In this document: positions 1 to 64,000 of the stretch, one piece after another | Numbering within the stretch: position 1 is the first letter of the stretch | Layout: each line of letters begins with the position of its first letter | DNA from: Antedon bifida | Lineage: Eukaryota; Echinodermata; Crinoidea; Comatulida; Antedonidae | DNA length: 64,000 bases | Assembly (NCBI GenBank): GCA_963402885.1 | Contig: OY727101.1 | Location: 10,302,917-10,366,916 of the forward strand | Direction: 5' to 3' | The notes under the pieces: generated by a model | Database searches by the model: none | What the model saw: only the letters and a program-made list of their open reading frames with translations | What the model was told of the DNA's origin: nothing | Translations under genes and position numbers: made by a program

Positions 1-20
1 ATAAAACAAAATATATGACT

Positions 21-37
21 TACCGGTAAATTCAGAC
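21..37 (-). other. Possible 17-nt microexon (copy 1)
   Basis: On the minus strand a 17-base segment lies between a good acceptor (TTCAG) and a GTAAGT donor. The same 17 bases recur at about 7924-7940 and 15964-15980, where the acceptor changes to TCTAG or TCCAG but keeps AG. Inclusion would shift the frame of the last exon, so it may be an alternative exon or an unused sequence. Confidence 0.3.
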
Positions 38-215
38 TTGCTGAACAAAACATTTTTCAATACATTTCTTTATTATTTTACCTACAGTACTTATTATTGT
101 TAAATTGTTATGCAAATACAACCTGATAAATTTTGAGCTTAGCATAAATCAAAACAATAACATAACAAAATATAAAAAAAGTAAACACATACATAAAACA
201 TACAATTAAGCTTAC

Positions 216-808
216 CATTAGTTGTGCATTCATAACTGCCGTCATCGAGTTCCAAACAAGATTGGGACATTGGACATGGGTTTGGGTCACATGGACTGTT
301 TCTTCTTTCTAGAAAATAAATGAACATGTTACAACACTTACACGCAGAACTCATATAAATAAACAATAATATGACAGGCATGGATTTTCACAAACTCTAA
401 ATGTTATTTCTCCTACACCTAACTGCATCATTTGGTGCAAAGGCCTGAAATAAATACTTGCAAAAACCCAACAATGTACCTCCATTCATAGTTTCATTTT
501 TTTTATATAAGAAAACATTTTTATAATTGTTCATTTCTCTTATTATTCTGTAGTTTAACGTCTCCATTTTCGTTAAGGTGGTTTAATTTTAACAGGACCT
601 CATATCTGAATTATGTTGTCCTGTTTGAAATAAAATAAAAATATGTAATGCTGAAGTTTTAAAAGTAAAGATAAATGACATTATCTATATGACTAGAATG
701 TGTATTATTATCATAAATAGATCTGCAGTACAAACCGTTTCCCATAGCAACCGCAAAGATGATGTCAGTTACCAACAGAAACACTAAAGGAATCAAAAGT
801 CGAGCCAT
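216..808 (-). CDS. Small secreted half-EGF peptide gene, copy 1 (3'-partial)
   Basis: Two coding exons are in the window: 736-808 (start ATG at 808, 24 codons plus one base) and 216-308 (phase 1 to phase 1). Exon 1 is a signal peptide beginning MARLLIPLVFLLV and ending near FAVA. Exon 2 carries four cysteines in the pattern CDPNPC-SC-YEC, matching the first four cysteines of an EGF domain; the last two are missing. The exon 1 donor is the weak GTTTGT, accepted because the 73-base length and phase are the same in all four copies of this exon. The terminal exon would lie off the left edge. Function unknown; a secreted peptide is inferred. Confidence 0.6.
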
Positions 809-1110
809 TCTATAAACCATGTATCTGTTAACAACAAACACATTTAAATAAAGTTTAATGGTTTGTATGGCGAAATCAAATGATATAAAGTTTGCAGTAC
901 ACCACGTATATTAGTTCTGAAAAGAATTGTTGAGTTTCTCGACGTTTCGATCAATATGCTTTAATCGTCCGGAGTGCAGTGAGAATGCACAAATAGTGTA
1001 GGCTGGTATGTCGTTTATATGAATGTCGTGTATTTTTTTGTTAAAAGCAAACTTTTACTTTATTTCATATCTTGATAATATAAGGAATGAAAAAAAATAT
1101 GTTGCCATCT

Positions 1111-1213
1111 TTAGTCGCGTGGACGCGACTCTATAGTTCACTATGTCAGTCGGTCGGTCGGTCTGGTATCACTATGCGTTTTATCACGCGACTTATGGCT
1201 GTTGGGCTTGTTT
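1111..1213 (+). repeat. CGGT-rich dispersed repeat, copy 1
   Basis: The repeat begins TTAGTCGCGTGGACGCGAC, continues through several CGGT units and ends in a segment containing CGCGACTTATGGCTG. Relatives lie at 9105-9195 (reversed), 12855-12972, 17266-17356 (reversed) and 24838-24930. It has no coding content. Confidence 0.75.
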
Positions 1214-1429
1214 CTAAAGACATTTAAAGGAACAAATTCAAGATGGCCGCCAACATTCAAATAACCCTATTCAATATCAGAATATCACCAATAACACAAA
1301 TTATGAAGGTGAAACAAGTCCGTTTTGATGGTATTAGGCTACTGCTATCTTTTTTTAATATGTGTGCATAAATTGTTGTTTGTACACAATGTTCTAAAAT
1401 AGTCACTTCTCATAGGATTGTCTAAATAT

Positions 1430-1690
1430 AAGGCTGTCTAAAGTTGTCAATATTCTCAATATAATAGATATACCCCACTATGACTCTTCGTTCAAAGTTG
1501 GAGTTGCAAAAGTATGGAACAACTTACCAATTGATATCAAACAATAACTTCTAATTCTAAATTACAGATCTCATTTTTTTTCATAAAACTGAAACTTGTA
1601 TTACAATTTTTGTATCTCAGACAGGATCACAATATAGTGTATTTATACCTTATTGTGAAATCCTGTATAAATATGATGTTAAATAATAAA
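1430..1690 (+). mobile_element. LINE (CR1/L2-like) C-terminal remnant
   Basis: The plus strand near 1490-1545 encodes FKVGVAKVWNNLPIDIK before a stop. This resembles the conserved tail of CR1/L2-type reverse transcriptases (A.K.WN.LP..I). It is followed by AT-rich sequence and a polyadenylation-like AATAAA. Only a short decayed 3' piece is visible. Confidence 0.45.
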
Positions 1691-1699
1691 TGCGTTATT

Positions 1700-3118
1700 G
1701 CCATGTAATTCAATGTCTGAACCTTCAGTGCCATAGTCACCAGTTTGGTTGGTAAGTTTTCAACATGTCAACTTTTGGCAGAAGCTTGAAGGAAATAAAG
1801 ATACAGCTCATTCACAAGATTCATAGGCAGCATTAACTCCCACTTCTCATCTTCTACAATCTCAACCAATTTCATTAGATATGTACCCCCTACAGATGGA
1901 CCACCATTATACACTGGTTTGATGAGTGCACATGGTTGTGGTATAAAAACTATGTACTAGAGAAAGACAAGATTATGCCTGGTGATGACTCTTGCCCGAG
2001 ATGAGTGGAGGTGGACAGAGATGACATCAAGAAGCAGTTCTTATTTCGACCCGGTGAACTATTTGGCTTTTGGACATTGTGAAAATAGTGTTGAGGCCAG
2101 TGCTTTTGTTGAAACTGAACTTGCATTACCTATACAACCAGTGACACAACTATCTTAAATGGAAACATCTCTAAATGACAGAAGCACACTAATTCTGCTT
2201 TCTCTCTACAACTTCTGACATTTTTTATAATTTACATGGCAATATAAAAACAAAAAGAAAAGTATCAAAAATAACATTTAAGTCTTAAATAAGAAGCGAA
2301 TTATACAAGTAAAATGAAATTAATAGTAAAAACAAGATAATCTTACAGATCGAACAATACTATAATATATTATGGAGTTAATGTTATTATCATTATTTTT
2401 GTTGTTAGTATTATTAATATTTTAAGGTTTAAAGCGAATATTATCATTATTATTATTAAAAATATAATTGATAAGTTTATTATACTGTTATTACAGTATT
2501 AAAATAAATGCAACTGTTCTATGATTATATATCTTATTATTGTCTTTTAATTAAACGTGATACAATTTTTATTATATTATTTAGTCTTATTTTTAGTACT
2601 GTATTATTTATTTATTTAATTTTTTATTATTTTTTATTATATAATTTTGGAGAAAGAAAAAAGAATTAAAATAATATATATATATATATATATTGCACTT
2701 GCCAGTTCTTATGCTATGACTTTATCAAAATTCCTTCACTTGCACTGATGAAGGGCTAGTGTTGCTCGAAAGCTCTGCTAACTTTTCTGGCTGTTTTACT
2801 TCATCGTTTTGATTTAGCTTTTCGCTTTTTTTTTGTATCTCCATTGAGATCCAGCCACTGATACCCACAGCGTTGTCATTTTTTCAGTAATTTGCCTTTG
2901 GATTTATATATATATATATAATATATATTATAGAATAAGATAAATGGTAAAATAAAAGTAAGATAATATGGTGGGCGGTAAATATTTATATATTATATAT
3001 TAAGTGTATTCTTTCTATGTCTCCATGTTACTCTGTGGTACTTACTGGATTTACATCAATTGATCAAGGTCATTGAGTGTGGTATCATTGGCATAACACA
3101 AATTAATGATTTCATCAG
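1700..3118. other. Non-coding, AT-rich region
   Basis: Short open stretches near 1765-2150 are broken by stops and I do not recognise them. 2240-2700 is extremely AT-rich with TA dinucleotide runs at about 2672-2692 and 2908-2930. A segment at 2780-2851 is the reverse complement of a motif in the 9.5-11.8 kb satellite (9771-9840, 10487-10555, 11256-11325), so part of this is dispersed repeat. Confidence 0.5.
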
Positions 3119-3276
3119 AGCTGGAAAATCTAGCTGATGAATTTGAAAGTCAACATTTAAAGAGAGATGATATCCCGATTAATGAAGAATGCTGCAACTC
3201 GCACAAAGGTGTTAGTTGGCCATGGCATGATGACATTGGACAGAAAATGTTTGAAGCATTTGTAAAAGTCTTGTAG
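3119..3276 (+). other. Candidate terminal exon or captured coding fragment
   Basis: After a plausible acceptor (TTTCATCAG) there is an open phase-1 frame of 52 codons ending in TAG. It includes the acidic stretch ELENLADEFESQ and the segment GVSWPWHDDIGQKMFEAF. The composition looks protein-like, but I recognise no family and see no upstream exon. It could be the 3' end of a gene, a transposon protein fragment or chance. Confidence 0.25.
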
Positions 3277-3920
3277 AAGGCAAACTGTTTATATGGGATC
3301 CTAAGAAAAGGACGAATATTGTGTTAATCACCAATGTTGTTGCCATAGGCCTATCATTTTATGTGATTTTAATCAATGTCATAACTTGTACATGTTTTAA
3401 TAAGAAATTTAATCCATTTTTTAAAAATGGCGGCCATTTTGAAATTCAAAATGTCAGAATACTAATGAATATAGGTTTATAATAATTCTTATATAGCAGA
3501 GAATCCATATGAACTTAAAATATTATTCATAATGGGTGTTACTTTGTCCAGTATGGTACATTTATTGGATATTTTACGTATTGGCGGCCATCTTGGATTT
3601 GACACACTTAAGCTTTGTAAAAAAAATGGTAACATATTTTTTTCATTACTTTACATCCTAAAGACACTAAATCAGCTGGAATGTTGCTTTTAACATAACA
3701 TGACACGAAATTACATAGTGGCCTACATTAATACGTAACTAGTAAGAAAAGTTTGCGTAGATATGTAAGAATAAACTATATGTAATGATGACGTTGTAAA
3801 ACAGTAAAATTGAATACGGGTAAGTAAAATACAATGCATGACTTGCTGGAAATATTGATTGAAAGTAAGATGCTCAAGTGGATGTGTTACTATATAAATA
3901 CCATAAACGTGTTTAGAAAC
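3277..3920. other. No gene seen
   Basis: AT-rich sequence with two short related motifs containing GGCGGCCAT (about 3431 and 3582) and a cousin near 1243. No exon of the secreted-peptide type occurs downstream (leftward) of the 3921-3993 exon. Confidence 0.4.
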
Positions 3921-3993
3921 CATCCCGTGTAGCAACTGCAAACATGACGTTTGTTACCAACAGAAACACTAAGATAATCAAAACTCGAGCCAT
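3921..3993 (-). pseudogene. Orphan signal-peptide exon of the small secreted-peptide family
   Basis: The minus strand reads MARVLIILVFLLV...MFAVA from an ATG at 3993 and reaches a GTTTCT donor after exactly 73 bases, the same exon length and phase as copies 1-3. The second (cysteine) exon is not found to the left, so this is either a diverged gene with an unrecognised downstream exon or a relic. Confidence 0.5.
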
Positions 3994-5336
3994 TTTCGTT
4001 GAAAACCTGATTCGTTGAAAACAACAATGATTTAATACATTCACTATAGGTTGATCACTAGGCGTTCTTTCAGAATGATGTTATTGTTGTTTTATGTAGG
4101 AAACTGTCGGTATGGCTGTGTAACGAACGTTATGTAATCTTTGCACTTGCTCCAGATGTATTTTAGATGTCAATTTAAATACACCAAGTTACTTATTATT
4201 TATAAGTATAACTGTATCGAGTGTAATATGTTGTGTGAAAGAAAACTGGAAGTGAAACGTCGGCCTACGGAATGTGATGTCAATATTACAATATCAGACC
4301 GTTTTCGTTAGCTGGAACCAAAACCCTACTATAATTATCCATCTCTGTGTATCTATCAGTCCGTTTTTTTTAAGGGTAGCACGGTCTTCGAAACAGCTTT
4401 TTCTCTCGTCATGGTGGTTATCCTTTTCTATCATTGTTTTCTTTCGTCATTTCATCGTCATTTTGTAATTTTCTCCACTTTGTAAGGAAAAAACAATATT
4501 TGGTCGAATATTTATTGTAATAACTTAATATTAAGTTATACATACCTGATGAAATCACAGACTTCGTATGTATTATGTTTAATTAATTACAGCGTGCTAT
4601 GTGCTGTAGTGTTGTTTGAAGTGTCGTAAAGAACAGTAATTCAAATATTATAAATGCTTTTTAGTCAAAATATACAAACAATTATATAACTAAATTAACT
4701 ATGTCGTAATATGTAAATGTTATGTAAATAATATTTATTGTTTTAAAACAAAACAACAAATGAATGATTCTGTCGTAAACAGGGGTTAATAAAGCTGATC
4801 TACGTAATTCCAATAAATTAGAAATAATTAGCGATCACAGTTGTAATATTTCCCTTACTTTATGGCCATCCATTTTATAAAAACACCAAAGCCACACGAT
4901 GACCTTTGCTACACAAAATAATCTATCATTATAAATTCAATTGATTATTATCTCATTATCATTGCTATTCTAATATTTATTTATTTATTTATTTTATTTA
5001 TTTATTTGGAACGCGCTCTATAAAATCAACAAATTAAACTCACAATACTCTGTTAAAAAAGAAACTCCTGTGGTGGTCACTTTTATGTGCACTTAACGAC
5101 ATCGGTGATACGTCATTATTATAGTAAAGGGGAATATACCACCTTTTTCTCGCAGCGTAGTGTACCACCAGAGGTGCTTACCGGTCGTGGGCGACCCATA
5201 TTGATTTTTGTTTTGTTCTTGTACATTTATTGAAGCATAATACGATTATCAATTTATGTGTCTATGGTTTCTCTTAGGTGATAAGCTAGACTTACCTGTC
5301 CGTTGTTTTCAATTATACGTTTAATTTCTTACTGAT
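3994..5336. other. Intergenic, no gene seen
   Basis: No convincing exon on either strand. A TTTA simple repeat occupies about 4976-5008. The short plus-strand ORF at 4274-4468 has no recognisable protein character. Confidence 0.5.
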
Positions 5337-6349
5337 CAGTGGCCGTATTCACCAATCTCACTTAGGCTAAGGGAAATACTTACCCTTAAAATTTAAGAAT
5401 TCCCTTAACAAAGGGAAACACTTAAGGGGTATTCACGAATGAGTTAAGGGATTCACTTACCTAAGGAATACACTTAATTTAAGGGTAAAACTTAAGGGTA
5501 AAAATAATCATACATATTCATGAGCTGTCCCATTGTCCAATCACAGAGGATTTAATTCCCCTATGGTCCAATCACATTCCTCTCTAAAACTAATTTGCAT
5601 ATTTAAAAAAAGAGTAAGGAGATGGAGTGGACGTGACGATGATCAATAAAAAGAAAATGGCAGTCAAAACAAAAACAAGTAAATGAATAGACCTAGACTA
5701 ATTTGTATGACGATCAAGAAAAATAGGTCTAGCCTAGATAGATGCTACTAACAAACCAACATTCTGTGCAGGCCTAAACCTGTCTGTATTGAGGAATATG
5801 CATCCTAGGCTGGTTACTTGGCAGACCAACCGCAGTATCTAGCATCTCTACCTAGCCTACTAGACTGGGGGATAATTTCTATTACAACGAAATGAGAAGC
5901 CATCTTCCACGAAAATAATGGCAGTCAAAATAAAACAAATAAATGAATATATAGTCCTAGACTAATTTGTATGGTGAGGATCAGCAAAAAATGGTCTAGA
6001 TGCTACTCAAACCAAACATGAATCCTCGGCTGGTTACTGGGCACACCAACAGGGGGCCTAGCATCTCTACCTAGCCTAGACTGGGGCTATCTACAAGTAG
6101 GCATAGTACTCGCACATACAGAATCGTCAGCACAACCAAGGTACTGAATAGTTAAGGGAACTTTTAAGGGACCTCTGAGGTCCCTTAAAAGTTAAGGGGA
6201 AAATAGACCAAGATAAGGGTTTCCCTTAACCTTAAACCCTTTGTGAATACCACTTAAGTGAAACCCTTAATATTTTCTTGATTTAAGGGAAATTCTTAGG
6301 ATTTAAGGGAAATATCTCACTTAAGTGTGATTGGTGAATACGGCCACTG
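5337..6349. mobile_element. 1-kb non-autonomous DNA transposon with terminal inverted repeats
   Basis: The left end starts CAGTGGCCGTATTCACCAAT and the right end is its reverse complement at about 6330-6349. Subterminal regions are full of inverted TTAAGGG/CCCTTAA motifs. The middle holds an imperfect direct duplication (about 5650-5870 and 5925-6085). It has no transposase ORF. Target-site duplication is not obvious. Superfamily not assigned. Confidence 0.75.
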
Positions 6350-6389
6350 GTCTTTAATTTTCTCCATCGCGTCTTTCGATAAACCTCCA

Positions 6390-6801
6390 CAACTACAAAA
6401 TTGAAAGATCTAGAATATCGTTCGAACTTGTTGATTTGGTTTTGAAAAGAAAAACAAGTTATAAGTAGTTTAATTCGTAAGTTTAAATATCTAATTTTTT
6501 TTACCAAGTCTGCTAATGAATTACTAAATTCGAGAGATTGCTCCATTTGAGTTTGCTTAGACCCCATTATTCTTCGTATGTATGGCTTGTTCATTCTTTA
6601 GCACAGAGCCCAACTGACACTAAATTTCACAAAATTAAGCTTTTGAAATTCGCGCCTCAAAGATTCATCCACCGTGTCAGGCGTGGCAAATCTTCGGCTG
6701 TAAAACTGGTGGTATGGGCGTACGGCTAATTTATCCTTCTTTCGCATCATAATTAACTTACAATGTTTGAAATGAAAAAGGTAAAGGGCCAATGTAATCA
6801 C
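6390..6801 (-). mobile_element. Possible LINE ORF1-like remnant
   Basis: The minus strand around 6400-6560 reads EQSLEFSNSLADLVKKI and then INKFERYSRSFNF. This resembles the coiled coil followed by an L-E-x-Y-S-R-R-x-N signature of L1/Tx1-type ORF1 proteins. It is truncated, and the ORF runs into the neighbouring inverted-repeat element. A second open stretch (6598-6801) is not recognisable. Confidence 0.3.
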
Positions 6802-7262
6802 TAAGCTTATAGGAAAGTCTGATAAAACTAGTCAATTTTTGACTGAGCAAGTCAACTAACGTCCGTCAGTCACAGTTCATTCATTCATTTATTTGATCAA
6901 ATCATTGTCAACATGTAGACCTACACAAGAAAATACACATAAAGTTAAATGGAGTTAAACTATCATATTTTTCCTTGCTTTTATTATTTTGTAGGTAATG
7001 ACATAATTAAAATGATTATGAATGTATTCTATGACATAAACGTGTAATTGAAACCTTGCCATGCTGGTGGTTAATATTTCTGGTAACGAGAATATGCACT
7101 TTTGCGAAGAATGATATTCGAAAGGAATTTTTTTTACTAAAATAAATTACTACGAGTACTATCTTAAATCTCCTCTTGATAACAACGTGCCTGATTTCCC
7201 AATGATTATTTGCAGCAAACCATCTAAAAGAAAAACAACCATTGAGTAGACATATTTTATAG
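6802..7262. other. Intergenic, no gene seen
   Basis: AT-rich. From about 7165 the sequence matches 15220 onward, marking the left edge of the second duplicated block. Confidence 0.5.
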
Positions 7263-7418
7263 CAACGGTTTCCGAATGTTTATGATAGTCTATTGGAGAA
7301 AATTGAAGCAAAAGGTGGGAAGCGGAAACGCTTAATCGTCAATAACAGGACGACTGGTGGCGTCTTCAAAATAGTGTTTGAAGTTTACAGCATGTCAACG
7401 AAACGTCGTCACTACTAA
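7263..7418 (+). pseudogene. Convergent plus-strand ORF, copy 2
   Basis: It encodes RFPNVYDSLLEKIEAKGGK and continues to STKRRHY and a stop. It is the homologue of 15307-15488 but lacks 8 bases near its start and 18 bases (in frame) in the middle. With the same acceptor (TATAG) the entry phase would be 0 instead of 1, so this copy may be broken. Not recognised as a known family. Confidence 0.35.
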
Positions 7419-7600
7419 GGTATTTATATGTCCTGGGTGGGGAGGGGAGGATGTCCGAGGGATTGTTGTACAGAGAGTAGTTTTCCTAGACCCCATAAGT
7501 TGATATAATACAAGTACAACATACACCACTGATATACATCAGACTTTCGATGGTTGATTTTATTCAATAATACAATTTAATTAATATTATTAATTACAAT

Positions 7601-7606
7601 TTTATT
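7601..7606 (-). promoter_or_regulatory. Polyadenylation signal, small secreted-peptide gene copy 2
   Basis: AATAAA on the minus strand about 95 bases past the stop codon; the same arrangement is seen in copy 3 at 15632-15637. Confidence 0.5.
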
Positions 7607-7698
7607 ATTATTACAATTAATATGAGTGCATTAAATGACATTAACGTGTACATTTAAACCATTGTCATGCTTCGTAGTATTCGTAGTACAATATTCTA

Positions 7699-8598
7699 CT
7701 ACATATTGTATGTCAGACTCATTCTTGTCTCAAAGGGTTCCACGCTTTCCAAATTCGAACCTCTCAATAACATAACGGGCCTGAATGCCGGTACCCAATG
7801 AATATCTTTGTCAAACACCAAATCATCTAGAAAAAAGTATTCGAGTAGACCAAATAATAAATATTAATAATTTAAAACAAACAAAAAATAATTAAAATGA
7901 AAATACAACCAAATATCTGGCTTACCGGTAAATTCAGACTTGCTAGACAAAACATTTTTCAATACATTTCTTTATTATTTTACCTACAGTACTTATTATT
8001 GTTAAATTGTTATGCAAATACAAACTGATAAATTTTGAGCTTAGCATAAATCAAAGCAATAACATAACAAAATATGAAATAAATATATATACGTACATAC
8101 ATAAAACATACAATTAAGCTTACCATTAGGTGTGCATTCATAACTGCCGTCATCGAGTTCAAAACAAGATTGGGACATAGGAAATGGGTTTGGGTCACAT
8201 GGACTGTTTCTTCTTTCTAGAAAATAAATGAAGAAACTCTAAATGTTATTTCTCCTACACCGAACTGCGTCATTTGGTGCAAAGGCCTGGAATAAAATAC
8301 CTGCAAAAATCCAACAATGTATCTCCATTTATAGTATATATATATTTCTGTAGTTTAACGTCTCCATTTTCGTTAAGGTGTTATGTTGTCCTGTGTAAAT
8401 ATGTTTTAAATAAAATTAAAATAAATAAAAATATGTAATGCTGAAGTTTTAAAAGTAAACATAAATGACATTCTCTATATGACTATAATGTGTATTATTA
8501 TCAAAAATAGATCTGCAGTACAAACCGTTCCCCATAGCAACCGCAAACATGATATCAGTTACCAACAGAAACATTAAAGGAATCAAAAGTCGAGCCAT
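7699..8598 (-). CDS. Small secreted half-EGF peptide, copy 2 (complete)
   Basis: Three exons: 8526-8598, 8124-8216 and 7699-7826 (294 bases, 97 residues plus stop), joined in phase 1 throughout. Residues 1-21 are a signal peptide (MARLLIPLMFLLV...FAVA). Residues 25-55 hold four cysteines in the order of an EGF domain's first half. The last 42 residues include HWVPAFRPVMLLRGSNLE and end TYNM; they lack cysteine and match no family I know. Copy 3 differs mostly at silent or single-residue positions and keeps frame and stop, which supports real coding. A secreted extracellular role is inferred. A possible 17-nt microexon lies at 7924-7940. Confidence 0.65.
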
Positions 8599-8759
8599 TT
8601 TATAAACCATGTATCTGTTAACAACAAACAAATTTAAATATTATCACAATTATATTGTTTGAAGGTTTGCATGGCGAAATCAAATGTTTGCGGTACACCA
8701 CGTATATTAGTTCTGAAAAGAACTGTTGAGTTTCTTGACGTTTCGATCAATATGCTTTG

Positions 8760-9250
8760 ATCGATCGTCCGGAGTGAGAATGCAGAAAGTCCAGGAAACT
8801 GGAAATATAAGTGAAATATGGTGGGACTGGTGTGAAAGCTAGAAACAATTTCAAGTTCACACAGTGGGAGGGATTGAAAACGTTTCATCGTAAATTTGTA
8901 CGCCGACATCTTTTATCGCCGTTTATCATTATGAAAGCGTTTCGCCATCGATGTACGTCGACATCTTTTGTCGACTTCAAAACCGTTTCAGGCATCAATA
9001 TCATCGTCGTTATCCTATTGTATTTCATCATTCCCGTCGTCATCATGGTAACTGTGTCACTCCTAATTTGGCCGTGGTAAAGCAAACAAGGGCATATACA
9101 TGGCTGCAGTCGCGTGCTCAAGTTAGTGTTTACCGACCAACCGACCGACCAACCAACCGACATAATGAGCTGTGAGTCTCGTTGCACGCGACTAAAAACC
9201 ATTTTTCGTCCAATAAAATCGTATTTGTTTTTATTATATTTAGGCTAAAT
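8760..9250. repeat. Duplicated repeat block beside copy 2
   Basis: Nearly identical to 16920-17410. It contains a reversed CGGT-rich repeat (9105-9195). Overlapping ORFs on both strands (plus 8811-9080, minus 8885-9202) are preserved in the other copy mainly because the DNA is almost unchanged; neither looks like a known protein. Confidence 0.6.
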
Positions 9251-9489
9251 TGTACATACCTGATAAAATCACAGCTTATGTATTGTTGATCTAAAATAAT
9301 TGCTGTACTGTGTGATGCTATAATATAGTGTTGCTTGTAAGCTGAGAAATTTGAAATGAAAGCTTTTTAATAAAAATTAATTAAATATAAGCAAAATTTT
9401 TTTTTTTATGTACATAATTAATTATTATACAGCATGAAGTGCAAATTTAATTACGTCGTAAACATTTTTTTCAAAATAATAATAAAAAG

Positions 9490-11760
9490 CAGTATTATGA
9501 TTTTTATTGTTTTTTACTCTGGTAGGACTAAAAACCACCACATCTGGCTATTAGTGAAATAATTATAAATCTTTGTCATCAGACAATGAGTACAAGTGTA
9601 GCATCCAAGTAATGGTCGTTGGAATAGCGCTATGGAAATGGAAATTATTTTATATTTCGGCTAAATTGTACAAATAATTGCTGTACTGTATGATGCTATA
9701 ATATAGTGTTGCTTGTACGCTCAGTAATTTGAAATGAAAGCTTTTTATTAAAAATTAATTAAATATAAGCATCAATGGAGATACAAAAAAAGCGCGAAAA
9801 GATAAATCAAAACGATAAAGTAAAACAGCCAGAAAAGTTAAGTGTTAAGAGATAATAATGAAAAAAATGAACTGAAACATAAAGCAAATATCATGATTAA
9901 AAACAAATGTTAATAATAAAGTATATTAAAATATATAAGCTAAGATATATGTAATTTAAAAACACAATGGGTCAGAACATATAAAGTGATGTACAACAAA
10001 AATGTACTGTACAATATATATGTATTTATGGAAATAAAAGTGGGATGACCCCAGGTAAGACAAAAAATAAGCATGCTTGTAAAAATGTACATAATTAATT
10101 ATCATACAGCATGAAATGCAAATTTATTTACGTCGTAAACATTTTTTTGGTTAATAATAATAAAAAAGCAGTATTATGATTGTTATTGTTTTTTACTCTG
10201 GTAGGACTAGAAACCACCACATCTGGCCATTAGTGAAATAATTATAAAGCTTTGTCATCAGACAATGAGTACAAGTGTAGCATCCAAGTAATGGTCGTTG
10301 GAATAGCGCCATGGAAATGGAAATTATTTTATATTTCGGCTAAATTGTACATACCTGATAAAATCACAGCTTATGTATTGTTGATCTAAAATAATTGCTG
10401 TAATGTGTGATGCTATAATATAGTGTTGCTTGTACGCTCAGTAATTCGAAATGAAGCTTTTTATTAAAAATTAATTAAATATAAGCATCAATGGAGATAC
10501 AAAAAAAAGCGAAAAGATAAATCAAAACGATAAAGTAAAACAGCCAGAAAAGTTAAGTGTTAAGAGATAATAATGAAAAAAATGAACTGAAAAAGAAAGC
10601 AAATATCATGATTAAAAACAAATGTTAATAGGATAAATATACATGTTAATAGATTAATGTTTTTTTTTATAAGAAATAGTTAATAATAAAGTATATTAAA
10701 ATATATAAGCTAAGATATATGTAATTTAAAAACACAATGGGTCAGAACATATAAAGTGATGTACAACAAAAATGTACTGTACAATATATATGTATTTATG
10801 GAAATAAAAGTGGGATGACCCCAGGTAAGACAAAAAATAAGCATGCTTGTAAAAATGTACATAATTAATTATCATACAGCATGAAATACAAATTTAATTA
10901 CGTCGTAAACATTTTTTTCAAAATAATAATAAAAAAGCAGTATTATGATTGTTATTGTTTTTTACTTTGGTAGGACTAGAAACCACCACATCTGGCCATT
11001 AGTGAAATAATTATAAAAACTTTGTCATCAGACAATGAGTACAAGTGTAGCATCCAAGTAATGGTCGTTGGAATAGCGCCATGGAAATGGAAATTATTTT
11101 ATATTTCGGCTAAATTGTACATACCTGATAAAATCAAAGTTTATGTATTGTTGATCTAAAATAATTGCTGTAATGTGTGATGCTATAATATAGTGTTGTT
11201 TGTAAGCTCAGTAATTTGAAATGAAAGCTTTTTAAAAAATTAATTAAATATAAGCATCAATGGAGATACAAAAAAAAGCGAAAAGATAAATCAAAACGAT
11301 AAAGTAAAACAGCCAGAAAAGTTAAGTGTTAAGAGATAATAATGAAAAAAATGAACTGAAAAAGAAAGCAAATATAATGATTAAAAACAAATGTTAATAG
11401 GATAAATATACATGTTAATGGATTAATGTTTTTTTTTATAAGAAATAGTTAATAATAAAGTATATTAAAATATATAAGCTAAGATATATGTAATTTAAAA
11501 ACACAATGGGTCAGAACATATAAAGTGATGTACAACAAAAATGTACTGTACAATTTATATGTATTTATGGAAATAAAAGTGGGATGACCCCAGGTAAGAC
11601 AAAAAATAAGCATGCTTGTAAAAATGTACATAATTAATTATCATACAGCATGAAATGCAAATTTAATTACGTCGTAAACATTTTTTTGGTTAATAATAAT
11701 AAAAAAGCAGTATTATGATTGTTATTGTTTTTTACTTTGGTAGGACTAGAAACCACCACA
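9490..11760. repeat. Tandem array of 0.68-0.77-kb units
   Basis: The marker GGTAGGACTA(G/A)AAACCACCA recurs near 9520, 10200, 10970 and 11740, giving one period of about 680 and two of about 770 bases. A further unit resumes near 12980. Units share a long body that includes a motif found reversed at 2780-2851. AT-rich and non-coding. The corresponding position in the third block (about 17,400-17,680) holds a single unit. Confidence 0.8.
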
Positions 11761-11799
11761 TCTGGCCATTATGTGTTAAATGTGTTAAATTATAAGGAA

Positions 11800-12350
11800 T
11801 ATATATAGTACAATAACATGTGTTAAAAAAAAAACAAATAAAAAAAATGAAAGCAAAACAGTAAGTATGTATGTTAACGAATACAAAATATGTTTTTAAA
11901 AATAAGAAATGTTGATAAATTATGTTATGAGTTAACATAATAGAGAAAACAATACAAGCAGAAAATATGTGTATGATGATTTTTTAAATATTATTTAAAA
12001 AATGTAATGTAAGTGAGAATATGTTTATGCTATAAAATATATGTAAATGCAAAAACAAATGTATGTTAACGAATACAAAATATGTATGTTAATGGATAAC
12101 TAGAAAAAAAAGCATGTAATAGGAGAAGAATACAAGCAGAGATTATATAGATAATACAGAAAGTTTTTAAAAATAATGTGATAAATTATCTTATGAGTTA
12201 ACATAAAAGTAAAAACAGTACAAGCAGAAAAATATGTATATGATGATACAAACAAGATTTTTTTAAAGATTATTAAAAAATATTTTTAATATAAGTCAAA
12301 GTATGTTTATGCTATAAAATATATGTAAATGGAATAAAATTAGTAGAAAT
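11800..12350. repeat. Diverged AT-rich direct duplication
   Basis: Segments around 11925-12055 and 12185-12335 share TGAGTTAACATAA, a TACAAGCAGAAAA motif and a TATGTTTATGCTATAAAAT motif, indicating an older tandem copy about 260 bases apart. No coding content. Confidence 0.5.
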
Positions 12351-12854
12351 GTATGTTGAACATAAATTATGTATTTAGTTGGAAAATAAATTATGAAATA
12401 AAAAAAAAAGGTAAATACTCTAAACACAAAATGTTTAACTGTAAAAAAAATTAAGTGTTAGGAGATGATAATGAAAGAGATGAACTAAAAAAGAAAGCAA
12501 ATATCATGATTAGGAACAAATGTTAATAGGATAAATATACATGTAAATGGATTACTGGGTTTTTATAAGAAATAGTTAATAATAAAGTATATTAAAGTAT
12601 ATAAGCTAAGATATATGTAATTTAAAAACACAATGGGTCAGAACATATAAAGTGATGTACAACAGAAATGTACTGTACAATATATATGTATTAAATATGG
12701 AAATAAAAGTGTGATGAACCCACGTAAGACAAAAAAATAAGCATGTTTGTAAAAATGTACATAATTAATAAAGTATATAATGCAAATTTAATTACGTCGT
12801 AAACCTTTTTTTGGTTAATAATAATAAAAAAGCAGTATTATGATTGTTGTTGTT

Positions 12855-12972
12855 TTTAGTCGCGTGGACGCGACTCTATAGTTCACTATGTCGGTCGGTC
12901 TGTCTGTCGGTCTGTCTGTCGGTCCGGTATCACTATGCGTTTTAGCACTCGACTTATGGCTGTTGGCCTTGT
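12855..12972 (+). mobile_element. CGGT-rich repeat inserted in a satellite unit
   Basis: Other satellite units run uninterrupted from GATTGTTATTG through ACTTTGGTAGG, as at 11717-11745. Here the same sequence is split by this element. It begins TAGTCGCGTGGACGCGAC and includes CGGT/CTGT units. The uninterrupted units act as empty sites, so the element has moved. Confidence 0.65.
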
Positions 12973-12979
12973 TTACTTT

Positions 12980-15205
12980 GGTAGGACTAGAAACCACCAC
13001 ATCTGGCCATTAGAGAAATAATTATAAAGCTTTGTCATAAGACAATGAGTATAAGTGTAGCATCCAAGTAATGGCCGTTGGAATAGCGCCATGGAAATGG
13101 AAATTATTTTTACCCAGTCAGTTTCAACTAACTGGGTCCTGTTTTTTAGCCGTTTTTTTATCTTTCTACAAACACTTTACAATGCTCCTAGTTGCAAACG
13201 ACTGGTCTAGTATGACTGGCACCACCCATTTCATGGATTTATAATTAGAATGTCGCGAAGGGGTGTAATTTTAAGTTTTCCTAGCTTAATAGCTTCGAGC
13301 ATTTTCTGTATACACTGGTTTATGTAATGTAGAATGATATTAAATAAAATTTTTAAAAAAAAATATGATTATTAAATTAATTTTACTCATGGTCTGAGGG
13401 CAAAGCTTTATAATTTTTCACGCATGTGACAAGCAGTCAGTTAGATATTTTTTAATAGATCTTTCAAAAAAGAAAATCTTATCTTTTATAATCATAGAAG
13501 CTAGGTAAAATTCTTATATGATTAGAGACAAATGTAACAGTTATTTGATTATGAAGCTGATTTCAATCAAAATTCCTCAATAAAAAAATGCATTGATGTT
13601 TCAATCTCCAACTGACTGTGTTCATGTTTTATATGCTAACACATTTCTTTATTTTAGGCCTAATACATTTATTCCATACATTGAAAAAATATTCTGTTTG
13701 TATCGTTATAAAATTAGAATATAGCATTTAATATAATATATGTGATATTCTACTTATAAATATATAAATTGAAATTTAAAAAAAGTTAAGCAACCCGTTT
13801 TGGAAGGATGTTTTGAATTCCTGGGCTGAATTGACAAAATTTAGAAATGCAAATTTAGAATCAAATGGAGTTTTAAGTTCATCTTTATGGAGAAATAGTG
13901 ACATAAAGAGAGACAAAAAACAGTGTACTATGATAGATGGTTTAAAAAGGGAATTCGTTTTGTTAATGATCTTGTTAAAACAGATGGAGATTTTTTGAGT
14001 TTTGAAGATTTTAGGTTCAAATACAACATAAAGTGTAATTACTTAGGCCTAGTCTACCAAGGTATTATCGATGCAGTGGAATAGACTGTTGCCTTTTAAG
14101 TGCAACATTGAAAACCCAGTAAATATAAATTATAATTATCTATTCTATAAATGTAAATATGGTATTAAGGTTTCTATAAAATATTTACCTCCGATAAATT
14201 GGAAGTTTCGATGGTGAGAGAAAAGTGGTCAAAAGAAATGGGGAAAGAATTTGATAATGATGAATGGAAACGAATTCGCTCTTTTCCTTTCATCTCGACA
14301 AGAAATATAAAGTATCAGTGGTTTCAATATAGAATTGTCAATAGAATTTTAACAACAAACACCTTTAAAAAAAAAATTAAGATAAAGAATTGTGATCTTT
14401 GTACTTTTTGTAAGATTAACACTTAAACAATTCAGCATATATTTTATGGTTGTATCCATGCAAATACTTTGTGGGCTTTTGTTATTCAACAAATTAAAAG
14501 CAAACAAATGAATAGGTGGAACTATAATTTAGAGAAAACCCTTACAAGAGAATGCATTTTATTTGATAAGGCTTACAATGCTGTAAATAATCTTGTCATT
14601 TTGGTAAAAGTTTTTATTTACATATCTAGATGTTCCGATATTAAACCATCAAATTCAGGACTGGTTAATTTTATAAGCCGAACTATAAAAATATAAGAGT
14701 ATTTTGATTTGATAAATGACAAAATAGAGTTGTTTAATGAGGAATGGAAACTCGTTAAACTTTTGATTTTATTTATTTTAATAAACCAAGGCGATCTTTA
14801 TTGCCATGGGTAAATTTGTGTTTTTTTTTAAATTATTGATAATTAATTTTTTATTAATTAATTTTGTGTTTTTAATATTTTTACTGCCTCATGTCACCGT
14901 TTTTCTTTTGCATATTTATACTGAATAAAAAAAATATATATACATAACAATAATATTTATCGGTATCTTTAATTTAAAACACATGCTGAATTGAAATCTA
15001 TAATTCACATAAATAAAGAAAATACGAGATATAGAACCGCAATCCCAACTACAAAGTAAAATATTATAAATACTGACCTACGATGGTTGGTTACGTTACA
15101 TCATTAATTTACATCGTTAATCATTCTTTATACTTTTAGTTTTAATTTTATGGACGCATCACATAAGTGATTACGTTTGCCACGCTAGTTTATTACTCAC
15201 AATTA
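12980..15205. repeat. Duplicated segment matching 17,680-18,764
   Basis: Bases about 12980-13757 match 17680-18490, and about 14942-15205 match 18497-18764. The material between is a LINE insertion present only here. A short inverted repeat (CCCAGTCAGT...ACTAACTGGG) lies at about 13117-13140. Confidence 0.8.
13760..14940 (+). mobile_element. 5'-truncated L1/Tx1-like LINE fragment with empty site elsewhere
   Basis: The plus strand keeps broken pieces of an L1-type reverse transcriptase C-terminal region. One piece includes FWKDVLNSWAELTKF; after a frameshift one reads RWFKKGIRFVNDL; a third holds FPFISTRNIKYQWFQYRI and CDLCTFCK. An in-frame TAA follows at about 14424, then IQHIFYGC. The end is A-rich (GAATAAAAAAAA). 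AAATATATA-type sequence on both sides looks like a target duplication. The paralogous site at 18490-18497 lacks the insert. Not functional. Confidence 0.7.
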
Positions 15206-15306
15206 TTCACAATTCTCCTTCCTATCTTAAATCTCCTCACGATAACAACGTGCCTGATTCCCCAATGATTATTTGAAAACACCAAACAACAAGACATATT
15301 CTATAG

Positions 15307-15488
15307 CAACGGCTATAAGGTTTCCGAATGTTTATGATAGTCTATTGAAGAAAATTGAAGCAGAAGGTGGGAAGCGGAAACGCTTAATCGTCAATAACAG
15401 GACGACTGGTGGCGTCTCCAAGATTGTACAACCTTTCCAAATAGTGTTTGAAGTTTACAGCATGTCAACGAAACGTCGTCACTACTAA
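15307..15488 (+). CDS. Convergent plus-strand ORF, copy 3 (terminal-exon candidate)
   Basis: After acceptor TCTATAG a phase-1 frame runs 60 codons to TAA. It includes IRFPNVYDSLLKKIEAEGGK, then RLIVNNRTTGG and VEVYS-like FEVYSMSTKRRHY at the end. It is basic, with no cysteine. Its strand is supported by stops in all minus frames and by near conservation at 7263-7418. It lies about 250 bases from the 3' end of secreted-peptide copy 3, pointing toward it. Upstream exons were not found, and I do not recognise the family. Confidence 0.35.
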
Positions 15489-15631
15489 GGTATTTATACC
15501 ACATAACACCCCTGGGGGTGGGGGATGTTCGAGTGGTAGTTGTCCAGAGGGTAGTTTTCTATATAAAAGTACAACATACACCACTGATATACATTAGACT
15601 TTCGATTGTTGAATTTATTCAATAATACAAT

Positions 15632-15637
15632 TTTATT
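15632..15637 (-). promoter_or_regulatory. Polyadenylation signal, small secreted-peptide gene copy 3
   Basis: AATAAA on the minus strand about 100 bases after the stop at 15738, matching copy 2. Confidence 0.5.
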
Positions 15638-15737
15638 ATTATTATTATTATTACAACTAATATGAGTGCATTAAATGACATTAACGTGTACATTTAAAAC
15701 TTGTCATGCTTCGTAGTATTCGTAGTACAATTTTCTA

Positions 15738-16760
15738 CTACATATTGTATGTCAGACTCATTCTTGTCTTAAAGGGTTCCACGCTTTCCAAATTCGAACC
15801 TCCCAATAACATAACGGGTCTGAATGCCGGTACCCAATGAATATCCTTGTCAAACACCAAATCGTCTAGAAAAAAAGTATTCGAGTAGACCAAATAATAA
15901 ATATTAATAATTTAAAACAAACAAAAAATAATTAAAATGGAAATAAAACAAAATATCTGGCTTACCGGTAAATTCAGACTTGCTGGACAAAACATTTTTC
16001 AATACATTTCTTTATTATTTTACCTACAGTACTTATTATTGTTATGCAAATACAACCTGATAAATTTTGAGCTTAGCATAAATCAAAGCAATAACATAAC
16101 AAAATGTGAAATAAATATATATACATACATACATAAAACATACAATTAAGCTTACCATTAGGTATGCATTCATAACTGCCGTCATCGAGTTCCAAACAAG
16201 ATTGGGACATAGGAAATGGGTTTGGGTCACATGGACTGTTTCTTCTTTCTAGAAAATAAATGAAAACAAGTAAGAAAATGAGGTTCGAATAGTTTGTTAC
16301 AACACTTACACGCAGAAATCAAATAAATAAACAATAATATGACAGGCATGGATTTTCACAAACTCTAAATGTTATTTCTCCTACACCTAACTGCGTCATT
16401 TGGTGCAAAGGCCTGGAATAAAATACCTGCAAAAATCCAACAATGTATCTCCATTTATAGTTTCATTTTTTTATATAAGAAAACATTTTTATAATTTTTC
16501 ATTTCTCTTATTATTCTGTAGTTTAACGTCTCCATTTTCGTTAAGGTGTTGTCCTGTGTAAATATGTTTAAATAAAATTAAAATAAATAAAAATATGTAA
16601 TGCTGAAGTTTTAAAAGTAAACATAAATGACATTCTCTATATGACTATAATGTGTATTATTATCAAAAATAGATCTGCAGTACAAACCGTTTCCCATAGC
16701 AACCGCAAACATGATATCAGTTACCAACAGAAACATTAAAGGAATCAAAAGTCGAGCCAT
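15738..16760 (-). CDS. Small secreted half-EGF peptide, copy 3 (complete)
   Basis: Exons 16688-16760, 16156-16248 and 15738-15865 give the same 73 + 93 + 128 base structure as copy 2, with the same phases and stop. The signal peptide is identical in character (MARLLIPLMFLLV). The four-cysteine exon and the TRMSLTYNM terminus are preserved. Differences from copy 2 include R to G in the MLLxG segment and E to K before TRMS. The candidate microexon is at 15964-15980. Confidence 0.65.
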
Positions 16761-16919
16761 TTTATAAACCATGTATCTGTTAACAACAAACAAATTTAAA
16801 TATTATCACAATTATATTGTTTGAAGGTTTGCATGGCGAAATCAAATGTTTGCGGTACACCACGTATATTAGTTCTGAAAAGAACTGTTGAGTTTCTTGA
16901 CGTTTCGATCAATTATGCT

Positions 16920-17680
16920 TTGATCGTCCGGAGTGAGAATGCAGAAAGTCCAGGAAACTGGAAATATAAGTGAAATAGGGTGTGAACTGGTGTGAAAGCT
17001 AGAAACAATAGCAAGTTCACACAGTGGGAGGGATTGAAAACGTTTCATCGTAAATTTGTACGCCGACATCTTTTATCGCCGTTTATCATTATGAAAGCGT
17101 TTCGCCATCGATGTACGTCGACATCTTTTGTCGACTTCAAAACCGTTTCAGGTATCAATATCATCGTCGTTATCCTATGGTATTTCATCATTCCCGTCGT
17201 CATCATGGTAACTGTGTCACTCCTAATTTGGCCGTGGTAAAGCAAACAAGGGCATATACATGGCTGCAGTCGCGTGCTCAAGTTAGTGTTTACCGACCAA
17301 CCGACCGACCAACCAACTGACATAATGAGCTGTGAGTCTCGTTGCACGCGACTAAAAACCATTTTTCGTCCAATAAAATCGTATTTGTTTTTATTATATT
17401 TAGGCTAAATTGTACATACCTGATAAAATCAAAGTTTATGTATTGTTGATCTAAAATAATTGCTGTACTGTATGATGCTATAATATAGTGTTGCTTGTAA
17501 GCTGAGCAATTTGAAATGAAAGCTTTTTAATAAAAATTAATTAAAAATAAGCAAATTTTTTTTAATGTACATAATTAATTATTATACAGTTTGTAATGCA
17601 AATTTAATTACGTCGTAAACATTTTTTTTAAATAATAATAAAAAAGCAGTATTAAGATTGTTATTGTTTTTTACTCTGGT
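16920..17680. repeat. Third-block repeats and single satellite unit
   Basis: This continues the duplicate of 8760-9490. A reversed CGGT-rich repeat is at 17266-17356. At about 17680 the sequence joins directly to the equivalent of 12980, so most of the satellite array between 9.5 and 12.9 kb is absent in this block. Confidence 0.7.
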
Positions 17681-17797
17681 AGGACTAGAAACCACGACAT
17701 CTGGCCATTAGTGAAATAATTATAAAGCTTTGTCATCAGGCAATAAGTACAAGTGTAGCATCCAAGTATTGGTCGTTGGAAATGGAAATTATTTTCA

Positions 17798-17823
17798 CCC
17801 AGTCAGTTTCAACTGACTGGGTC
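17798..17823. repeat. Perfect short hairpin
   Basis: CCCAGTCAGT, a TTCA loop and ACTGACTGGG form a 10-bp perfect stem. The paralogue at about 13117-13140 has one mismatch in the stem. No gene association is evident. Confidence 0.5.
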
Positions 17824-18734
17824 CTGTTTTTTAGCCGCTTTTTTTCATTCTACAAACACTTTAAAATGCTCCTAGTTGCTCCTAGCTAGACTGGTCTAGT
17901 ATGACTGGCACCACCCATTTCATTTATAATTAGAATGTCGCGAAGGGGTGTAATTTTAAGTTTTCCTAGCTTAATAGCTTCGAGCATTTTCTGATACACT
18001 GATTTATGTAATGTAGAAAGAGAGAAAAAATATCACTATTAAATTAGTTTTCCTCATTGTCTGAGGGCAAAGCTTTTTACGCATGTGACAAGCAGTCAGT
18101 TGGATATTTTTAAATAGATCTTTCAAAAAAGAAAATCTTATGTTTTATAAACATAGAAGCTAGGTAAAATTCTTCGATGATTAGAGGAAAATTTAACAGT
18201 TATTTGATCATGGAGCTGATTTCAATCAAAATTCCTCAATAAAAATGCATTGATGGTTCAATCTCCAACTGACTGTGTTCATGTTCTATAATATAGTAGC
18301 TCTAGTTATTATCATCACCGATGTGTTGAAATGTTGAAATGTGAATATGCTAACACGTTTGTGAAAAAACGGCCATAGGTTTTCATTATTCTATACATTT
18401 ATTCTATACATTGAAAATATACTTTGTTTGTATAGTTATAAAATTAGAATATAGCATTCAATATAATATATCTGATATTCTACTTATAAATATGTAACAA
18501 TAATATTTATCGGTATCTTTAATTTAAAACACATGCTGAATTGAAATCTATAATTCACATAAATAAAGAAAATACGAGGTATAGAACCGCAATCCCAAAT
18601 ACAAAGTAAAATATTATAAATACTGACCTACATTGGTTGGTTACGTTACATCATTAATGTACATCGTTAATCATTCTTTATACTTTTAGTTTTAATTGTT
18701 TGGAAGCATCACATAAGTGATTACGTTTGCCACG

Positions 18735-19133
18735 CTAGTTTATTACTCACAATTATTCACAATTCCAATTAATTTCCTAATAATTATCTTAGTGCTAAAA
18801 CTGAGTCTACATAACATGTTTTCATCAATAAAAAATACTCTCAATATTAAACTCATAAACATTCATTATTTCTATACCATTGAACTCTGTAACATTTTTT
18901 TGCATATTTGTCAATTCCTGAGTTAAACACACATACACTCGATAATATAAAAATAAATGAATACTTTCAATGATACAATTCATATAATCATAATTTAGCT
19001 ATCACTAATCTATAAGCATCTATATAAATATAAACAAATCTGAAGCAAACTTATTAGGCTTCTAGCAGAGCATGACTATAAAGGTTAATTCAAGTTTTTT
19101 TTCTTTCTAAAAGTTGTACCATCACCAGATCAT
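18735..19133 (-). other. Probable 3' UTR of the giant gene
   Basis: AT-rich sequence follows the stop codon at 19134-19136. The first clear AATAAA on the minus strand is near 18740, within sequence shared with 15190, so the true polyadenylation site is uncertain. Confidence 0.3.
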
Positions 19134-19208
19134 TCAGTACATGCGGTGATTCTCGTTTACATTTGAGTTATTGTCCTCTGCACTGACTTCATCGTCGTCA
19201 AAACGATT
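19134..19208 (-). CDS. Terminal cytoplasmic exon with stop
   Basis: Encodes 24 residues from NRFDDDEVSAEDNN to NHRMY, then TGA. Very acidic and polar, ending in tyrosine. The acceptor is TTTTAATAG; it joins in phase 0. Confidence 0.8.
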   Translation of the reverse strand, partial: NRFDDDEVSAEDNNSNVNENHRMY

Positions 19209-22200
19209 CTATTAAAATATAAAAAAATAATATATATTTATTCATAGTGGAATCTTAATAATCTTTATTAGTCTAGTTACTAGAATATTTTTGGTAGTAT
19301 ATATAAATTAATTATACATATTTATTTAAAAAAACAAAGTAAATATATTGGAAGTAATTAAACGAGATAAAATGTTAACTACAAATCAAATTAACGATTG
19401 TACTTACCATTGATACATCGTGTGCTTTGTTAACGAACCCACTTGCAACATACGGGTTCAGAAAACCATTCTTATCATTTATACTGCGAGAACGATCATC
19501 AAAGCTCTAATGTGACAAAAATAAAAAATAATTGAGTATTTCAGCTGGTAGTAAACTGGTATGTAGGCTACAATATCTTAATTTAGAGAGCAATCGTAAT
19601 AGGAGATGTGAGTTAAGACCAACACGGACATTCAAATCGTAACATCTATTTCTAAACTTCAATGTTTAAACACTTTTTTAAAAGTGTTTAAACAACTGTT
19701 CATTTTTCTTTGCTTATAAATTTGAGAGCTTTAAATTCACAAAAAAAGGTTTGTCTTTTAGGACAAATAAAGATAATAACAAATAATTTGTCTTACAAGA
19801 CTTGACTCCTCACGAAGATCATAACCATTTTCCGCAAGAGGTGGGTTATAAAACACAGGTGCTATTGCAGGTGATGCTCTGACAATCGTTGGTGTACCAA
19901 TAATTCGATGGTCATCATCATAGAGAGCGCCCTTTCGATGACGACGTCTTGCGCCTAAGAGCCAGCAACAGAATCCAGCGAGTATTATGAATACAAATAT
20001 AAATGCAGCCACGGAGCCTAGAACCACGCCAATCACACCGAAATCATCGCCTGTAAGAGGATGATTGCATATTAGTTATTGTGATATTTTACAATACATT
20101 GCACTCAATAATGTTTGTTTTTATTTAGGTTCACAACACTTTTAGAAAAATAAAATAAATTTCTAAACAAAATATAGGAATGTGTCTATTTTATTTTGTT
20201 TTAGACAGGGTTTTGTCCACAATTGTCTTCTCATTATGTAAGCTATACTAATTGTTACCAATCTATATCTGATTATTCAATTCATACAAATAGAGCGAAA
20301 CAATCACAACTCTTATGTACCTTTTTCTGGTTTAACTTCCACTTCGCAATTGTCACCCGTGTACGCATCTGCACATCTAAAAGATAATATATGAACACTG
20401 TACACTGTGTACTACAGCAAAGTAGTAACTTTATATTTATAAACTCTATATCACAACGCTTGGTTTATCCAAGTTAATTCTTAATGCATCAATTATTGAA
20501 GCACCCGATTGGGTTGTTACTCTAGTAAATTACATTAATAAATTACTCTATTCCAACATTCTATCGATATGGGATTCATTCTTGAAATGATATAAGTATT
20601 AATCAATGTACAATTAAACAACCTTTGTCTAGATCTGAGGTAATGAAACAACCCCTCTGTAGAAATGTATATATGAATCACTATATAAAAATGGATTGAA
20701 TCTGGAATGATTACAATTGAAGACATAGTATCTTCAAAAGAGAAGACATGTAATAAGTTAATGAAGAAACATATATATAATAGAGTACTATTGTATTAAG
20801 AAAGCTATTCTTAAAGATTGGTTCAGACTGTGTCTGTGTAGAAAATAATAATATATATAAATGAAAAGATTAAGGAATCAGAATGTATATTTAAATTGTT
20901 ACATAAGATTCTACCTACTAATGACAAATTAGTGTATTGGAAAAATAAAAACTGTAAAGATTGTGAAAAATGCAAGGTAACTGAAAAGTTCATCTTTTGG
21001 AAAAATGTAAGATAGCGGTAGCCTTTTGGAACAAAATATGTTGTTACTTTAAGAATTTTAATCTTACTCATTTTAACTTTAATTTCCTTTTTAATTTATT
21101 AACCAAAGAGACCCTTTATATTTATCTACGTTTTTAGATGCTCAAGTCTATTCGTATTTTCATATTTCATCAGAGCATATTCCATTATCGTAACTCGAAT
21201 AGATTCCAAGCAGACTTTAGTATCTTCTACATAACGGAATTACAGTATTCACTCTCAGAGAATAAAATCGCGCTACCATTTTCCACTTACAATATTGAAT
21301 AGTTGAACATTTCATTCTCTACGCGATTTCATTTTTCCCTGATTGTTGATTTGTAATCACACATTGTAACCTTCACAACTATATTATTATCTCTTGAATC
21401 ATAACTTTAAATTGAATAACTTACGTGCACATGCTAGCATATGTGTCCTGGTTTATTGAACATGTACCTCCATTCAAGCAGAAATTCGGCTGACATATTT
21501 CTGGTAAAACAGCAATTTATTTTAGTTTGACAAATTTGTAACTGGATTGTATCAAAATAATAACGTTGCTAACGATGATAACAGTATTATTAATATTGAT
21601 ACACTTTCTACCAAATTTAACTTATAATTCTATTTCAAGCACCACTTGTGATACACATAAGATACAGTATTATAGAATTTTCCTATGGTACTAGGCCAAA
21701 TATTGTCGTATGGAGATAGCACTGAGCATCAGGTAGGAAATGTTTAAATTTAAAAATGTACTGTAGAAAGGATACATACCTTCTATAACTTGATATGATT
21801 CTGGTTCCAAATCTAGAATAGACTCAGCAAGCATACCATCATTTGCAACATTATCAAAAAATATGTCATTTACATCTGGTGCTGTCGTATTTGATTCATA
21901 ATCAAACTGAACAACATACTGTACTTTTATACTTCCACTGGAAAATCCAAAAACATACACTCCTGTAAAGCCTGTTAAAACTTGAAACACTCCAGTGAGT
22001 GCCTCAATCACTTTATTTTCCAAATCTAAATATTCTGCTGATGTTGAATCTGTATAAACTGCCGTAAATATTGCTGTGGCTTCTCCAATTTCAGCAATAG
22101 CGAATTCACCAGTAATTTCTTTGGATACTAGTAGAAGAAATATAAATGTACCGTACTTTAAATTAGTATTCTAACATGCATATATGATATCTAAAAACTA

Positions 22201-25200
22201 TGATAACTTTATAAAATGGTAGGCTGCAAGTGTAGTTGGGTTAATGTGTATCATTTGAATGGCAGCATAGACCTATTTTACGAAACTCTCTTTCAGCGAA
22301 TGGAAAATGTATCCTCTTCAATAGAAAAAAAAAAGTAAATATAAAACATTCATTTTTTGTTTTATAACACCTACACCTACAGTTTTAAACTAAACTTAAA
22401 ATTATCCGCTGATTTCATAATTTAATAAATTTCGTTCAGAATAACTGATTTTTCAACCACAGAGTAGAGCAGTTATACACGCTATAGATTGTTAAAAACA
22501 GTCACCAGAAAATTTACAAAAAAAATATTTACAAAAACTAAATATAACCACTTCTTACAAGAACTATTAAATATTACTTTACCATGCACTAGAACTAAAT
22601 ACAGAATGCCATTGATACTAAATTAACCAATGAGATAGTAAGAACACACCCAGGTATGTTATAACAAAATATAAAATAATATATATTGTTTAACTTTAAA
22701 AATGAATGTTATACTTACAGACACAAACAGAACCTTTAAGATGAAAGCCTGGTTGACACTGGCATGAGTAACTTCCGTACGTGTTTTTGCAAATTAGATC
22801 ATTGTCGCATACACTATTGTCAGATGATGTGCATTCATCCACGTCTAGAAATTTAAGCATAAATTAATTGAAGTCAAGTTAACATCTTTTTATATAGCAT
22901 AATTAAAGAGTCGGCAGCACAACGGCAGTGCATTGTATTGCATACAACGTGCGCGTGCATCATTGAATGTGTCTATACTTAGTGTCAACAACAAAAAAGA
23001 TGTTTTTCTGCTATCACATAATCATTTAAAAAAATTATTATTAACCTCTCTATCTTGATGGTACAACTGAAGAAATACAATAGTTAATTGTCTAACCTGT
23101 TTGGCACAAATCTCCGGTCCAACTTGAGGAACAGGAACATTCATAACTATCTTCAACTCTTGTACACACACCTCCGTTTAGACATGGGACTTCTGCACAT
23201 TGTCCATTTCCTGAGTATCACAAGAACACGTTGAAAATGTTACTGGGGCAATTTTATTGGTACGAGACAAATATATTGACATTCTGCAATAATCGAGAAC
23301 AAAACCTACCAATATAAAAAGCGCCGCCTTGGACTTCATTACCAGTTGGAAGGGTACCGTCATTCAGTACTGCATTCAAAACGGATTCTACATCAGCTTC
23401 AGTAACAGACGATCCTTCTTTAAATACGAGTGCATAGTCAACTACGACATCGTTGTTGACATCGAAAGAATAGCCATTAATTGTAACACCAACTATACTA
23501 GATGCAAGTTCACTCTGTCTTAGAACATCTTCAATCTAAATATAATAAGAAAACAAAATACTGATGATGTTCTGCAGAATAAGAATGAAAACGGCAATAA
23601 ATAATATTCTATCGATTTGAAATTAATCACAAGTAGGCCTATAATAATTAAGAAAATTTGGATCAGTATACTATTTTCAGAACTAATAAATAAATATATA
23701 TTGTTTTTTATTCGATTAATCCGCTTATTTTATGAGATTATGGAGAATATATCGTGAAAGAAAGACTTTCTATTCAATGAGGCGGATCCGAGTTATATTG
23801 AACAGTCATGTTTATAATAAATGAAAATATTTATCCTATTAGTCAAATTTAGGCAAACCCAATTTGTGTTTTTTATAATATTATGTAGCATTAGGGTTGA
23901 GGGATGGGGAAGTGAGATAGGTGCAAAGAGGCACAATTTTTAAATACTGTATATTCTTTATCCACTCAGTAACAACATTTATTTGTTTTCAGTAAAATAT
24001 TTGCGATTTAATACTTCGTTAAAACTGTCACCGTCATTAGTCGATTGAAATAGTAAAATAGAATGTAACGACGTTTATATGTTTTGTAATTTATAAAAAC
24101 GTTGACAAGCAAATGTCAGTAATAAAGTATTTGTATAATTATGTGTTTATGTATCTAACAGTACACACACTGAGAGACTATGAGATACTCAGTAACAACA
24201 TTTATTTGTTTTCAGTAAAATATTTGCGATTTAATACTTCGTTAAAACTGTCACCGTCATTAGTCGATTGAAATAGTAAAATAGAATGTAACGACGTTTA
24301 TATGTTTTGTAATTTATAAAAACGTTGACAAGCAAATGTCAGTAATAAAGTATTTGTATAATTATGTGTTTATGTATCTAACAGTACACACACTGAGAGA
24401 CTATGAGATTGGAATGTTCCATTCATCGCCAAGCAATACGTTTGTATAAACGTATATTAAATCTGTTAAAATAGTATTTTTTTAAAGAAAGTTGGTTTGT
24501 CTTTAACATTATGATACTGTACACAAGCTGGTTGACCAGTTTCGGCTATATTTATTCAATTATCGTAGAAGAAGATAGGTAAATGCGGAGCATCCACGTA
24601 TTATTGTGGGCGGGTATTTTTCAGCATGGACATCCATTAGACAGTGTATAACATGATTGGAAAAACACATTTATTTGGTGCAAATCGTTGAAGCTAAATT
24701 CATTTTAACTGTCATTAACTAATTATCTAACTAAACCTAATTAGTAAATAGGGTTACATTAGGTGGTTAAAATCAGTACCGAAAGTATCAACCAACTTTA
24801 TATACCATCGAGTAAAAATTCAAACAGTAACCTGTCTTTACGTAAATTTACAGCTCACTATGTCGGTCGGTTGGTCGGTCGGTCGGTAAACACTAACTCA
24901 AATTTGAGCACGCGGCTGCAGCCATGTATATGGCCTTATTTTTTAATAAGGAATATATTTTTTATTAGTATGATTTGCATTTATGTAATATTTAATCTGT
25001 GATATGTACTTACATCCTCTTGCAGTCCTGATAGAATATTTTCAGAATCTTCTTCTGAAAAACCTCCAGTAATTCCACCAATGGAATTGAAAGTTGTGCT
25101 ACCTTGTATCTCACTGGTAACTATTTTAGTTAGGAAAATAATTTTAGATACAGTTTATGTACAATTTTCTTTGGTAGTCAATTATTACCGTACGTCAATT

Positions 25201-28200
25201 ACATATACGATTAATAACGACTGATATAAAACTTACAAGAATATAGCGATATTGTCAAAGTGAATGAACACGTAGCCATGTTGCTATTTTCATCAGTCGC
25301 TGTGTAAGTTACGATGTACTGTCCTGGGGTCAGACGATCACCAATATTGATATTGGATTCTAAAGAAACAGGTCCTGCATTGTCAGTCACTGTCGGTATG
25401 TCCCAGTGTACAAGTGCCGTCGAAGAGGAATCAAGAACATATGAGCTCTGACTGGACGGACAACCACTAATTGATGGCTTCTCATTATCTACAATTAAAT
25501 TAAGTCAAATTTTTCTAGTGAAACCTTAAATTTAAGCCTAATATTTTTCCTCTAAATTGTAGGCTTCATTTTTAAAAACTAATATTTGTTAGTGTACATC
25601 CGTTTAAAACTACTATAATAATATAATAATACAATTATTTAAAAATATAACTGTTTAAAATAATATTAAAACATATCAGCAATTTTTTTAGTTATTCAAA
25701 TATATTTATGTTTTTGGTGACCGTTTGTAAATATTTTATATACGAAAAAAGTAATGCTCATCAGATTCATGAAAATGCATGTTACAATAGATCAAAGGTT
25801 GAATTCTCAAAATTTGTTCTGTCGCTTTACTTAGAGTTACACTCTATTGGCGATATTTCTGACTACAAGTTAGTAAATGAAAATAAATCTACTGTTGACG
25901 TACCTACAACCGTTACGCTAAAACTAGCGGTGGCTGTATTATCGTAATAGTCTGTTGCCGTGTATATGACTTCCCACGTACCAACTTCAAACTCAGTTGG
26001 GTTGTTGTAGTTAGCTGTAAGCTGGTACGAGCCAGAGTTATCTGTAGCTGATGGCCTGCTCCAAGAGACGGTTGCTGTATTCCTGCCAGCTGCTGTCGTG
26101 GTAACTATGTCAGCCGGAAGGTCAATAATAACTGGTGGAGTTGTGTCTTGTTCTAAAATATCAGTTTTCAAATTAAATACTCATTATGGATAAAAGGGTT
26201 AAAAAATATACAAAAATTACCGAAAAAATAAGGATTAAATTGGATAACAATTAAAATAATTTATATGGAGATTGTAGATTTGCAACAACGAAAACAATAT
26301 TACTGCTTATATTGTAATAATCACGTTGAATAAATGAATATAAGTGGTGGTTGAAGCAACAAAAGGGGACGAAAATATACTCAGCAGTACTGGTGTTAGA
26401 CATTAGCAAAGTTTGAATGACTTACCGCTAACAATAACAGAAAAACTACAAGTAACGACGTTATTTAAATCGTCAACAGCAGTGTATGTCACAGTTGTTG
26501 AACCGACAGCGAAAAGCGAGCCCGGGTCATATGTAGATGTCAATGTAAAACCGGATGATTCATCAATCGATGGCACAGTCCAAAATACAGATGTTAAAGA
26601 TGATGACGAAAGCGATGCAATAGCAGTTTGATCTTCGGGACAAGTGAGACTAATCAGGTCTACGAAGACATTAAACAACATTTTTAAAATGATTATTAGG
26701 AAAATAGTATACACTTAGTATTGTCAGGATTTGATCAGAAAGTAGGGGTTCACTTTCCATAAATAAATTAGGCAATACAGTATTAAAAAAGAGAATAAAC
26801 AATTCTTGAAGATAACAATAAGGTTAGATGCCTAAAGCCTTTTATTAAAGAAACCGTTGACTTCATTCTCTTTTAAAGGAATTTGTAATTTATGACATAC
26901 GATTCAAATAATAATTGTTACTGGGTCATATAATATAAGTTGATTAGTCAGATGGTTGCCTAAGACAAAATCTGATCGTCGGCTTCATGCACATGCCCTC
27001 CAAATCATATGTAATTGCTAAATAAGATTAGACGCAAGTAAAAATGTGATACAAAATGTGATAATTAAACTTTAACTTGTGGATTGTAATATTTGTTAAT
27101 TTGCCTTCAGAAACAATCAATTATGCATGATAAGCAATTGTATATTTTACTAAAATCTCCATAGAAAACATTACTATTGCAAGGTTAAGATGAAAACAGA
27201 ACACATTACCAGTTACGATAACATTAAAGGTGCAAATCGCAGCATTGCCAGTGCCATCTGTAAAGGTGTATACAACCTCTGTTACGCCTTCAGTAAACAA
27301 ATCACCAGGAGAATAGTTGTTTTCAGTTGTAAACAATCCCGAGTCATCTGTTGCTGTAGGTTGCGTCCACAAGACCGCTAATGAATCTGCATCATTTGGA
27401 AGCGTTGTACTAATGTCGCCGCTGCATCCATAAATAAATGGTGGTTCTAAATCTTCTGCACCTTTAATTGTTAATGAAAGTTGATTAATTTTTATTGTTT
27501 TGGCTAATATTACTTTATAATTATAATACACTGATATTTGCCATGTAGGAAGAAAAGAAATGGAGTAACGAGTGAAAAAAATGGATCATACACACTACTA
27601 TAAGCTATCAAGATATTGATATGCAATATAATTAGTACACTTTAAATGTTTAATTATAATGCATTTATTTGTTATTTATATATGTTGGTACAGCTGATAT
27701 TTGTTAAAGGACGATTGATTGGAATTAAATTACAGCCGGAGTGCAAGTTAATATGGTTTGATACAAACGACAGAAAAGGTAGGTATGTATTATGATTTTA
27801 TCTCAGAATAATGGCATACATACGACACTAAGACAGAATATTAAATGTTGCGACTGATCAATAATCATAACAATTATACTACTTACTTTGAATCGTAACA
27901 GTAAACTGAGTGGTGGCTGTATTTCCGTATTGGTCTACAAATGTGTATGAAACCGTTGATGTTCCCAAATGGAAAGTTGAACCAGGGGCTAGATTAGGAC
28001 CCACTTGAGTTACTGTACCAGATTCATCAGTAGCTGTAGGTTCATCCCAGATCACGGATGTTGATGTCACTCCTAAGTCAACTGTAATAACGATATCTTC
28101 TGGAGTATTGTCAATGGTTGGCGGTGAATCATCAACTACAAATTAATTAATTTAATATTAAAATAGTACTATACTACTTTCTATAAAACAGTGGTAGTAG

Positions 28201-31200
28201 TATTTAATTAAATTCACCGATATATCAATGATTATTATAAAATCACAATTATTAATAACAATAAACGTTGATATAAAGATTGCGGTACACAACGTATATT
28301 AGTTCTGAAAAGAATTGTTGAGTTTCTCGACGTTTTGATCAATATGCTGTGGTTTGATTTCGCCATGAAAACCTTCAAACAACAATAAACGTACTCTTAC
28401 CTGAAATTGTCACTGTAAACATGTCAATTGCTGTATTCCCAGACGAGTCGGTAGCTGTATACACGACGGTCGTCGCACCAACGGGAAACATCTCACCAGG
28501 CGTGAACTGTGAGGTTACAGTTGCTGTACCTGAATTATCTGTCGCAACTGGAGTGTTCCAAGTGATGATTACGTCTGATGTTCCAGGTGCAACAACTCTT
28601 TCAATATCAGCCGGAAATGATGTGAACGTCGGGGCTTCTGTATCTGTCTGACCTACAAAAAATATACGCATAAACCTTGTAGTTCTCCTCAAGATATGAA
28701 ATTGAACAAATTAGGATGGACGTGAAATTTACTAATTACAGTACTTGTGTATTTAAACTTAAATAAAAAGTTACTCTTTCTTGGGTAACAGGCCCATTGT
28801 TTAATCTAGTGACGTTCGACTAATAAACGCTGGGCCTATTTGTATTAACACTAAGATCAAAACTAGGGCAAATAATAGAGTAATCCAGCTGAATGCGTAG
28901 CATTTAGCATACGTATTTTCAGAACATACCAATTACATTAACCGTGAAAGAGCACACAGCCTGGTTTAAGGACGAGTCCACCGCAGTATAAGTCACAACT
29001 GTTGTAGTTGTTTGGAACACATCTCCAGGATTATGACTAGCCACGACAACTGGAGTGCCTGAACTATCAGTTGCTGTGGGTGCCGTCCAGGTAACAGTTG
29101 TTGAGGTCTGGCCAAGTGGTGCAATAACTTGAAAATCAGATGGACATCCAACTATTACTGGTGGATCAGTGTCAACAAATTCCTCTGAAAATACAGATAT
29201 GTTTATGATAGTAAAGCATGATGTAGGTGTAATAGACAGTGTTTGGTTTATTAAGTGTGTATCAACCTTACCTATGACTACAATATTAAAAATGCACGCG
29301 GCGGTGTTTCCAGACGTATCGGTTGCCGTGTATTCAACAACAGTTGTTCCTAAATTGAAAGTTGATCCAGAAGAGAAGTTTGTATCTAATGACACAGCAT
29401 CACCAGAATTGTCTGTAGCGGTTGGTTCAACCCAAGAGATCGGCAGCGGAATGTTAGCAGAACTTGTTTCTACTGTTATGTCGTTTGGACACCCGTTAAT
29501 AGTTGGTGCATTGTTGTCTATGAATTCTAAACGAATAAAAGAAAAGCAAAATGTTTTTGTCTGTAACATAATAATCAAAACACATTTACATTGACGACAT
29601 AATATAACATAATATATCATATAACAGATGATTTATTGAATAATTTTAGAAATTAAAAAAAAGACATAACTAAGGATGTAGAAGACATATTGGGTTTTCG
29701 ATAATTTTCATTATTCTAATAAACCATACTATTGATGCAATGCAGTATAATATTTGCAAAACAAATGAAAACAAATTACCTTGTACGGTAACCGTAAATG
29801 TACACTGAGCTGAATTTCCAGAAGTGTCAATAGCTATGTAACTGACAACAGTACTCCCTACACTAAATGAAGTAGATGGATTGTGCGTTGGCGTAAGTGT
29901 CTGAATACCGACGTTGTCAGTGGCGACAGGGTCATCCCATGATATAATTGCTGACGCGATACCCACGCTAACTGTCTCCAACACATCTTCCGGGCATTCC
30001 ACCTCTGGTTGTACGTTGTCAACGGGTTCTTTTAATAAAAAAAAATATGAAATTATAATTCAAGTTTGGTTGTAACGTGGACTCAACGCAACAACGACCA
30101 GTCTCTAGGGACAGTTTGGATAAAACATCCTGTCGTGATTTGTAATATTACTCGCGTCCTAGTGTAAACTAAGCTTTACTTGTTTACTCATTGTATAAAA
30201 AAGAATAACATATCAGTTACATAAACGGAAAACGAACAGGACGCCATGTTTACTAATTGTATAAAAAGAATAACATACCAGTTACATCAACGGAAAACGA
30301 ACAGGACGCCATGTTTCCTGCATCATCTTCAAAAACGTAAGTAACTACCGTTGTGCCTATATTGAATTCATCCCCTGGTGAGTGTGACTCCGTTACTGAT
30401 GTGACTCCTTGATCGTCTGTTGCAGTAGGTGGTGTCCAGGTAACAACGGCTGATTCTGTTTCTTCAGCTGCTTCTACTTGGATGGTTGCTGGACATGATT
30501 CCACTACTGGTGACCCATCATCTAGTAATATATAAAATAAGCCTCAAAGGAAACTCATCTATTGTGTCTCATTTTTATTCGGATCATGTTGTGAACGGTT
30601 TCCTTTCCGTTTTTACGATTGAAAAAAAGAGAATCTATAAAAGAACCTATATTTTGTGTTAAGAACTGCCATATTCCAACAGCCTGGATTTGTTTTATCG
30701 ACTAATAATTTAAAATCAAATTATCAATAATTAGCAAGTAGAAGGAATTAGCAGTCTAGTCGGTAGTCAAATGAGCCTACCATCCCAGGTCAAACACATT
30801 ATGTCAACGGTCAATGTCAATGGTTTAAGTTCTGTGCTGGATGTTTATTAAAATAATAACTTCCTTTTTTAAAGAAAATAAAAGCGGTTATCATACCTTC
30901 AACAGATACAGAAAATACACAATAATTTAAATTATTATACTGGTCCATTGCTGTATATTCAACTGATGTCACTCCAACAGAAAAAGTAGATCCCGGCACA
31001 TGATCGGATACAAGTGTCACTGAAACTGTGTTGTCTGTTGCCGTTGGGGGTTCCCAAAGAACAGTGCCCCCAATTTGTGTAATATCAGCCGGACAATTGA
31101 AAATCTGCGGTATTTCATTATCTATAACATAATTAAAAACAAATTACAGTATAGGTTTCACAAATATCAACATTATAGCCTATAGCACATTTCCAGTTAT

Positions 31201-34200
31201 CTACTGTGGATAGTCCGCAGTAAAACCATGCCATGAAAGGCCGATCGTGCAATTTAAATGGCATATTTCGGTTTGTTTGGTTGTAATGGTGCACCATGCT
31301 TGAATTACACACATTTTTGCCTATTCATTTTGTAAACATTTTATTTTGTGGTGCTCCTATTAACGAGTAATGATCGTGAGGTTTCTGAGATGTGATTTGT
31401 GTAACGACGACCATGCTGCGATGATTTTGATATGTGCTGTTTACTAGAGGTTTCTGGAAATATTGCGTAAAGAATAAGATACTATACTATAATAATACCT
31501 ACCAATTACAGTAATGGTAAATGTACAATCAGCTTGGAATCCGTTAGCATTAACAGCTGCGTACGTCACAGTATGAACGCCGACCTCAAAGGCTGTTCCT
31601 GATTGGATTGAAGAAGTTACATTGACGTTAGTCGAGTCTACAACCGCTGGATCGTCCCATGTCACCACTGCTGTTGGTTCTCTAGCATCTGTTGAAACTT
31701 GTTGTGATACCGGGCATTCGATGTCTGGAACGGTTGTGTCTATTAAATATAGAAAGGAAGATACTAAAATAAATATTGGTAATGTTGCTGTCAGACACAA
31801 TAATACAGCAATCTATTTATTGTTGACCTAATACTACACGAGTATCGGCTGAAACTATATTAAGTAATATTGCATTCAATGTTAGAATTTGTATAACTTA
31901 AGCATCCTCAAACATGCTTTTTGCAATTTATTTACCTATAACCGTGACACTGAACTGACATTGTGCAGTATTACCACTGCCATCAGTCACAGTGTAAACA
32001 ACATCAGTGGTGCCTTCAACGAAAGTGTCACCAGGAGAATATGTTGATGTTATTGTTACTATCCCAGAATTATCCAAGGCGGATGGAGACGCCCAATCAA
32101 CCACTGAAGACTCTGTTTGGATATCAGAGGGGCAACCATCAAGAACGGGTGGCTCGTTATCTAAAACAAAATGCAAAAGAAATTACAAATTACAACTTAA
32201 ATAATACAAATAATATACAAAATCTCTTCTGTTTTTTCAATAGCATATTTTGTCAACTAATGTTTTAATCCTTATTATTAATTAATGACCATATTCAGAA
32301 ACAAATGCGTGTGGTGTACAAAACGAAAAGAGGAAAACACAAACAAAACTTACCATTAACGGTGACTAAAAAACTGTATTCCACTGTGTTATTATGAATA
32401 TCAGTAGCGGAATACACAACAGTTGTTGTACCAATTTGGAAAACAGAGCCAGGCTGGATAGAAGCAGACAGGGGAGGTGTGTTTTCAGAGTTATCTGTCA
32501 CAGTAGGAGAAGTCCATGAAACAACTACACTGGCACTACCGGGATTGGAATCAATAACTATATTGGTAGGCACATCAGTTATTACTGGAGATTCACAGTC
32601 TATGATTGAAACAGATAAGAAATCATAAAGGTAAAATGTAGTATACTAATTATAATACCATGTGCCTAATAAACTACATACCATTCTTATAATAATGGTA
32701 TGTGCCTAATAAACTACATACCATTAACAATGGCCGAGAATGAACACGTTGCAGTATTACCAGCTACATCAGTCGCAACATACACTATTTGAGTTTCTCC
32801 AACAGAAAATGAATGTCCAGAATCAAAGTTATTCTCTACGTTTCCAATATCAACATTGTCGTGTACAGTTGGAGCTATCCAAATGACAACGCCAGTGTAC
32901 AATTCTGGATCATTACATGATGTAATGTCATCAGGACAGTAGGTAAAATCAGGCTTGATAGCATCTGTTTATGGTAAAATAAATAACGATTATACATATT
33001 CCATTGAATAGAATAGGCCTGCACAATGAAAATTATGTTTAAACAGTTATGGATGATAACGAATAATAAAGAAAAACGTGCTCACCGAGAACCACGACTG
33101 CAAACTGACAGAGTGCATCGTTATTAGAAAGATCCACTGCAGTGTAAACCACAGTTGTTGTTCCAATACCAAAAGGGTCACCAGGTTCATGACTTTTATT
33201 GAATGTTGACACACCATGATTGTCGGTTACTGTTGGTTCTGTCCATGTTATGTCAGCAGTAGATCCAGATGTAAGCTCATGCTCAATTGTATCAGGACAA
33301 TTGGCAAAAACTGGGATTTCATCATCTACCATATATTAATTATAATTATTTATATATTATTGAGAATAACTATTGTTATATTTGGTACGGAAAACACATT
33401 TATGATACTAAGCCATGGTTTACCTTCTCACATTTTCATTGCCATACATTTGATTTATGTATACTATGTCTTATTGTAAATAAACAATAAGTAAATATTG
33501 TTACTGACCAGTAACGGTAACTGTAAATGTTTCAACAACACTATTGCCAACTTCATCTGTTGCCGTAACGACCACTTCTGTTGATCCTATGGGAAACACA
33601 GATCCCGGTGGTGGGTTTGACGTCACAACTACGGAGCCAGAGTTGTCTTCTGCTGTTGGTGTTAACCATTGGACTACTGTACCTGAGTTACCAGGAGCAG
33701 CAGAAGCAGAGACGGCTGTTGGAACTGATGTAAATATAGGGATTTGGGTGTCTGTAAAATAAAATATTCAAAAATCTCATTTCATTGTTACTTCGGGTTC
33801 AGGGCTTTTTCAGCTCATATATGATTACTTGAGTAAAAAGTTTCACTGATAATACTACGTTACATTCATGAGGATGTACTCACCTATTACTGTGACTGTA
33901 AACTCGTGGGTAATGCTATTACCAGCTTCATCAGTGAATGTGTACGTCACAACCGTATTCCCAATTGGGAACTCGGCTGGACTGTCATGTGATTTGGTAA
34001 TTGTAACTGTACCAGCATTATCAGAAGCTGTTGGCTCATCCCATTCGACAGTTACTTCACCAGCTCCGGATTCAGCATTCGCTTCAATGTCGGCTGGTAA
34101 GTTTCCAATTATCGGTGCCTCCATATCTGAATTTAATGGAAAAATAGCCTGACATAACGCTTTTGGATAGATAGGCAATGTATAATAAAGTGTCAGTAGA

Positions 34201-37200
34201 CGCTATACATTAGTAATGTGTTAATTGTCGCTAGAAATTATACGGATATGTTACGTATATCGGGTGTATGTAGTACACAATATAGTTTTACCTCGTACAT
34301 AAATGTAGAACGAACACGTTCCAACATTACCGCTACTGTCAGTAGCCGTGTAGAGTATTGGGGTAATACCCAATGGAAATGTAGCACCTGGCGAGCTTGT
34401 TGAAGTCACGGTCGTTTCACCTGAGTTGTCAGTTGCAGTCGGTTCTTCCCAGGATGCAGTACCGTATGAGCTTCCTTCGTCTGTTGTGACTTCTATTCCT
34501 GCTGGGCATGTGATGTTAGGTATTTCTTCATCTAAAATAACGCATTAATGCTATTAGTTATTTGCTGAAGGATTAAAAAAATCTAAATCATCGTTAAGAT
34601 AAAGAATACCATTCATGCTTACCTACAATATTTACGACAAAAGATACAGTATCTGTGTTGCCAGACACATCTGTTGCTGTGTACGTTACTGTCGTCTCAC
34701 CAACGGAAAACACTTCTCCTGGTTCATTTGAACTCTCTAACGTAACTCCAGCAGAGTTGTCCGTCACAGTAGGGGCAACCCATGTTACAACTGCGCTTGT
34801 TTCACCAGTATCAAGGATGACCGTTCTGTCCTCTGGGACGTCCTCGAAAACAGGAGACTCGTCATCTTGAGGAAAAGGAATATGTTTTAATATCTATATC
34901 CAATTATCTTAAATAAAATTGATTTTTTTTATTTTTTTTATGATACAACATATTGCTTCGCTTTTCCGGTCATATTCAATACGAAGCTTTCCTAACGAAA
35001 GGATTTGAAAGAACCAAAATCATTATTACACTACTGGAACACAAGATACAGTCATTATGTAAAACAAAAGTAATTTCATTGTAGTTCAAAAAAGAAAGAA
35101 AGAATATAATGTTTTACCTTCTATAGTAACATCAAACGATGTCGTCAACGTGTTTCCAGCCTCATCCACTGCCGTGTACGTTACAGTTGTTGTTCCAATG
35201 GGGAAATCGTCACCCGGATTGTGGGATGACGTCACGATGACAACACCAGTATTGTCATTAAAGGTTGGTATAGTCCAGTAAGCTGAACCAGTAGCACTGC
35301 CAGAATCGGTTGTACCTGTTGCATCACTTACTGAACTAACAAGTTCAGGTCCTTCATTATCTGAAAATATAATGATTGAACGTATTATCTTATTTCCATC
35401 AACAATTTCTGTAAACAATTTCAATAACAGTGCACAGATAGTCTGTACACTCTATTTGTTTCGTAGTTTTTATTGACTAATAGTAGTATTTGAATACAAT
35501 TAAACACACCTGTAACTACAACACTAAATGATTCTGTTACTGTATTTCCAGAAGGATCGGTTGCAGTATATGAAACAACAGTTGTTCCAATTGGAAATAA
35601 TGCTGGCGATGTTTCCGTTACAACTGTATCCACTGAGCCAGAATTGTCGGTAATTGTTGGAGCAGTCCAAGAATAGCTAGCAGTAGCTTCTCCGGAATCT
35701 GTAGTTAACTCTGTCGATTCTGGAATGCTGTCTATCACTGGTGGTTCGTCGTCTATGATACATGAAATAAGTATATATTAAATGCACGTGTGGACGTATC
35801 AAGAGGGTTTGTCAATCACTCAATTTACTCAATGTCTAGGCCTACTGTGGAATAATGTTCAGTATTCTAGAATTTATTATATATTATTGTCCTTTTTATG
35901 TTAGTCCACCAGTCAACGTTTCGATTTATCTTGTTACTAATAAAAGACTAGTTGACCTCATACCTGTTATTGTTACAACAAAAGAATGCATGACTTCATT
36001 CCCGTTCGTATCAGTCACTGTGTATGTAACGGTAGTATCACCAATTGAGAAAATGCTTCCTGATGGTATATCAACGGAGACGGTTGGATCAGCTCCTGAG
36101 TTATCGCTAGCTTCAGGTTCATCCCAAGTGACAACAGCCGTTGCAGTACCTTCTGCTGTGGCTTGACTTTGGGCTTCTGGAGCTGATGTAAATACAGGAG
36201 GTTCTTCATCTGCAACCAATGAATAAACAATGTTACTTGTTCAGTTAAATTTGGTATCATTTTAAGAAAAGACCACATTGCAATAATTAAATACACATGC
36301 AGTTCCAAACAAACGCATTAAACAAATTATCAAAAAAGTACAATATTTAACTTTTTTTAAATAGATAACTTACCAACTATATTAACTGTAAATGAACATG
36401 TAGCTAGGTTCGAATCTGCATCCACAGCAGAATACACAACGGGAGTACTACCGATAGGGAATACATCACCAGGGTTATACAAGTTAGTGACAGTAGGTTC
36501 ACCAGAGTTGTCCGTAGCTTCAGGCTCAATCCAGATAACGACGGCATCATTAGAATTAGAGTCTGTTGGTTGTTCAATATTGAGTGGGCAGCCTATAAAC
36601 ACTGGATCTTCAGTATCTAAAGCAATATGACCATATACATGTTTTAATTATGACTAGTCAGTAAATATTAGTGAATATTATGAACAAATTTAATTAAATA
36701 TGAGCCATCAGATATTCTCGAATTTTGTTATTACTATTATTTTCTAACGCACGCTATATGGCAGCCATTACATAAAAGAAAAGCAAGCAAACCTACTCCA
36801 AGTCTTAGACAAGGTAAATATACATAGTTACATTTAATAATGTAAATAACAAACGTATCAAATATAATACAAAAGAAATACAAAAGATAATTAATTGCAA
36901 ATCATAGGACCGATTGTAATGTTTATTGTATAACGCATTTACCATCCACGTCCACACTATACGAACATTCGGCACTATTACCAGCGGCATCAACGGCTGT
37001 AACCGTTACAGTTGTACTACCAATACTAAACTCATCACCCGATTCATGTGACTTGACAGTTTCAACCACAAGCACGTTATCTATTGGGTTTGGATCAGGA
37101 AGAAGTACTGGTATAGAATCACTACCAATTGGTACAGTCTGCAAAACTGCCTCAGCTGGACATGACTGGAATGTTGGAGGTTGGTCATCTAGTAAAGTAA

Positions 37201-40200
37201 TGAAATAAATAAGTTTGAATGTACCATATATTATTTAATCACGTTTCCAACTTCTTAAAAATGCTTTATTAGGATTAACATATAACTTTATATACCTTGA
37301 TCTAGAGGCTGCGCATATGTGTCGTTGTATGTTTAATGAGTATAAGAGGAACATCCTATGGTAGTCAGACCAGTGTCATGGTGGTAGTGATGAGTGGTGG
37401 GGATGGTGATTGTTGTTTTTGGTGGTGGTGGTTGTTGTCAGACCAGTGAATGAATGAATGATGAATTATCACAACAATGTACCTGTCACGGTAATAGAGA
37501 ACACGCATGTTGCCGTATTTCCTGTGACATCAGAAGCAGTGTATGTGACAGATGTTTGGCCAACAGAGAAGTCTGATGAAGAAGCTATAGTAGAGGTGAA
37601 GGTATCGACCATGTGATTGTCAACTGCACTAGGCTCATCCCAGTTTACGTTCGCTGTGTCAAGATCTTCATCTGTAGTTGTTGTTATGTCACCGGGGCAG
37701 TCCATGATTGTTGGGATTTGGTCATCTACATACATAATATAAAATTGGTTAATTTCACACAGTTGCGGCTATTTTATAGGTCAGACAAGTGAATGAATGA
37801 TTTATCACAATAATGTACCTGTCACGGTAATCGAGAACACGCATGTCGCAGTGTTTCCTGTGACATCAGAAGCAGTGTATGTAACACAAATATCAATAAA
37901 GTTATTTTAATATTAAGCTCTGTCTAGACTATCAAACTAGTTGGACAAAAAAATGAGTAGTGCTCAAATTACAGTAGTGATATGTCGTCACATTTTTTCG
38001 TCACATTAAGTTTGATAGTGTAGACAGAGCTTTATAATGCATTTTTTTTACCAACGACTACTACTATAAATGAACTTGAAACAGCATTTCCTGAATCGTC
38101 TACGGCTGTATACGTCACAGTTGTAGTGCCGACACCATATGCATCTCCACTTGCATGATCTGACGTAACAACCACATTGCCAGAATTGTCGACGGCTGTT
38201 GGTTCAGTCCAGGTTGCAATAGATGTTGATGAACCCATACCAGGACTCAATGTCAGATCATTTGGAATGTCAGAAAGTACTGGAGATTCGTCATCTATTA
38301 GAAGACATGTATTATAATTTAGCTTCCAATAATACGCATTATTATGTACATATTTTTTATTATTTATTTATCTATTTTCGGTCACATCAACAATGAAATA
38401 CCCCGTCAGAATGGATTATATATAAAACAATTGATCTGAAAAATTGGAAAAGGAATCATTAGGAGAATTAACAGTTTTAAACATTCTTAACACCCTCACA
38501 TCTGTTCTATTCCTCAACGGTTTTTTTCTCAACTTGAATGCTTTGACTACCGAGCTTCTACCAATGCCGTTCCTGATTATATCAGAGGTCTGCTGGTCGA
38601 CCAAATACGCGATTTTCTACTAATTGTCCTTATTTTGTTCCTCGACAATTCTTAGAGATTTTTAAACAATGTTTTAGTTACAAAGCGCCTACATATTTTA
38701 ACAAAATTCCCAATTACAAAGCCTTTTGTTGATATTAACTCAAACGATTTATTGCTAGATAAGTTTTTTTTTCTTTTTATTTATTTACCATTTTAACGAT
38801 TAAACCTTTTATGTACAGATTTTATATACTTAACTTGTTCTGAATATTTTATATCCTTTTTTGTTTTTTTGAGGGCCCTAATGACCAATTCCTTCACTGG
38901 AACTGGATAGGCCACCCTCATTAAAGATGGTGATAAATAAACAAAAATAAATTAATAAACAATTCAAGATCATCGCCAAAAAGTAAACACGGAAAAGAGA
39001 AGGCTTAAAAAAAGGTAATTAAAAAAAATATTAAATAAATTGGCTTAAATTTTGAAGGAATCCAGATATTCTATTATAGTTTTAATCACTTGGAATGTCT
39101 GAGAGTGCTGGCGTTTCGTCATCTCTTAGAAGACACTGAATTATAATTTTATTCAATAATACGCATTATTATTTAAACATTGTTAAAATATTAAAAGTAA
39201 TATTTATTATACCTTCAATTGTTATCGTAAAACTTGAGGTTGCTTCATTTCCTGCCAAATCTACAGCAGTATATGTAACTGTTGTTGTACCAATTGAAAA
39301 CGAATCTCCACTGTTATGTGATGACGATATATCAATTACTCCAACATTATCAGTGATTGATGGCGCTGACCATGTTACAGTTGAACTATCTGATCCTGAA
39401 TCCGAGTTTTGTGTAACGTCAATTGGTAAGTTTGTGATTTCTGGAGGAGTTGTATCATGTTCTTTAAAAGAAAAAATAGGTAGAAATAAGTGACAATCAG
39501 GTTACCACATTAGAAATATCTACCCAACCGTTTACCACAGTATCACCACCGTCGAGTCTTTTAGCTACTGTATAATCATAACGTTTTTTTAGGCCTAAGT
39601 AAATCATAACGTGAAACAAGTATTATACCATGAACAGTAACAGTGAATGATTCCTCTTGGTTATTTCCAGAATCATCAGTCACAGAATAAGTTACAAGAG
39701 TTTCACCAACATCAAAACTATCACCAGGTGAGTGTGTTGATGAAACAAATGTGGTTCCAGAGTTGTCAGAAGCTGAAGGCGTGTCCCATGTGATAGTACT
39801 GGAAGTCTCTCCAGATTCGGCAAACTGCACAATGTCGGAGGGGACATTTGCCAGAACCGGCGGTTCATTGTCTGAAAAAGTCAAAACATACATAACACGG
39901 CACTGTAAAACTACTAAAATTGTAAATAACTAAATTGTACATTTTCTTCACAAACTGAATGTATTTTTATATAGCACTATTCTTGATATGTATTTCATTT
40001 GCATTCCTCTGTGAGTGATAATCGTTGTTTGTTTATTGAATGAATAAAATAGATAACAGATACTCAAATGTTTCTTTTCCATAAGCATACAGTACTGTAA
40101 TTTAATTTTACCTTCTACAGTTATTTCAAACGTGCATGTCTCCACATTTGCTGGTGACGCCGTATCAACTGCTACATAACTCACAGAAACCGATCCAATC

Positions 40201-43200
40201 ACAAAGTCTCCAACTGTTTCTGTAGAGGATAGCGTGACTATTCCAGAGTTATCAGTTGCGGTAGGCTCAGTCCAATCGACATAACCCGTGTTCGAGTTTG
40301 TAGATGTAGACACAATAATATCACTTGGACAATTTTCAATTACTGGTGCTTCGATATCTGTAATGTGTATTGAAATTACTGGAGTTGTTATAAAGAAAAA
40401 GACATCGTTATTAAAGAATGTGGCCAACTATATGAAATTAGTAAAGAATTTGATATAGTTTTAAAATCAAATTACCTTGAACGGCCACTGCAAACTCACA
40501 AGTATCAGAATTCCCCGATGGGTCTATAGCAGTATACGTCACTGTGATTTCACCAATATCGAAAAAAGTACCAGAAGAATGTGTTGACTCAAGCGATTCA
40601 ACATTTCCCGAGTTGTCAATAGGATTTGGTTCAGTCCAGGAGACGACGGCTCCTGCATTCCCATTTTCGTTGTTTACGACAATATTGTCTGGACAGGTTC
40701 CATTAAAATCAGGTGGCGAAATGTCTACATAATATACATTTTTCCATAACATAAATTATTATACTTGTAACTTTGTAGAGAATCATTTGGAATTATTAGT
40801 TTTACATTTGAAAGATACATTTTATAAGTCGACGTATTATCAATAAATAAAATCAATATCACTTTAACATCGTGCCTACGATATAACCGTATGCCATTAA
40901 GGCTATATAGATTAAGAGATTCTTTCTTTCCGTACGCCATTAAGGCTACTGTATATGGATCAAGAGCTTCTTTCTTTCCGTACGCCATCAAGCCTATATA
41001 ATATAGATCAAGAGCATCTTTCTTTCCGTACGCCATCAAGCCTAAATAGATCAAGAGCTTCTTTCTTTCTTTCCGTACGCTGGCATCATAAAATGCATTG
41101 TTTTACTGTAATATACGTTTGTTATATAATTGCTCTTTGAGTTAATACTATTTCATTGTATGTTCACATCATACATCTACATATTATGACAATAAATTTA
41201 ATGTGAATCGTAAAATATCATATGATTCCTTACCTGATACTTCAACAGTAAATAAACATTCAGCAGAGTTGCTCGATGGATCCGTTGCTGTGTATGTGAC
41301 CTGCGTCACACCAACTGGAAAAGAATCACCTGGGTTGTAATCAGACGCCGTCACAACATTACCAGAGTTATCCGTTGCACTTGGTACAGTCCACGTCGCT
41401 GTAGCAACATCGGAGTCACTGTCTACATCAACTTCAACGGTAGTTGGACAGCCTGATATGGTTGGGTTCTCATTGTCTATCAAAATGAATTGCCGTCCTC
41501 GTTATCGTTATTATCATTATCATTATTACTGCGTTTTATTATAATTTCATTTTACTAACTATTTAAAAAAGGTGAATATATTAAAGTAATCATACCATTA
41601 ACAGTAATTAGAAACGAACAACTCGCCGTATTTCCAGAAACATCAGTAACCTGGTACGCAAGTGTGTTTTCTCCGATTGGTAGATTATCCCCTGAACTAT
41701 AAGAGTGGCCATCTTCAGCTACAGTGACGGTCATATCAGAATTATCACTGGAACTAATTGACCATGTGACTACCGCTGTAGCAGCATTAGACTCAGTGTT
41801 GCTTGTTATGTCATCTGGGCATAGTACAGTCGGTGGTTCTTCATCTAAAGAAATAATAATACTAATAAAATAAAATATCAGAAATAGGCGCCTACATTTA
41901 TAGGGAACTATATTGGTTATGCAATTCAGTACTGTAAGGATAATTACAATATTTACCTATAATTGTAATATCAAAAGAGCACGTAGCCGTATTACCATAC
42001 GGATCCGCTGCAGTGATGGAAATCGTGTATGCCTGAACTGGATACTGGAAATCATACTCTGTCTGGACTCCAGTTGAGGTGATAGAAACAGAATCACTGT
42101 TATCAGTGGCCGTTGGAGATGGTATCGTCACTGACGCATAACTTTCACCGGTATCAGTTGAAATCATTGCTGGAAAAACTGGACACGATATCACGGGATC
42201 TTCGTCATCTATGACAAAAATAAGCGTTTTATATTATATTGAGAAAATGAATAGTTTCCTACATTTCATTTAAAGTTTATTTAAGTTTGTTACTTACCTT
42301 CAACAGTGACAACAAATGAATACGTATCTGTATTACCAAAATCATCAGTAGCTGTATATGTTACCGTTGTGTTTCCAATTGGAAAAACTGAATCTGGTGA
42401 TACAGTTGAGGTTAAAGTAACATTGCCTGAGTTATCTGTTGCAGTTGGTTCAGTCCATGAAACAGTTGTATCTGGCTCACCCGGATCAGTAGACGATGTT
42501 ATATCTATTGGTCCGTTGGTAATCGTTGGAGGTTCATCGTCTGTTATTGTGACAGTAAATGTGCTAGTTAACACGTTATTGTTGACGTCAGTTGCGGTAT
42601 ACGTGACGGTGGTTTCACCGATGGTGAATGTGCTTCCCGATGCGATGTCCGATGTGACTGTCACAGGTTCATTGGAGTTGTCGGATACAGTAGGCTCTGT
42701 CCATGTTACAATGGTATTATCAGTACCAACATCTGTTGATATTGCTATGTTTTCTGGAACATTACTTAATACAGGAGGCTCATCATCTACGGATTTAAAT
42801 CGATAAAAGTCGATAAAATTAAATAACTTCATCTCCTTCTGTGAAATTTATCTTGCTACGTTCAAGTAAAAAGACAAATTTCATTCAAAATATTATGTAG
42901 ATAATGTAGATCAAATGGATTAGTATTAATACTAAAAACAAGAGCAGATATTACATATCTTCAAGGGTTGATCTCAAAACATTAAATTATATTATTATAC
43001 ACGGAAGTGTCTAATGTAATATATTATGTGAACAATAAGTGGTTCAGAATTTGGATCTGAAAATTTGGATTTGAAATGCCACCAATATTTAATGGAGCCA
43101 TTCTAACTATATACTTTTCAGTGGTTTGAATTTGGTAAAGATCCGTCTAAAATTAGTAACATATTAAAAAGTGGTCCAGAATTGAGATCCTGGTTCGCCA

Positions 43201-46200
43201 CACAAATTGAATGGAGTCATTGTAACTATATACCTTTAATTGGTTTGAATTTCGTAAGTGGTCCAGATTAGGGTAAACATGTAATAGAGTCGTTCCTGAC
43301 CACATATCTATCCGTGGTTCAAATTTGTTAAAGATTCTTTTTAGTGTTGACGTTGTTCTGCTAACAGACCAACTTCATTGGCGGAGATAATAATATTGCA
43401 ACAATTATATACAAAACAATAACAAAACAAACAATTTTTTAAACATAAATTAAAATGTAAAGTAATTCGTACCAGTAATATCGATCACAAAAGAACATTC
43501 ATCGGTGTTTCCGGACAAATCAATTGCTTCAAATATTATTGTAATATTACCAATTGAGAACGTATCACCTGACTCAAATGAGTGACCAGAACTATTAATC
43601 GCCACAGAACCTGAATTATCCGTTGCTGTGACGTCTGACCATGTAACTGTGGTGGACGGTTGCCCTGGATCTGTTGATTGAGTGATGTCATCTGGACATG
43701 TGATTACTGGTGGCTCATTATCTTAAATATTAAAATATTAAGAATTAAAAAATAAAATAGGCTAATATGAATTTAAAAAAAACTCAGTTTAATCTATAAT
43801 AGGATTCGGTACCTCATTGAGATTATATTGTGTGTTCAGTTCATCACAACAAAACAAAATCCCCTTTTTTACGATATACTGTTATAGCCTACCTATCACT
43901 TCAATGTTAAACAAGCATTCCGTTTCTAGTCCGGCTGCATCTGACGCAATATACGTCACTTCGGTAACACCAACGCCGAAATCACTTCCTGGTGAATGAG
44001 ATTCCACAAAACTGTCAACGCCAACGTTATCGGTAGCAACTGGTGGAGTCCATGTAAAAGTGGACACTGCTTCTCCTGCATCTGTTTCTACTGATTGGTT
44101 TACCGGACAATTTGAAATTATGGGAGGCTGGTCATCTGTAAAGAAATTTGTTTTTTTTTTATTATTTTTGTATTTGTAAGCCATGGTGTTTCTGAATGAA
44201 ATAGTAACACTAATTGTATCTAGATGGAATTAATGTAACTAAACAATATGTACATGCGCAAGCCTATATAAAATACTAAATAAAATATAATTTATCAGGT
44301 CAAACAGAGTTTTGTAAAATGAAATGAAGCCTAGAAAATGGGAGTCCATGTTTTGTTTTGATGAGGCTCAGACTCACCATATATGGTAACAACAAACGTG
44401 CAAACACCCAAATTTCCTGATGTGTCAAATGCCTCATATCTGATTGTGGTGCCACCAATTGGAAACTGTGACCCAGGAGTGTGGCTTGCTGTAGTTAAAA
44501 GGTGATTAACTTCAACGTTGTCCCTGGCACTAGGAGGTGACCATACAGACATTCCGGTATCAGACCCTGGATCTGTAGGAAGTTCTGTGTCACTAGGGCA
44601 ACCAGCAAAATGTGGAGCCTCATTATCTAAAGATAAATAACAATAACTTTAATATTTCATTATAAACTCAAATGTGCTGTCAATGCGCATGTATCTAACA
44701 CTACAACCATCAGAAAAAAGTTCAATACGTTCCTACAATAAGGTGATTTGTTTAATAACAAAGTTGGTTATTTAAATAGCATTACGTAAGAAGACACAAA
44801 TAAAGAGAGGTATGAATAAGAATCAATAAATTACCTTCAACTGTAATATTGAACACACAGAGCACAGTGTTTCCGGATGTGTCTGTTGCCGTGTATGTAA
44901 CCTCCAATGGTTCCAATCCAAATAAGACCGTTTCTACGGGTGCATGCGTGCCAACCAAGGTATCGACGGCAACATTATCGGATGCATCAGGTTCCGTCCA
45001 ATTTACATAAGCAAAATTTTCATCCGGTTCTGTGTCAATTAGTATGTTCGATGGACAGGTTTCTTTGAAAGAAGGCGCTTGGTTGTCTTAAAAGAAAGAT
45101 TATGAATATACAATATATTATTATAAAGAATTTCTATAATCATGATAGTAGGCCTATTATTGTAATTTAAATCATATTTTCCACACTTTATTATTTTCTA
45201 CGTATAGCAAAAGAATGTTCGATTTACACGAATTTTGGTAGTCAATTTCGTGAGATACCTACCTGTATAGACTCTACATATGCCTCGGCGGAAGTGTCTA
45301 TACAGGTAGGTATCTCACGAAATAGACTATAATGCATCACCTGTCATGAGTTAAATGGAATTATGGTTTCGACATAATTGTATAAGATAAACAGTTATAT
45401 AGAAATTTAGGTCATTCAATTTTATAGAAAGGATTTTTTTCCTAATTTAGGTAAACATAACGGTTAAACTAGAAGTACTAAAAAATAACACGATTACGAA
45501 GACTAATTTTGTTTTGTATTTCACTCGATCTTTCTGTTAACTAAGATAGGCTATCGTTTTAATTTAGCTTGTGATTTTAATTATTTTGATTATAATTATA
45601 TAAAACAATATAGCAATGTTCAACTAAACTTACCATTTACTGTAACTATAAACGTACAGTTTCCAACATTTCCAGATCCGTCTTCGGCTGTGTAAGTGAC
45701 AGTTGTGTTACCAAAATTAAAAGTATTACCAGGTTGATGTGATTGGTCCTCAAAGGCAACTATGTCTGAGTTGTCAGTTACAGATGGTTCAGTCCAGGCT
45801 GCAGAGGCTGTTGACAATCCTTCATCCGTGTCTACGCGTATGTCAGTAGGACAGTTTGTCCATTGAGGTGGCTCAGCATCTAAGAAATGAACGTACATGT
45901 GATATATAACGACATATGACAAAAATAAATGCGACATTCTACTTATAAATAATAATAAGCGACGTCGTCAAAAGGATAATGTAGTTGATTGCAGGGGAAT
46001 GGTCGTCGCGCGTTAACAACCCAGTTGAATCAATGCATTATAATTCTAGCCAAATTTATTTAAATAGTATTTTTTTTTTTTGGATTTAAAGTTTAATCGC
46101 ACAGCTAATTGATCAGCGCTATTTGAACATTATTTCTGCAGAAAGTAGTGTCAGTAAAAAAATAATTTAATTCGTTAAAATGTACTCACACAAGCTACAC

Positions 46201-49200
46201 CCTTTGTTAACATAAACACATTTTGTTTCTCATTTCAATTTCTTAACATTTATTAATGTAAACCTACAAACTAAAACCAAATGTGCATACCAATAATTAG
46301 GATTGAAAAGTTACAGTATCCTGTATTGCCAGTTTCATCGACTGCTTTATAAATGATGTCATAACCAGGTCCAATAAAGTATGCGTCTCCCGATGAATGA
46401 ATTGATAGTGCGCTGACAATCGGATTTGGATCTACATTATCAGTGACTACAAGATCATCCCACTGTATCACTTGTAACTTGGTGCCAGTTAATGTGTTTT
46501 CTTCCATGTCATTTGGGCAATTGGTGAATTCGGGAGGTTGTTTATCTGCAGTAATAATAGTAGATTACATTTAAACTGCCTATATATCTTCAGCTTTGTT
46601 GCAAGTTTAAAAGTCTTGCGATTTATTTTCATTTCAGCATGGACATTTATTTTCAACAACCACACTTACCTGTTACTTCAATGTAGAAGGTACAAGACAC
46701 ATTTTCATTTCCAGAAAGGTCTGTACCTGTGTAGAATACATCAGCATTGTCGTAGAATGCTGTGTAAGGGTCATGTGTGCTTGTGACGTTAACGAAACCG
46801 GAATTATCAGTGTAAACTGGCTCTGTCCAGTTCACAATAACATAATCCATGTTATGTCCAATAGTTAAATATTGATCTTCCGGGCATATATCATAATATG
46901 GAACTTCATTATCTAAAAGCAAAAACGTTTTTATTTTATTTCATAGTGTTCACAGTTAGAAAAATACATTTACATTTTTACTAAAGATTATTTTCCTAAT
47001 AGAAGTCAACTTTAGACGTCTTACCATTAAGAGTAATTGTAAATGAACATACTCGGCTGTTCATTGATGGGTCAGTTCCTTCATACGTCACAGTAATAGT
47101 TGATGTAAGTCCACTATCTAAGGTAATTTGGTATGGAGAGCTGTGACTTTCAGTAACTGTGACGGTTTCACCAGAGTTGTCAGTAAATACTGGTGTTGTC
47201 CAAGTTGCTGTTGCATAATTTTCACCTAAATCAGTGTTTAGTACTATATCTAGTGGACAGGAATCGAATTCTGGATTTTCAGTATCTGGTATATAAAAAA
47301 AATAAACGTATTGGGTTTCAGTGGTATTGTGACGCATGGCTTGATAATTTACATATTACGAAGTAATCTTGTTTCTACGTAATGCTCTCTATCTCTAAGG
47401 CACGCCGTGCTATTGATCGTTTTGTTCAATCACGGAATGGCGTAGAGCTAAAGTGTGTTTAAAGTCTAATACATGGTTCGTTATCTGGGCGTGTATAATG
47501 TATGCTCTCTGCGCCCCCAAAACAGTATGTAGAAGTAATTTAGATTACCTGACACAGTAATATCAAACGTGCACTGTTCCGTATTACCAGCTGGGTCAAC
47601 TCCATCGTAGGTCACAGTGACTGTATTTGAGAGACCACTACTTAATTCAACTTGGATGCTGGGCGTATGTGAAGCTGTTACAACAACAGTTTCTCCAGAA
47701 TTGTCTGTAAAGCTAGGAACAGTCCACGTCACAGTTGCAAAACTCTCTCCGGCGTCTGTGTTTGGAGTCATGGAAGAAGGACATGCATCGTACACTGGAC
47801 TTTCAACATCTGTTTAAAAAAAACCAGTAATAGAGAATCTTTTTTAATGTTTCTTTCCTATATAGATTATTTTGGTTTATTGAAATAAAAAAGAATATTA
47901 ACAATACAAAATTATATACAAATTTTTTCATCATGGAAAATGAGAGATGAAATATTGAATACAAGAAAACATAATCAAAATGTTACACATACCTGAAACT
48001 GTAACATCAAATGTACAGGTAATTGAGTTACCGGCAACATCTGTTGCGACATACGACACAGTTGTTGTAGATTCTAATCCACTACTTAGACTGACTACAG
48101 TCGAAGGAGTATGCGTTGGTACAACTGTTGGTGACAATCCAGAATTGTCACTAAACGTCGGCTCTGTCCATGTGACAGTGGCGTAACTTTGTGACGTATC
48201 AGTATTCTGGTTAGTATTTGAAGGACAGTTCACAAACGTTGGATTTTCGGTATCTGTAGATTAATTTAGATAACAAACATCATAAATATGTTTTTAAAGA
48301 AGAAACTAGAAAGAGTTTCCCTGTTTAAAATAAAAGTCTTGCATTTCAAAAGCTGAACTTGAATAATAAGTGTAAGTAAATAATTACTATGTATTTGAAC
48401 GTGTAACTTACCCGATACCGTCAGTGTAAAAGTACATTGTAGGCTGTTACTAGAAGGATCCGTTGCTTCATAAGTAACTGTTAACGTTGTTGGTAAACCA
48501 CCTGTAAGCGACACCTGTGTTCCAGGTGAATGAGTTTCAGTTACACCTGGAGTTTCATCTGAATTGTCACTGAAAGTTGGTGGTGTCCAAGTGAATGTTT
48601 GGTAGTCCTCACCTGCTGCAGTTGACAGAGCTTGATTTGAAGGGCACAAATCAAGTGTTGGTGCTTCGTTGTCTAGTAAAAAAGATGCCAATAATCACAA
48701 CATCTATAAACGGTTTTTTTAATTACACACATTCAACAGTTATTATACCGGGTTGTCGAATGCATACATATTCGCTTAAACTTAATTATATGGGTTTAGA
48801 CAGATGGAAGTTATTTTGTAAACTGTTTTAACGTACCATTTACTGTAACTGTAAAAGTACAATCTGTTGCAGAATTCATTGATGGATCTACAAGAGTGTA
48901 CGTTATCGTTTCCATAGCTGTTAAACCAGAAGACAAACTTAGCTGGTATCCTGGTGATTGTGATGAGCCGGATGTGTACAATCCAGAGTTGTCACTAAAT
49001 GTTGGTTCTGTCCAGGTTGTGGTGGCGTATGCTTCTCCCGGATCAGTATCAAATGTTGCATCAGATGGACAACCTGTTATAACTGGAACCTCAACGTCTG
49101 ATATAAGATAAAAAGATTGTTTCAATTTCTTTCAATGATATACTGTTACTAATATATAATTAAAGTGTTAAGGTTATAATATATATAGCAAGACAGTTTC

Positions 49201-52200
49201 GGTTTCTTTAAACAGGAATTTTAAAATGTATTTTATACGTGATTAAATACTTTTTTGCAGATCAATATTAAGTACAATGTGTTTTAAAATTCAAATCTTA
49301 ATTACCAGAAACAGTAATATCAAACGTGCACTGTTCTGTGTTACCAGCTGGGTCAACTCCATCGTAGGTCACAGTGACTGTATTTGAGAGACCACTACTT
49401 AATTCAACTTGGATGCTGGGCGTATGTGAAGCTGTTACAACAACAGTTTCTCCAGAATTGTCTGTAAAGCTAGGAACAGTCCACGTCACAGTTGCAAAAC
49501 TCTCTCCGGCGTCTGTGTTTGGAGTCATGGAAGAAGGACATGCATCGTACACTGGACTTTCAACATCTGTTAAAAAAAAAACCAGTAATAGAGAATCTTT
49601 TTTAATGTTTCTTTCCTATATAGATTATTTTGGTTTATTGAAATAAAAAAGAATATTAACAATACAAAATTATATACAAATTTTTTCATTATGGAAAATG
49701 AGAGATGAAATATTGAATACAAGAAAACATAATCAAAATGTTACACATACCTGAAACTGTAACATCAAATGTACAGGTAATTGAGTTACCGGCAACATCT
49801 GTTGCGACATACGACACAGTTGTTGTAGATTCTAATCCACTGCTTAGACTAACTACAATCGAAGGAGTATGCGTTGGTACAACTGTTGGTGACAATCCAG
49901 AATTGTCACTAAACGTCGGCTCTGTCCATGTGACAGTGGCGTAACTTTGTGACGTATCAGTATTCTGGTTAATATTTGAAGGACAGTTCACAAACGTTGG
50001 ATTTTCGGTATCTGTAGATTAATTTAGATAACAAACATCATAAATATGTTTTTAAAGAAGAAACTAGAAAGAGTTATCTATACTTTCACATTTACGTCAT
50101 TATTGTGATGAATTTCCCTGTTTAAAATAAAAGTCTTGCATTTCAAAAGCTGAACTTGAATAATAAGTGTAAGTAAATAATTACTATGTATTTGAACGTG
50201 TAACTTACCCGATACCGTCAATGTAAAAGTACATTGTAGGCTGTTACTAGAAGGATCCGTTGCTTCATAAGTAACTGTTAACGTTGTTGGTAAACCACCT
50301 GTAAGCGACACCTGTGTTCCAGGTGAATGAGTTTCAGTTACACCTGGAATTTCATCTGAATTGTCACTGAAAGTTGGTGGTGTCCAAGTGAATGTTTGGT
50401 AGTCCTCACCTGCTGCCGTTGACAGAGCTTGATTTGAAGGGCACACATCAAGTGTTGGTGCTTCGTTGTCTAGTAAAAAAGATGCCAATAATCACAACAT
50501 CTATAAACGGTTTTTTGAATTAAACACATTCAACAGTTATCATACCGGGTTGTCGAATGCATACATATTCGCTTAAACTTAAGTATGTGGGTTTAGACAG
50601 ATGGAAGTTATTTTGTAAACTGTTTTAACGTACCATTTACCGTAACTGTAAAAGTACAATCTGTTGCAGAATTCATTGATGGGTCTACAAGAGTGTACGT
50701 TATCGTTTCCATAGCTGTTAAACCAGAAGACAAACTTAGCTGGTATCCTGGTGATTGTGATGAGCCGGATGTGTACAATCCAGAGTTGTCACTAAATGTT
50801 GGTTCTGTCCAGGTTGTGGTGGCGTATGCTTCTCCCGGATCAGTATCAAATGTTGCATCAGATGGACAACCTGTTATAACTGGAACCTCAACGTCTGATA
50901 AAAGAAAAAAAGATTGTTTCAATTTCTTTCAATGATATACTGTTACTGATATATAATTAAAGTGAAAGTTATAATATATATAGCAAGACATTTTTGGTTT
51001 CATTGAAATGGCATTTTAAAATGTATTTTATACGTGTTCAAATACTTTTTTGCAGATAAATATTAAGTACAATGTGTTTTAAAATTCAAATCCTAATTAC
51101 CAGAAACAGTAATATCAAACGTGCACTGTTCCGTATTACCAGCTGGGTCAACTCCATCGTAGGTCACAGTGACTGTATTTGAGAGACCACTACTTAATTC
51201 AACTTGGATGCTGGGCGTATGTGAAGCTGTTACAACAACAGTTTCTCCAGAATTGTCTGTAAAGCTAGGAACAGTCCACGTCACAGTTGCAAAACTCTCT
51301 CCGGCGTCTGTGTTTGGAGTCATGGAAGATGGACATACATCGTACACTGGACTTTCAACATCTGTTAAAAAAAACCCAGTAGTATAGAATCTTTTTTAAT
51401 GTGTCTTTTTAATAAAAGAGAACAAATACGAATTTAATTAAAATTAACATTTTATCAAGGAAAATGAAAGAGATCGAAATTTTCATATGAGAAAACATAA
51501 CCGAAAAAAAACCTTTTTAAATTTAGGCCCTATACATACCTGACACTGTAACATCAAATGTACAGGTAATTGAGTTACCGGCAACATCTGTTGCAACATA
51601 CGACACAGTTGTTGTAGATTCTAATCCACTGCTTAGACTAACTACAATCGAAGGAGTATGCGTTGGTACAACTGTTGGTGACAATCCAGAATTGTCACTA
51701 AACGTCGGCTCTGTCCATGTGACAGTGGCGTAACTCTGTGACGTATCAGTATTCTGGTTAATATTTGAAGGACAGTTCACAAACGTTGGATTTTCGGTAT
51801 CTGTAGATTAATTTAAATAACAAAAAACATAAATATGTTTTTAAAGAAGAAACTAGAATGAGTTATCTATACTTTCACATTTACGTTATTATTGTGATGA
51901 ATTTCCTTGTTTAAAATAAAAGTCTTGCATTTCAAAAGCTGAACTTAAATAAGTGTAAGTTAATAGTTACTATGTATTTGAACGTGTAACTTACCCGATA
52001 CCGTCAATGTAAAAGTACATTGTAGGCTGTTACTAGAAGGATCCGTTGCTTCATAAGTAACTGTTAACGTTGTTGATAAACCACCTGTAAGCGACACCTG
52101 TGTTCCAGGTGAATGAGTTTCAGTTACACCTGGAGTTTCATCTGAATTGTCACTGAAAGTTGGTGGTGTCCAAGTGAATGTTTGGTAGTCCTCACCTGCT

Positions 52201-55200
52201 GCAGTTGACAGAGCTTGATTTGAAGGGCACACATCAAGTGTTGGTGCTTCGTTGTCTAGTAAAAGAGATGCCAAGAATCACAACATCTATAAACGGTTTT
52301 TTGAATTACACACATTCAACAGTTATTATACCGGGTTGTCGAATGCATACATATTCGCTTAAACTTAATTATATGGGTTTAGACAGATGGAAGTTATTTT
52401 GTAAACTGTTTTAACTTACCATTTACTGTAACTGTAAAAGTACAATCTGTTGCAGAATTCATTGATGGATCTACAAGAGTGTACGTTATCGTTTCCAGAG
52501 CTGTTAAACCAGAAGACAAACTTAGCTGGTATCCTGGTGATTGTGATGAGCCGGATGTGTACAATCCAGAGTTGTCACTAAATGTTGGTTCTGTCCAGGT
52601 TGTGGTGGCGTATGCTTCTCCCGGGTCAGTATCAAATGTTGCATCAGATGGACAACCTGTTATAACTGGAACCTCAACGTCTGATATAAGATAAAAAGAT
52701 TGTTTCAATTTCTTTCAATAATATACTGTTACTAATATATAATTAAAGTGTTAAAGTTATAATATATATAGCAAAACAGCTTTGGTTTCTTTAAACAGGC
52801 ATTTTAAAATGTATTTTATACGAGATCAAATACTTTTTTGCAGATAAATATTAAGTACAATGTGTTTTAAAATTCAAATCCTAATTACCAGAAACAGTAA
52901 TATCAAACGTGCACTGTTCCGTATTACCAGCTGGGTCAACTCCATCGTAGGTCACAGTGACTGTATTTGAGAGACCACTACTTAATTCAACTTGGATGCT
53001 GGGCGTATGTGAAGCTGTTACAACAACAGTTTCTCCAGAATTGTCTGTAAAGCTAGGAACAGTCCACGTCACAGTTGCAAAACTCTCTCCGGTGTCTGTG
53101 TTTGGAGTCATGGAAGAAGGACATGCATTGTACACTGGAATTTCCGCATCTATCGAATTTAAGACAAGTACAAGTATTATTTATTCTAATACTTTAGATA
53201 TATCTATTACTATACACTAAATTATCGTACACATATTACCTGTAACTGTAATTGTAAATATACAAGTTCCGATGTTTCCACTGCGATCTGTTGCCGTATA
53301 AGTATTGGTAACTGTATTAACAAGGCCAGAATTCAAAGCAACTTGGTCTCCATTACCATAATCAGAACTAACGGATATGACACACTGATTGTCCGACTCA
53401 ATTGGCTCTGACCATGTCAATGTAGCATAATTCTGGTTTGAATCTGTATTAATATTTTGATCAACTGGACAGTTGGTAAATGTTGGATTTTCAGTATCAA
53501 CAACTAAAATGAAAACAAAATAAATTAAAACTAGAATTTAATTCGACACTTAATCAGTGTGAAAAAAAGATCATTTTACCGACATTTAGTTTTTGTTTTC
53601 AATCCAAACATATACGTATTTTTTCTTGTATATGGTTTTATCTTAACTGTTTGTATTGTATGGAGTGAGTGCAGAATCTGTTTAGGCTTTAGCCTATTCT
53701 CATTCCTGGTTATTTTTACATTGATGACCGAATAAATATTATCATTATTATTAACATGCATGTACGTTAAAATACCAGCGCAAAAAGTTAATGTATGTCA
53801 TCTTATGACCTGATGCGTATACGTTTGTAGTGCTGAGTTGTGACTATTATGTGTCATTTATTTTATTTTATTCAGTTGACAACCAACAGCGATGAAACCG
53901 CCACTAACAGGTTGAATCATATAAAGAATGTAGTTGAAATTACGGGACCCACATGTGTTCTAACGTTTTGGTATGATGACATCAAAATTAAACACGAAAA
54001 TGACAATTTCGGAAGATCATTTGAGCAAAAAGATATTTTGGAAATTGGAAACGTAGGAGCGCGGTAAATTTGTTTAACTTTGACAAAATGTCTGTGTACA
54101 TTTTTGAAGATATGATTGATAATGTGATTTCACAAAATGACGTCACGGATAAAGGATAAGGCTAAAAAGCTTATTAATAAATTAAATTATTTGTAAGATA
54201 TTGTGAAATTTTGGTAATCATTGACATTGAACTTTTTGAAATAATTGTTATACAAAATCTGTACAGAAATAAATAAAGAAGGAGAATAATACAGATTGTA
54301 TACAATAACAGATGATCATTTTATTCTAAATGATCACCTAATTATTATGTAGTATCAGTCAATAGTATGTGTACCAAACCACAATTCTATAAGATAAAAT
54401 GTTGGAAACACCACTGTCATGTTGGTTTGAATTCTAGGTTGAGCCTTTACTGCTAACCAAGGTACTAGCTAAATATAGCCTATTTCAATGCTACTATTTT
54501 AGGTCTGACAAAAAGTAAATCGAAGATTTTTACTTTAAACAGATATTCATGTGTTATCAGTCAACGTCAACGTCGAAAGTACTACTATAAAACCAACAAA
54601 CACATACACATTTCGCAAACAGCAGTCAAAGAATCTGAACAACTCAAATCATTCCAGTTTAGATCAGTTAGTTGATTGACACAGTTTTCATTGGTTCCTC
54701 CATTAGGTTCATTGGTATTCCAATCTGTAAAACATTAATACCACTTTCACAAAACAAAATTAGGCCTACGCTAATATTTCACCATATATGTCACCAATGT
54801 TGAAATACATTCATCTGGTTTCTAGTGATAATTTTTAAGAATGTTTCCTTATTTTACACAAAGGGAGCAATTCTCAAATGCTCATCAATATTCAGCTATT
54901 AATCATTGTACGATCGGTTTTTTTGTACCTCATCAAAGACAAATGATCAGCATACCTGTAAAGGTAGAACACTCGCCATTATCAGACCACTCAAACGTTC
55001 CTTCTGTTGAAACATCTGAGTACCCAATCCAAACAGCAGCTGATGCACCAAGCTCATTCCTAATAAGATAGTTCTCGTCCGCTGACGATATAACCGTTAG
55101 AGTTGATTCTGAATGGTAGTCCTGGCAGGAGGTACTAGCATCAGCCCATGATTCCATAGTATCGTGATGGAAATAACAACTTCGTTGCCAGAGAACCCAT

Positions 55201-58200
55201 GATTCTGGACATTTCACAACTGCATTTTATAAATAAATTATGTTATAAATCGTCAGTTACAACACTGCTGTTTTTGCGTGAGGAGATGTGAAATTATATA
55301 TTTTCTAACACCGAAAAAAAAAGTCTTATTCGAGGTTTACGGGGTGGATTAGAAACAGTCGTGAGTTACAACATGACACTACAGTAGATCAGGACTCTAA
55401 ATCTTGGGAGGCAAGCAAGTTAACCATCAAGCTACAGTTCCACTACAACCTTACTTCTCGTTTCAGAATAATATGTTACTATTTTGTCTATAGTGTGTAC
55501 TGTATATTTACCTTTCTCACAAACAACCGGAAGAGTGACGCTACAATCGTTATCATTCCATCCACTATCAGAAGAGCGTATTTCAGTACAATCCTGATTG
55601 CTAATATCGTCTGGTTGTCCCGAAATAAAATCTTAAAAGATATTGGTATACGATAACTAAAAGTACCCTTTAATTATCTGGAGAAGGTATAATTAAGTTG
55701 AAAAAAGGGAGGCATCTACAGACAAGTCTCAACGAATAATTTTGTTGAATTCGAATTTTAACCACAATATCTTTAGTATCTAAATGTCCAAAATAAACAT
55801 ATTTCATATTACAAGAAACAGTTGCAAATACTGCTCTCTATAGACAAATTATTATTACATGTAAAAATGTAACTGTCTTTAGATTTCACTTAATTAGCAT
55901 CTGTATAATGTATGTATTGGTTTTTTTTAAAAATCATTGGATATACAGTAGCTTCATTATTTTTATTATCACTGATTGAGCCACTGTTTAATAGTATTAA
56001 TAACTGTTAATTTATCTTTAAAAAAAAGTCCGCATTAATGACTAGACTAGCTATGTCTCTATACATTTAACAATGTTATTTCATTCATTTCAAAACAGTC
56101 TTACTTTCATAATATGAAACTTCAACAGTATTCGGCAACCATTCAAAGGTTCCTTCAGTGTTGGTATCAGAATAACCAATCCATGCGCTCACCCATTCAG
56201 AGTGGAGTTCAGTCATTCTCTCTACAACATAAGAGTTCTCTACATCACCCCCAATAACTACGATATCAGCATCCGGTTCAGTTTGGCAGAAGGTTCTAGA
56301 ATCATCAAAAGATCGTCCTGTATTGTCAAATAAGTAACAGCTTCTCTCCCATAATTCCCAGCCATCCGGGCATTCTGTTAAAATTAGAAATTGTAAATCA
56401 ATCAGAAATAACATTATCCCCTAACGCTCTTCGTCATGTTTTGGATTAATTTTTCAACATCACAAAAAGCAGGAATTAATAAATATACGTGACCCTAGAG
56501 ACATTTCTTCTGGCGCAAGGGAGGTGGTGCAGTCGAAAGGCAAAAACCCTTTTAACTTTTGCCCGTCGAGGACAAATAAAGTGCCTTCCTGATCTGCATT
56601 GGGAAAGTCAACATATCGTACACTTTTAAATGTCAGTAATAACAAATAATGCTGTTTGATAAAAATAATATCAAATATAATATCAAATCATCTACCTCGA
56701 ATGTGTATGTTAAATGAGCAAGTTCCCTGATTCCCAGCTCTATCTGTTGCTGTATACAACACCGACACGTCAATAAACTCGGAACCGCCTGTATAAACCT
56801 GCTCACCGGGAGCGTGGCTGCCCACAGTTGTCACGACACATTCATTATCGGTTGCTGTCGGTTCTGTGTAGTCTAAGTTTACGTAATCATAGGCCAATTG
56901 TGTATATTGTAAGACGTCGGATGGACATGTTACACCATAAGTTGGAGATTCAGTGTCCTCGGCTATAAGGCACAAAATACATGTTTGATGATAATAAAAA
57001 AAAAATGTTAATCTAAAAAAAAACATATCAAAATATATATCGTACATTCAGCAAAAAAACTAAATAACGTTAAATTCAGTTGTACTGCAAATGTTGGTTA
57101 CTAATTAGTGTTAAGTCTGAAAATCTGTCGGAGCATAATATGTAATTTTTAAATTATAGTATAAATAAAAAAATATTTGTTTCTAAATGCTTGTCATTTT
57201 TTCAATAATACAACCATTGGTACCAACATCACTGTCAGTATACTTACATATTTCACATATATAGTGTTTTGAACCTGAACAAGTAGCATCATTCCACTGG
57301 CCAGAGGGAAGCAGGAATTCAGCACAATCTTCATCTGAACCATGATTATCTGGGTTGCCGGAAATCCAATCTATAAACATGATAAAATAATTGTATTGAA
57401 TATAACATTTACACTTTCAAAAGTGCAATTTCTAAAATATTTATGTCTACACCGTCTGTCCAATGATAACTTGAAACATGTATTGTCCTTCCAAACCATG
57501 CAAAATGAAGATTAATAAAATCATACTTTAAAACTGACATTTTGCAGTTTATTAAAGTTATTTACCGCCGTAGAAAAAAAACCCCAAAATAATGACAAAA
57601 AAACGGTTAAATTAAACAGAAAATTATATTTTGTTCGATCAAATTTTTACTCAAAGTTAATAACTATTATGCGACATTACAATGACATATTCAACACACA
57701 CTAATTGTAAGCACAATATTCCGTTCAGGGTCGGGCAGCATTATATCTTTAGGAACGTTTGTGATCAACATAATCATAGAATTTAAGAGAATGGAATAAA
57801 CTACAAAGTGCTATTAAAAACACAGAAAATAATATTATAGTTTATAAATTAATAAGATAAATAATTCTTCTGTGCCTGTTAATTATAATATTATATTTAG
57901 GAAATTAGTTAAAGACGATTTATCGACGCAACAACACCTTATGGAAAGTTGAGCTATTCTAATTTTGTCGCTTTCATTTTTAGGACCCTAACAGAACCGT
58001 TTTATAAAGATGTTAATTCTCGTTAATTTTTTAGCCCTAACTGTATTTTTGTTAATCTTTGATCTAATGTTTTCTGCTTTTAATTAATCTATCTATCTAT
58101 TATCGATTGAATAAATGTTACAAAAACCATAAAACCAACCATAACCATCGTAAAACGTGTAGTATACTAATTTAGTACTTAATTATATCAAATAATGTAA

Positions 58201-61200
58201 AAGAAATTTCGAATTACTTTCGTAGGATGGACATTCATCACCATCAACCCATTCAAACGTCCCTTCTGTTACTGTATCAGAGTAACCAATCCACGAGCTT
58301 TCACTTAACCCTAGAAGGTTTAAGATCATGGAGTTTTCATCACTGTCAGAGATCATTACTAAATTTGAATTTGACTGGCTTTCTCCGCATGAAGTACTGG
58401 CATCGGTCCATCTCGTTTGAGTGTCGAAGTGTTTGTAACAATTGCCCCGCCATGTAATCCAACCAGATGGACAACGAACAGCTAATGAATAATAAATACA
58501 AATTAATTATACATTAGCATGTTTTGTTGCTCCAAAAAAAGGAACTCTTCTTTCTTTTCCCCAACCATTTCTCGCTCTATTAAACGGGTTGTTACACATA
58601 CATGAAGTAAAAGTTAGGTCAAATTAGTTATACAAGTTATGTTAAGACATGAAAATACAAGCAAACAATAAGTTCTAAAAAAAGATCGCACCCATTTCAC
58701 AAACAGCGGGTCTTGTAGCTGTACATGTTTGGTCATTCCATAGTCCAGTTTGAAGTAACTCTACACAGTCTTCATTACTATTATAATCATCCGGGTTACT
58801 TCCAGACCAATCTGAGGTGAAAGATAATTGTTAATGTGTATTTTAGTATTTATTTAAAAACTGAATGTATGTACAGAGATTGTCTAGTTACTTTCCTCTG
58901 TGCAGTGTTGTGTATAATTTTGTATTAAGTTTTCTATATGGTGATTACAATGCATATTTGTACTGTACCTCGCTCATTCAATATTCTATAAATCAAACAC
59001 TTACTTGTGTATTCCGATACCTCTTCGAATAACCGACTAACCCAGGCAAATGTTCCTTCTGATGTTACATCATCATAGCCAATCCAAGCGCCATTATTCC
59101 AATTTCCCGAACCTAGTACACTATTTAGCTGATCTACGATCCATGTGTTTTCTTCGTCTCCAGCAATAGTTGCCAACTGTGAGTTCTCGTCTGCGTTCTG
59201 ACATGCTGCTGCTGCATTGGCGTAAGTATTTGCATCGCTTACCATTAGGAAACAACTTCTCTCGTAGTAAGCCCATCCAGTCGGACAAACTGAATTAAGG
59301 AAAAAAAAGACACACGCACATTGCTATTATGTTGTAATGACTAGAGGACAAGCAAAGTTCATCGTTCATTTGTCGTAAGGTTATGATATTATTTCGTACC
59401 TATTCTTTATAGATACATTGAAATAAATAGAAATAGTATTTAAAATGCCCTCCAGAACGACGCAACTCCAGCCCCCCCCCCCCCTCCCCCTCCAAACCAA
59501 CTAATATGTTAAACGTAATATAATTCTATCCATAGGTATATAACTTACGAGTAACTAATATATCCCATTCCACTGTTGTGTTATGGCCAGCATTGTCAAA
59601 AACAGTATAAGTAACAGTGTAAGGAACGACGCCACCGGTATATGACATGCTATCACCAGATGCATAATTGGTATCTATGCTAGCAATTCCACTCAAGTCA
59701 GAAAAGACTGGCGTCGCCCAGGTTGGTAAAGCATATTCCAAACCATCAATTATTTCAATTTCAAAATCCTCTGGATAAGAATCTGCAATTGGAGGTTCTG
59801 TATCTAAAATTGAAACGTAAATAAAAATAATAAATATTTAAAAGGTTGACAGTACATAACTGCTGAAAATCATGTCAAATATTATGGGTTGGTTGAATGA
59901 ATTATACTTTAAGCATCTCACAAATAAGGTATGATAAATTATATAATTTTACGTGTCAATTACGTTAAAAATTGTTTTTCGTTTTAAAAATGCCGACTTC
60001 CTACCTGATATAACTGAAATTACAAAAGAACATGTTGCTGTATTGCCTGATACGTCAGTAGCCGTGTATGTAACAGTCGTATCCGTCTGAGTATTCAACA
60101 GTGTACTGAACGTGTCACTAGAATTATAGTTTGACACAACGGTATCAATGCACCGATCATCTGTCGCCGTTGGTTCCGTCCATGTTACTACTATGGATAA
60201 TTCGTCCTCTTCTGTGATGAGAATCTGGTCATTAGGGCAAGTGACTCCAAATGATGGCTCGGTATTGTCAGAAACTGAAATGTAAAAGCGTATTTTTTAC
60301 CAATTATTCGAGAGTTAAATATAGGCGCAGCCTAGGTTTCTCGTCTGGTGTTTTGTTAGGAAGGTGGCTTTTCTCGCATCTAAACTGACAATGTTCAAAT
60401 TGAATTTGTCCAAATGAATTACAACACTTACATATTTCGCAAACATATGCTATGGTCTGGGAACATGACAAGTCATTCCATTGATCTGAGGATGCTTCCA
60501 CTTCTACGCAGTTTTCACTAACACCACCATTTGGTTCGTTTGAATTAAAATCTAAAAATTCAAAATAAGAAACACATCTGCATTAACCTCATTATTTGCC
60601 TATGATGCATAAGATGTGCTCTTGCTGAAAAACATAGACATATCTCTGCACTTTTGGTTGAGATCAGTTAATCATTAACCATAATGAAAGCTATTATAAT
60701 AGAGATGACAATTCGCAAAATTAATTTTATGTTAATATTCCTGTCGCGTTAACCATGGACCTCTCACCTCACGTTCTTTATCGCCTGGCAAGTACAGTAT
60801 ACATATGTGCTTTTATTATTTTTTTACTAACTTACTTTCAAATGAAGAACATTTTCCAGAGGACGACCATACAAAAGTACCCTCAGATACAGAATCGGTA
60901 TAACCAATCCATGCATCATTTGCAAGACCAATTTCTTCTGTGACAATCCTGTTCTCATCTGCATTTGCTATAGTCACCAAATAACCATTGGTGTGCAAGT
61001 TGTTGCAAGCCGTTTCAGCGGCAGACCACGTTTCTGTGCCTTCTACATACTGATAGCAATGACCCAACCAGAACACCCAACCATCAGGACAACCGACCAC
61101 TGAAGCGAACGAGTGTAAATGAATTAAATAATTATTACAATAGTTTTATGATTTCTTTTCAGTATTATTGTATCGCGCGCAAGTACAAATTAACGAAAAT

Positions 61201-63737
61201 TAAAATTCTTTAAAACTTTATTTCAGGATTCATTTTAATTAGAAATTATTCAACAAGCCAAATACCAGATTTATTATTAATTAATAGTGATTTAATTATT
61301 TTCAGATTATGTTTTCAAGAGCATCCCAGCACCCAAATACGATTAAGCCTACCTTTTTCGCAGACAGCGATCTGAGACGTGGCAGTACACGGCTGATCAT
61401 TCCATGTGCCATCTGTATTTAATTCAGTACAATCTTCATTATTCGAATTGTCTGGTTGGTTTGATCCCCAGTCTATAATGAAAATAATAATTTGCATATA
61501 TGCATGGTCTATACCTTAGTAACTGGTAAGGGTGGGTAGAAAGTTCTTTTTAGTATCATTTATTTCTGGTTGGGTCATAGAGAGACGCATGATTGTGCCT
61601 ATTTGACCTAATCTATTTAGCCATGGACTATTAGGTCCATGATTTAGCTATCAATCCAATTTGACAATATTTTGCTTTAAATTACAGTTTTTTAAGTAAA
61701 TAAATTTTCTAGTGAACATACATGTAAAATTTGAAAACTTGTCATCCGTGTAATGAGTCTGGCCTTTTTTCCCCTTAAGGCACCCTACTAAAAGCAGTAT
61801 GCCATAAGAAGCGCGTCTTGAAGTGTTAACAATCAAATTTGGAAAAGGAGGGCGCATATAATAAATCTACTTCAGGACTATTTTAAGCAAAATGGATTGT
61901 ACTTCTTTATGGTACCCTATTCATAATAATTGTTTGCTTACTTTCATACACTGACCCCTCACGTGCCGTTTGTTCTGCCCATTCAAACTGGCCTTCAGTA
62001 GATATATCATTATAGCCTATCCAAGCGACTGTCCATCCTGGATCGTCTGCGTCAAGCTTGCTTTGTAACCACGTGTTTTCATCTTCACTTGAAATAACCG
62101 TCAAATCCCCTCCATCTTCACCTTGACAATACGTTTGTGCATCTGCATAGCTGCCCGTAGTGGTGTACACGAAGTAACAACTTTCAAATTCTGTGTTCAG
62201 CTCCCATCCTATTGGACAATCTGTTGATTCAAATTTTTAAAATCTATATGGATTATTTATTTTAATCGTTTAATAATCAATAATAAATACGACGTGATAT
62301 AAAACTCTATGCCATGTCATAATTATGTAGATTGGTTATGCGAGGCAATCTAACAGAAGGATGACGAGCATACATAGTACAGTACTCCGTTGGTATTTGT
62401 CGCAGCCAGACATAAGATCAAAGGACGACGAGTTGGCAAGGCGAGCCCAGTGTTCTGATGTTAAATTGTCTTGGGTTATGCCATTTTGTATTGTAATACG
62501 CGTCACCACCATCATTAAGAATTCGGAACAACTGATAGAAATGTTTTAAACGATTCAGCTTTTGAAGAATGTAAATATACGTTTTCTCCAACGATCTCTC
62601 GTCAGAACCACGCTTAATTGGCATTCGGCGTTTTTCCTATGTTTAACGATAAAAAATATACGTACAAGATACAGTTGCTGTGAAGGCACACGTTTCAGAC
62701 GGATTACCAGCTCTATCATAAGCTACATACGTGACGTCGATGTACGCGCTGTATTCTCCTTCAGGTATTGTGATGGAATGGCCAGGAGAATGAGATTCAT
62801 CTTCACTTACAACACATTCATTGTCTGTAAACGTAGGTGGCGTCCACGTGACTGTTGCTGATGTGTCCCCCAGGGGTACAACAGTCTCTACATCACTAGG
62901 GCATGTTGATGTTGTAGGTATTTCATTGTCCTCAACTGAAATGTTGAAAAAATAATTGTTTCTTAAAATATTAAATTTCTATAAAAATGTCCATACATAT
63001 TCTTCCTTATATAATGTATTCTTTAATGTATTTAATCAAGATAGATAATATTTCTCTGTACACAGCAGACTTCCTCTGGCCATCTTTATCTGCTGTTAAC
63101 AGTTAAAAAAGACATGAGAGCATCAATTAAATTACACTAGTTATGCGTTCCCCACCCACAACTGTATTCCAGTAAAAACTTTCTTGTGATGTAGATATCC
63201 TTTAATGGTCTAAACAAAAATGGTCTATCAGTGCATAGTGAATACACGTGGTAAGCCTAAGTATTTTAATTGTTATAAACTTAATAAAAACATCCTATTT
63301 ATGTATGTGTAAGCTTGAATTCACTTAAATTTTCTAGATTCACTTCAAGAAGCCTCTTTCAAGATTTCCTAAGTGTGGTTTTTTAAATTACTGTTTTAAA
63401 GCAATTAATATACATTGGCCGGTAGAGCATCATTTTGAATCTTCTGCAAATAGATTCGGTACTTCGGTTGGGTTCGTGTTAAGGGTGCAATTTACGGGCT
63501 ATCTTACACTATTTAATCTACAATATAAAATATGCACTTCTGAGCTCAAACCAAACTTACACTAGTTCAGGTAGTGTTTTATTAACTGCATTTTAAATAT
63601 TCTTTATTACTTACACATTTCGCAAACATAACCAAGTTCTGTACTACATCTCAAGTCATTCCAACGGTCTGAATTGCTGTAATCAAGCTCAACACAGTCT
63701 TCATCTCCAGAATTGTTAGGTTCACCAGAGTTAAAAT
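19134..63737 (-). CDS. Giant CTLD-HYR-SEA-EGF transmembrane protein (5'-partial, 84 exons)
   Basis: A single minus-strand gene is inferred because consecutive exons have compatible phases from 63737 to 19134 and no internal stop, start or terminal exon intervenes. In-window coding length is about 19.5 kb (about 6,490 residues). Domain order is CTLD1(C half)-HYR1-CTLD2-CTLD3-HYR2-HYR3-CTLD4-CTLD5-HYR4-CTLD6-CTLD7-HYR5..62-SEA-EGF-cbEGF-SEA-EGF-TM-cytoplasmic tail. HYR domains are immunoglobulin-like beta folds used in adhesion and matrix proteins; CTLDs can bind sugars with calcium; SEA domains often self-cleave near membranes. A type I membrane protein for adhesion or recognition is inferred; the signal peptide must lie beyond 64000. 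Two adjacent genes cannot be excluded without transcripts, but the phase continuity argues for one. Confidence 0.85.
19408..19506 (-). CDS. Cytoplasmic tail exon
   Basis: 33 codons, phase 0 on both sides (SFDDRSRSIND...FLNPYVASGF...VSM), with GTAAGT donor. Holds a single tyrosine in NPYVAS, a possible phosphorylation or adaptor site (inference). Confidence 0.8.
19797..20050 (-). CDS. Transmembrane and juxtamembrane exon
   Basis: Begins GDDFGVIG, then a hydrophobic helix (VVLGSVAAFIFVFIILAGF) followed by CCWLLGARRRHRKG. The basic stop-transfer stretch fixes type I orientation. The remainder is cytoplasmic, with tyrosines in ALYDDD, VFYNPP and NGYDL. Phase 1 in, phase 0 out. Confidence 0.9.
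20321..20376 (-). CDS. EGF3 second half
   Basis: Phase 2 to phase 1. Encodes CADAYTGDNCEVEVKPEK; completes the EGF begun in 21425-21500 and supplies its last two cysteines just outside the membrane. Confidence 0.8.
20377..21424 (+). mobile_element. Intron with L1-like LINE fragment
   Basis: Within this intron, plus-strand bases about 20600-21130 retain L1-type reverse transcriptase tail motifs in broken frames: QPLCRNVYM, then FKLLHKILPTNDKLVYWKN and CKDCEKCK. Stops and frameshifts are numerous, so it is a dead fragment inserted antisense to the host gene. Confidence 0.5.
21425..21500 (-). CDS. EGF3 first half
   Basis: Phase 1 to phase 2. Encodes ICQPNFCLNGGTCSINQDTY and ends MCT; the CLNGGTC core is classic EGF. 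The domain is split by a phase-2 intron, unlike the other two EGFs of this gene. Confidence 0.85.
21780..22127 (-). CDS. SEA domain 2 (membrane-proximal), single exon
   Basis: 116 codons, phase 1 to 1. Opens SKEITGEFAIAEIG and follows the SEA pattern: helix around EYLDLENKVIEALTGVF, strand VYVFGF, then SSGSIKVQYVVQF, and a second helix after NTTAPDVNDIF. GSIKV sits where self-cleaving SEA domains carry GSVVV. Cleavage between G and S would leave the ectodomain held non-covalently. Confidence 0.8.
22128..22718. other. Intron, no gene seen
   Basis: About 590 bases of AT-rich intron without recognisable coding or repeat structure. Confidence 0.6.
22719..22844 (-). CDS. Calcium-binding EGF domain (EGF2)
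   Basis: Starts DVDEC, the calcium-binding EGF signature, continues through SVCDNDLICKNTYGSYSC and ends CQPGFHLKGSVCV. The NTYGSYSC segment fits the beta-hydroxylation-type consensus. Six cysteines, one symmetric phase-1 exon. Confidence 0.9.
23097..23210 (-). CDS. EGF1
   Basis: Six cysteines: GQCAEVPCLNGGVC, then SYECSCSSSWTGDLC. Standard non-calcium EGF, phase 1 to 1, between SEA1 and the cbEGF. Confidence 0.9.
23310..23535 (-). CDS. SEA domain 1, second exon
   Basis: Phase 0 in, phase 1 out. Encodes IEDVLRQSELASSIVGVTI, GYSFDVNNDVVVDYALVF and TEADVESVLNAVLNDG. The helix-strand-strand-helix order is SEA-like, but the cleavage loop reads NDVVVD without the G-S pair, so this copy is probably not self-cleaving. 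Confidence 0.7.
23964..24409. repeat. Identical 223-bp tandem duplication
   Basis: Each copy runs from ACTCAGTAACAAC to ACTATGAGAT. No difference was found by eye. It may be a very recent duplication, an allelic variant or an assembly artefact. Confidence 0.85.
24838..24930 (+). repeat. CGGT-rich dispersed repeat, intronic copy
   Basis: Shares CTCACTATGTCGGTCGGT, then TAAACACTAACTCAA and GCACGCGGCTGCAGCCATGTA with the reversed copies at 9105-9195 and 17266-17356. Confidence 0.7.
25014..25120 (-). CDS. SEA domain 1, first exon
   Basis: Phase 1 in, phase 0 out, donor GTAAGT. Encodes FTSEIQGSTTFNSIGGITGG, then FSEEDSENILSGLQED. It links HYR62 to the SEA core. Confidence 0.7.
25237..25488 (-). 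CDS. HYR62 (last HYR)
   Basis: Cysteine pair GCPSSQ...ATCSF. Core HWDIPTVTDN and TYTATDENSN. Longer C-terminal edge (SLYS) where the HYR stalk passes into the SEA domain. Confidence 0.85.
25489..25903. other. Intron, no gene seen
   Basis: About 415 bases, AT-rich; the plus-strand ORF here has no recognisable protein character. Confidence 0.5.
25904..26152 (-). CDS. HYR61, cysteine-free
   Basis: DLPADI and TASFSV replace both cysteines. The loop NNPTEFEVGTWEV departs from the usual SPGxxFxxGTTxV. Confidence 0.85.
26426..26659 (-). CDS. HYR60
   Basis: TCPEDQ...VTCSF. Its N-terminus is shortened: it starts DLISLTCPED, lacking the D-x-E-x-P-P lead of its neighbours. Confidence 0.85.
26660..27209. 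other. Intron, no gene seen
   Basis: 550 bases of AT-rich intron; no exon-like HYR piece found. Confidence 0.5.
27210..27455 (-). CDS. HYR59
   Basis: GCSGDI (serine instead of the usual proline after Cys) paired with AICTF. Acceptor chosen at TGCAG because it keeps phase 1; an AAG three bases further is also possible. Confidence 0.85.
27887..28135 (-). CDS. HYR58, cysteine-free
   Basis: NTPEDI and TTQFTV replace both cysteines. Ends IQ with donor A|GTAAGT, so the junction codon with HYR59 becomes Lys. Confidence 0.85.
28265..28380. repeat. Intronic copy of the repeat next to the small-gene blocks
   Basis: Shares about 80 bases with 890-975, 8690-8760 and 16850-16925 (segment GTATATTAGTTCTGAAAAGA and following). 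The right part (GATTTCGCCAT...) is inverted relative to those copies, so the element is rearranged or palindromic. Confidence 0.65.
28401..28652 (-). CDS. HYR57, cysteine-free
   Basis: SFPADI and IDMFTV replace both cysteines. Begins GQTDTEAP. Confidence 0.85.
28930..29184 (-). CDS. HYR56
   Basis: GCPSDF...AVCSF; starts EEFVDTDPP, three residues longer at the N-terminus than most, like HYR55. Confidence 0.88.
29272..29526 (-). CDS. HYR55
   Basis: GCPNDI...AACIF; two in-phase acceptors nine bases apart (TTTAG then ATAG) could start it as EFIDNN or DNN. Confidence 0.85.
29780..30028 (-). CDS. HYR54
   Basis: ECPEDV...AQCTF; core SWDDPVATDN and IAIDTSGNSA. Confidence 0.88.
30190..30255 (-). 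repeat. Partial duplicate of the HYR53 exon end
   Basis: About 60 bases repeat the 3' end of the HYR53 exon and its donor flank (compare 30256-30315). The donor copy reads ATATC instead of ATACC, losing GT. It acts as a non-spliced echo in the intron. Confidence 0.7.
30279..30521 (-). CDS. HYR53
   Basis: SCPATI...ASCSF; unusually acidic lead (VEAAEETESA). Confidence 0.88.
30522..30896. other. Intron, no gene seen
   Basis: 375 bases, AT-rich, no recognisable structure. Confidence 0.5.
30897..31121 (-). CDS. HYR52, short
   Basis: 75 codons. NCPADI...NYCVF; six residues are missing between the first cysteine and LWEPPTATDN, and the DNSG turn reads DNTV. Confidence 0.85.
31122..31502. other. 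Intron, no gene seen
   Basis: 380 bases with no recognisable structure. Confidence 0.5.
31503..31739 (-). CDS. HYR51
   Basis: ECPVSQ...ADCTF; DSTNVNVT replaces the usual DNSG turn. Confidence 0.85.
31936..32160 (-). CDS. HYR50, short
   Basis: 75 codons. GCPSDI...AQCQF; the segment before VDWASPSALDN is shortened, as in HYR52. Confidence 0.88.
32354..32599 (-). CDS. HYR49, cysteine-free
   Basis: DVPTNI and EYSFLV replace both cysteines; core SWTSPTVTDN. Confidence 0.88.
32655..32724 (-). repeat. Local duplication of the HYR48 donor region
   Basis: TATGTGCCTAATAAACTACA followed by TACCATT occurs twice within 70 bases, so a second potential donor lies just outside the HYR48 exon. Confidence 0.65.
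32722..32964 (-). CDS. HYR48, three cysteines
   Basis: YCPDDITSCND gives an extra cysteine close after the first; the partner is ATCSF. Core IWIAPTVHDN. Confidence 0.85.
33086..33325 (-). CDS. HYR47
   Basis: NCPDTI...ALCQF; donor GTGAGC. Confidence 0.88.
33509..33751 (-). CDS. HYR46, cysteine-free
   Basis: SVPTAV and VETFTV replace both cysteines; the strand reads VVVTATDEVGN. Confidence 0.85.
33884..34126 (-). CDS. HYR45, cysteine-free
   Basis: NLPADI and THEFTV replace both cysteines; core EWDEPTASDNAG. Confidence 0.88.
34292..34531 (-). CDS. HYR44
   Basis: TCPAGI...GTCSF; core SWEEPTATDNSG. Has no internal start-like codon, so it is easily missed as an ORF. Confidence 0.85.
34623..34865 (-). 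CDS. HYR43, cysteine-free
   Basis: DVPEDR and TVSFVV replace both cysteines; core TWVAPTVTDNSAG. Confidence 0.85.
35118..35360 (-). CDS. HYR42, cysteine-free
   Basis: SVSDAT and TTSFDV replace both cysteines; aromatic core YWTIPTFNDNTG. Confidence 0.88.
35510..35752 (-). CDS. HYR41, cysteine-free
   Basis: SIPEST and TESFSV replace both cysteines; the loop reads TSPALFPIGTT, without the usual SPGxxF glycine. Confidence 0.88.
35964..36209 (-). CDS. HYR40, cysteine-free
   Basis: SAPEAQ and MHSFVV replace both cysteines; core TWDEPEASDNSG. Confidence 0.88.
36374..36616 (-). CDS. HYR39
   Basis: GCPLNI...ATCSF; core IWIEPEATDNSG. Confidence 0.88.
36617..36942. other. Intron, no gene seen
   Basis: 325 bases, AT-rich; nothing recognisable. 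Confidence 0.5.
36943..37188 (-). CDS. HYR38, atypical core
   Basis: SCPAEA...AECSY keep the pair, but the tryptophan strand is replaced by VLLPDPNPIDN, so the fold may be altered locally. Confidence 0.85.
37483..37725 (-). CDS. HYR37
   Basis: DCPGDI...ATCVF; loop STIASSSDFSVG lacks the usual PG. Its 3' part is copied at 37820-37885. Confidence 0.88.
37780..37885 (-). pseudogene. Truncated copy of the HYR37 exon end
   Basis: Near-copy of 37440-37547: donor flank plus the last 20 or so codons (through AVYVT-equivalent), after which similarity stops at GTATGTAAC. No acceptor side remains, so it cannot be a normal exon. Confidence 0.75.
37914..38035. mobile_element. MITE-like element in intron
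   Basis: Ends are inverted copies: AGCTCTGTCTAGACTATCAA at the left and its near reverse complement (one mismatch in about 24) at the right. A TTA next to each end may be a target duplication. About 120 bases, non-coding. Confidence 0.65.
38052..38294 (-). CDS. HYR36, cysteine-free
   Basis: DIPNDL and SSSFIV replace both cysteines; core TWTEPTAVDNSG. Its 5' end is echoed at 39089-39165. Confidence 0.88.
38295..39212. other. Intron with transposon debris and partial HYR exon
   Basis: About 38360-38960 looks like the 3' remnant of a plus-strand non-LTR retrotransposon. It ends ...GATGGTGATAAATAAACAAA, but no motif is certain. Bases 39089-39165 repeat the first codons and upstream flank of HYR36. 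Confidence 0.4.
39089..39165 (-). pseudogene. Partial copy of the HYR36 exon start
   Basis: Matches 38258-38345: the acceptor side and the first dozen codons (DDET-PALSDIPSD-like). The acceptor reads CTCTTAG, but no HYR body follows, so it is a fragment. Confidence 0.65.
39213..39461 (-). CDS. HYR35, cysteine-free
   Basis: NLPIDV and TSSFTI replace both cysteines; core TWSAPSITDNVG. Confidence 0.85.
39629..39871 (-). CDS. HYR34, cysteine-free
   Basis: NVPSDI and EESFTV replace both cysteines; core TWDTPSASDNSG. Confidence 0.88.
40112..40357 (-). CDS. HYR33
   Basis: NCPSDI...ETCTF; the loop between strands reads DTASPANVET, longer than usual. Confidence 0.88.
40476..40724 (-). CDS. HYR32
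   Basis: TCPDNI...DTCEF; core SWTEPNPIDNSG. Confidence 0.88.
40725..41233. other. Intron with a minisatellite
   Basis: Bases about 40890-41080 hold four imperfect units of roughly 40-60 bases with CTTTCTTTCCGTACGCCAT(T/C)AAG. The open frame across it is only the repeat read through. Confidence 0.7.
41234..41476 (-). CDS. HYR31
   Basis: GCPTTV...AECLF; core TWTVPSATDNSG. Confidence 0.88.
41596..41844 (-). CDS. HYR30
   Basis: LCPDDI...ASCSF; reads WSISSSDNSD in place of the W-x-x-P-T-A-x-D-N core. Confidence 0.82.
41957..42208 (-). CDS. HYR29, divergent
   Basis: SCPVFP...ATCSF; the middle reads EYDFQYPVQAYTISI, lacking the GTTxVxYTA strand. Confidence 0.85.
42298..42786 (-). CDS. HYR27 and HYR28 fused in one exon, cysteine-free
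   Basis: 163 codons hold two complete HYRs with no intron. The first starts DDEPPVLSNVPENI and the second DDEPPTITNGPIDI; both lack cysteines. They meet at TVTITDDEPP exactly where an intron lies everywhere else, pointing to precise intron loss, for example by partial reverse transcription. Confidence 0.9.
42787..43472. other. Intron with diverged short repeats
   Basis: Bases about 43030-43290 hold two or three imperfect units of roughly 115 bases with AAGTGGTTCAGAAT-like starts, TGGAG(C/T)CATT and AACTATATAC. Non-coding. Confidence 0.5.
43473..43721 (-). CDS. HYR26
   Basis: TCPDDI...DECSF; strand IIFEAIDLSGN; donor GTACGA. Contains no internal ATG and is easily overlooked. Confidence 0.85.
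43893..44135 (-). CDS. HYR25
   Basis: NCPVNQ...TECLF; core TWTPPVATDNVG, ending FNIEVIG. Confidence 0.88.
44378..44626 (-). CDS. HYR24
   Basis: GCPSDT...GVCTF; SVWSPPSARDNVE core; donor GTGAGT. Confidence 0.88.
44835..45086 (-). CDS. HYR23
   Basis: TCPSNI...VLCVF; NWTEPDASDN core; loop VETVLFGLEPLEV is atypical. Contains no in-frame start, so only direct translation reveals it. Confidence 0.85.
45087..45633. other. Intron with long inverted repeat
   Basis: Arms 45239-45272 and 45296-45329 are reverse complements over 34 bases with one mismatch, separated by 23 bases. The rest is AT-rich. Confidence 0.75.
45239..45329. repeat. 34-bp inverted repeat (hairpin)
   Basis: The inner 28 bases of each arm are perfect complements (GTCTATACAGGTAGGTATCT on one side). 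No target duplication is obvious. It could be a folded-back transposon end or a structural hairpin in the intron. Confidence 0.85.
45634..45879 (-). CDS. HYR22
   Basis: NCPTDI...GNCTF; AWTEPSVTDN core; DQSHQPGNTFNFG loop. Confidence 0.88.
45880..46290. other. Intron, no gene seen
   Basis: 410 bases; a short T-run near 46070, nothing else. Confidence 0.5.
46291..46545 (-). CDS. HYR21
   Basis: NCPNDM...GYCNF; an extended turn DNVDPNPIVSALSIHSSG and a GPGYDIIYKAVD strand make it divergent. Confidence 0.85.
46670..46912 (-). CDS. HYR20
   Basis: ICPEDQ...VSCTF; THDPYTAFYDNADVFY replaces the SPGxxFxxGTTxV loop. Confidence 0.85.
47025..47285 (-). CDS. HYR19, diverged relative of type A
   Basis: SCPLDI...RVCSF; shares TDNSGETVTVT, LDSGLTSTITVTYEGTD and the 261-base length with the A-type exons, so it is probably an older member of that family. 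Confidence 0.88.
47549..47809 (-). CDS. HYR18 (type A, 4th copy)
   Basis: Starts DVESPVYDACPSSM; SSGLSNTVTVTYDGVD; QCTFDITV. Protein identical by eye to HYR14. Confidence 0.92.
47993..48253 (-). CDS. HYR17 (type D, 3rd copy)
   Basis: NCPSNTNQNTD where the other D copies read NCPSNINQ; THTPSTVVSL where they read IVV. Confidence 0.92.
48412..48672 (-). CDS. HYR16 (type C, 3rd copy)
   Basis: LDLCPSNQALS (others LDVCPS); DETPGV; TGGLPTTLTV. The intron to HYR17 is 158 bases, about 39 shorter than in copies 1 and 2. Confidence 0.92.
48837..49097 (-). CDS. HYR15 (type B, 3rd copy)
   Basis: GCPSDATFDTDPGEAY; SSGLTAMETITYTLVD; DCTFTVTV. Donor GTACGT. Confidence 0.92.
49306..49566 (-). CDS. HYR14 (type A, 3rd copy)
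   Basis: VYDACPSSMTPNTDAGES; otherwise as HYR18. Confidence 0.92.
49751..50011 (-). CDS. HYR13 (type D, 2nd copy)
   Basis: NCPSNINQNTD; THTPSIVVSL. The 184-base intron downstream is nearly identical to that of HYR17. Confidence 0.92.
50209..50469 (-). CDS. HYR12 (type C, 2nd copy)
   Basis: LDVCPSNQ; DEIPGV (others DETPGV). Confidence 0.92.
50634..50894 (-). CDS. HYR11 (type B, 2nd copy)
   Basis: Same protein by eye as HYR15; silent changes only (for example ACCGTA versus ACTGTA near the donor). Donor GTACGT. Confidence 0.92.
51101..51361 (-). CDS. HYR10 (type A, 2nd copy)
   Basis: VYDVCPSSM (Ala to Val compared with HYR14 and HYR18). Confidence 0.92.
51540..51800 (-). CDS. HYR9 (type D, 1st copy)
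   Basis: NCPSNINQ; the exon is near identical to HYR13, but the downstream intron (51362-51539) diverges from its counterparts after about 40 bases. Confidence 0.92.
51995..52255 (-). CDS. HYR8 (type C, 1st copy)
   Basis: LDVCPSNQ; TGGLSTTLTV (others LPTTL). Confidence 0.92.
52420..52680 (-). CDS. HYR7 (type B, 1st copy)
   Basis: SSGLTALETITYTLVD (others TAMET). Donor is the stronger GTAAGT, unlike GTACGT in copies 2 and 3. Confidence 0.92.
52889..53149 (-). CDS. HYR6 (type A, 1st copy)
   Basis: Starts DAEIPVYNACPSS and reads NTDTGES; its 5' flank is unrelated to the other A exons, marking the start of the amplified block. Confidence 0.92.
53240..53503 (-). CDS. HYR5, with third cysteine
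   Basis: NCPVDQ...GTCIF plus an extra cysteine in SDNQCVI. Follows CTLD7 directly. Begins FVDTENPTF. Confidence 0.9.
53504..54607. other. Large intron with plus-strand open stretch
   Basis: Separates the lectin region from the long HYR stalk. See the 53876-54300 entry; the rest is AT-rich. Confidence 0.5.
53876..54300 (+). other. Possible nested plus-strand coding remnant
   Basis: After a strong acceptor (TTATTTTATTCAG) a 62-codon open frame includes NRLNHIKNVVEITGPTCVL and FGRSFEQKDILEIGNVGA, then GTAAAT. Just beyond it an ATG opens MSVYIFEDMIDNVISQNDV to a stop, followed by AATAAATAAAG. It looks like the 3' end of an unrelated gene or element in antisense. Family not recognised. Confidence 0.3.
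54608..54724 (-). CDS. CTLD7, C-terminal exon (EPN)
   Basis: DWNTNEPNGG gives the EPN triad of mannose-type lectins; ENCVN, WNDLSC and VCEM follow. Donor GTATGT. 39 codons. Confidence 0.9.
54956..55219 (-). CDS. CTLD7, N-terminal exon
   Basis: Starts VVKCPESWVLWQRSCYF; WADASTSCQ; VWIGYSDVSTEGTFEW; ends DNGECSTFT, whose cysteine is a seventh, outside the six of a long-form CTLD. Confidence 0.92.
55512..55631 (-). CDS. CTLD6, C-terminal exon (QPD)
   Basis: DFISGQPDD with the QPD triad of galactose-type lectins; QDCTE, WNDNDC, VCEK. Confidence 0.88.
55632..56104. other. Intron inside CTLD6, no gene seen
   Basis: 470 bases of AT-rich intron. Confidence 0.5.
56105..56374 (-). CDS. CTLD6, N-terminal exon
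   Basis: CPDGWELWERSCYLF; SRTFCQ; AWIGYSDTNTEGTFEW; ends VEVSYYE without an extra cysteine. Confidence 0.92.
56375..56695. other. Intron with unassigned minus-strand ORF
   Basis: A 61-codon minus-strand ORF (56460-56645) holds RYVDFPNADQEGTLFVLDGQ; not recognised and not phase-compatible as an exon of this gene. Confidence 0.4.
56696..56962 (-). CDS. HYR4, with third cysteine
   Basis: TCPSDV...GTCSF plus DNECVV. Follows CTLD5. SEDTESPTY start. Confidence 0.9.
57248..57370 (-). CDS. CTLD5, C-terminal exon (NPD)
   Basis: DWISGNPDNHGSDEDC, WNDATC, ICEI. NPD stands where EPN or QPD occur in the other CTLDs, so specificity is unclear. Confidence 0.9.
57371..58217. other. Intron inside CTLD5, possible retroelement debris
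   Basis: About 57900-58125 on the plus strand ends with ATCTATCTATCTAT and AATAAATG, reminiscent of a decayed non-LTR element, but I find no certain motif. Confidence 0.3.
58218..58481 (-). CDS. CTLD5, N-terminal exon
   Basis: AVRCPSGWITWRGNCYKHF; TRWTDASTSC; SWIGYSDTVTEGTFEW; ends VDGDECPSYE with an extra cysteine. Confidence 0.9.
58692..58811 (-). CDS. CTLD4, C-terminal exon (NPD)
   Basis: WSGSNPDDYNSNEDCVE; WNDQTC; AVCEM. Donor GTGCGA. Confidence 0.88.
59005..59289 (-). CDS. CTLD4, N-terminal exon
   Basis: CPTGWAYYERSCFLM; AAAACQ; AWIGYDDVTSEGTFAW; ends EEVSEYT with no extra cysteine. Confidence 0.9.
59470..59490. repeat. Poly-C tract
   Basis: A run of about fourteen C followed by TCCCCC in otherwise AT-rich intron; its length is likely error-prone or polymorphic. 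Confidence 0.8.
59549..59803 (-). CDS. HYR3, divergent and cysteine-free
   Basis: SYPEDF and VEWDIL replace both cysteines; TWATPVFSDLSG core; YTVFDNAGHN. Confidence 0.82.
60005..60274 (-). CDS. HYR2, with third cysteine
   Basis: TCPNDQ...ATCSF plus DDRCID. Follows CTLD3. FSDNTEPSF start. Confidence 0.88.
60432..60551 (-). CDS. CTLD3, C-terminal exon (EPN)
   Basis: DFNSNEPNGG; ENCVE; WNDLSC; YVCEI. Confidence 0.9.
60836..61099 (-). CDS. CTLD3, N-terminal exon
   Basis: VVGCPDGWVFWLGHCYQ; WSAAETAC; AWIGYTDSVSEGTFVW; ends SSGKCSSFE with an extra cysteine. Confidence 0.92.
61353..61472 (-). CDS. CTLD2, C-terminal exon (QPD)
   Basis: WGSNQPDNSNNEDCTE; WNDQPC; AVCEK. Confidence 0.9.
61473..61941. 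other. Intron inside CTLD2, no gene seen
   Basis: 468 bases; a minus-strand ORF at 61651-61857 is not protein-like. Confidence 0.5.
61942..62220 (-). CDS. CTLD2, N-terminal exon
   Basis: CPIGWELNTEFESCYF; DAQTYCQ; AWIGYNDISTEGQFEW; ends REGSVYE with no extra cysteine. Confidence 0.92.
62221..62665. other. Intron, no gene seen
   Basis: 445 bases of less AT-rich sequence; overlapping ORFs on both strands (62418-62624, 62562-62861) look accidental. Confidence 0.4.
62666..62935 (-). CDS. HYR1, with third cysteine
   Basis: TCPSDV...ETCAF plus TDNECVV; 90 codons, with the loop SPGHSITIPEGEYSAYIDV. FEDNEIPT start. Follows CTLD1. Confidence 0.88.
62936..63614. other. Intron, no gene seen
   Basis: About 680 bases with no recognisable exon or repeat. 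Confidence 0.5.
63615..63737 (-). CDS. CTLD1, C-terminal exon (EPN)
   Basis: DFNSGEPNNSGDEDCVE; WNDLRC; YVCEM. Its N-terminal exon lies beyond the window. Confidence 0.88.
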
Positions 63738-63839
63738 CTTAATTATAGAACAGAAAAATATTTTCAAAACTACTGTTACATGCAAACTATGCTCCATAAA
63801 ATAGTTGTCTTGATTATGTATTTTATTAGGCCTATGCAA

Positions 63840-63930
63840 TGTCAATATAAAATGTAAATATACAATTCCTAGCCGTACTACCAGATTTATCTGATATATT
63901 GTTTGATACAATGTTTATAGCAAACTTGGG
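63840..63930 (-). pseudogene. Decayed HYR-like fragment
   Basis: In one minus-strand frame the sequence reads NISDKSGSTARNCIFTFYI between stops. This resembles the TATDxSGNTAxCxFTVxV end of an HYR domain. It has no donor after it and sits inside the CTLD1 intron, so it looks like a dead exon piece. Confidence 0.35.
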
Positions 63931-64000
63931 TTAAAATAGCTAAGACGCTCAGAGAAATCAAACCAGCCAGTGATACACTGGAAATTAATAAACGGTAAAG

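What the first reader, a model, noticed from the sequence alone, without database searches (positions are those of the whole stretch)
19134..63737. A giant lectin-HYR-SEA-EGF membrane protein with at least 62 HYR domains
Seen: 84 phase-compatible minus-strand exons give CTLD, HYR, SEA, EGF, TM and tail in one line, about 6,490 residues with the 5' end missing. Known: hyalin and related proteins carry HYR arrays, but I know of no described protein with lectin pairs on a stalk this long plus a SEA/EGF membrane anchor. Inference: a long-reach surface receptor or adhesion molecule.
Basis: partly seen in the sequence, partly recalled or inferred. Interest (0 to 1): 0.85.

Follow-up and report, generated by a model that had tools for sequence, protein, structure and literature searches.

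The report
Giant lectin-tipped HYR membrane protein
A feather-star-like (crinoid) genome carries what looks like one 85-exon gene for a roughly 6,550-residue cell-surface protein that holds seven sugar-binding domains out on a very long, almost lysine- and arginine-free stalk, a new combination of known parts whose function is still untested.

Summary
My gene model has 85 minus-strand exons, 84 of 84 introns GT-AG, 6,551 aa, stop at 19134. Two exons lie beyond the window: one completes the first lectin domain, the other is a provisional signal-peptide exon. Order: signal peptide, seven C-type lectin domains interleaved with four HYR, 58 consecutive HYR, SEA, EGF, SEA, EGF, one transmembrane segment, about 110-residue tail. 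Pfam HYR matches 61 of 61 HYR exons; one holds two domains, so 62. No plausible internal start was found, but array exons are phase 1-1, so phase alone cannot prove one transcript. Mitochondrial data point to a crinoid. The stalk has 21 Lys/Arg in 4,819 residues against 677 Asp/Glu. SEA2 carries FSSGSIKVQY, close to the GSVVV self-cleavage motif; a paralogue has FSSGSIVVDF. Neither half is unprecedented: a sea-urchin HYR-SEA-transmembrane protein, EBR1_5, is published (PMC5521101), and this genome has an HYR-SEA-EGF-TM paralogue, a lectin-HYR-TM gene, and a lectin-HYR locus running into adhesion-GPCR domains. Verdict: real; new variant of a known kind; most likely a lectin-tipped surface receptor or adhesion protein, biology untested.

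The parts
63615..63737 (-). second-half exon of CTLD1 (first half at 64598-64858, beyond the window; EPN, WND)
62666..62935 (-). HYR 1 (head)
61353..62220 (-). CTLD2, two exons 62220-61942 and 61472-61353 (QPD, WND)
60432..61099 (-). CTLD3, two exons 61099-60836 and 60551-60432 (EPN, WND)
59549..60274 (-). HYR 2 and HYR 3 (head), exons 60274-60005 and 59803-59549
58692..59289 (-). CTLD4, exons 59289-59005 and 58811-58692 (NPD, WND)
57248..58481 (-). CTLD5, exons 58481-58218 and 57370-57248 (NPD, WND)
56696..56962 (-). HYR 4 (head)
55512..56374 (-). CTLD6, exons 56374-56105 and 55631-55512 (QPD, WND)
54608..55219 (-). CTLD7, exons 55219-54956 and 54724-54608 (EPN, WND); its donor at 54608 is the weakest of the model
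25237..53503 (-). stalk: 57 exons with 58 consecutive HYR domains
47810..53149 (-). three copies of a four-exon HYR unit (1788, 1795, 1757 bp)
37819..37857 (-). remnant of a partial duplication of the HYR exon at 37725-37483; left out of the model
23310..25120 (-). SEA1, exons 25120-25014 and 23535-23310; no G-S at the cleavage position (by eye); acceptor 25120 is the weakest of the model
23097..23210 (-). EGF1
21780..22118 (-). SEA2, one exon, FSSGSIKVQY
20321..21500 (-). EGF2, exons 21500-21425 and 20376-20321 (sub-threshold in Pfam, matches solved EGF domains)
19797..20050 (-). transmembrane segment and start of cytoplasmic tail
19134..19506 (-). last two tail exons 19506-19408 and 19208-19134 with stop

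Best explanation
One gene encodes a type I membrane protein of about 696 kDa. Shown by sequence: seven C-type lectin domains near the N terminus, 62 HYR domains of which 58 form an unbroken stalk, then SEA-EGF-SEA-EGF, one membrane span and a tail. Inferred: the lectin domains bind glycans through Ca2+ (three EPN mannose-type, two QPD galactose-type, two NPD sites, each with WND; meanings recalled) at the tip of an acidic rod of roughly 200 nm. SEA2 would cleave itself at G-S and stay together until pulled, acting as a breakable joint. The very low Lys/Arg content would make the stalk poorly cut by trypsin-like proteases. Most likely role: a tethered sugar-capture or adhesion receptor on an exposed surface such as epithelium or egg.
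For: Phase-consistent model, 84 of 84 GT-AG introns, 80 of 85 exon starts in phase 1. Pfam support for Lectin_C, HYR, SEA and EGF. Gene penalties 15 and 8 left one gene; at 4 and 1 it split, but no new start was signal-like: two lay inside CTLD7 and CTLD5, one directly before an HYR exon. One signal-like phase-1 first exon in the 45.7-kb span, inside CTLD2's intron, none at the lectin-stalk border. The first stalk HYR groups with head HYR 1 and 4 (support 0.76). The stalk-anchor join recurs in the paralogue with the same lengths for the last HYR exon (252 nt), both SEA1 exons (107, 226 nt), EGF1 (114 nt) and the first EGF2 exon (76 nt). Duplicated HYR units show pN 0.006-0.012 against pS 0.035-0.039. 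SEA2 motif recurs in the paralogue. Stalk 21 K/R and 677 D/E in 4,819 aa. HYR pair model pLDDT 92.6, all beta; nearest solved folds SraP and cadherins.
Against: No RNA or protein evidence. Since nearly all exons are phase 1-1, any subset would splice in frame, so phase does not exclude two transcripts. The two key borders have the weakest splice sites of the model: donor 54608 after CTLD7 (2.8) and acceptor 25120 before SEA1 (0.7). The signal-peptide exon is provisional: two 49-kb control stretches gave 23 and 28 similar candidates in any phase, nested starts counted, against 36 upstream. The SEA2 model was poor (pLDDT 43.6). HYR pair TM-scores to solved folds are 0.25-0.51 among the 50 listed. 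Low Lys/Arg is shared by several other HYR loci here.
Confidence: 0.65

Rival explanations
1. Two or more genes lie head to tail: a lectin-HYR protein (68.4-54.6 kb or to within the array) and a separate HYR-SEA-EGF membrane protein.
For: The two halves occur apart elsewhere: an HYR-SEA-EGF-SEA-EGF-TM paralogue with no lectin domain found in the 20 kb read, and an intronless CTLD-HYR-CTLD-HYR-TM frame. Array exons are phase 1-1, so either reading splices. A 1,104-bp intron lies at the border, behind the weakest donor of the model (2.8). With almost no gene penalty one split falls between two HYR domains at 33501/33332.
Against: No signal-like first exon at the border or at any of the split starts. 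The HYR after that intron resembles head HYR 1 and 4 and is only 90 bp from the next stalk HYR. Elsewhere in this genome CTLD exons lead directly into HYR exons.
Confidence: 0.2
2. It is an egg-surface gamete-recognition protein, an EBR1-like molecule with a lectin head.
For: EBR1_5 of sea urchins, called a putative egg receptor protein, has seven HYR, a SEA and a TM, with positive selection restricted to three HYR domains (PMC5521101, passages). Homogenised HYR units fit repeat turnover.
Against: No expression data. The units here show purifying selection between copies, on small counts. No ADAMTS, TSP1 or CUB match was listed in the Pfam scans.
Confidence: 0.2
3. It is a mucin-like glycocalyx protein of gut or ambulacral epithelium, with an HYR rod in place of the mucin domain, capturing particles or microbes.
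For: EGF-SEA-EGF-TM order as recalled for MUC3/12/13/17; near absence of Lys/Arg and acidic stalk; lectin tip.
Against: No PTS mucin domain; low Lys/Arg is found in other HYR loci too; no localisation data.
Confidence: 0.35

Closest known systems
Sea-urchin EBR1_5 (putative egg receptor protein, 1,243 aa)
   Same: HYR repeats, SEA and transmembrane domain (PMC5521101, passages read)
   Different: seven HYR rather than 62; no lectin domains mentioned in the passage; its sequence was not compared here
Paralogue at G000:C9 about 2.107-2.161 Mb (L020, L021)
   Same: HYR array, SEA domains, EGF, SEA with FSSGSIVVDF, EGF, TM, tail with NPP and EN-x-YD; several anchor exons of identical length
   Different: no lectin domain found in the 20 kb read; three SEA instead of two
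Lectin-HYR locus at G000:C9 1.557-1.591 Mb (L026, L023)
   Same: CTLD exons followed by HYR exons, then EGF and a sub-threshold SEA
   Different: continues into Ig, a GAIN subdomain and 7tm_2, i.e. apparently an adhesion GPCR rather than a single-span anchor
Transmembrane mucins MUC3/12/13/17
   Same: EGF, SEA and TM near the membrane and a G-S cleavage motif (order recalled)
   Different: stalk is folded HYR domains, not a PTS mucin domain; lectin head
Hyalin
   Same: hyalin repeat domains; a sea-urchin cell-adhesion substrate (PMC9382459, passage)
   Different: secreted matrix protein with no lectin, SEA or TM (recalled)
Mannose receptor family and LY75
   Same: several CTLDs in a row on a single-span receptor (recalled); best solved matches to CTLD3
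   Different: no HYR stalk, SEA or EGF (recalled)

Membership tests
C-type lectin-domain proteins | Lectin_C (PF00059) domain | tested here: met
   3 stretches in residues 1-500 and 4 in the next piece, E 1.1e-55 and 3.1e-71
C-type lectin-domain proteins | Ca2+/sugar motifs (EPN or QPD with WND; recalled) | tested here: met
   EPN in CTLD1, 3, 7; QPD in 2, 6; NPD in 4, 5, which is not the classic motif; WND in 7 of 7 (alignment)
C-type lectin-domain proteins | glycan binding | not testable with these tools
   needs protein
HYR-repeat proteins | HYR domain (PF02494) | tested here: met
   61 of 61 exons match at E up to 0.001
EBR1 egg bindin receptor proper | ADAMTS-like region and TSP1/CUB repeats (recalled) | tested here: not met
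   no such match listed in Pfam scans of head, anchor and 61 HYR exons
EBR1_5-like HYR-SEA-TM proteins | HYR repeats, SEA and TM in one protein | tested here: met
   orthology not tested, no sea-urchin sequence was compared
SEA-type transmembrane mucins | SEA domain | tested here: met
   2 stretches, E 1.2e-14
SEA-type transmembrane mucins | PTS mucin domain (definition in PMC1552070, passages) | tested here: not met
   stalk exons are HYR, 61 of 61 with the head ones; no separate PTS predictor was run
Adhesion GPCR | GAIN and 7tm_2 domains | tested here: not met
   one span then stop at 19134; no GAIN in the anchor (E up to 1); no 7tm_2 hit listed in the window span (capped list)
Echinoderm, class Crinoidea (host) | echinoderm mitochondrial code and crinoid base bias | tested here: met
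   4 of 4 AAA codons of the COX1 stretch align with Asn and 4 of 4 AAG with Lys; 46.7% T, 11.4% C on the cox1 strand against 44.9% T, 12% C for Florometra

The most novel reading that the evidence does not exclude
Lectin-HYR ectodomains form a shuffled recognition module in this crinoid. They are mounted on different membrane machines, a self-cleaving mucin-like single-span anchor in the window and an adhesion GPCR at C9:1.56-1.59 Mb, with Lys/Arg-depleted, trypsin-resistant rods holding the sugar-binding tips far from the cell for microbe, particle or gamete recognition.
Probability: 0.35. Interest if true: 0.7.

Novelty: new variant of a known kind. Interest (0 to 1): 0.5.

Why it matters
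If it is one transcript, it would be an exceptionally long lectin-bearing surface protein and would show that HYR arrays can serve as folded stalks in place of mucin domains. The Lys/Arg-poor stalk and the conserved G-S motif make protease resistance and mechanical shedding directly testable. The same kind of lectin-HYR head on an adhesion GPCR would offer a natural comparison between an adhesive and a signalling version.

Tried and rejected
The first gene-finder run, with too small splice penalties, gave 967 exons over the whole region and was discarded. Structure of SEA2 alone was poor (pLDDT 43.6) and is not used as evidence. A profile search of HYR against solved structures gave one weak match, E 0.0049, not used. 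The EGF-SEA-EGF-TM piece matched EGF domains and, weakly, kexin (E 0.0022) but no solved SEA domain. The idea that low Lys/Arg is unique to this gene was rejected: six of eight other HYR stretches are at 0.2-0.9% and two at 2.3-2.8%; L003/L004 overlap and L020/L021 are one locus, so this is four low and two higher loci. The idea that the anchor is unique in the genome was rejected. Assembly duplication as cause of the four-exon units is unlikely: introns differ by 3-9% plus gaps. The exon-like piece at 37857-37819 was rejected as a domain. At another HYR locus end (L024) I found HYR and an EGF but no SEA or lectin match.

Literature: no paper held all of HYR domain, C-type lectin, SEA domain, EGF and transmembrane. 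Other searches were made; ten of ten used. Papers seen: passages of PMC9382459, PMC5856267, PMC4456727, PMC6954182, PMC5521101, PMC7351957 and PMC1552070; whole text of PMC7748595; others as search listings only. The EBR1 description paper is not held, so EBR1's ADAMTS/TSP/CUB make-up is recalled.

Full report
What was checked. The window lies at C14:10302917-10366916 of a 315.6-Mb genome in 27 contigs. I joined it to 50 kb upstream and 30 kb downstream. A local HYR profile found 63 matches, 62 full-length or nearly so and one fragment, all on the minus strand between 25250 and 62930, none in the flanks. A splice-aware gene finder with re-estimated codon and splice-site tables gave one gene of 82 exons.

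Final model. I corrected five exon edges, dropped the fragment and added one 5' and three 3' exons. The result is 85 exons, 19,656 nt including the stop, 6,551 aa; 84 of 84 introns are GT-AG, and 80 of 85 exons start in phase 1. Predicted mass is 696 kDa and pI about 4. Exon 2 (64858-64598) and the signal-peptide exon (68369-68309) are outside the window. For exon 2 I took acceptor 64858 (score 2.6) over the stronger 64803 (4.0), because the latter would cut off the start of the lectin domain. The signal-peptide exon was the only phase-1 candidate in 20 kb upstream under my criteria, but control stretches hold similar candidates, so it is provisional. The weakest acceptor is 25120 before SEA1 (0.7) and the weakest donor is 54608 after CTLD7 (2.8).

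Domains. Pfam finds seven Lectin_C stretches, HYR, two SEA and EGF; each of 61 HYR exons matches HYR. The head reads CTLD1-HYR, CTLD2-CTLD3-HYR-HYR, CTLD4-CTLD5-HYR, CTLD6-CTLD7, followed by 58 HYR. All seven lectin domains have WND; EPN occurs in three, QPD in two and NPD in two (alignment). What these motifs mean is from recall. A high-confidence model of an HYR pair (pLDDT 92.6) is all beta; nearest solved structures are the SraP binding region and cadherins, at modest TM-scores. With about 4 nm per domain (recalled for such folds), 58 domains would reach roughly 200-230 nm; this is an estimate.

One gene or several. Phase compatibility does not settle this, because any cut between phase 1-1 exons remains compatible. 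The model stayed whole at gene penalties 15 and 8, with and without the HYR bonus. At penalty 4 it broke before a start inside CTLD7; at penalty 1 also before a start inside CTLD5 and before one directly ahead of an HYR exon (33332), which is a domain boundary. None of these starts is signal-like (sequences). Only one signal-like phase-1 start lies in the 45.7-kb span, within CTLD2's intron. The HYR just after the 1,104-bp lectin-stalk intron groups with head HYR 1 and 4 (support 0.76) and is 90 bp from the next stalk exon. The stalk-anchor join, despite its weak acceptor, recurs in a paralogue with identical exon lengths: last HYR 252, SEA1 107 and 226, EGF1 114, EGF2 first exon 76 nt. So the stalk-anchor join is the safer of the two, and the lectin-stalk join is where the model could still fail. 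The weak donor and the conserved anchor exons pull in opposite directions, so I left the odds as they were.

Coding constraint. Three copies of a four-exon unit at 53149-47810 are 98.2-98.7% identical in exons but 91-97% in introns. Nei-Gojobori counts give pN 0.006-0.012 and pS 0.035-0.039, from 5-9 nonsynonymous and 9-10 synonymous differences per pair. The copies therefore look real rather than assembly duplicates, and under purifying selection.

Unusual composition. The stalk has 21 Lys/Arg and 677 Asp/Glu in 4,819 residues; the longest Lys/Arg-free run is 1,222 residues. ORFs of at least 50 aa on both strands of the first 19 kb have 11.1% Lys/Arg. Of eight other HYR stretches of this genome six have 0.2-0.9% and two 2.3 and 2.8% (six loci, since two pairs are not independent). 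It is a trait of several HYR arrays here, not of this gene alone.

Anchor and mechanism. SEA2 contains FSSGSIKVQY; the MUC1 cleavage motif is GSVVV, and GSIVA is also reported (PMC4456727 and PMC6954182, passages). The paralogue's third SEA has FSSGSIVVDF, while SEA1 of the window gene lacks the G-S at that place (by eye). Cleaved SEA domains are reported to stay intact until force is applied (PMC6954182, passage). I infer a breakable or sheddable joint.

Relatives in the genome. C9:2.107-2.161 Mb carries HYR exons with SEA, SEA, EGF, SEA, EGF, TM and a tail sharing NPP and EN-x-YD; I read 20 kb, its two ends. C14:19.027 Mb has an intronless CTLD-HYR-CTLD-HYR frame with a hydrophobic span. C9:32.81-32.86 Mb alternates CTLD and HYR hits. 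At C9:1.557-1.591 Mb CTLD exons lead into HYR exons, and the far end has HYR, EGF, Ig, a sub-threshold SEA (19.1 against 26.4 bits), a GPR128-type GAIN subdomain at threshold (22.1 against 22 bits) and two 7tm_2 exons: apparently an adhesion GPCR with the same kind of head. I read 30 kb there, not the middle of the array. A SEA search listed six matches at E up to 0.01: two are the window's own and two lie beside HYR hits on C8 and C9.

Organism. The 15,844-bp contig C27 is mitochondrial. In COX1 4 of 4 AAA codons align with asparagine and 4 of 4 AAG with lysine, as in the echinoderm code. The cox1 strand is 46.7% T and 11.4% C, and an ORF that I take by eye for nad4L lies between nad4 and nad5. 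Crinoid mitogenomes have this T bias (PMC7748595, whole text), and a unique nad4L rearrangement within crinoids is in a cited title. I conclude crinoid; the species is unknown.

Verdict. The gene model is well supported by sequence but not by transcripts. It combines known domains in a way for which I found no description in ten full-text searches of one open-access library. Both halves have precedents, so I class it as a new variant of a known kind.

Noticed in passing
G000:C9:1557188-1590549 (L026, L023): Lectin-HYR locus whose far end has EGF, Ig, sub-threshold SEA, GAIN and 7tm_2 exons: an apparent adhesion GPCR with a lectin-HYR head.
   Followed up: partly
G000:C14:19027037-19028584 (L022 1037-2584): Intronless frame of CTLD-HYR-CTLD-HYR with a C-terminal hydrophobic span, possibly a retrocopy.
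   Followed up: partly
G000:C9:32811948-32857936: Long plus-strand run of alternating CTLD and HYR hits, a further lectin-HYR gene or cluster.
   Followed up: no
G000:C8:12062000-12070415 and G000:C9:29638678-29781912: SEA and HYR hits near 7tm_2 hits on the same strand, suggesting more HYR adhesion GPCRs.
   Followed up: no
window 23964-24409: Perfect 223-bp tandem duplication in the intron between the two SEA1 exons.
   Followed up: no
window 1-19000: Region dense in repeats, such as 8339-9624 against 16509-17781 at 96% and 9902-11004 against 10671-11775 at 97%.
   Followed up: no
window 40904-41069: Tandem repeat of period 48, 3.6 copies, in the intron between HYR exons 41476-41234 and 40724-40476.
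   Followed up: no
G000:C8:5487692-5492513: Three HYR hits with equal scores at about 2.29-kb spacing, suggesting recent unit amplification in another HYR array.
   Followed up: no
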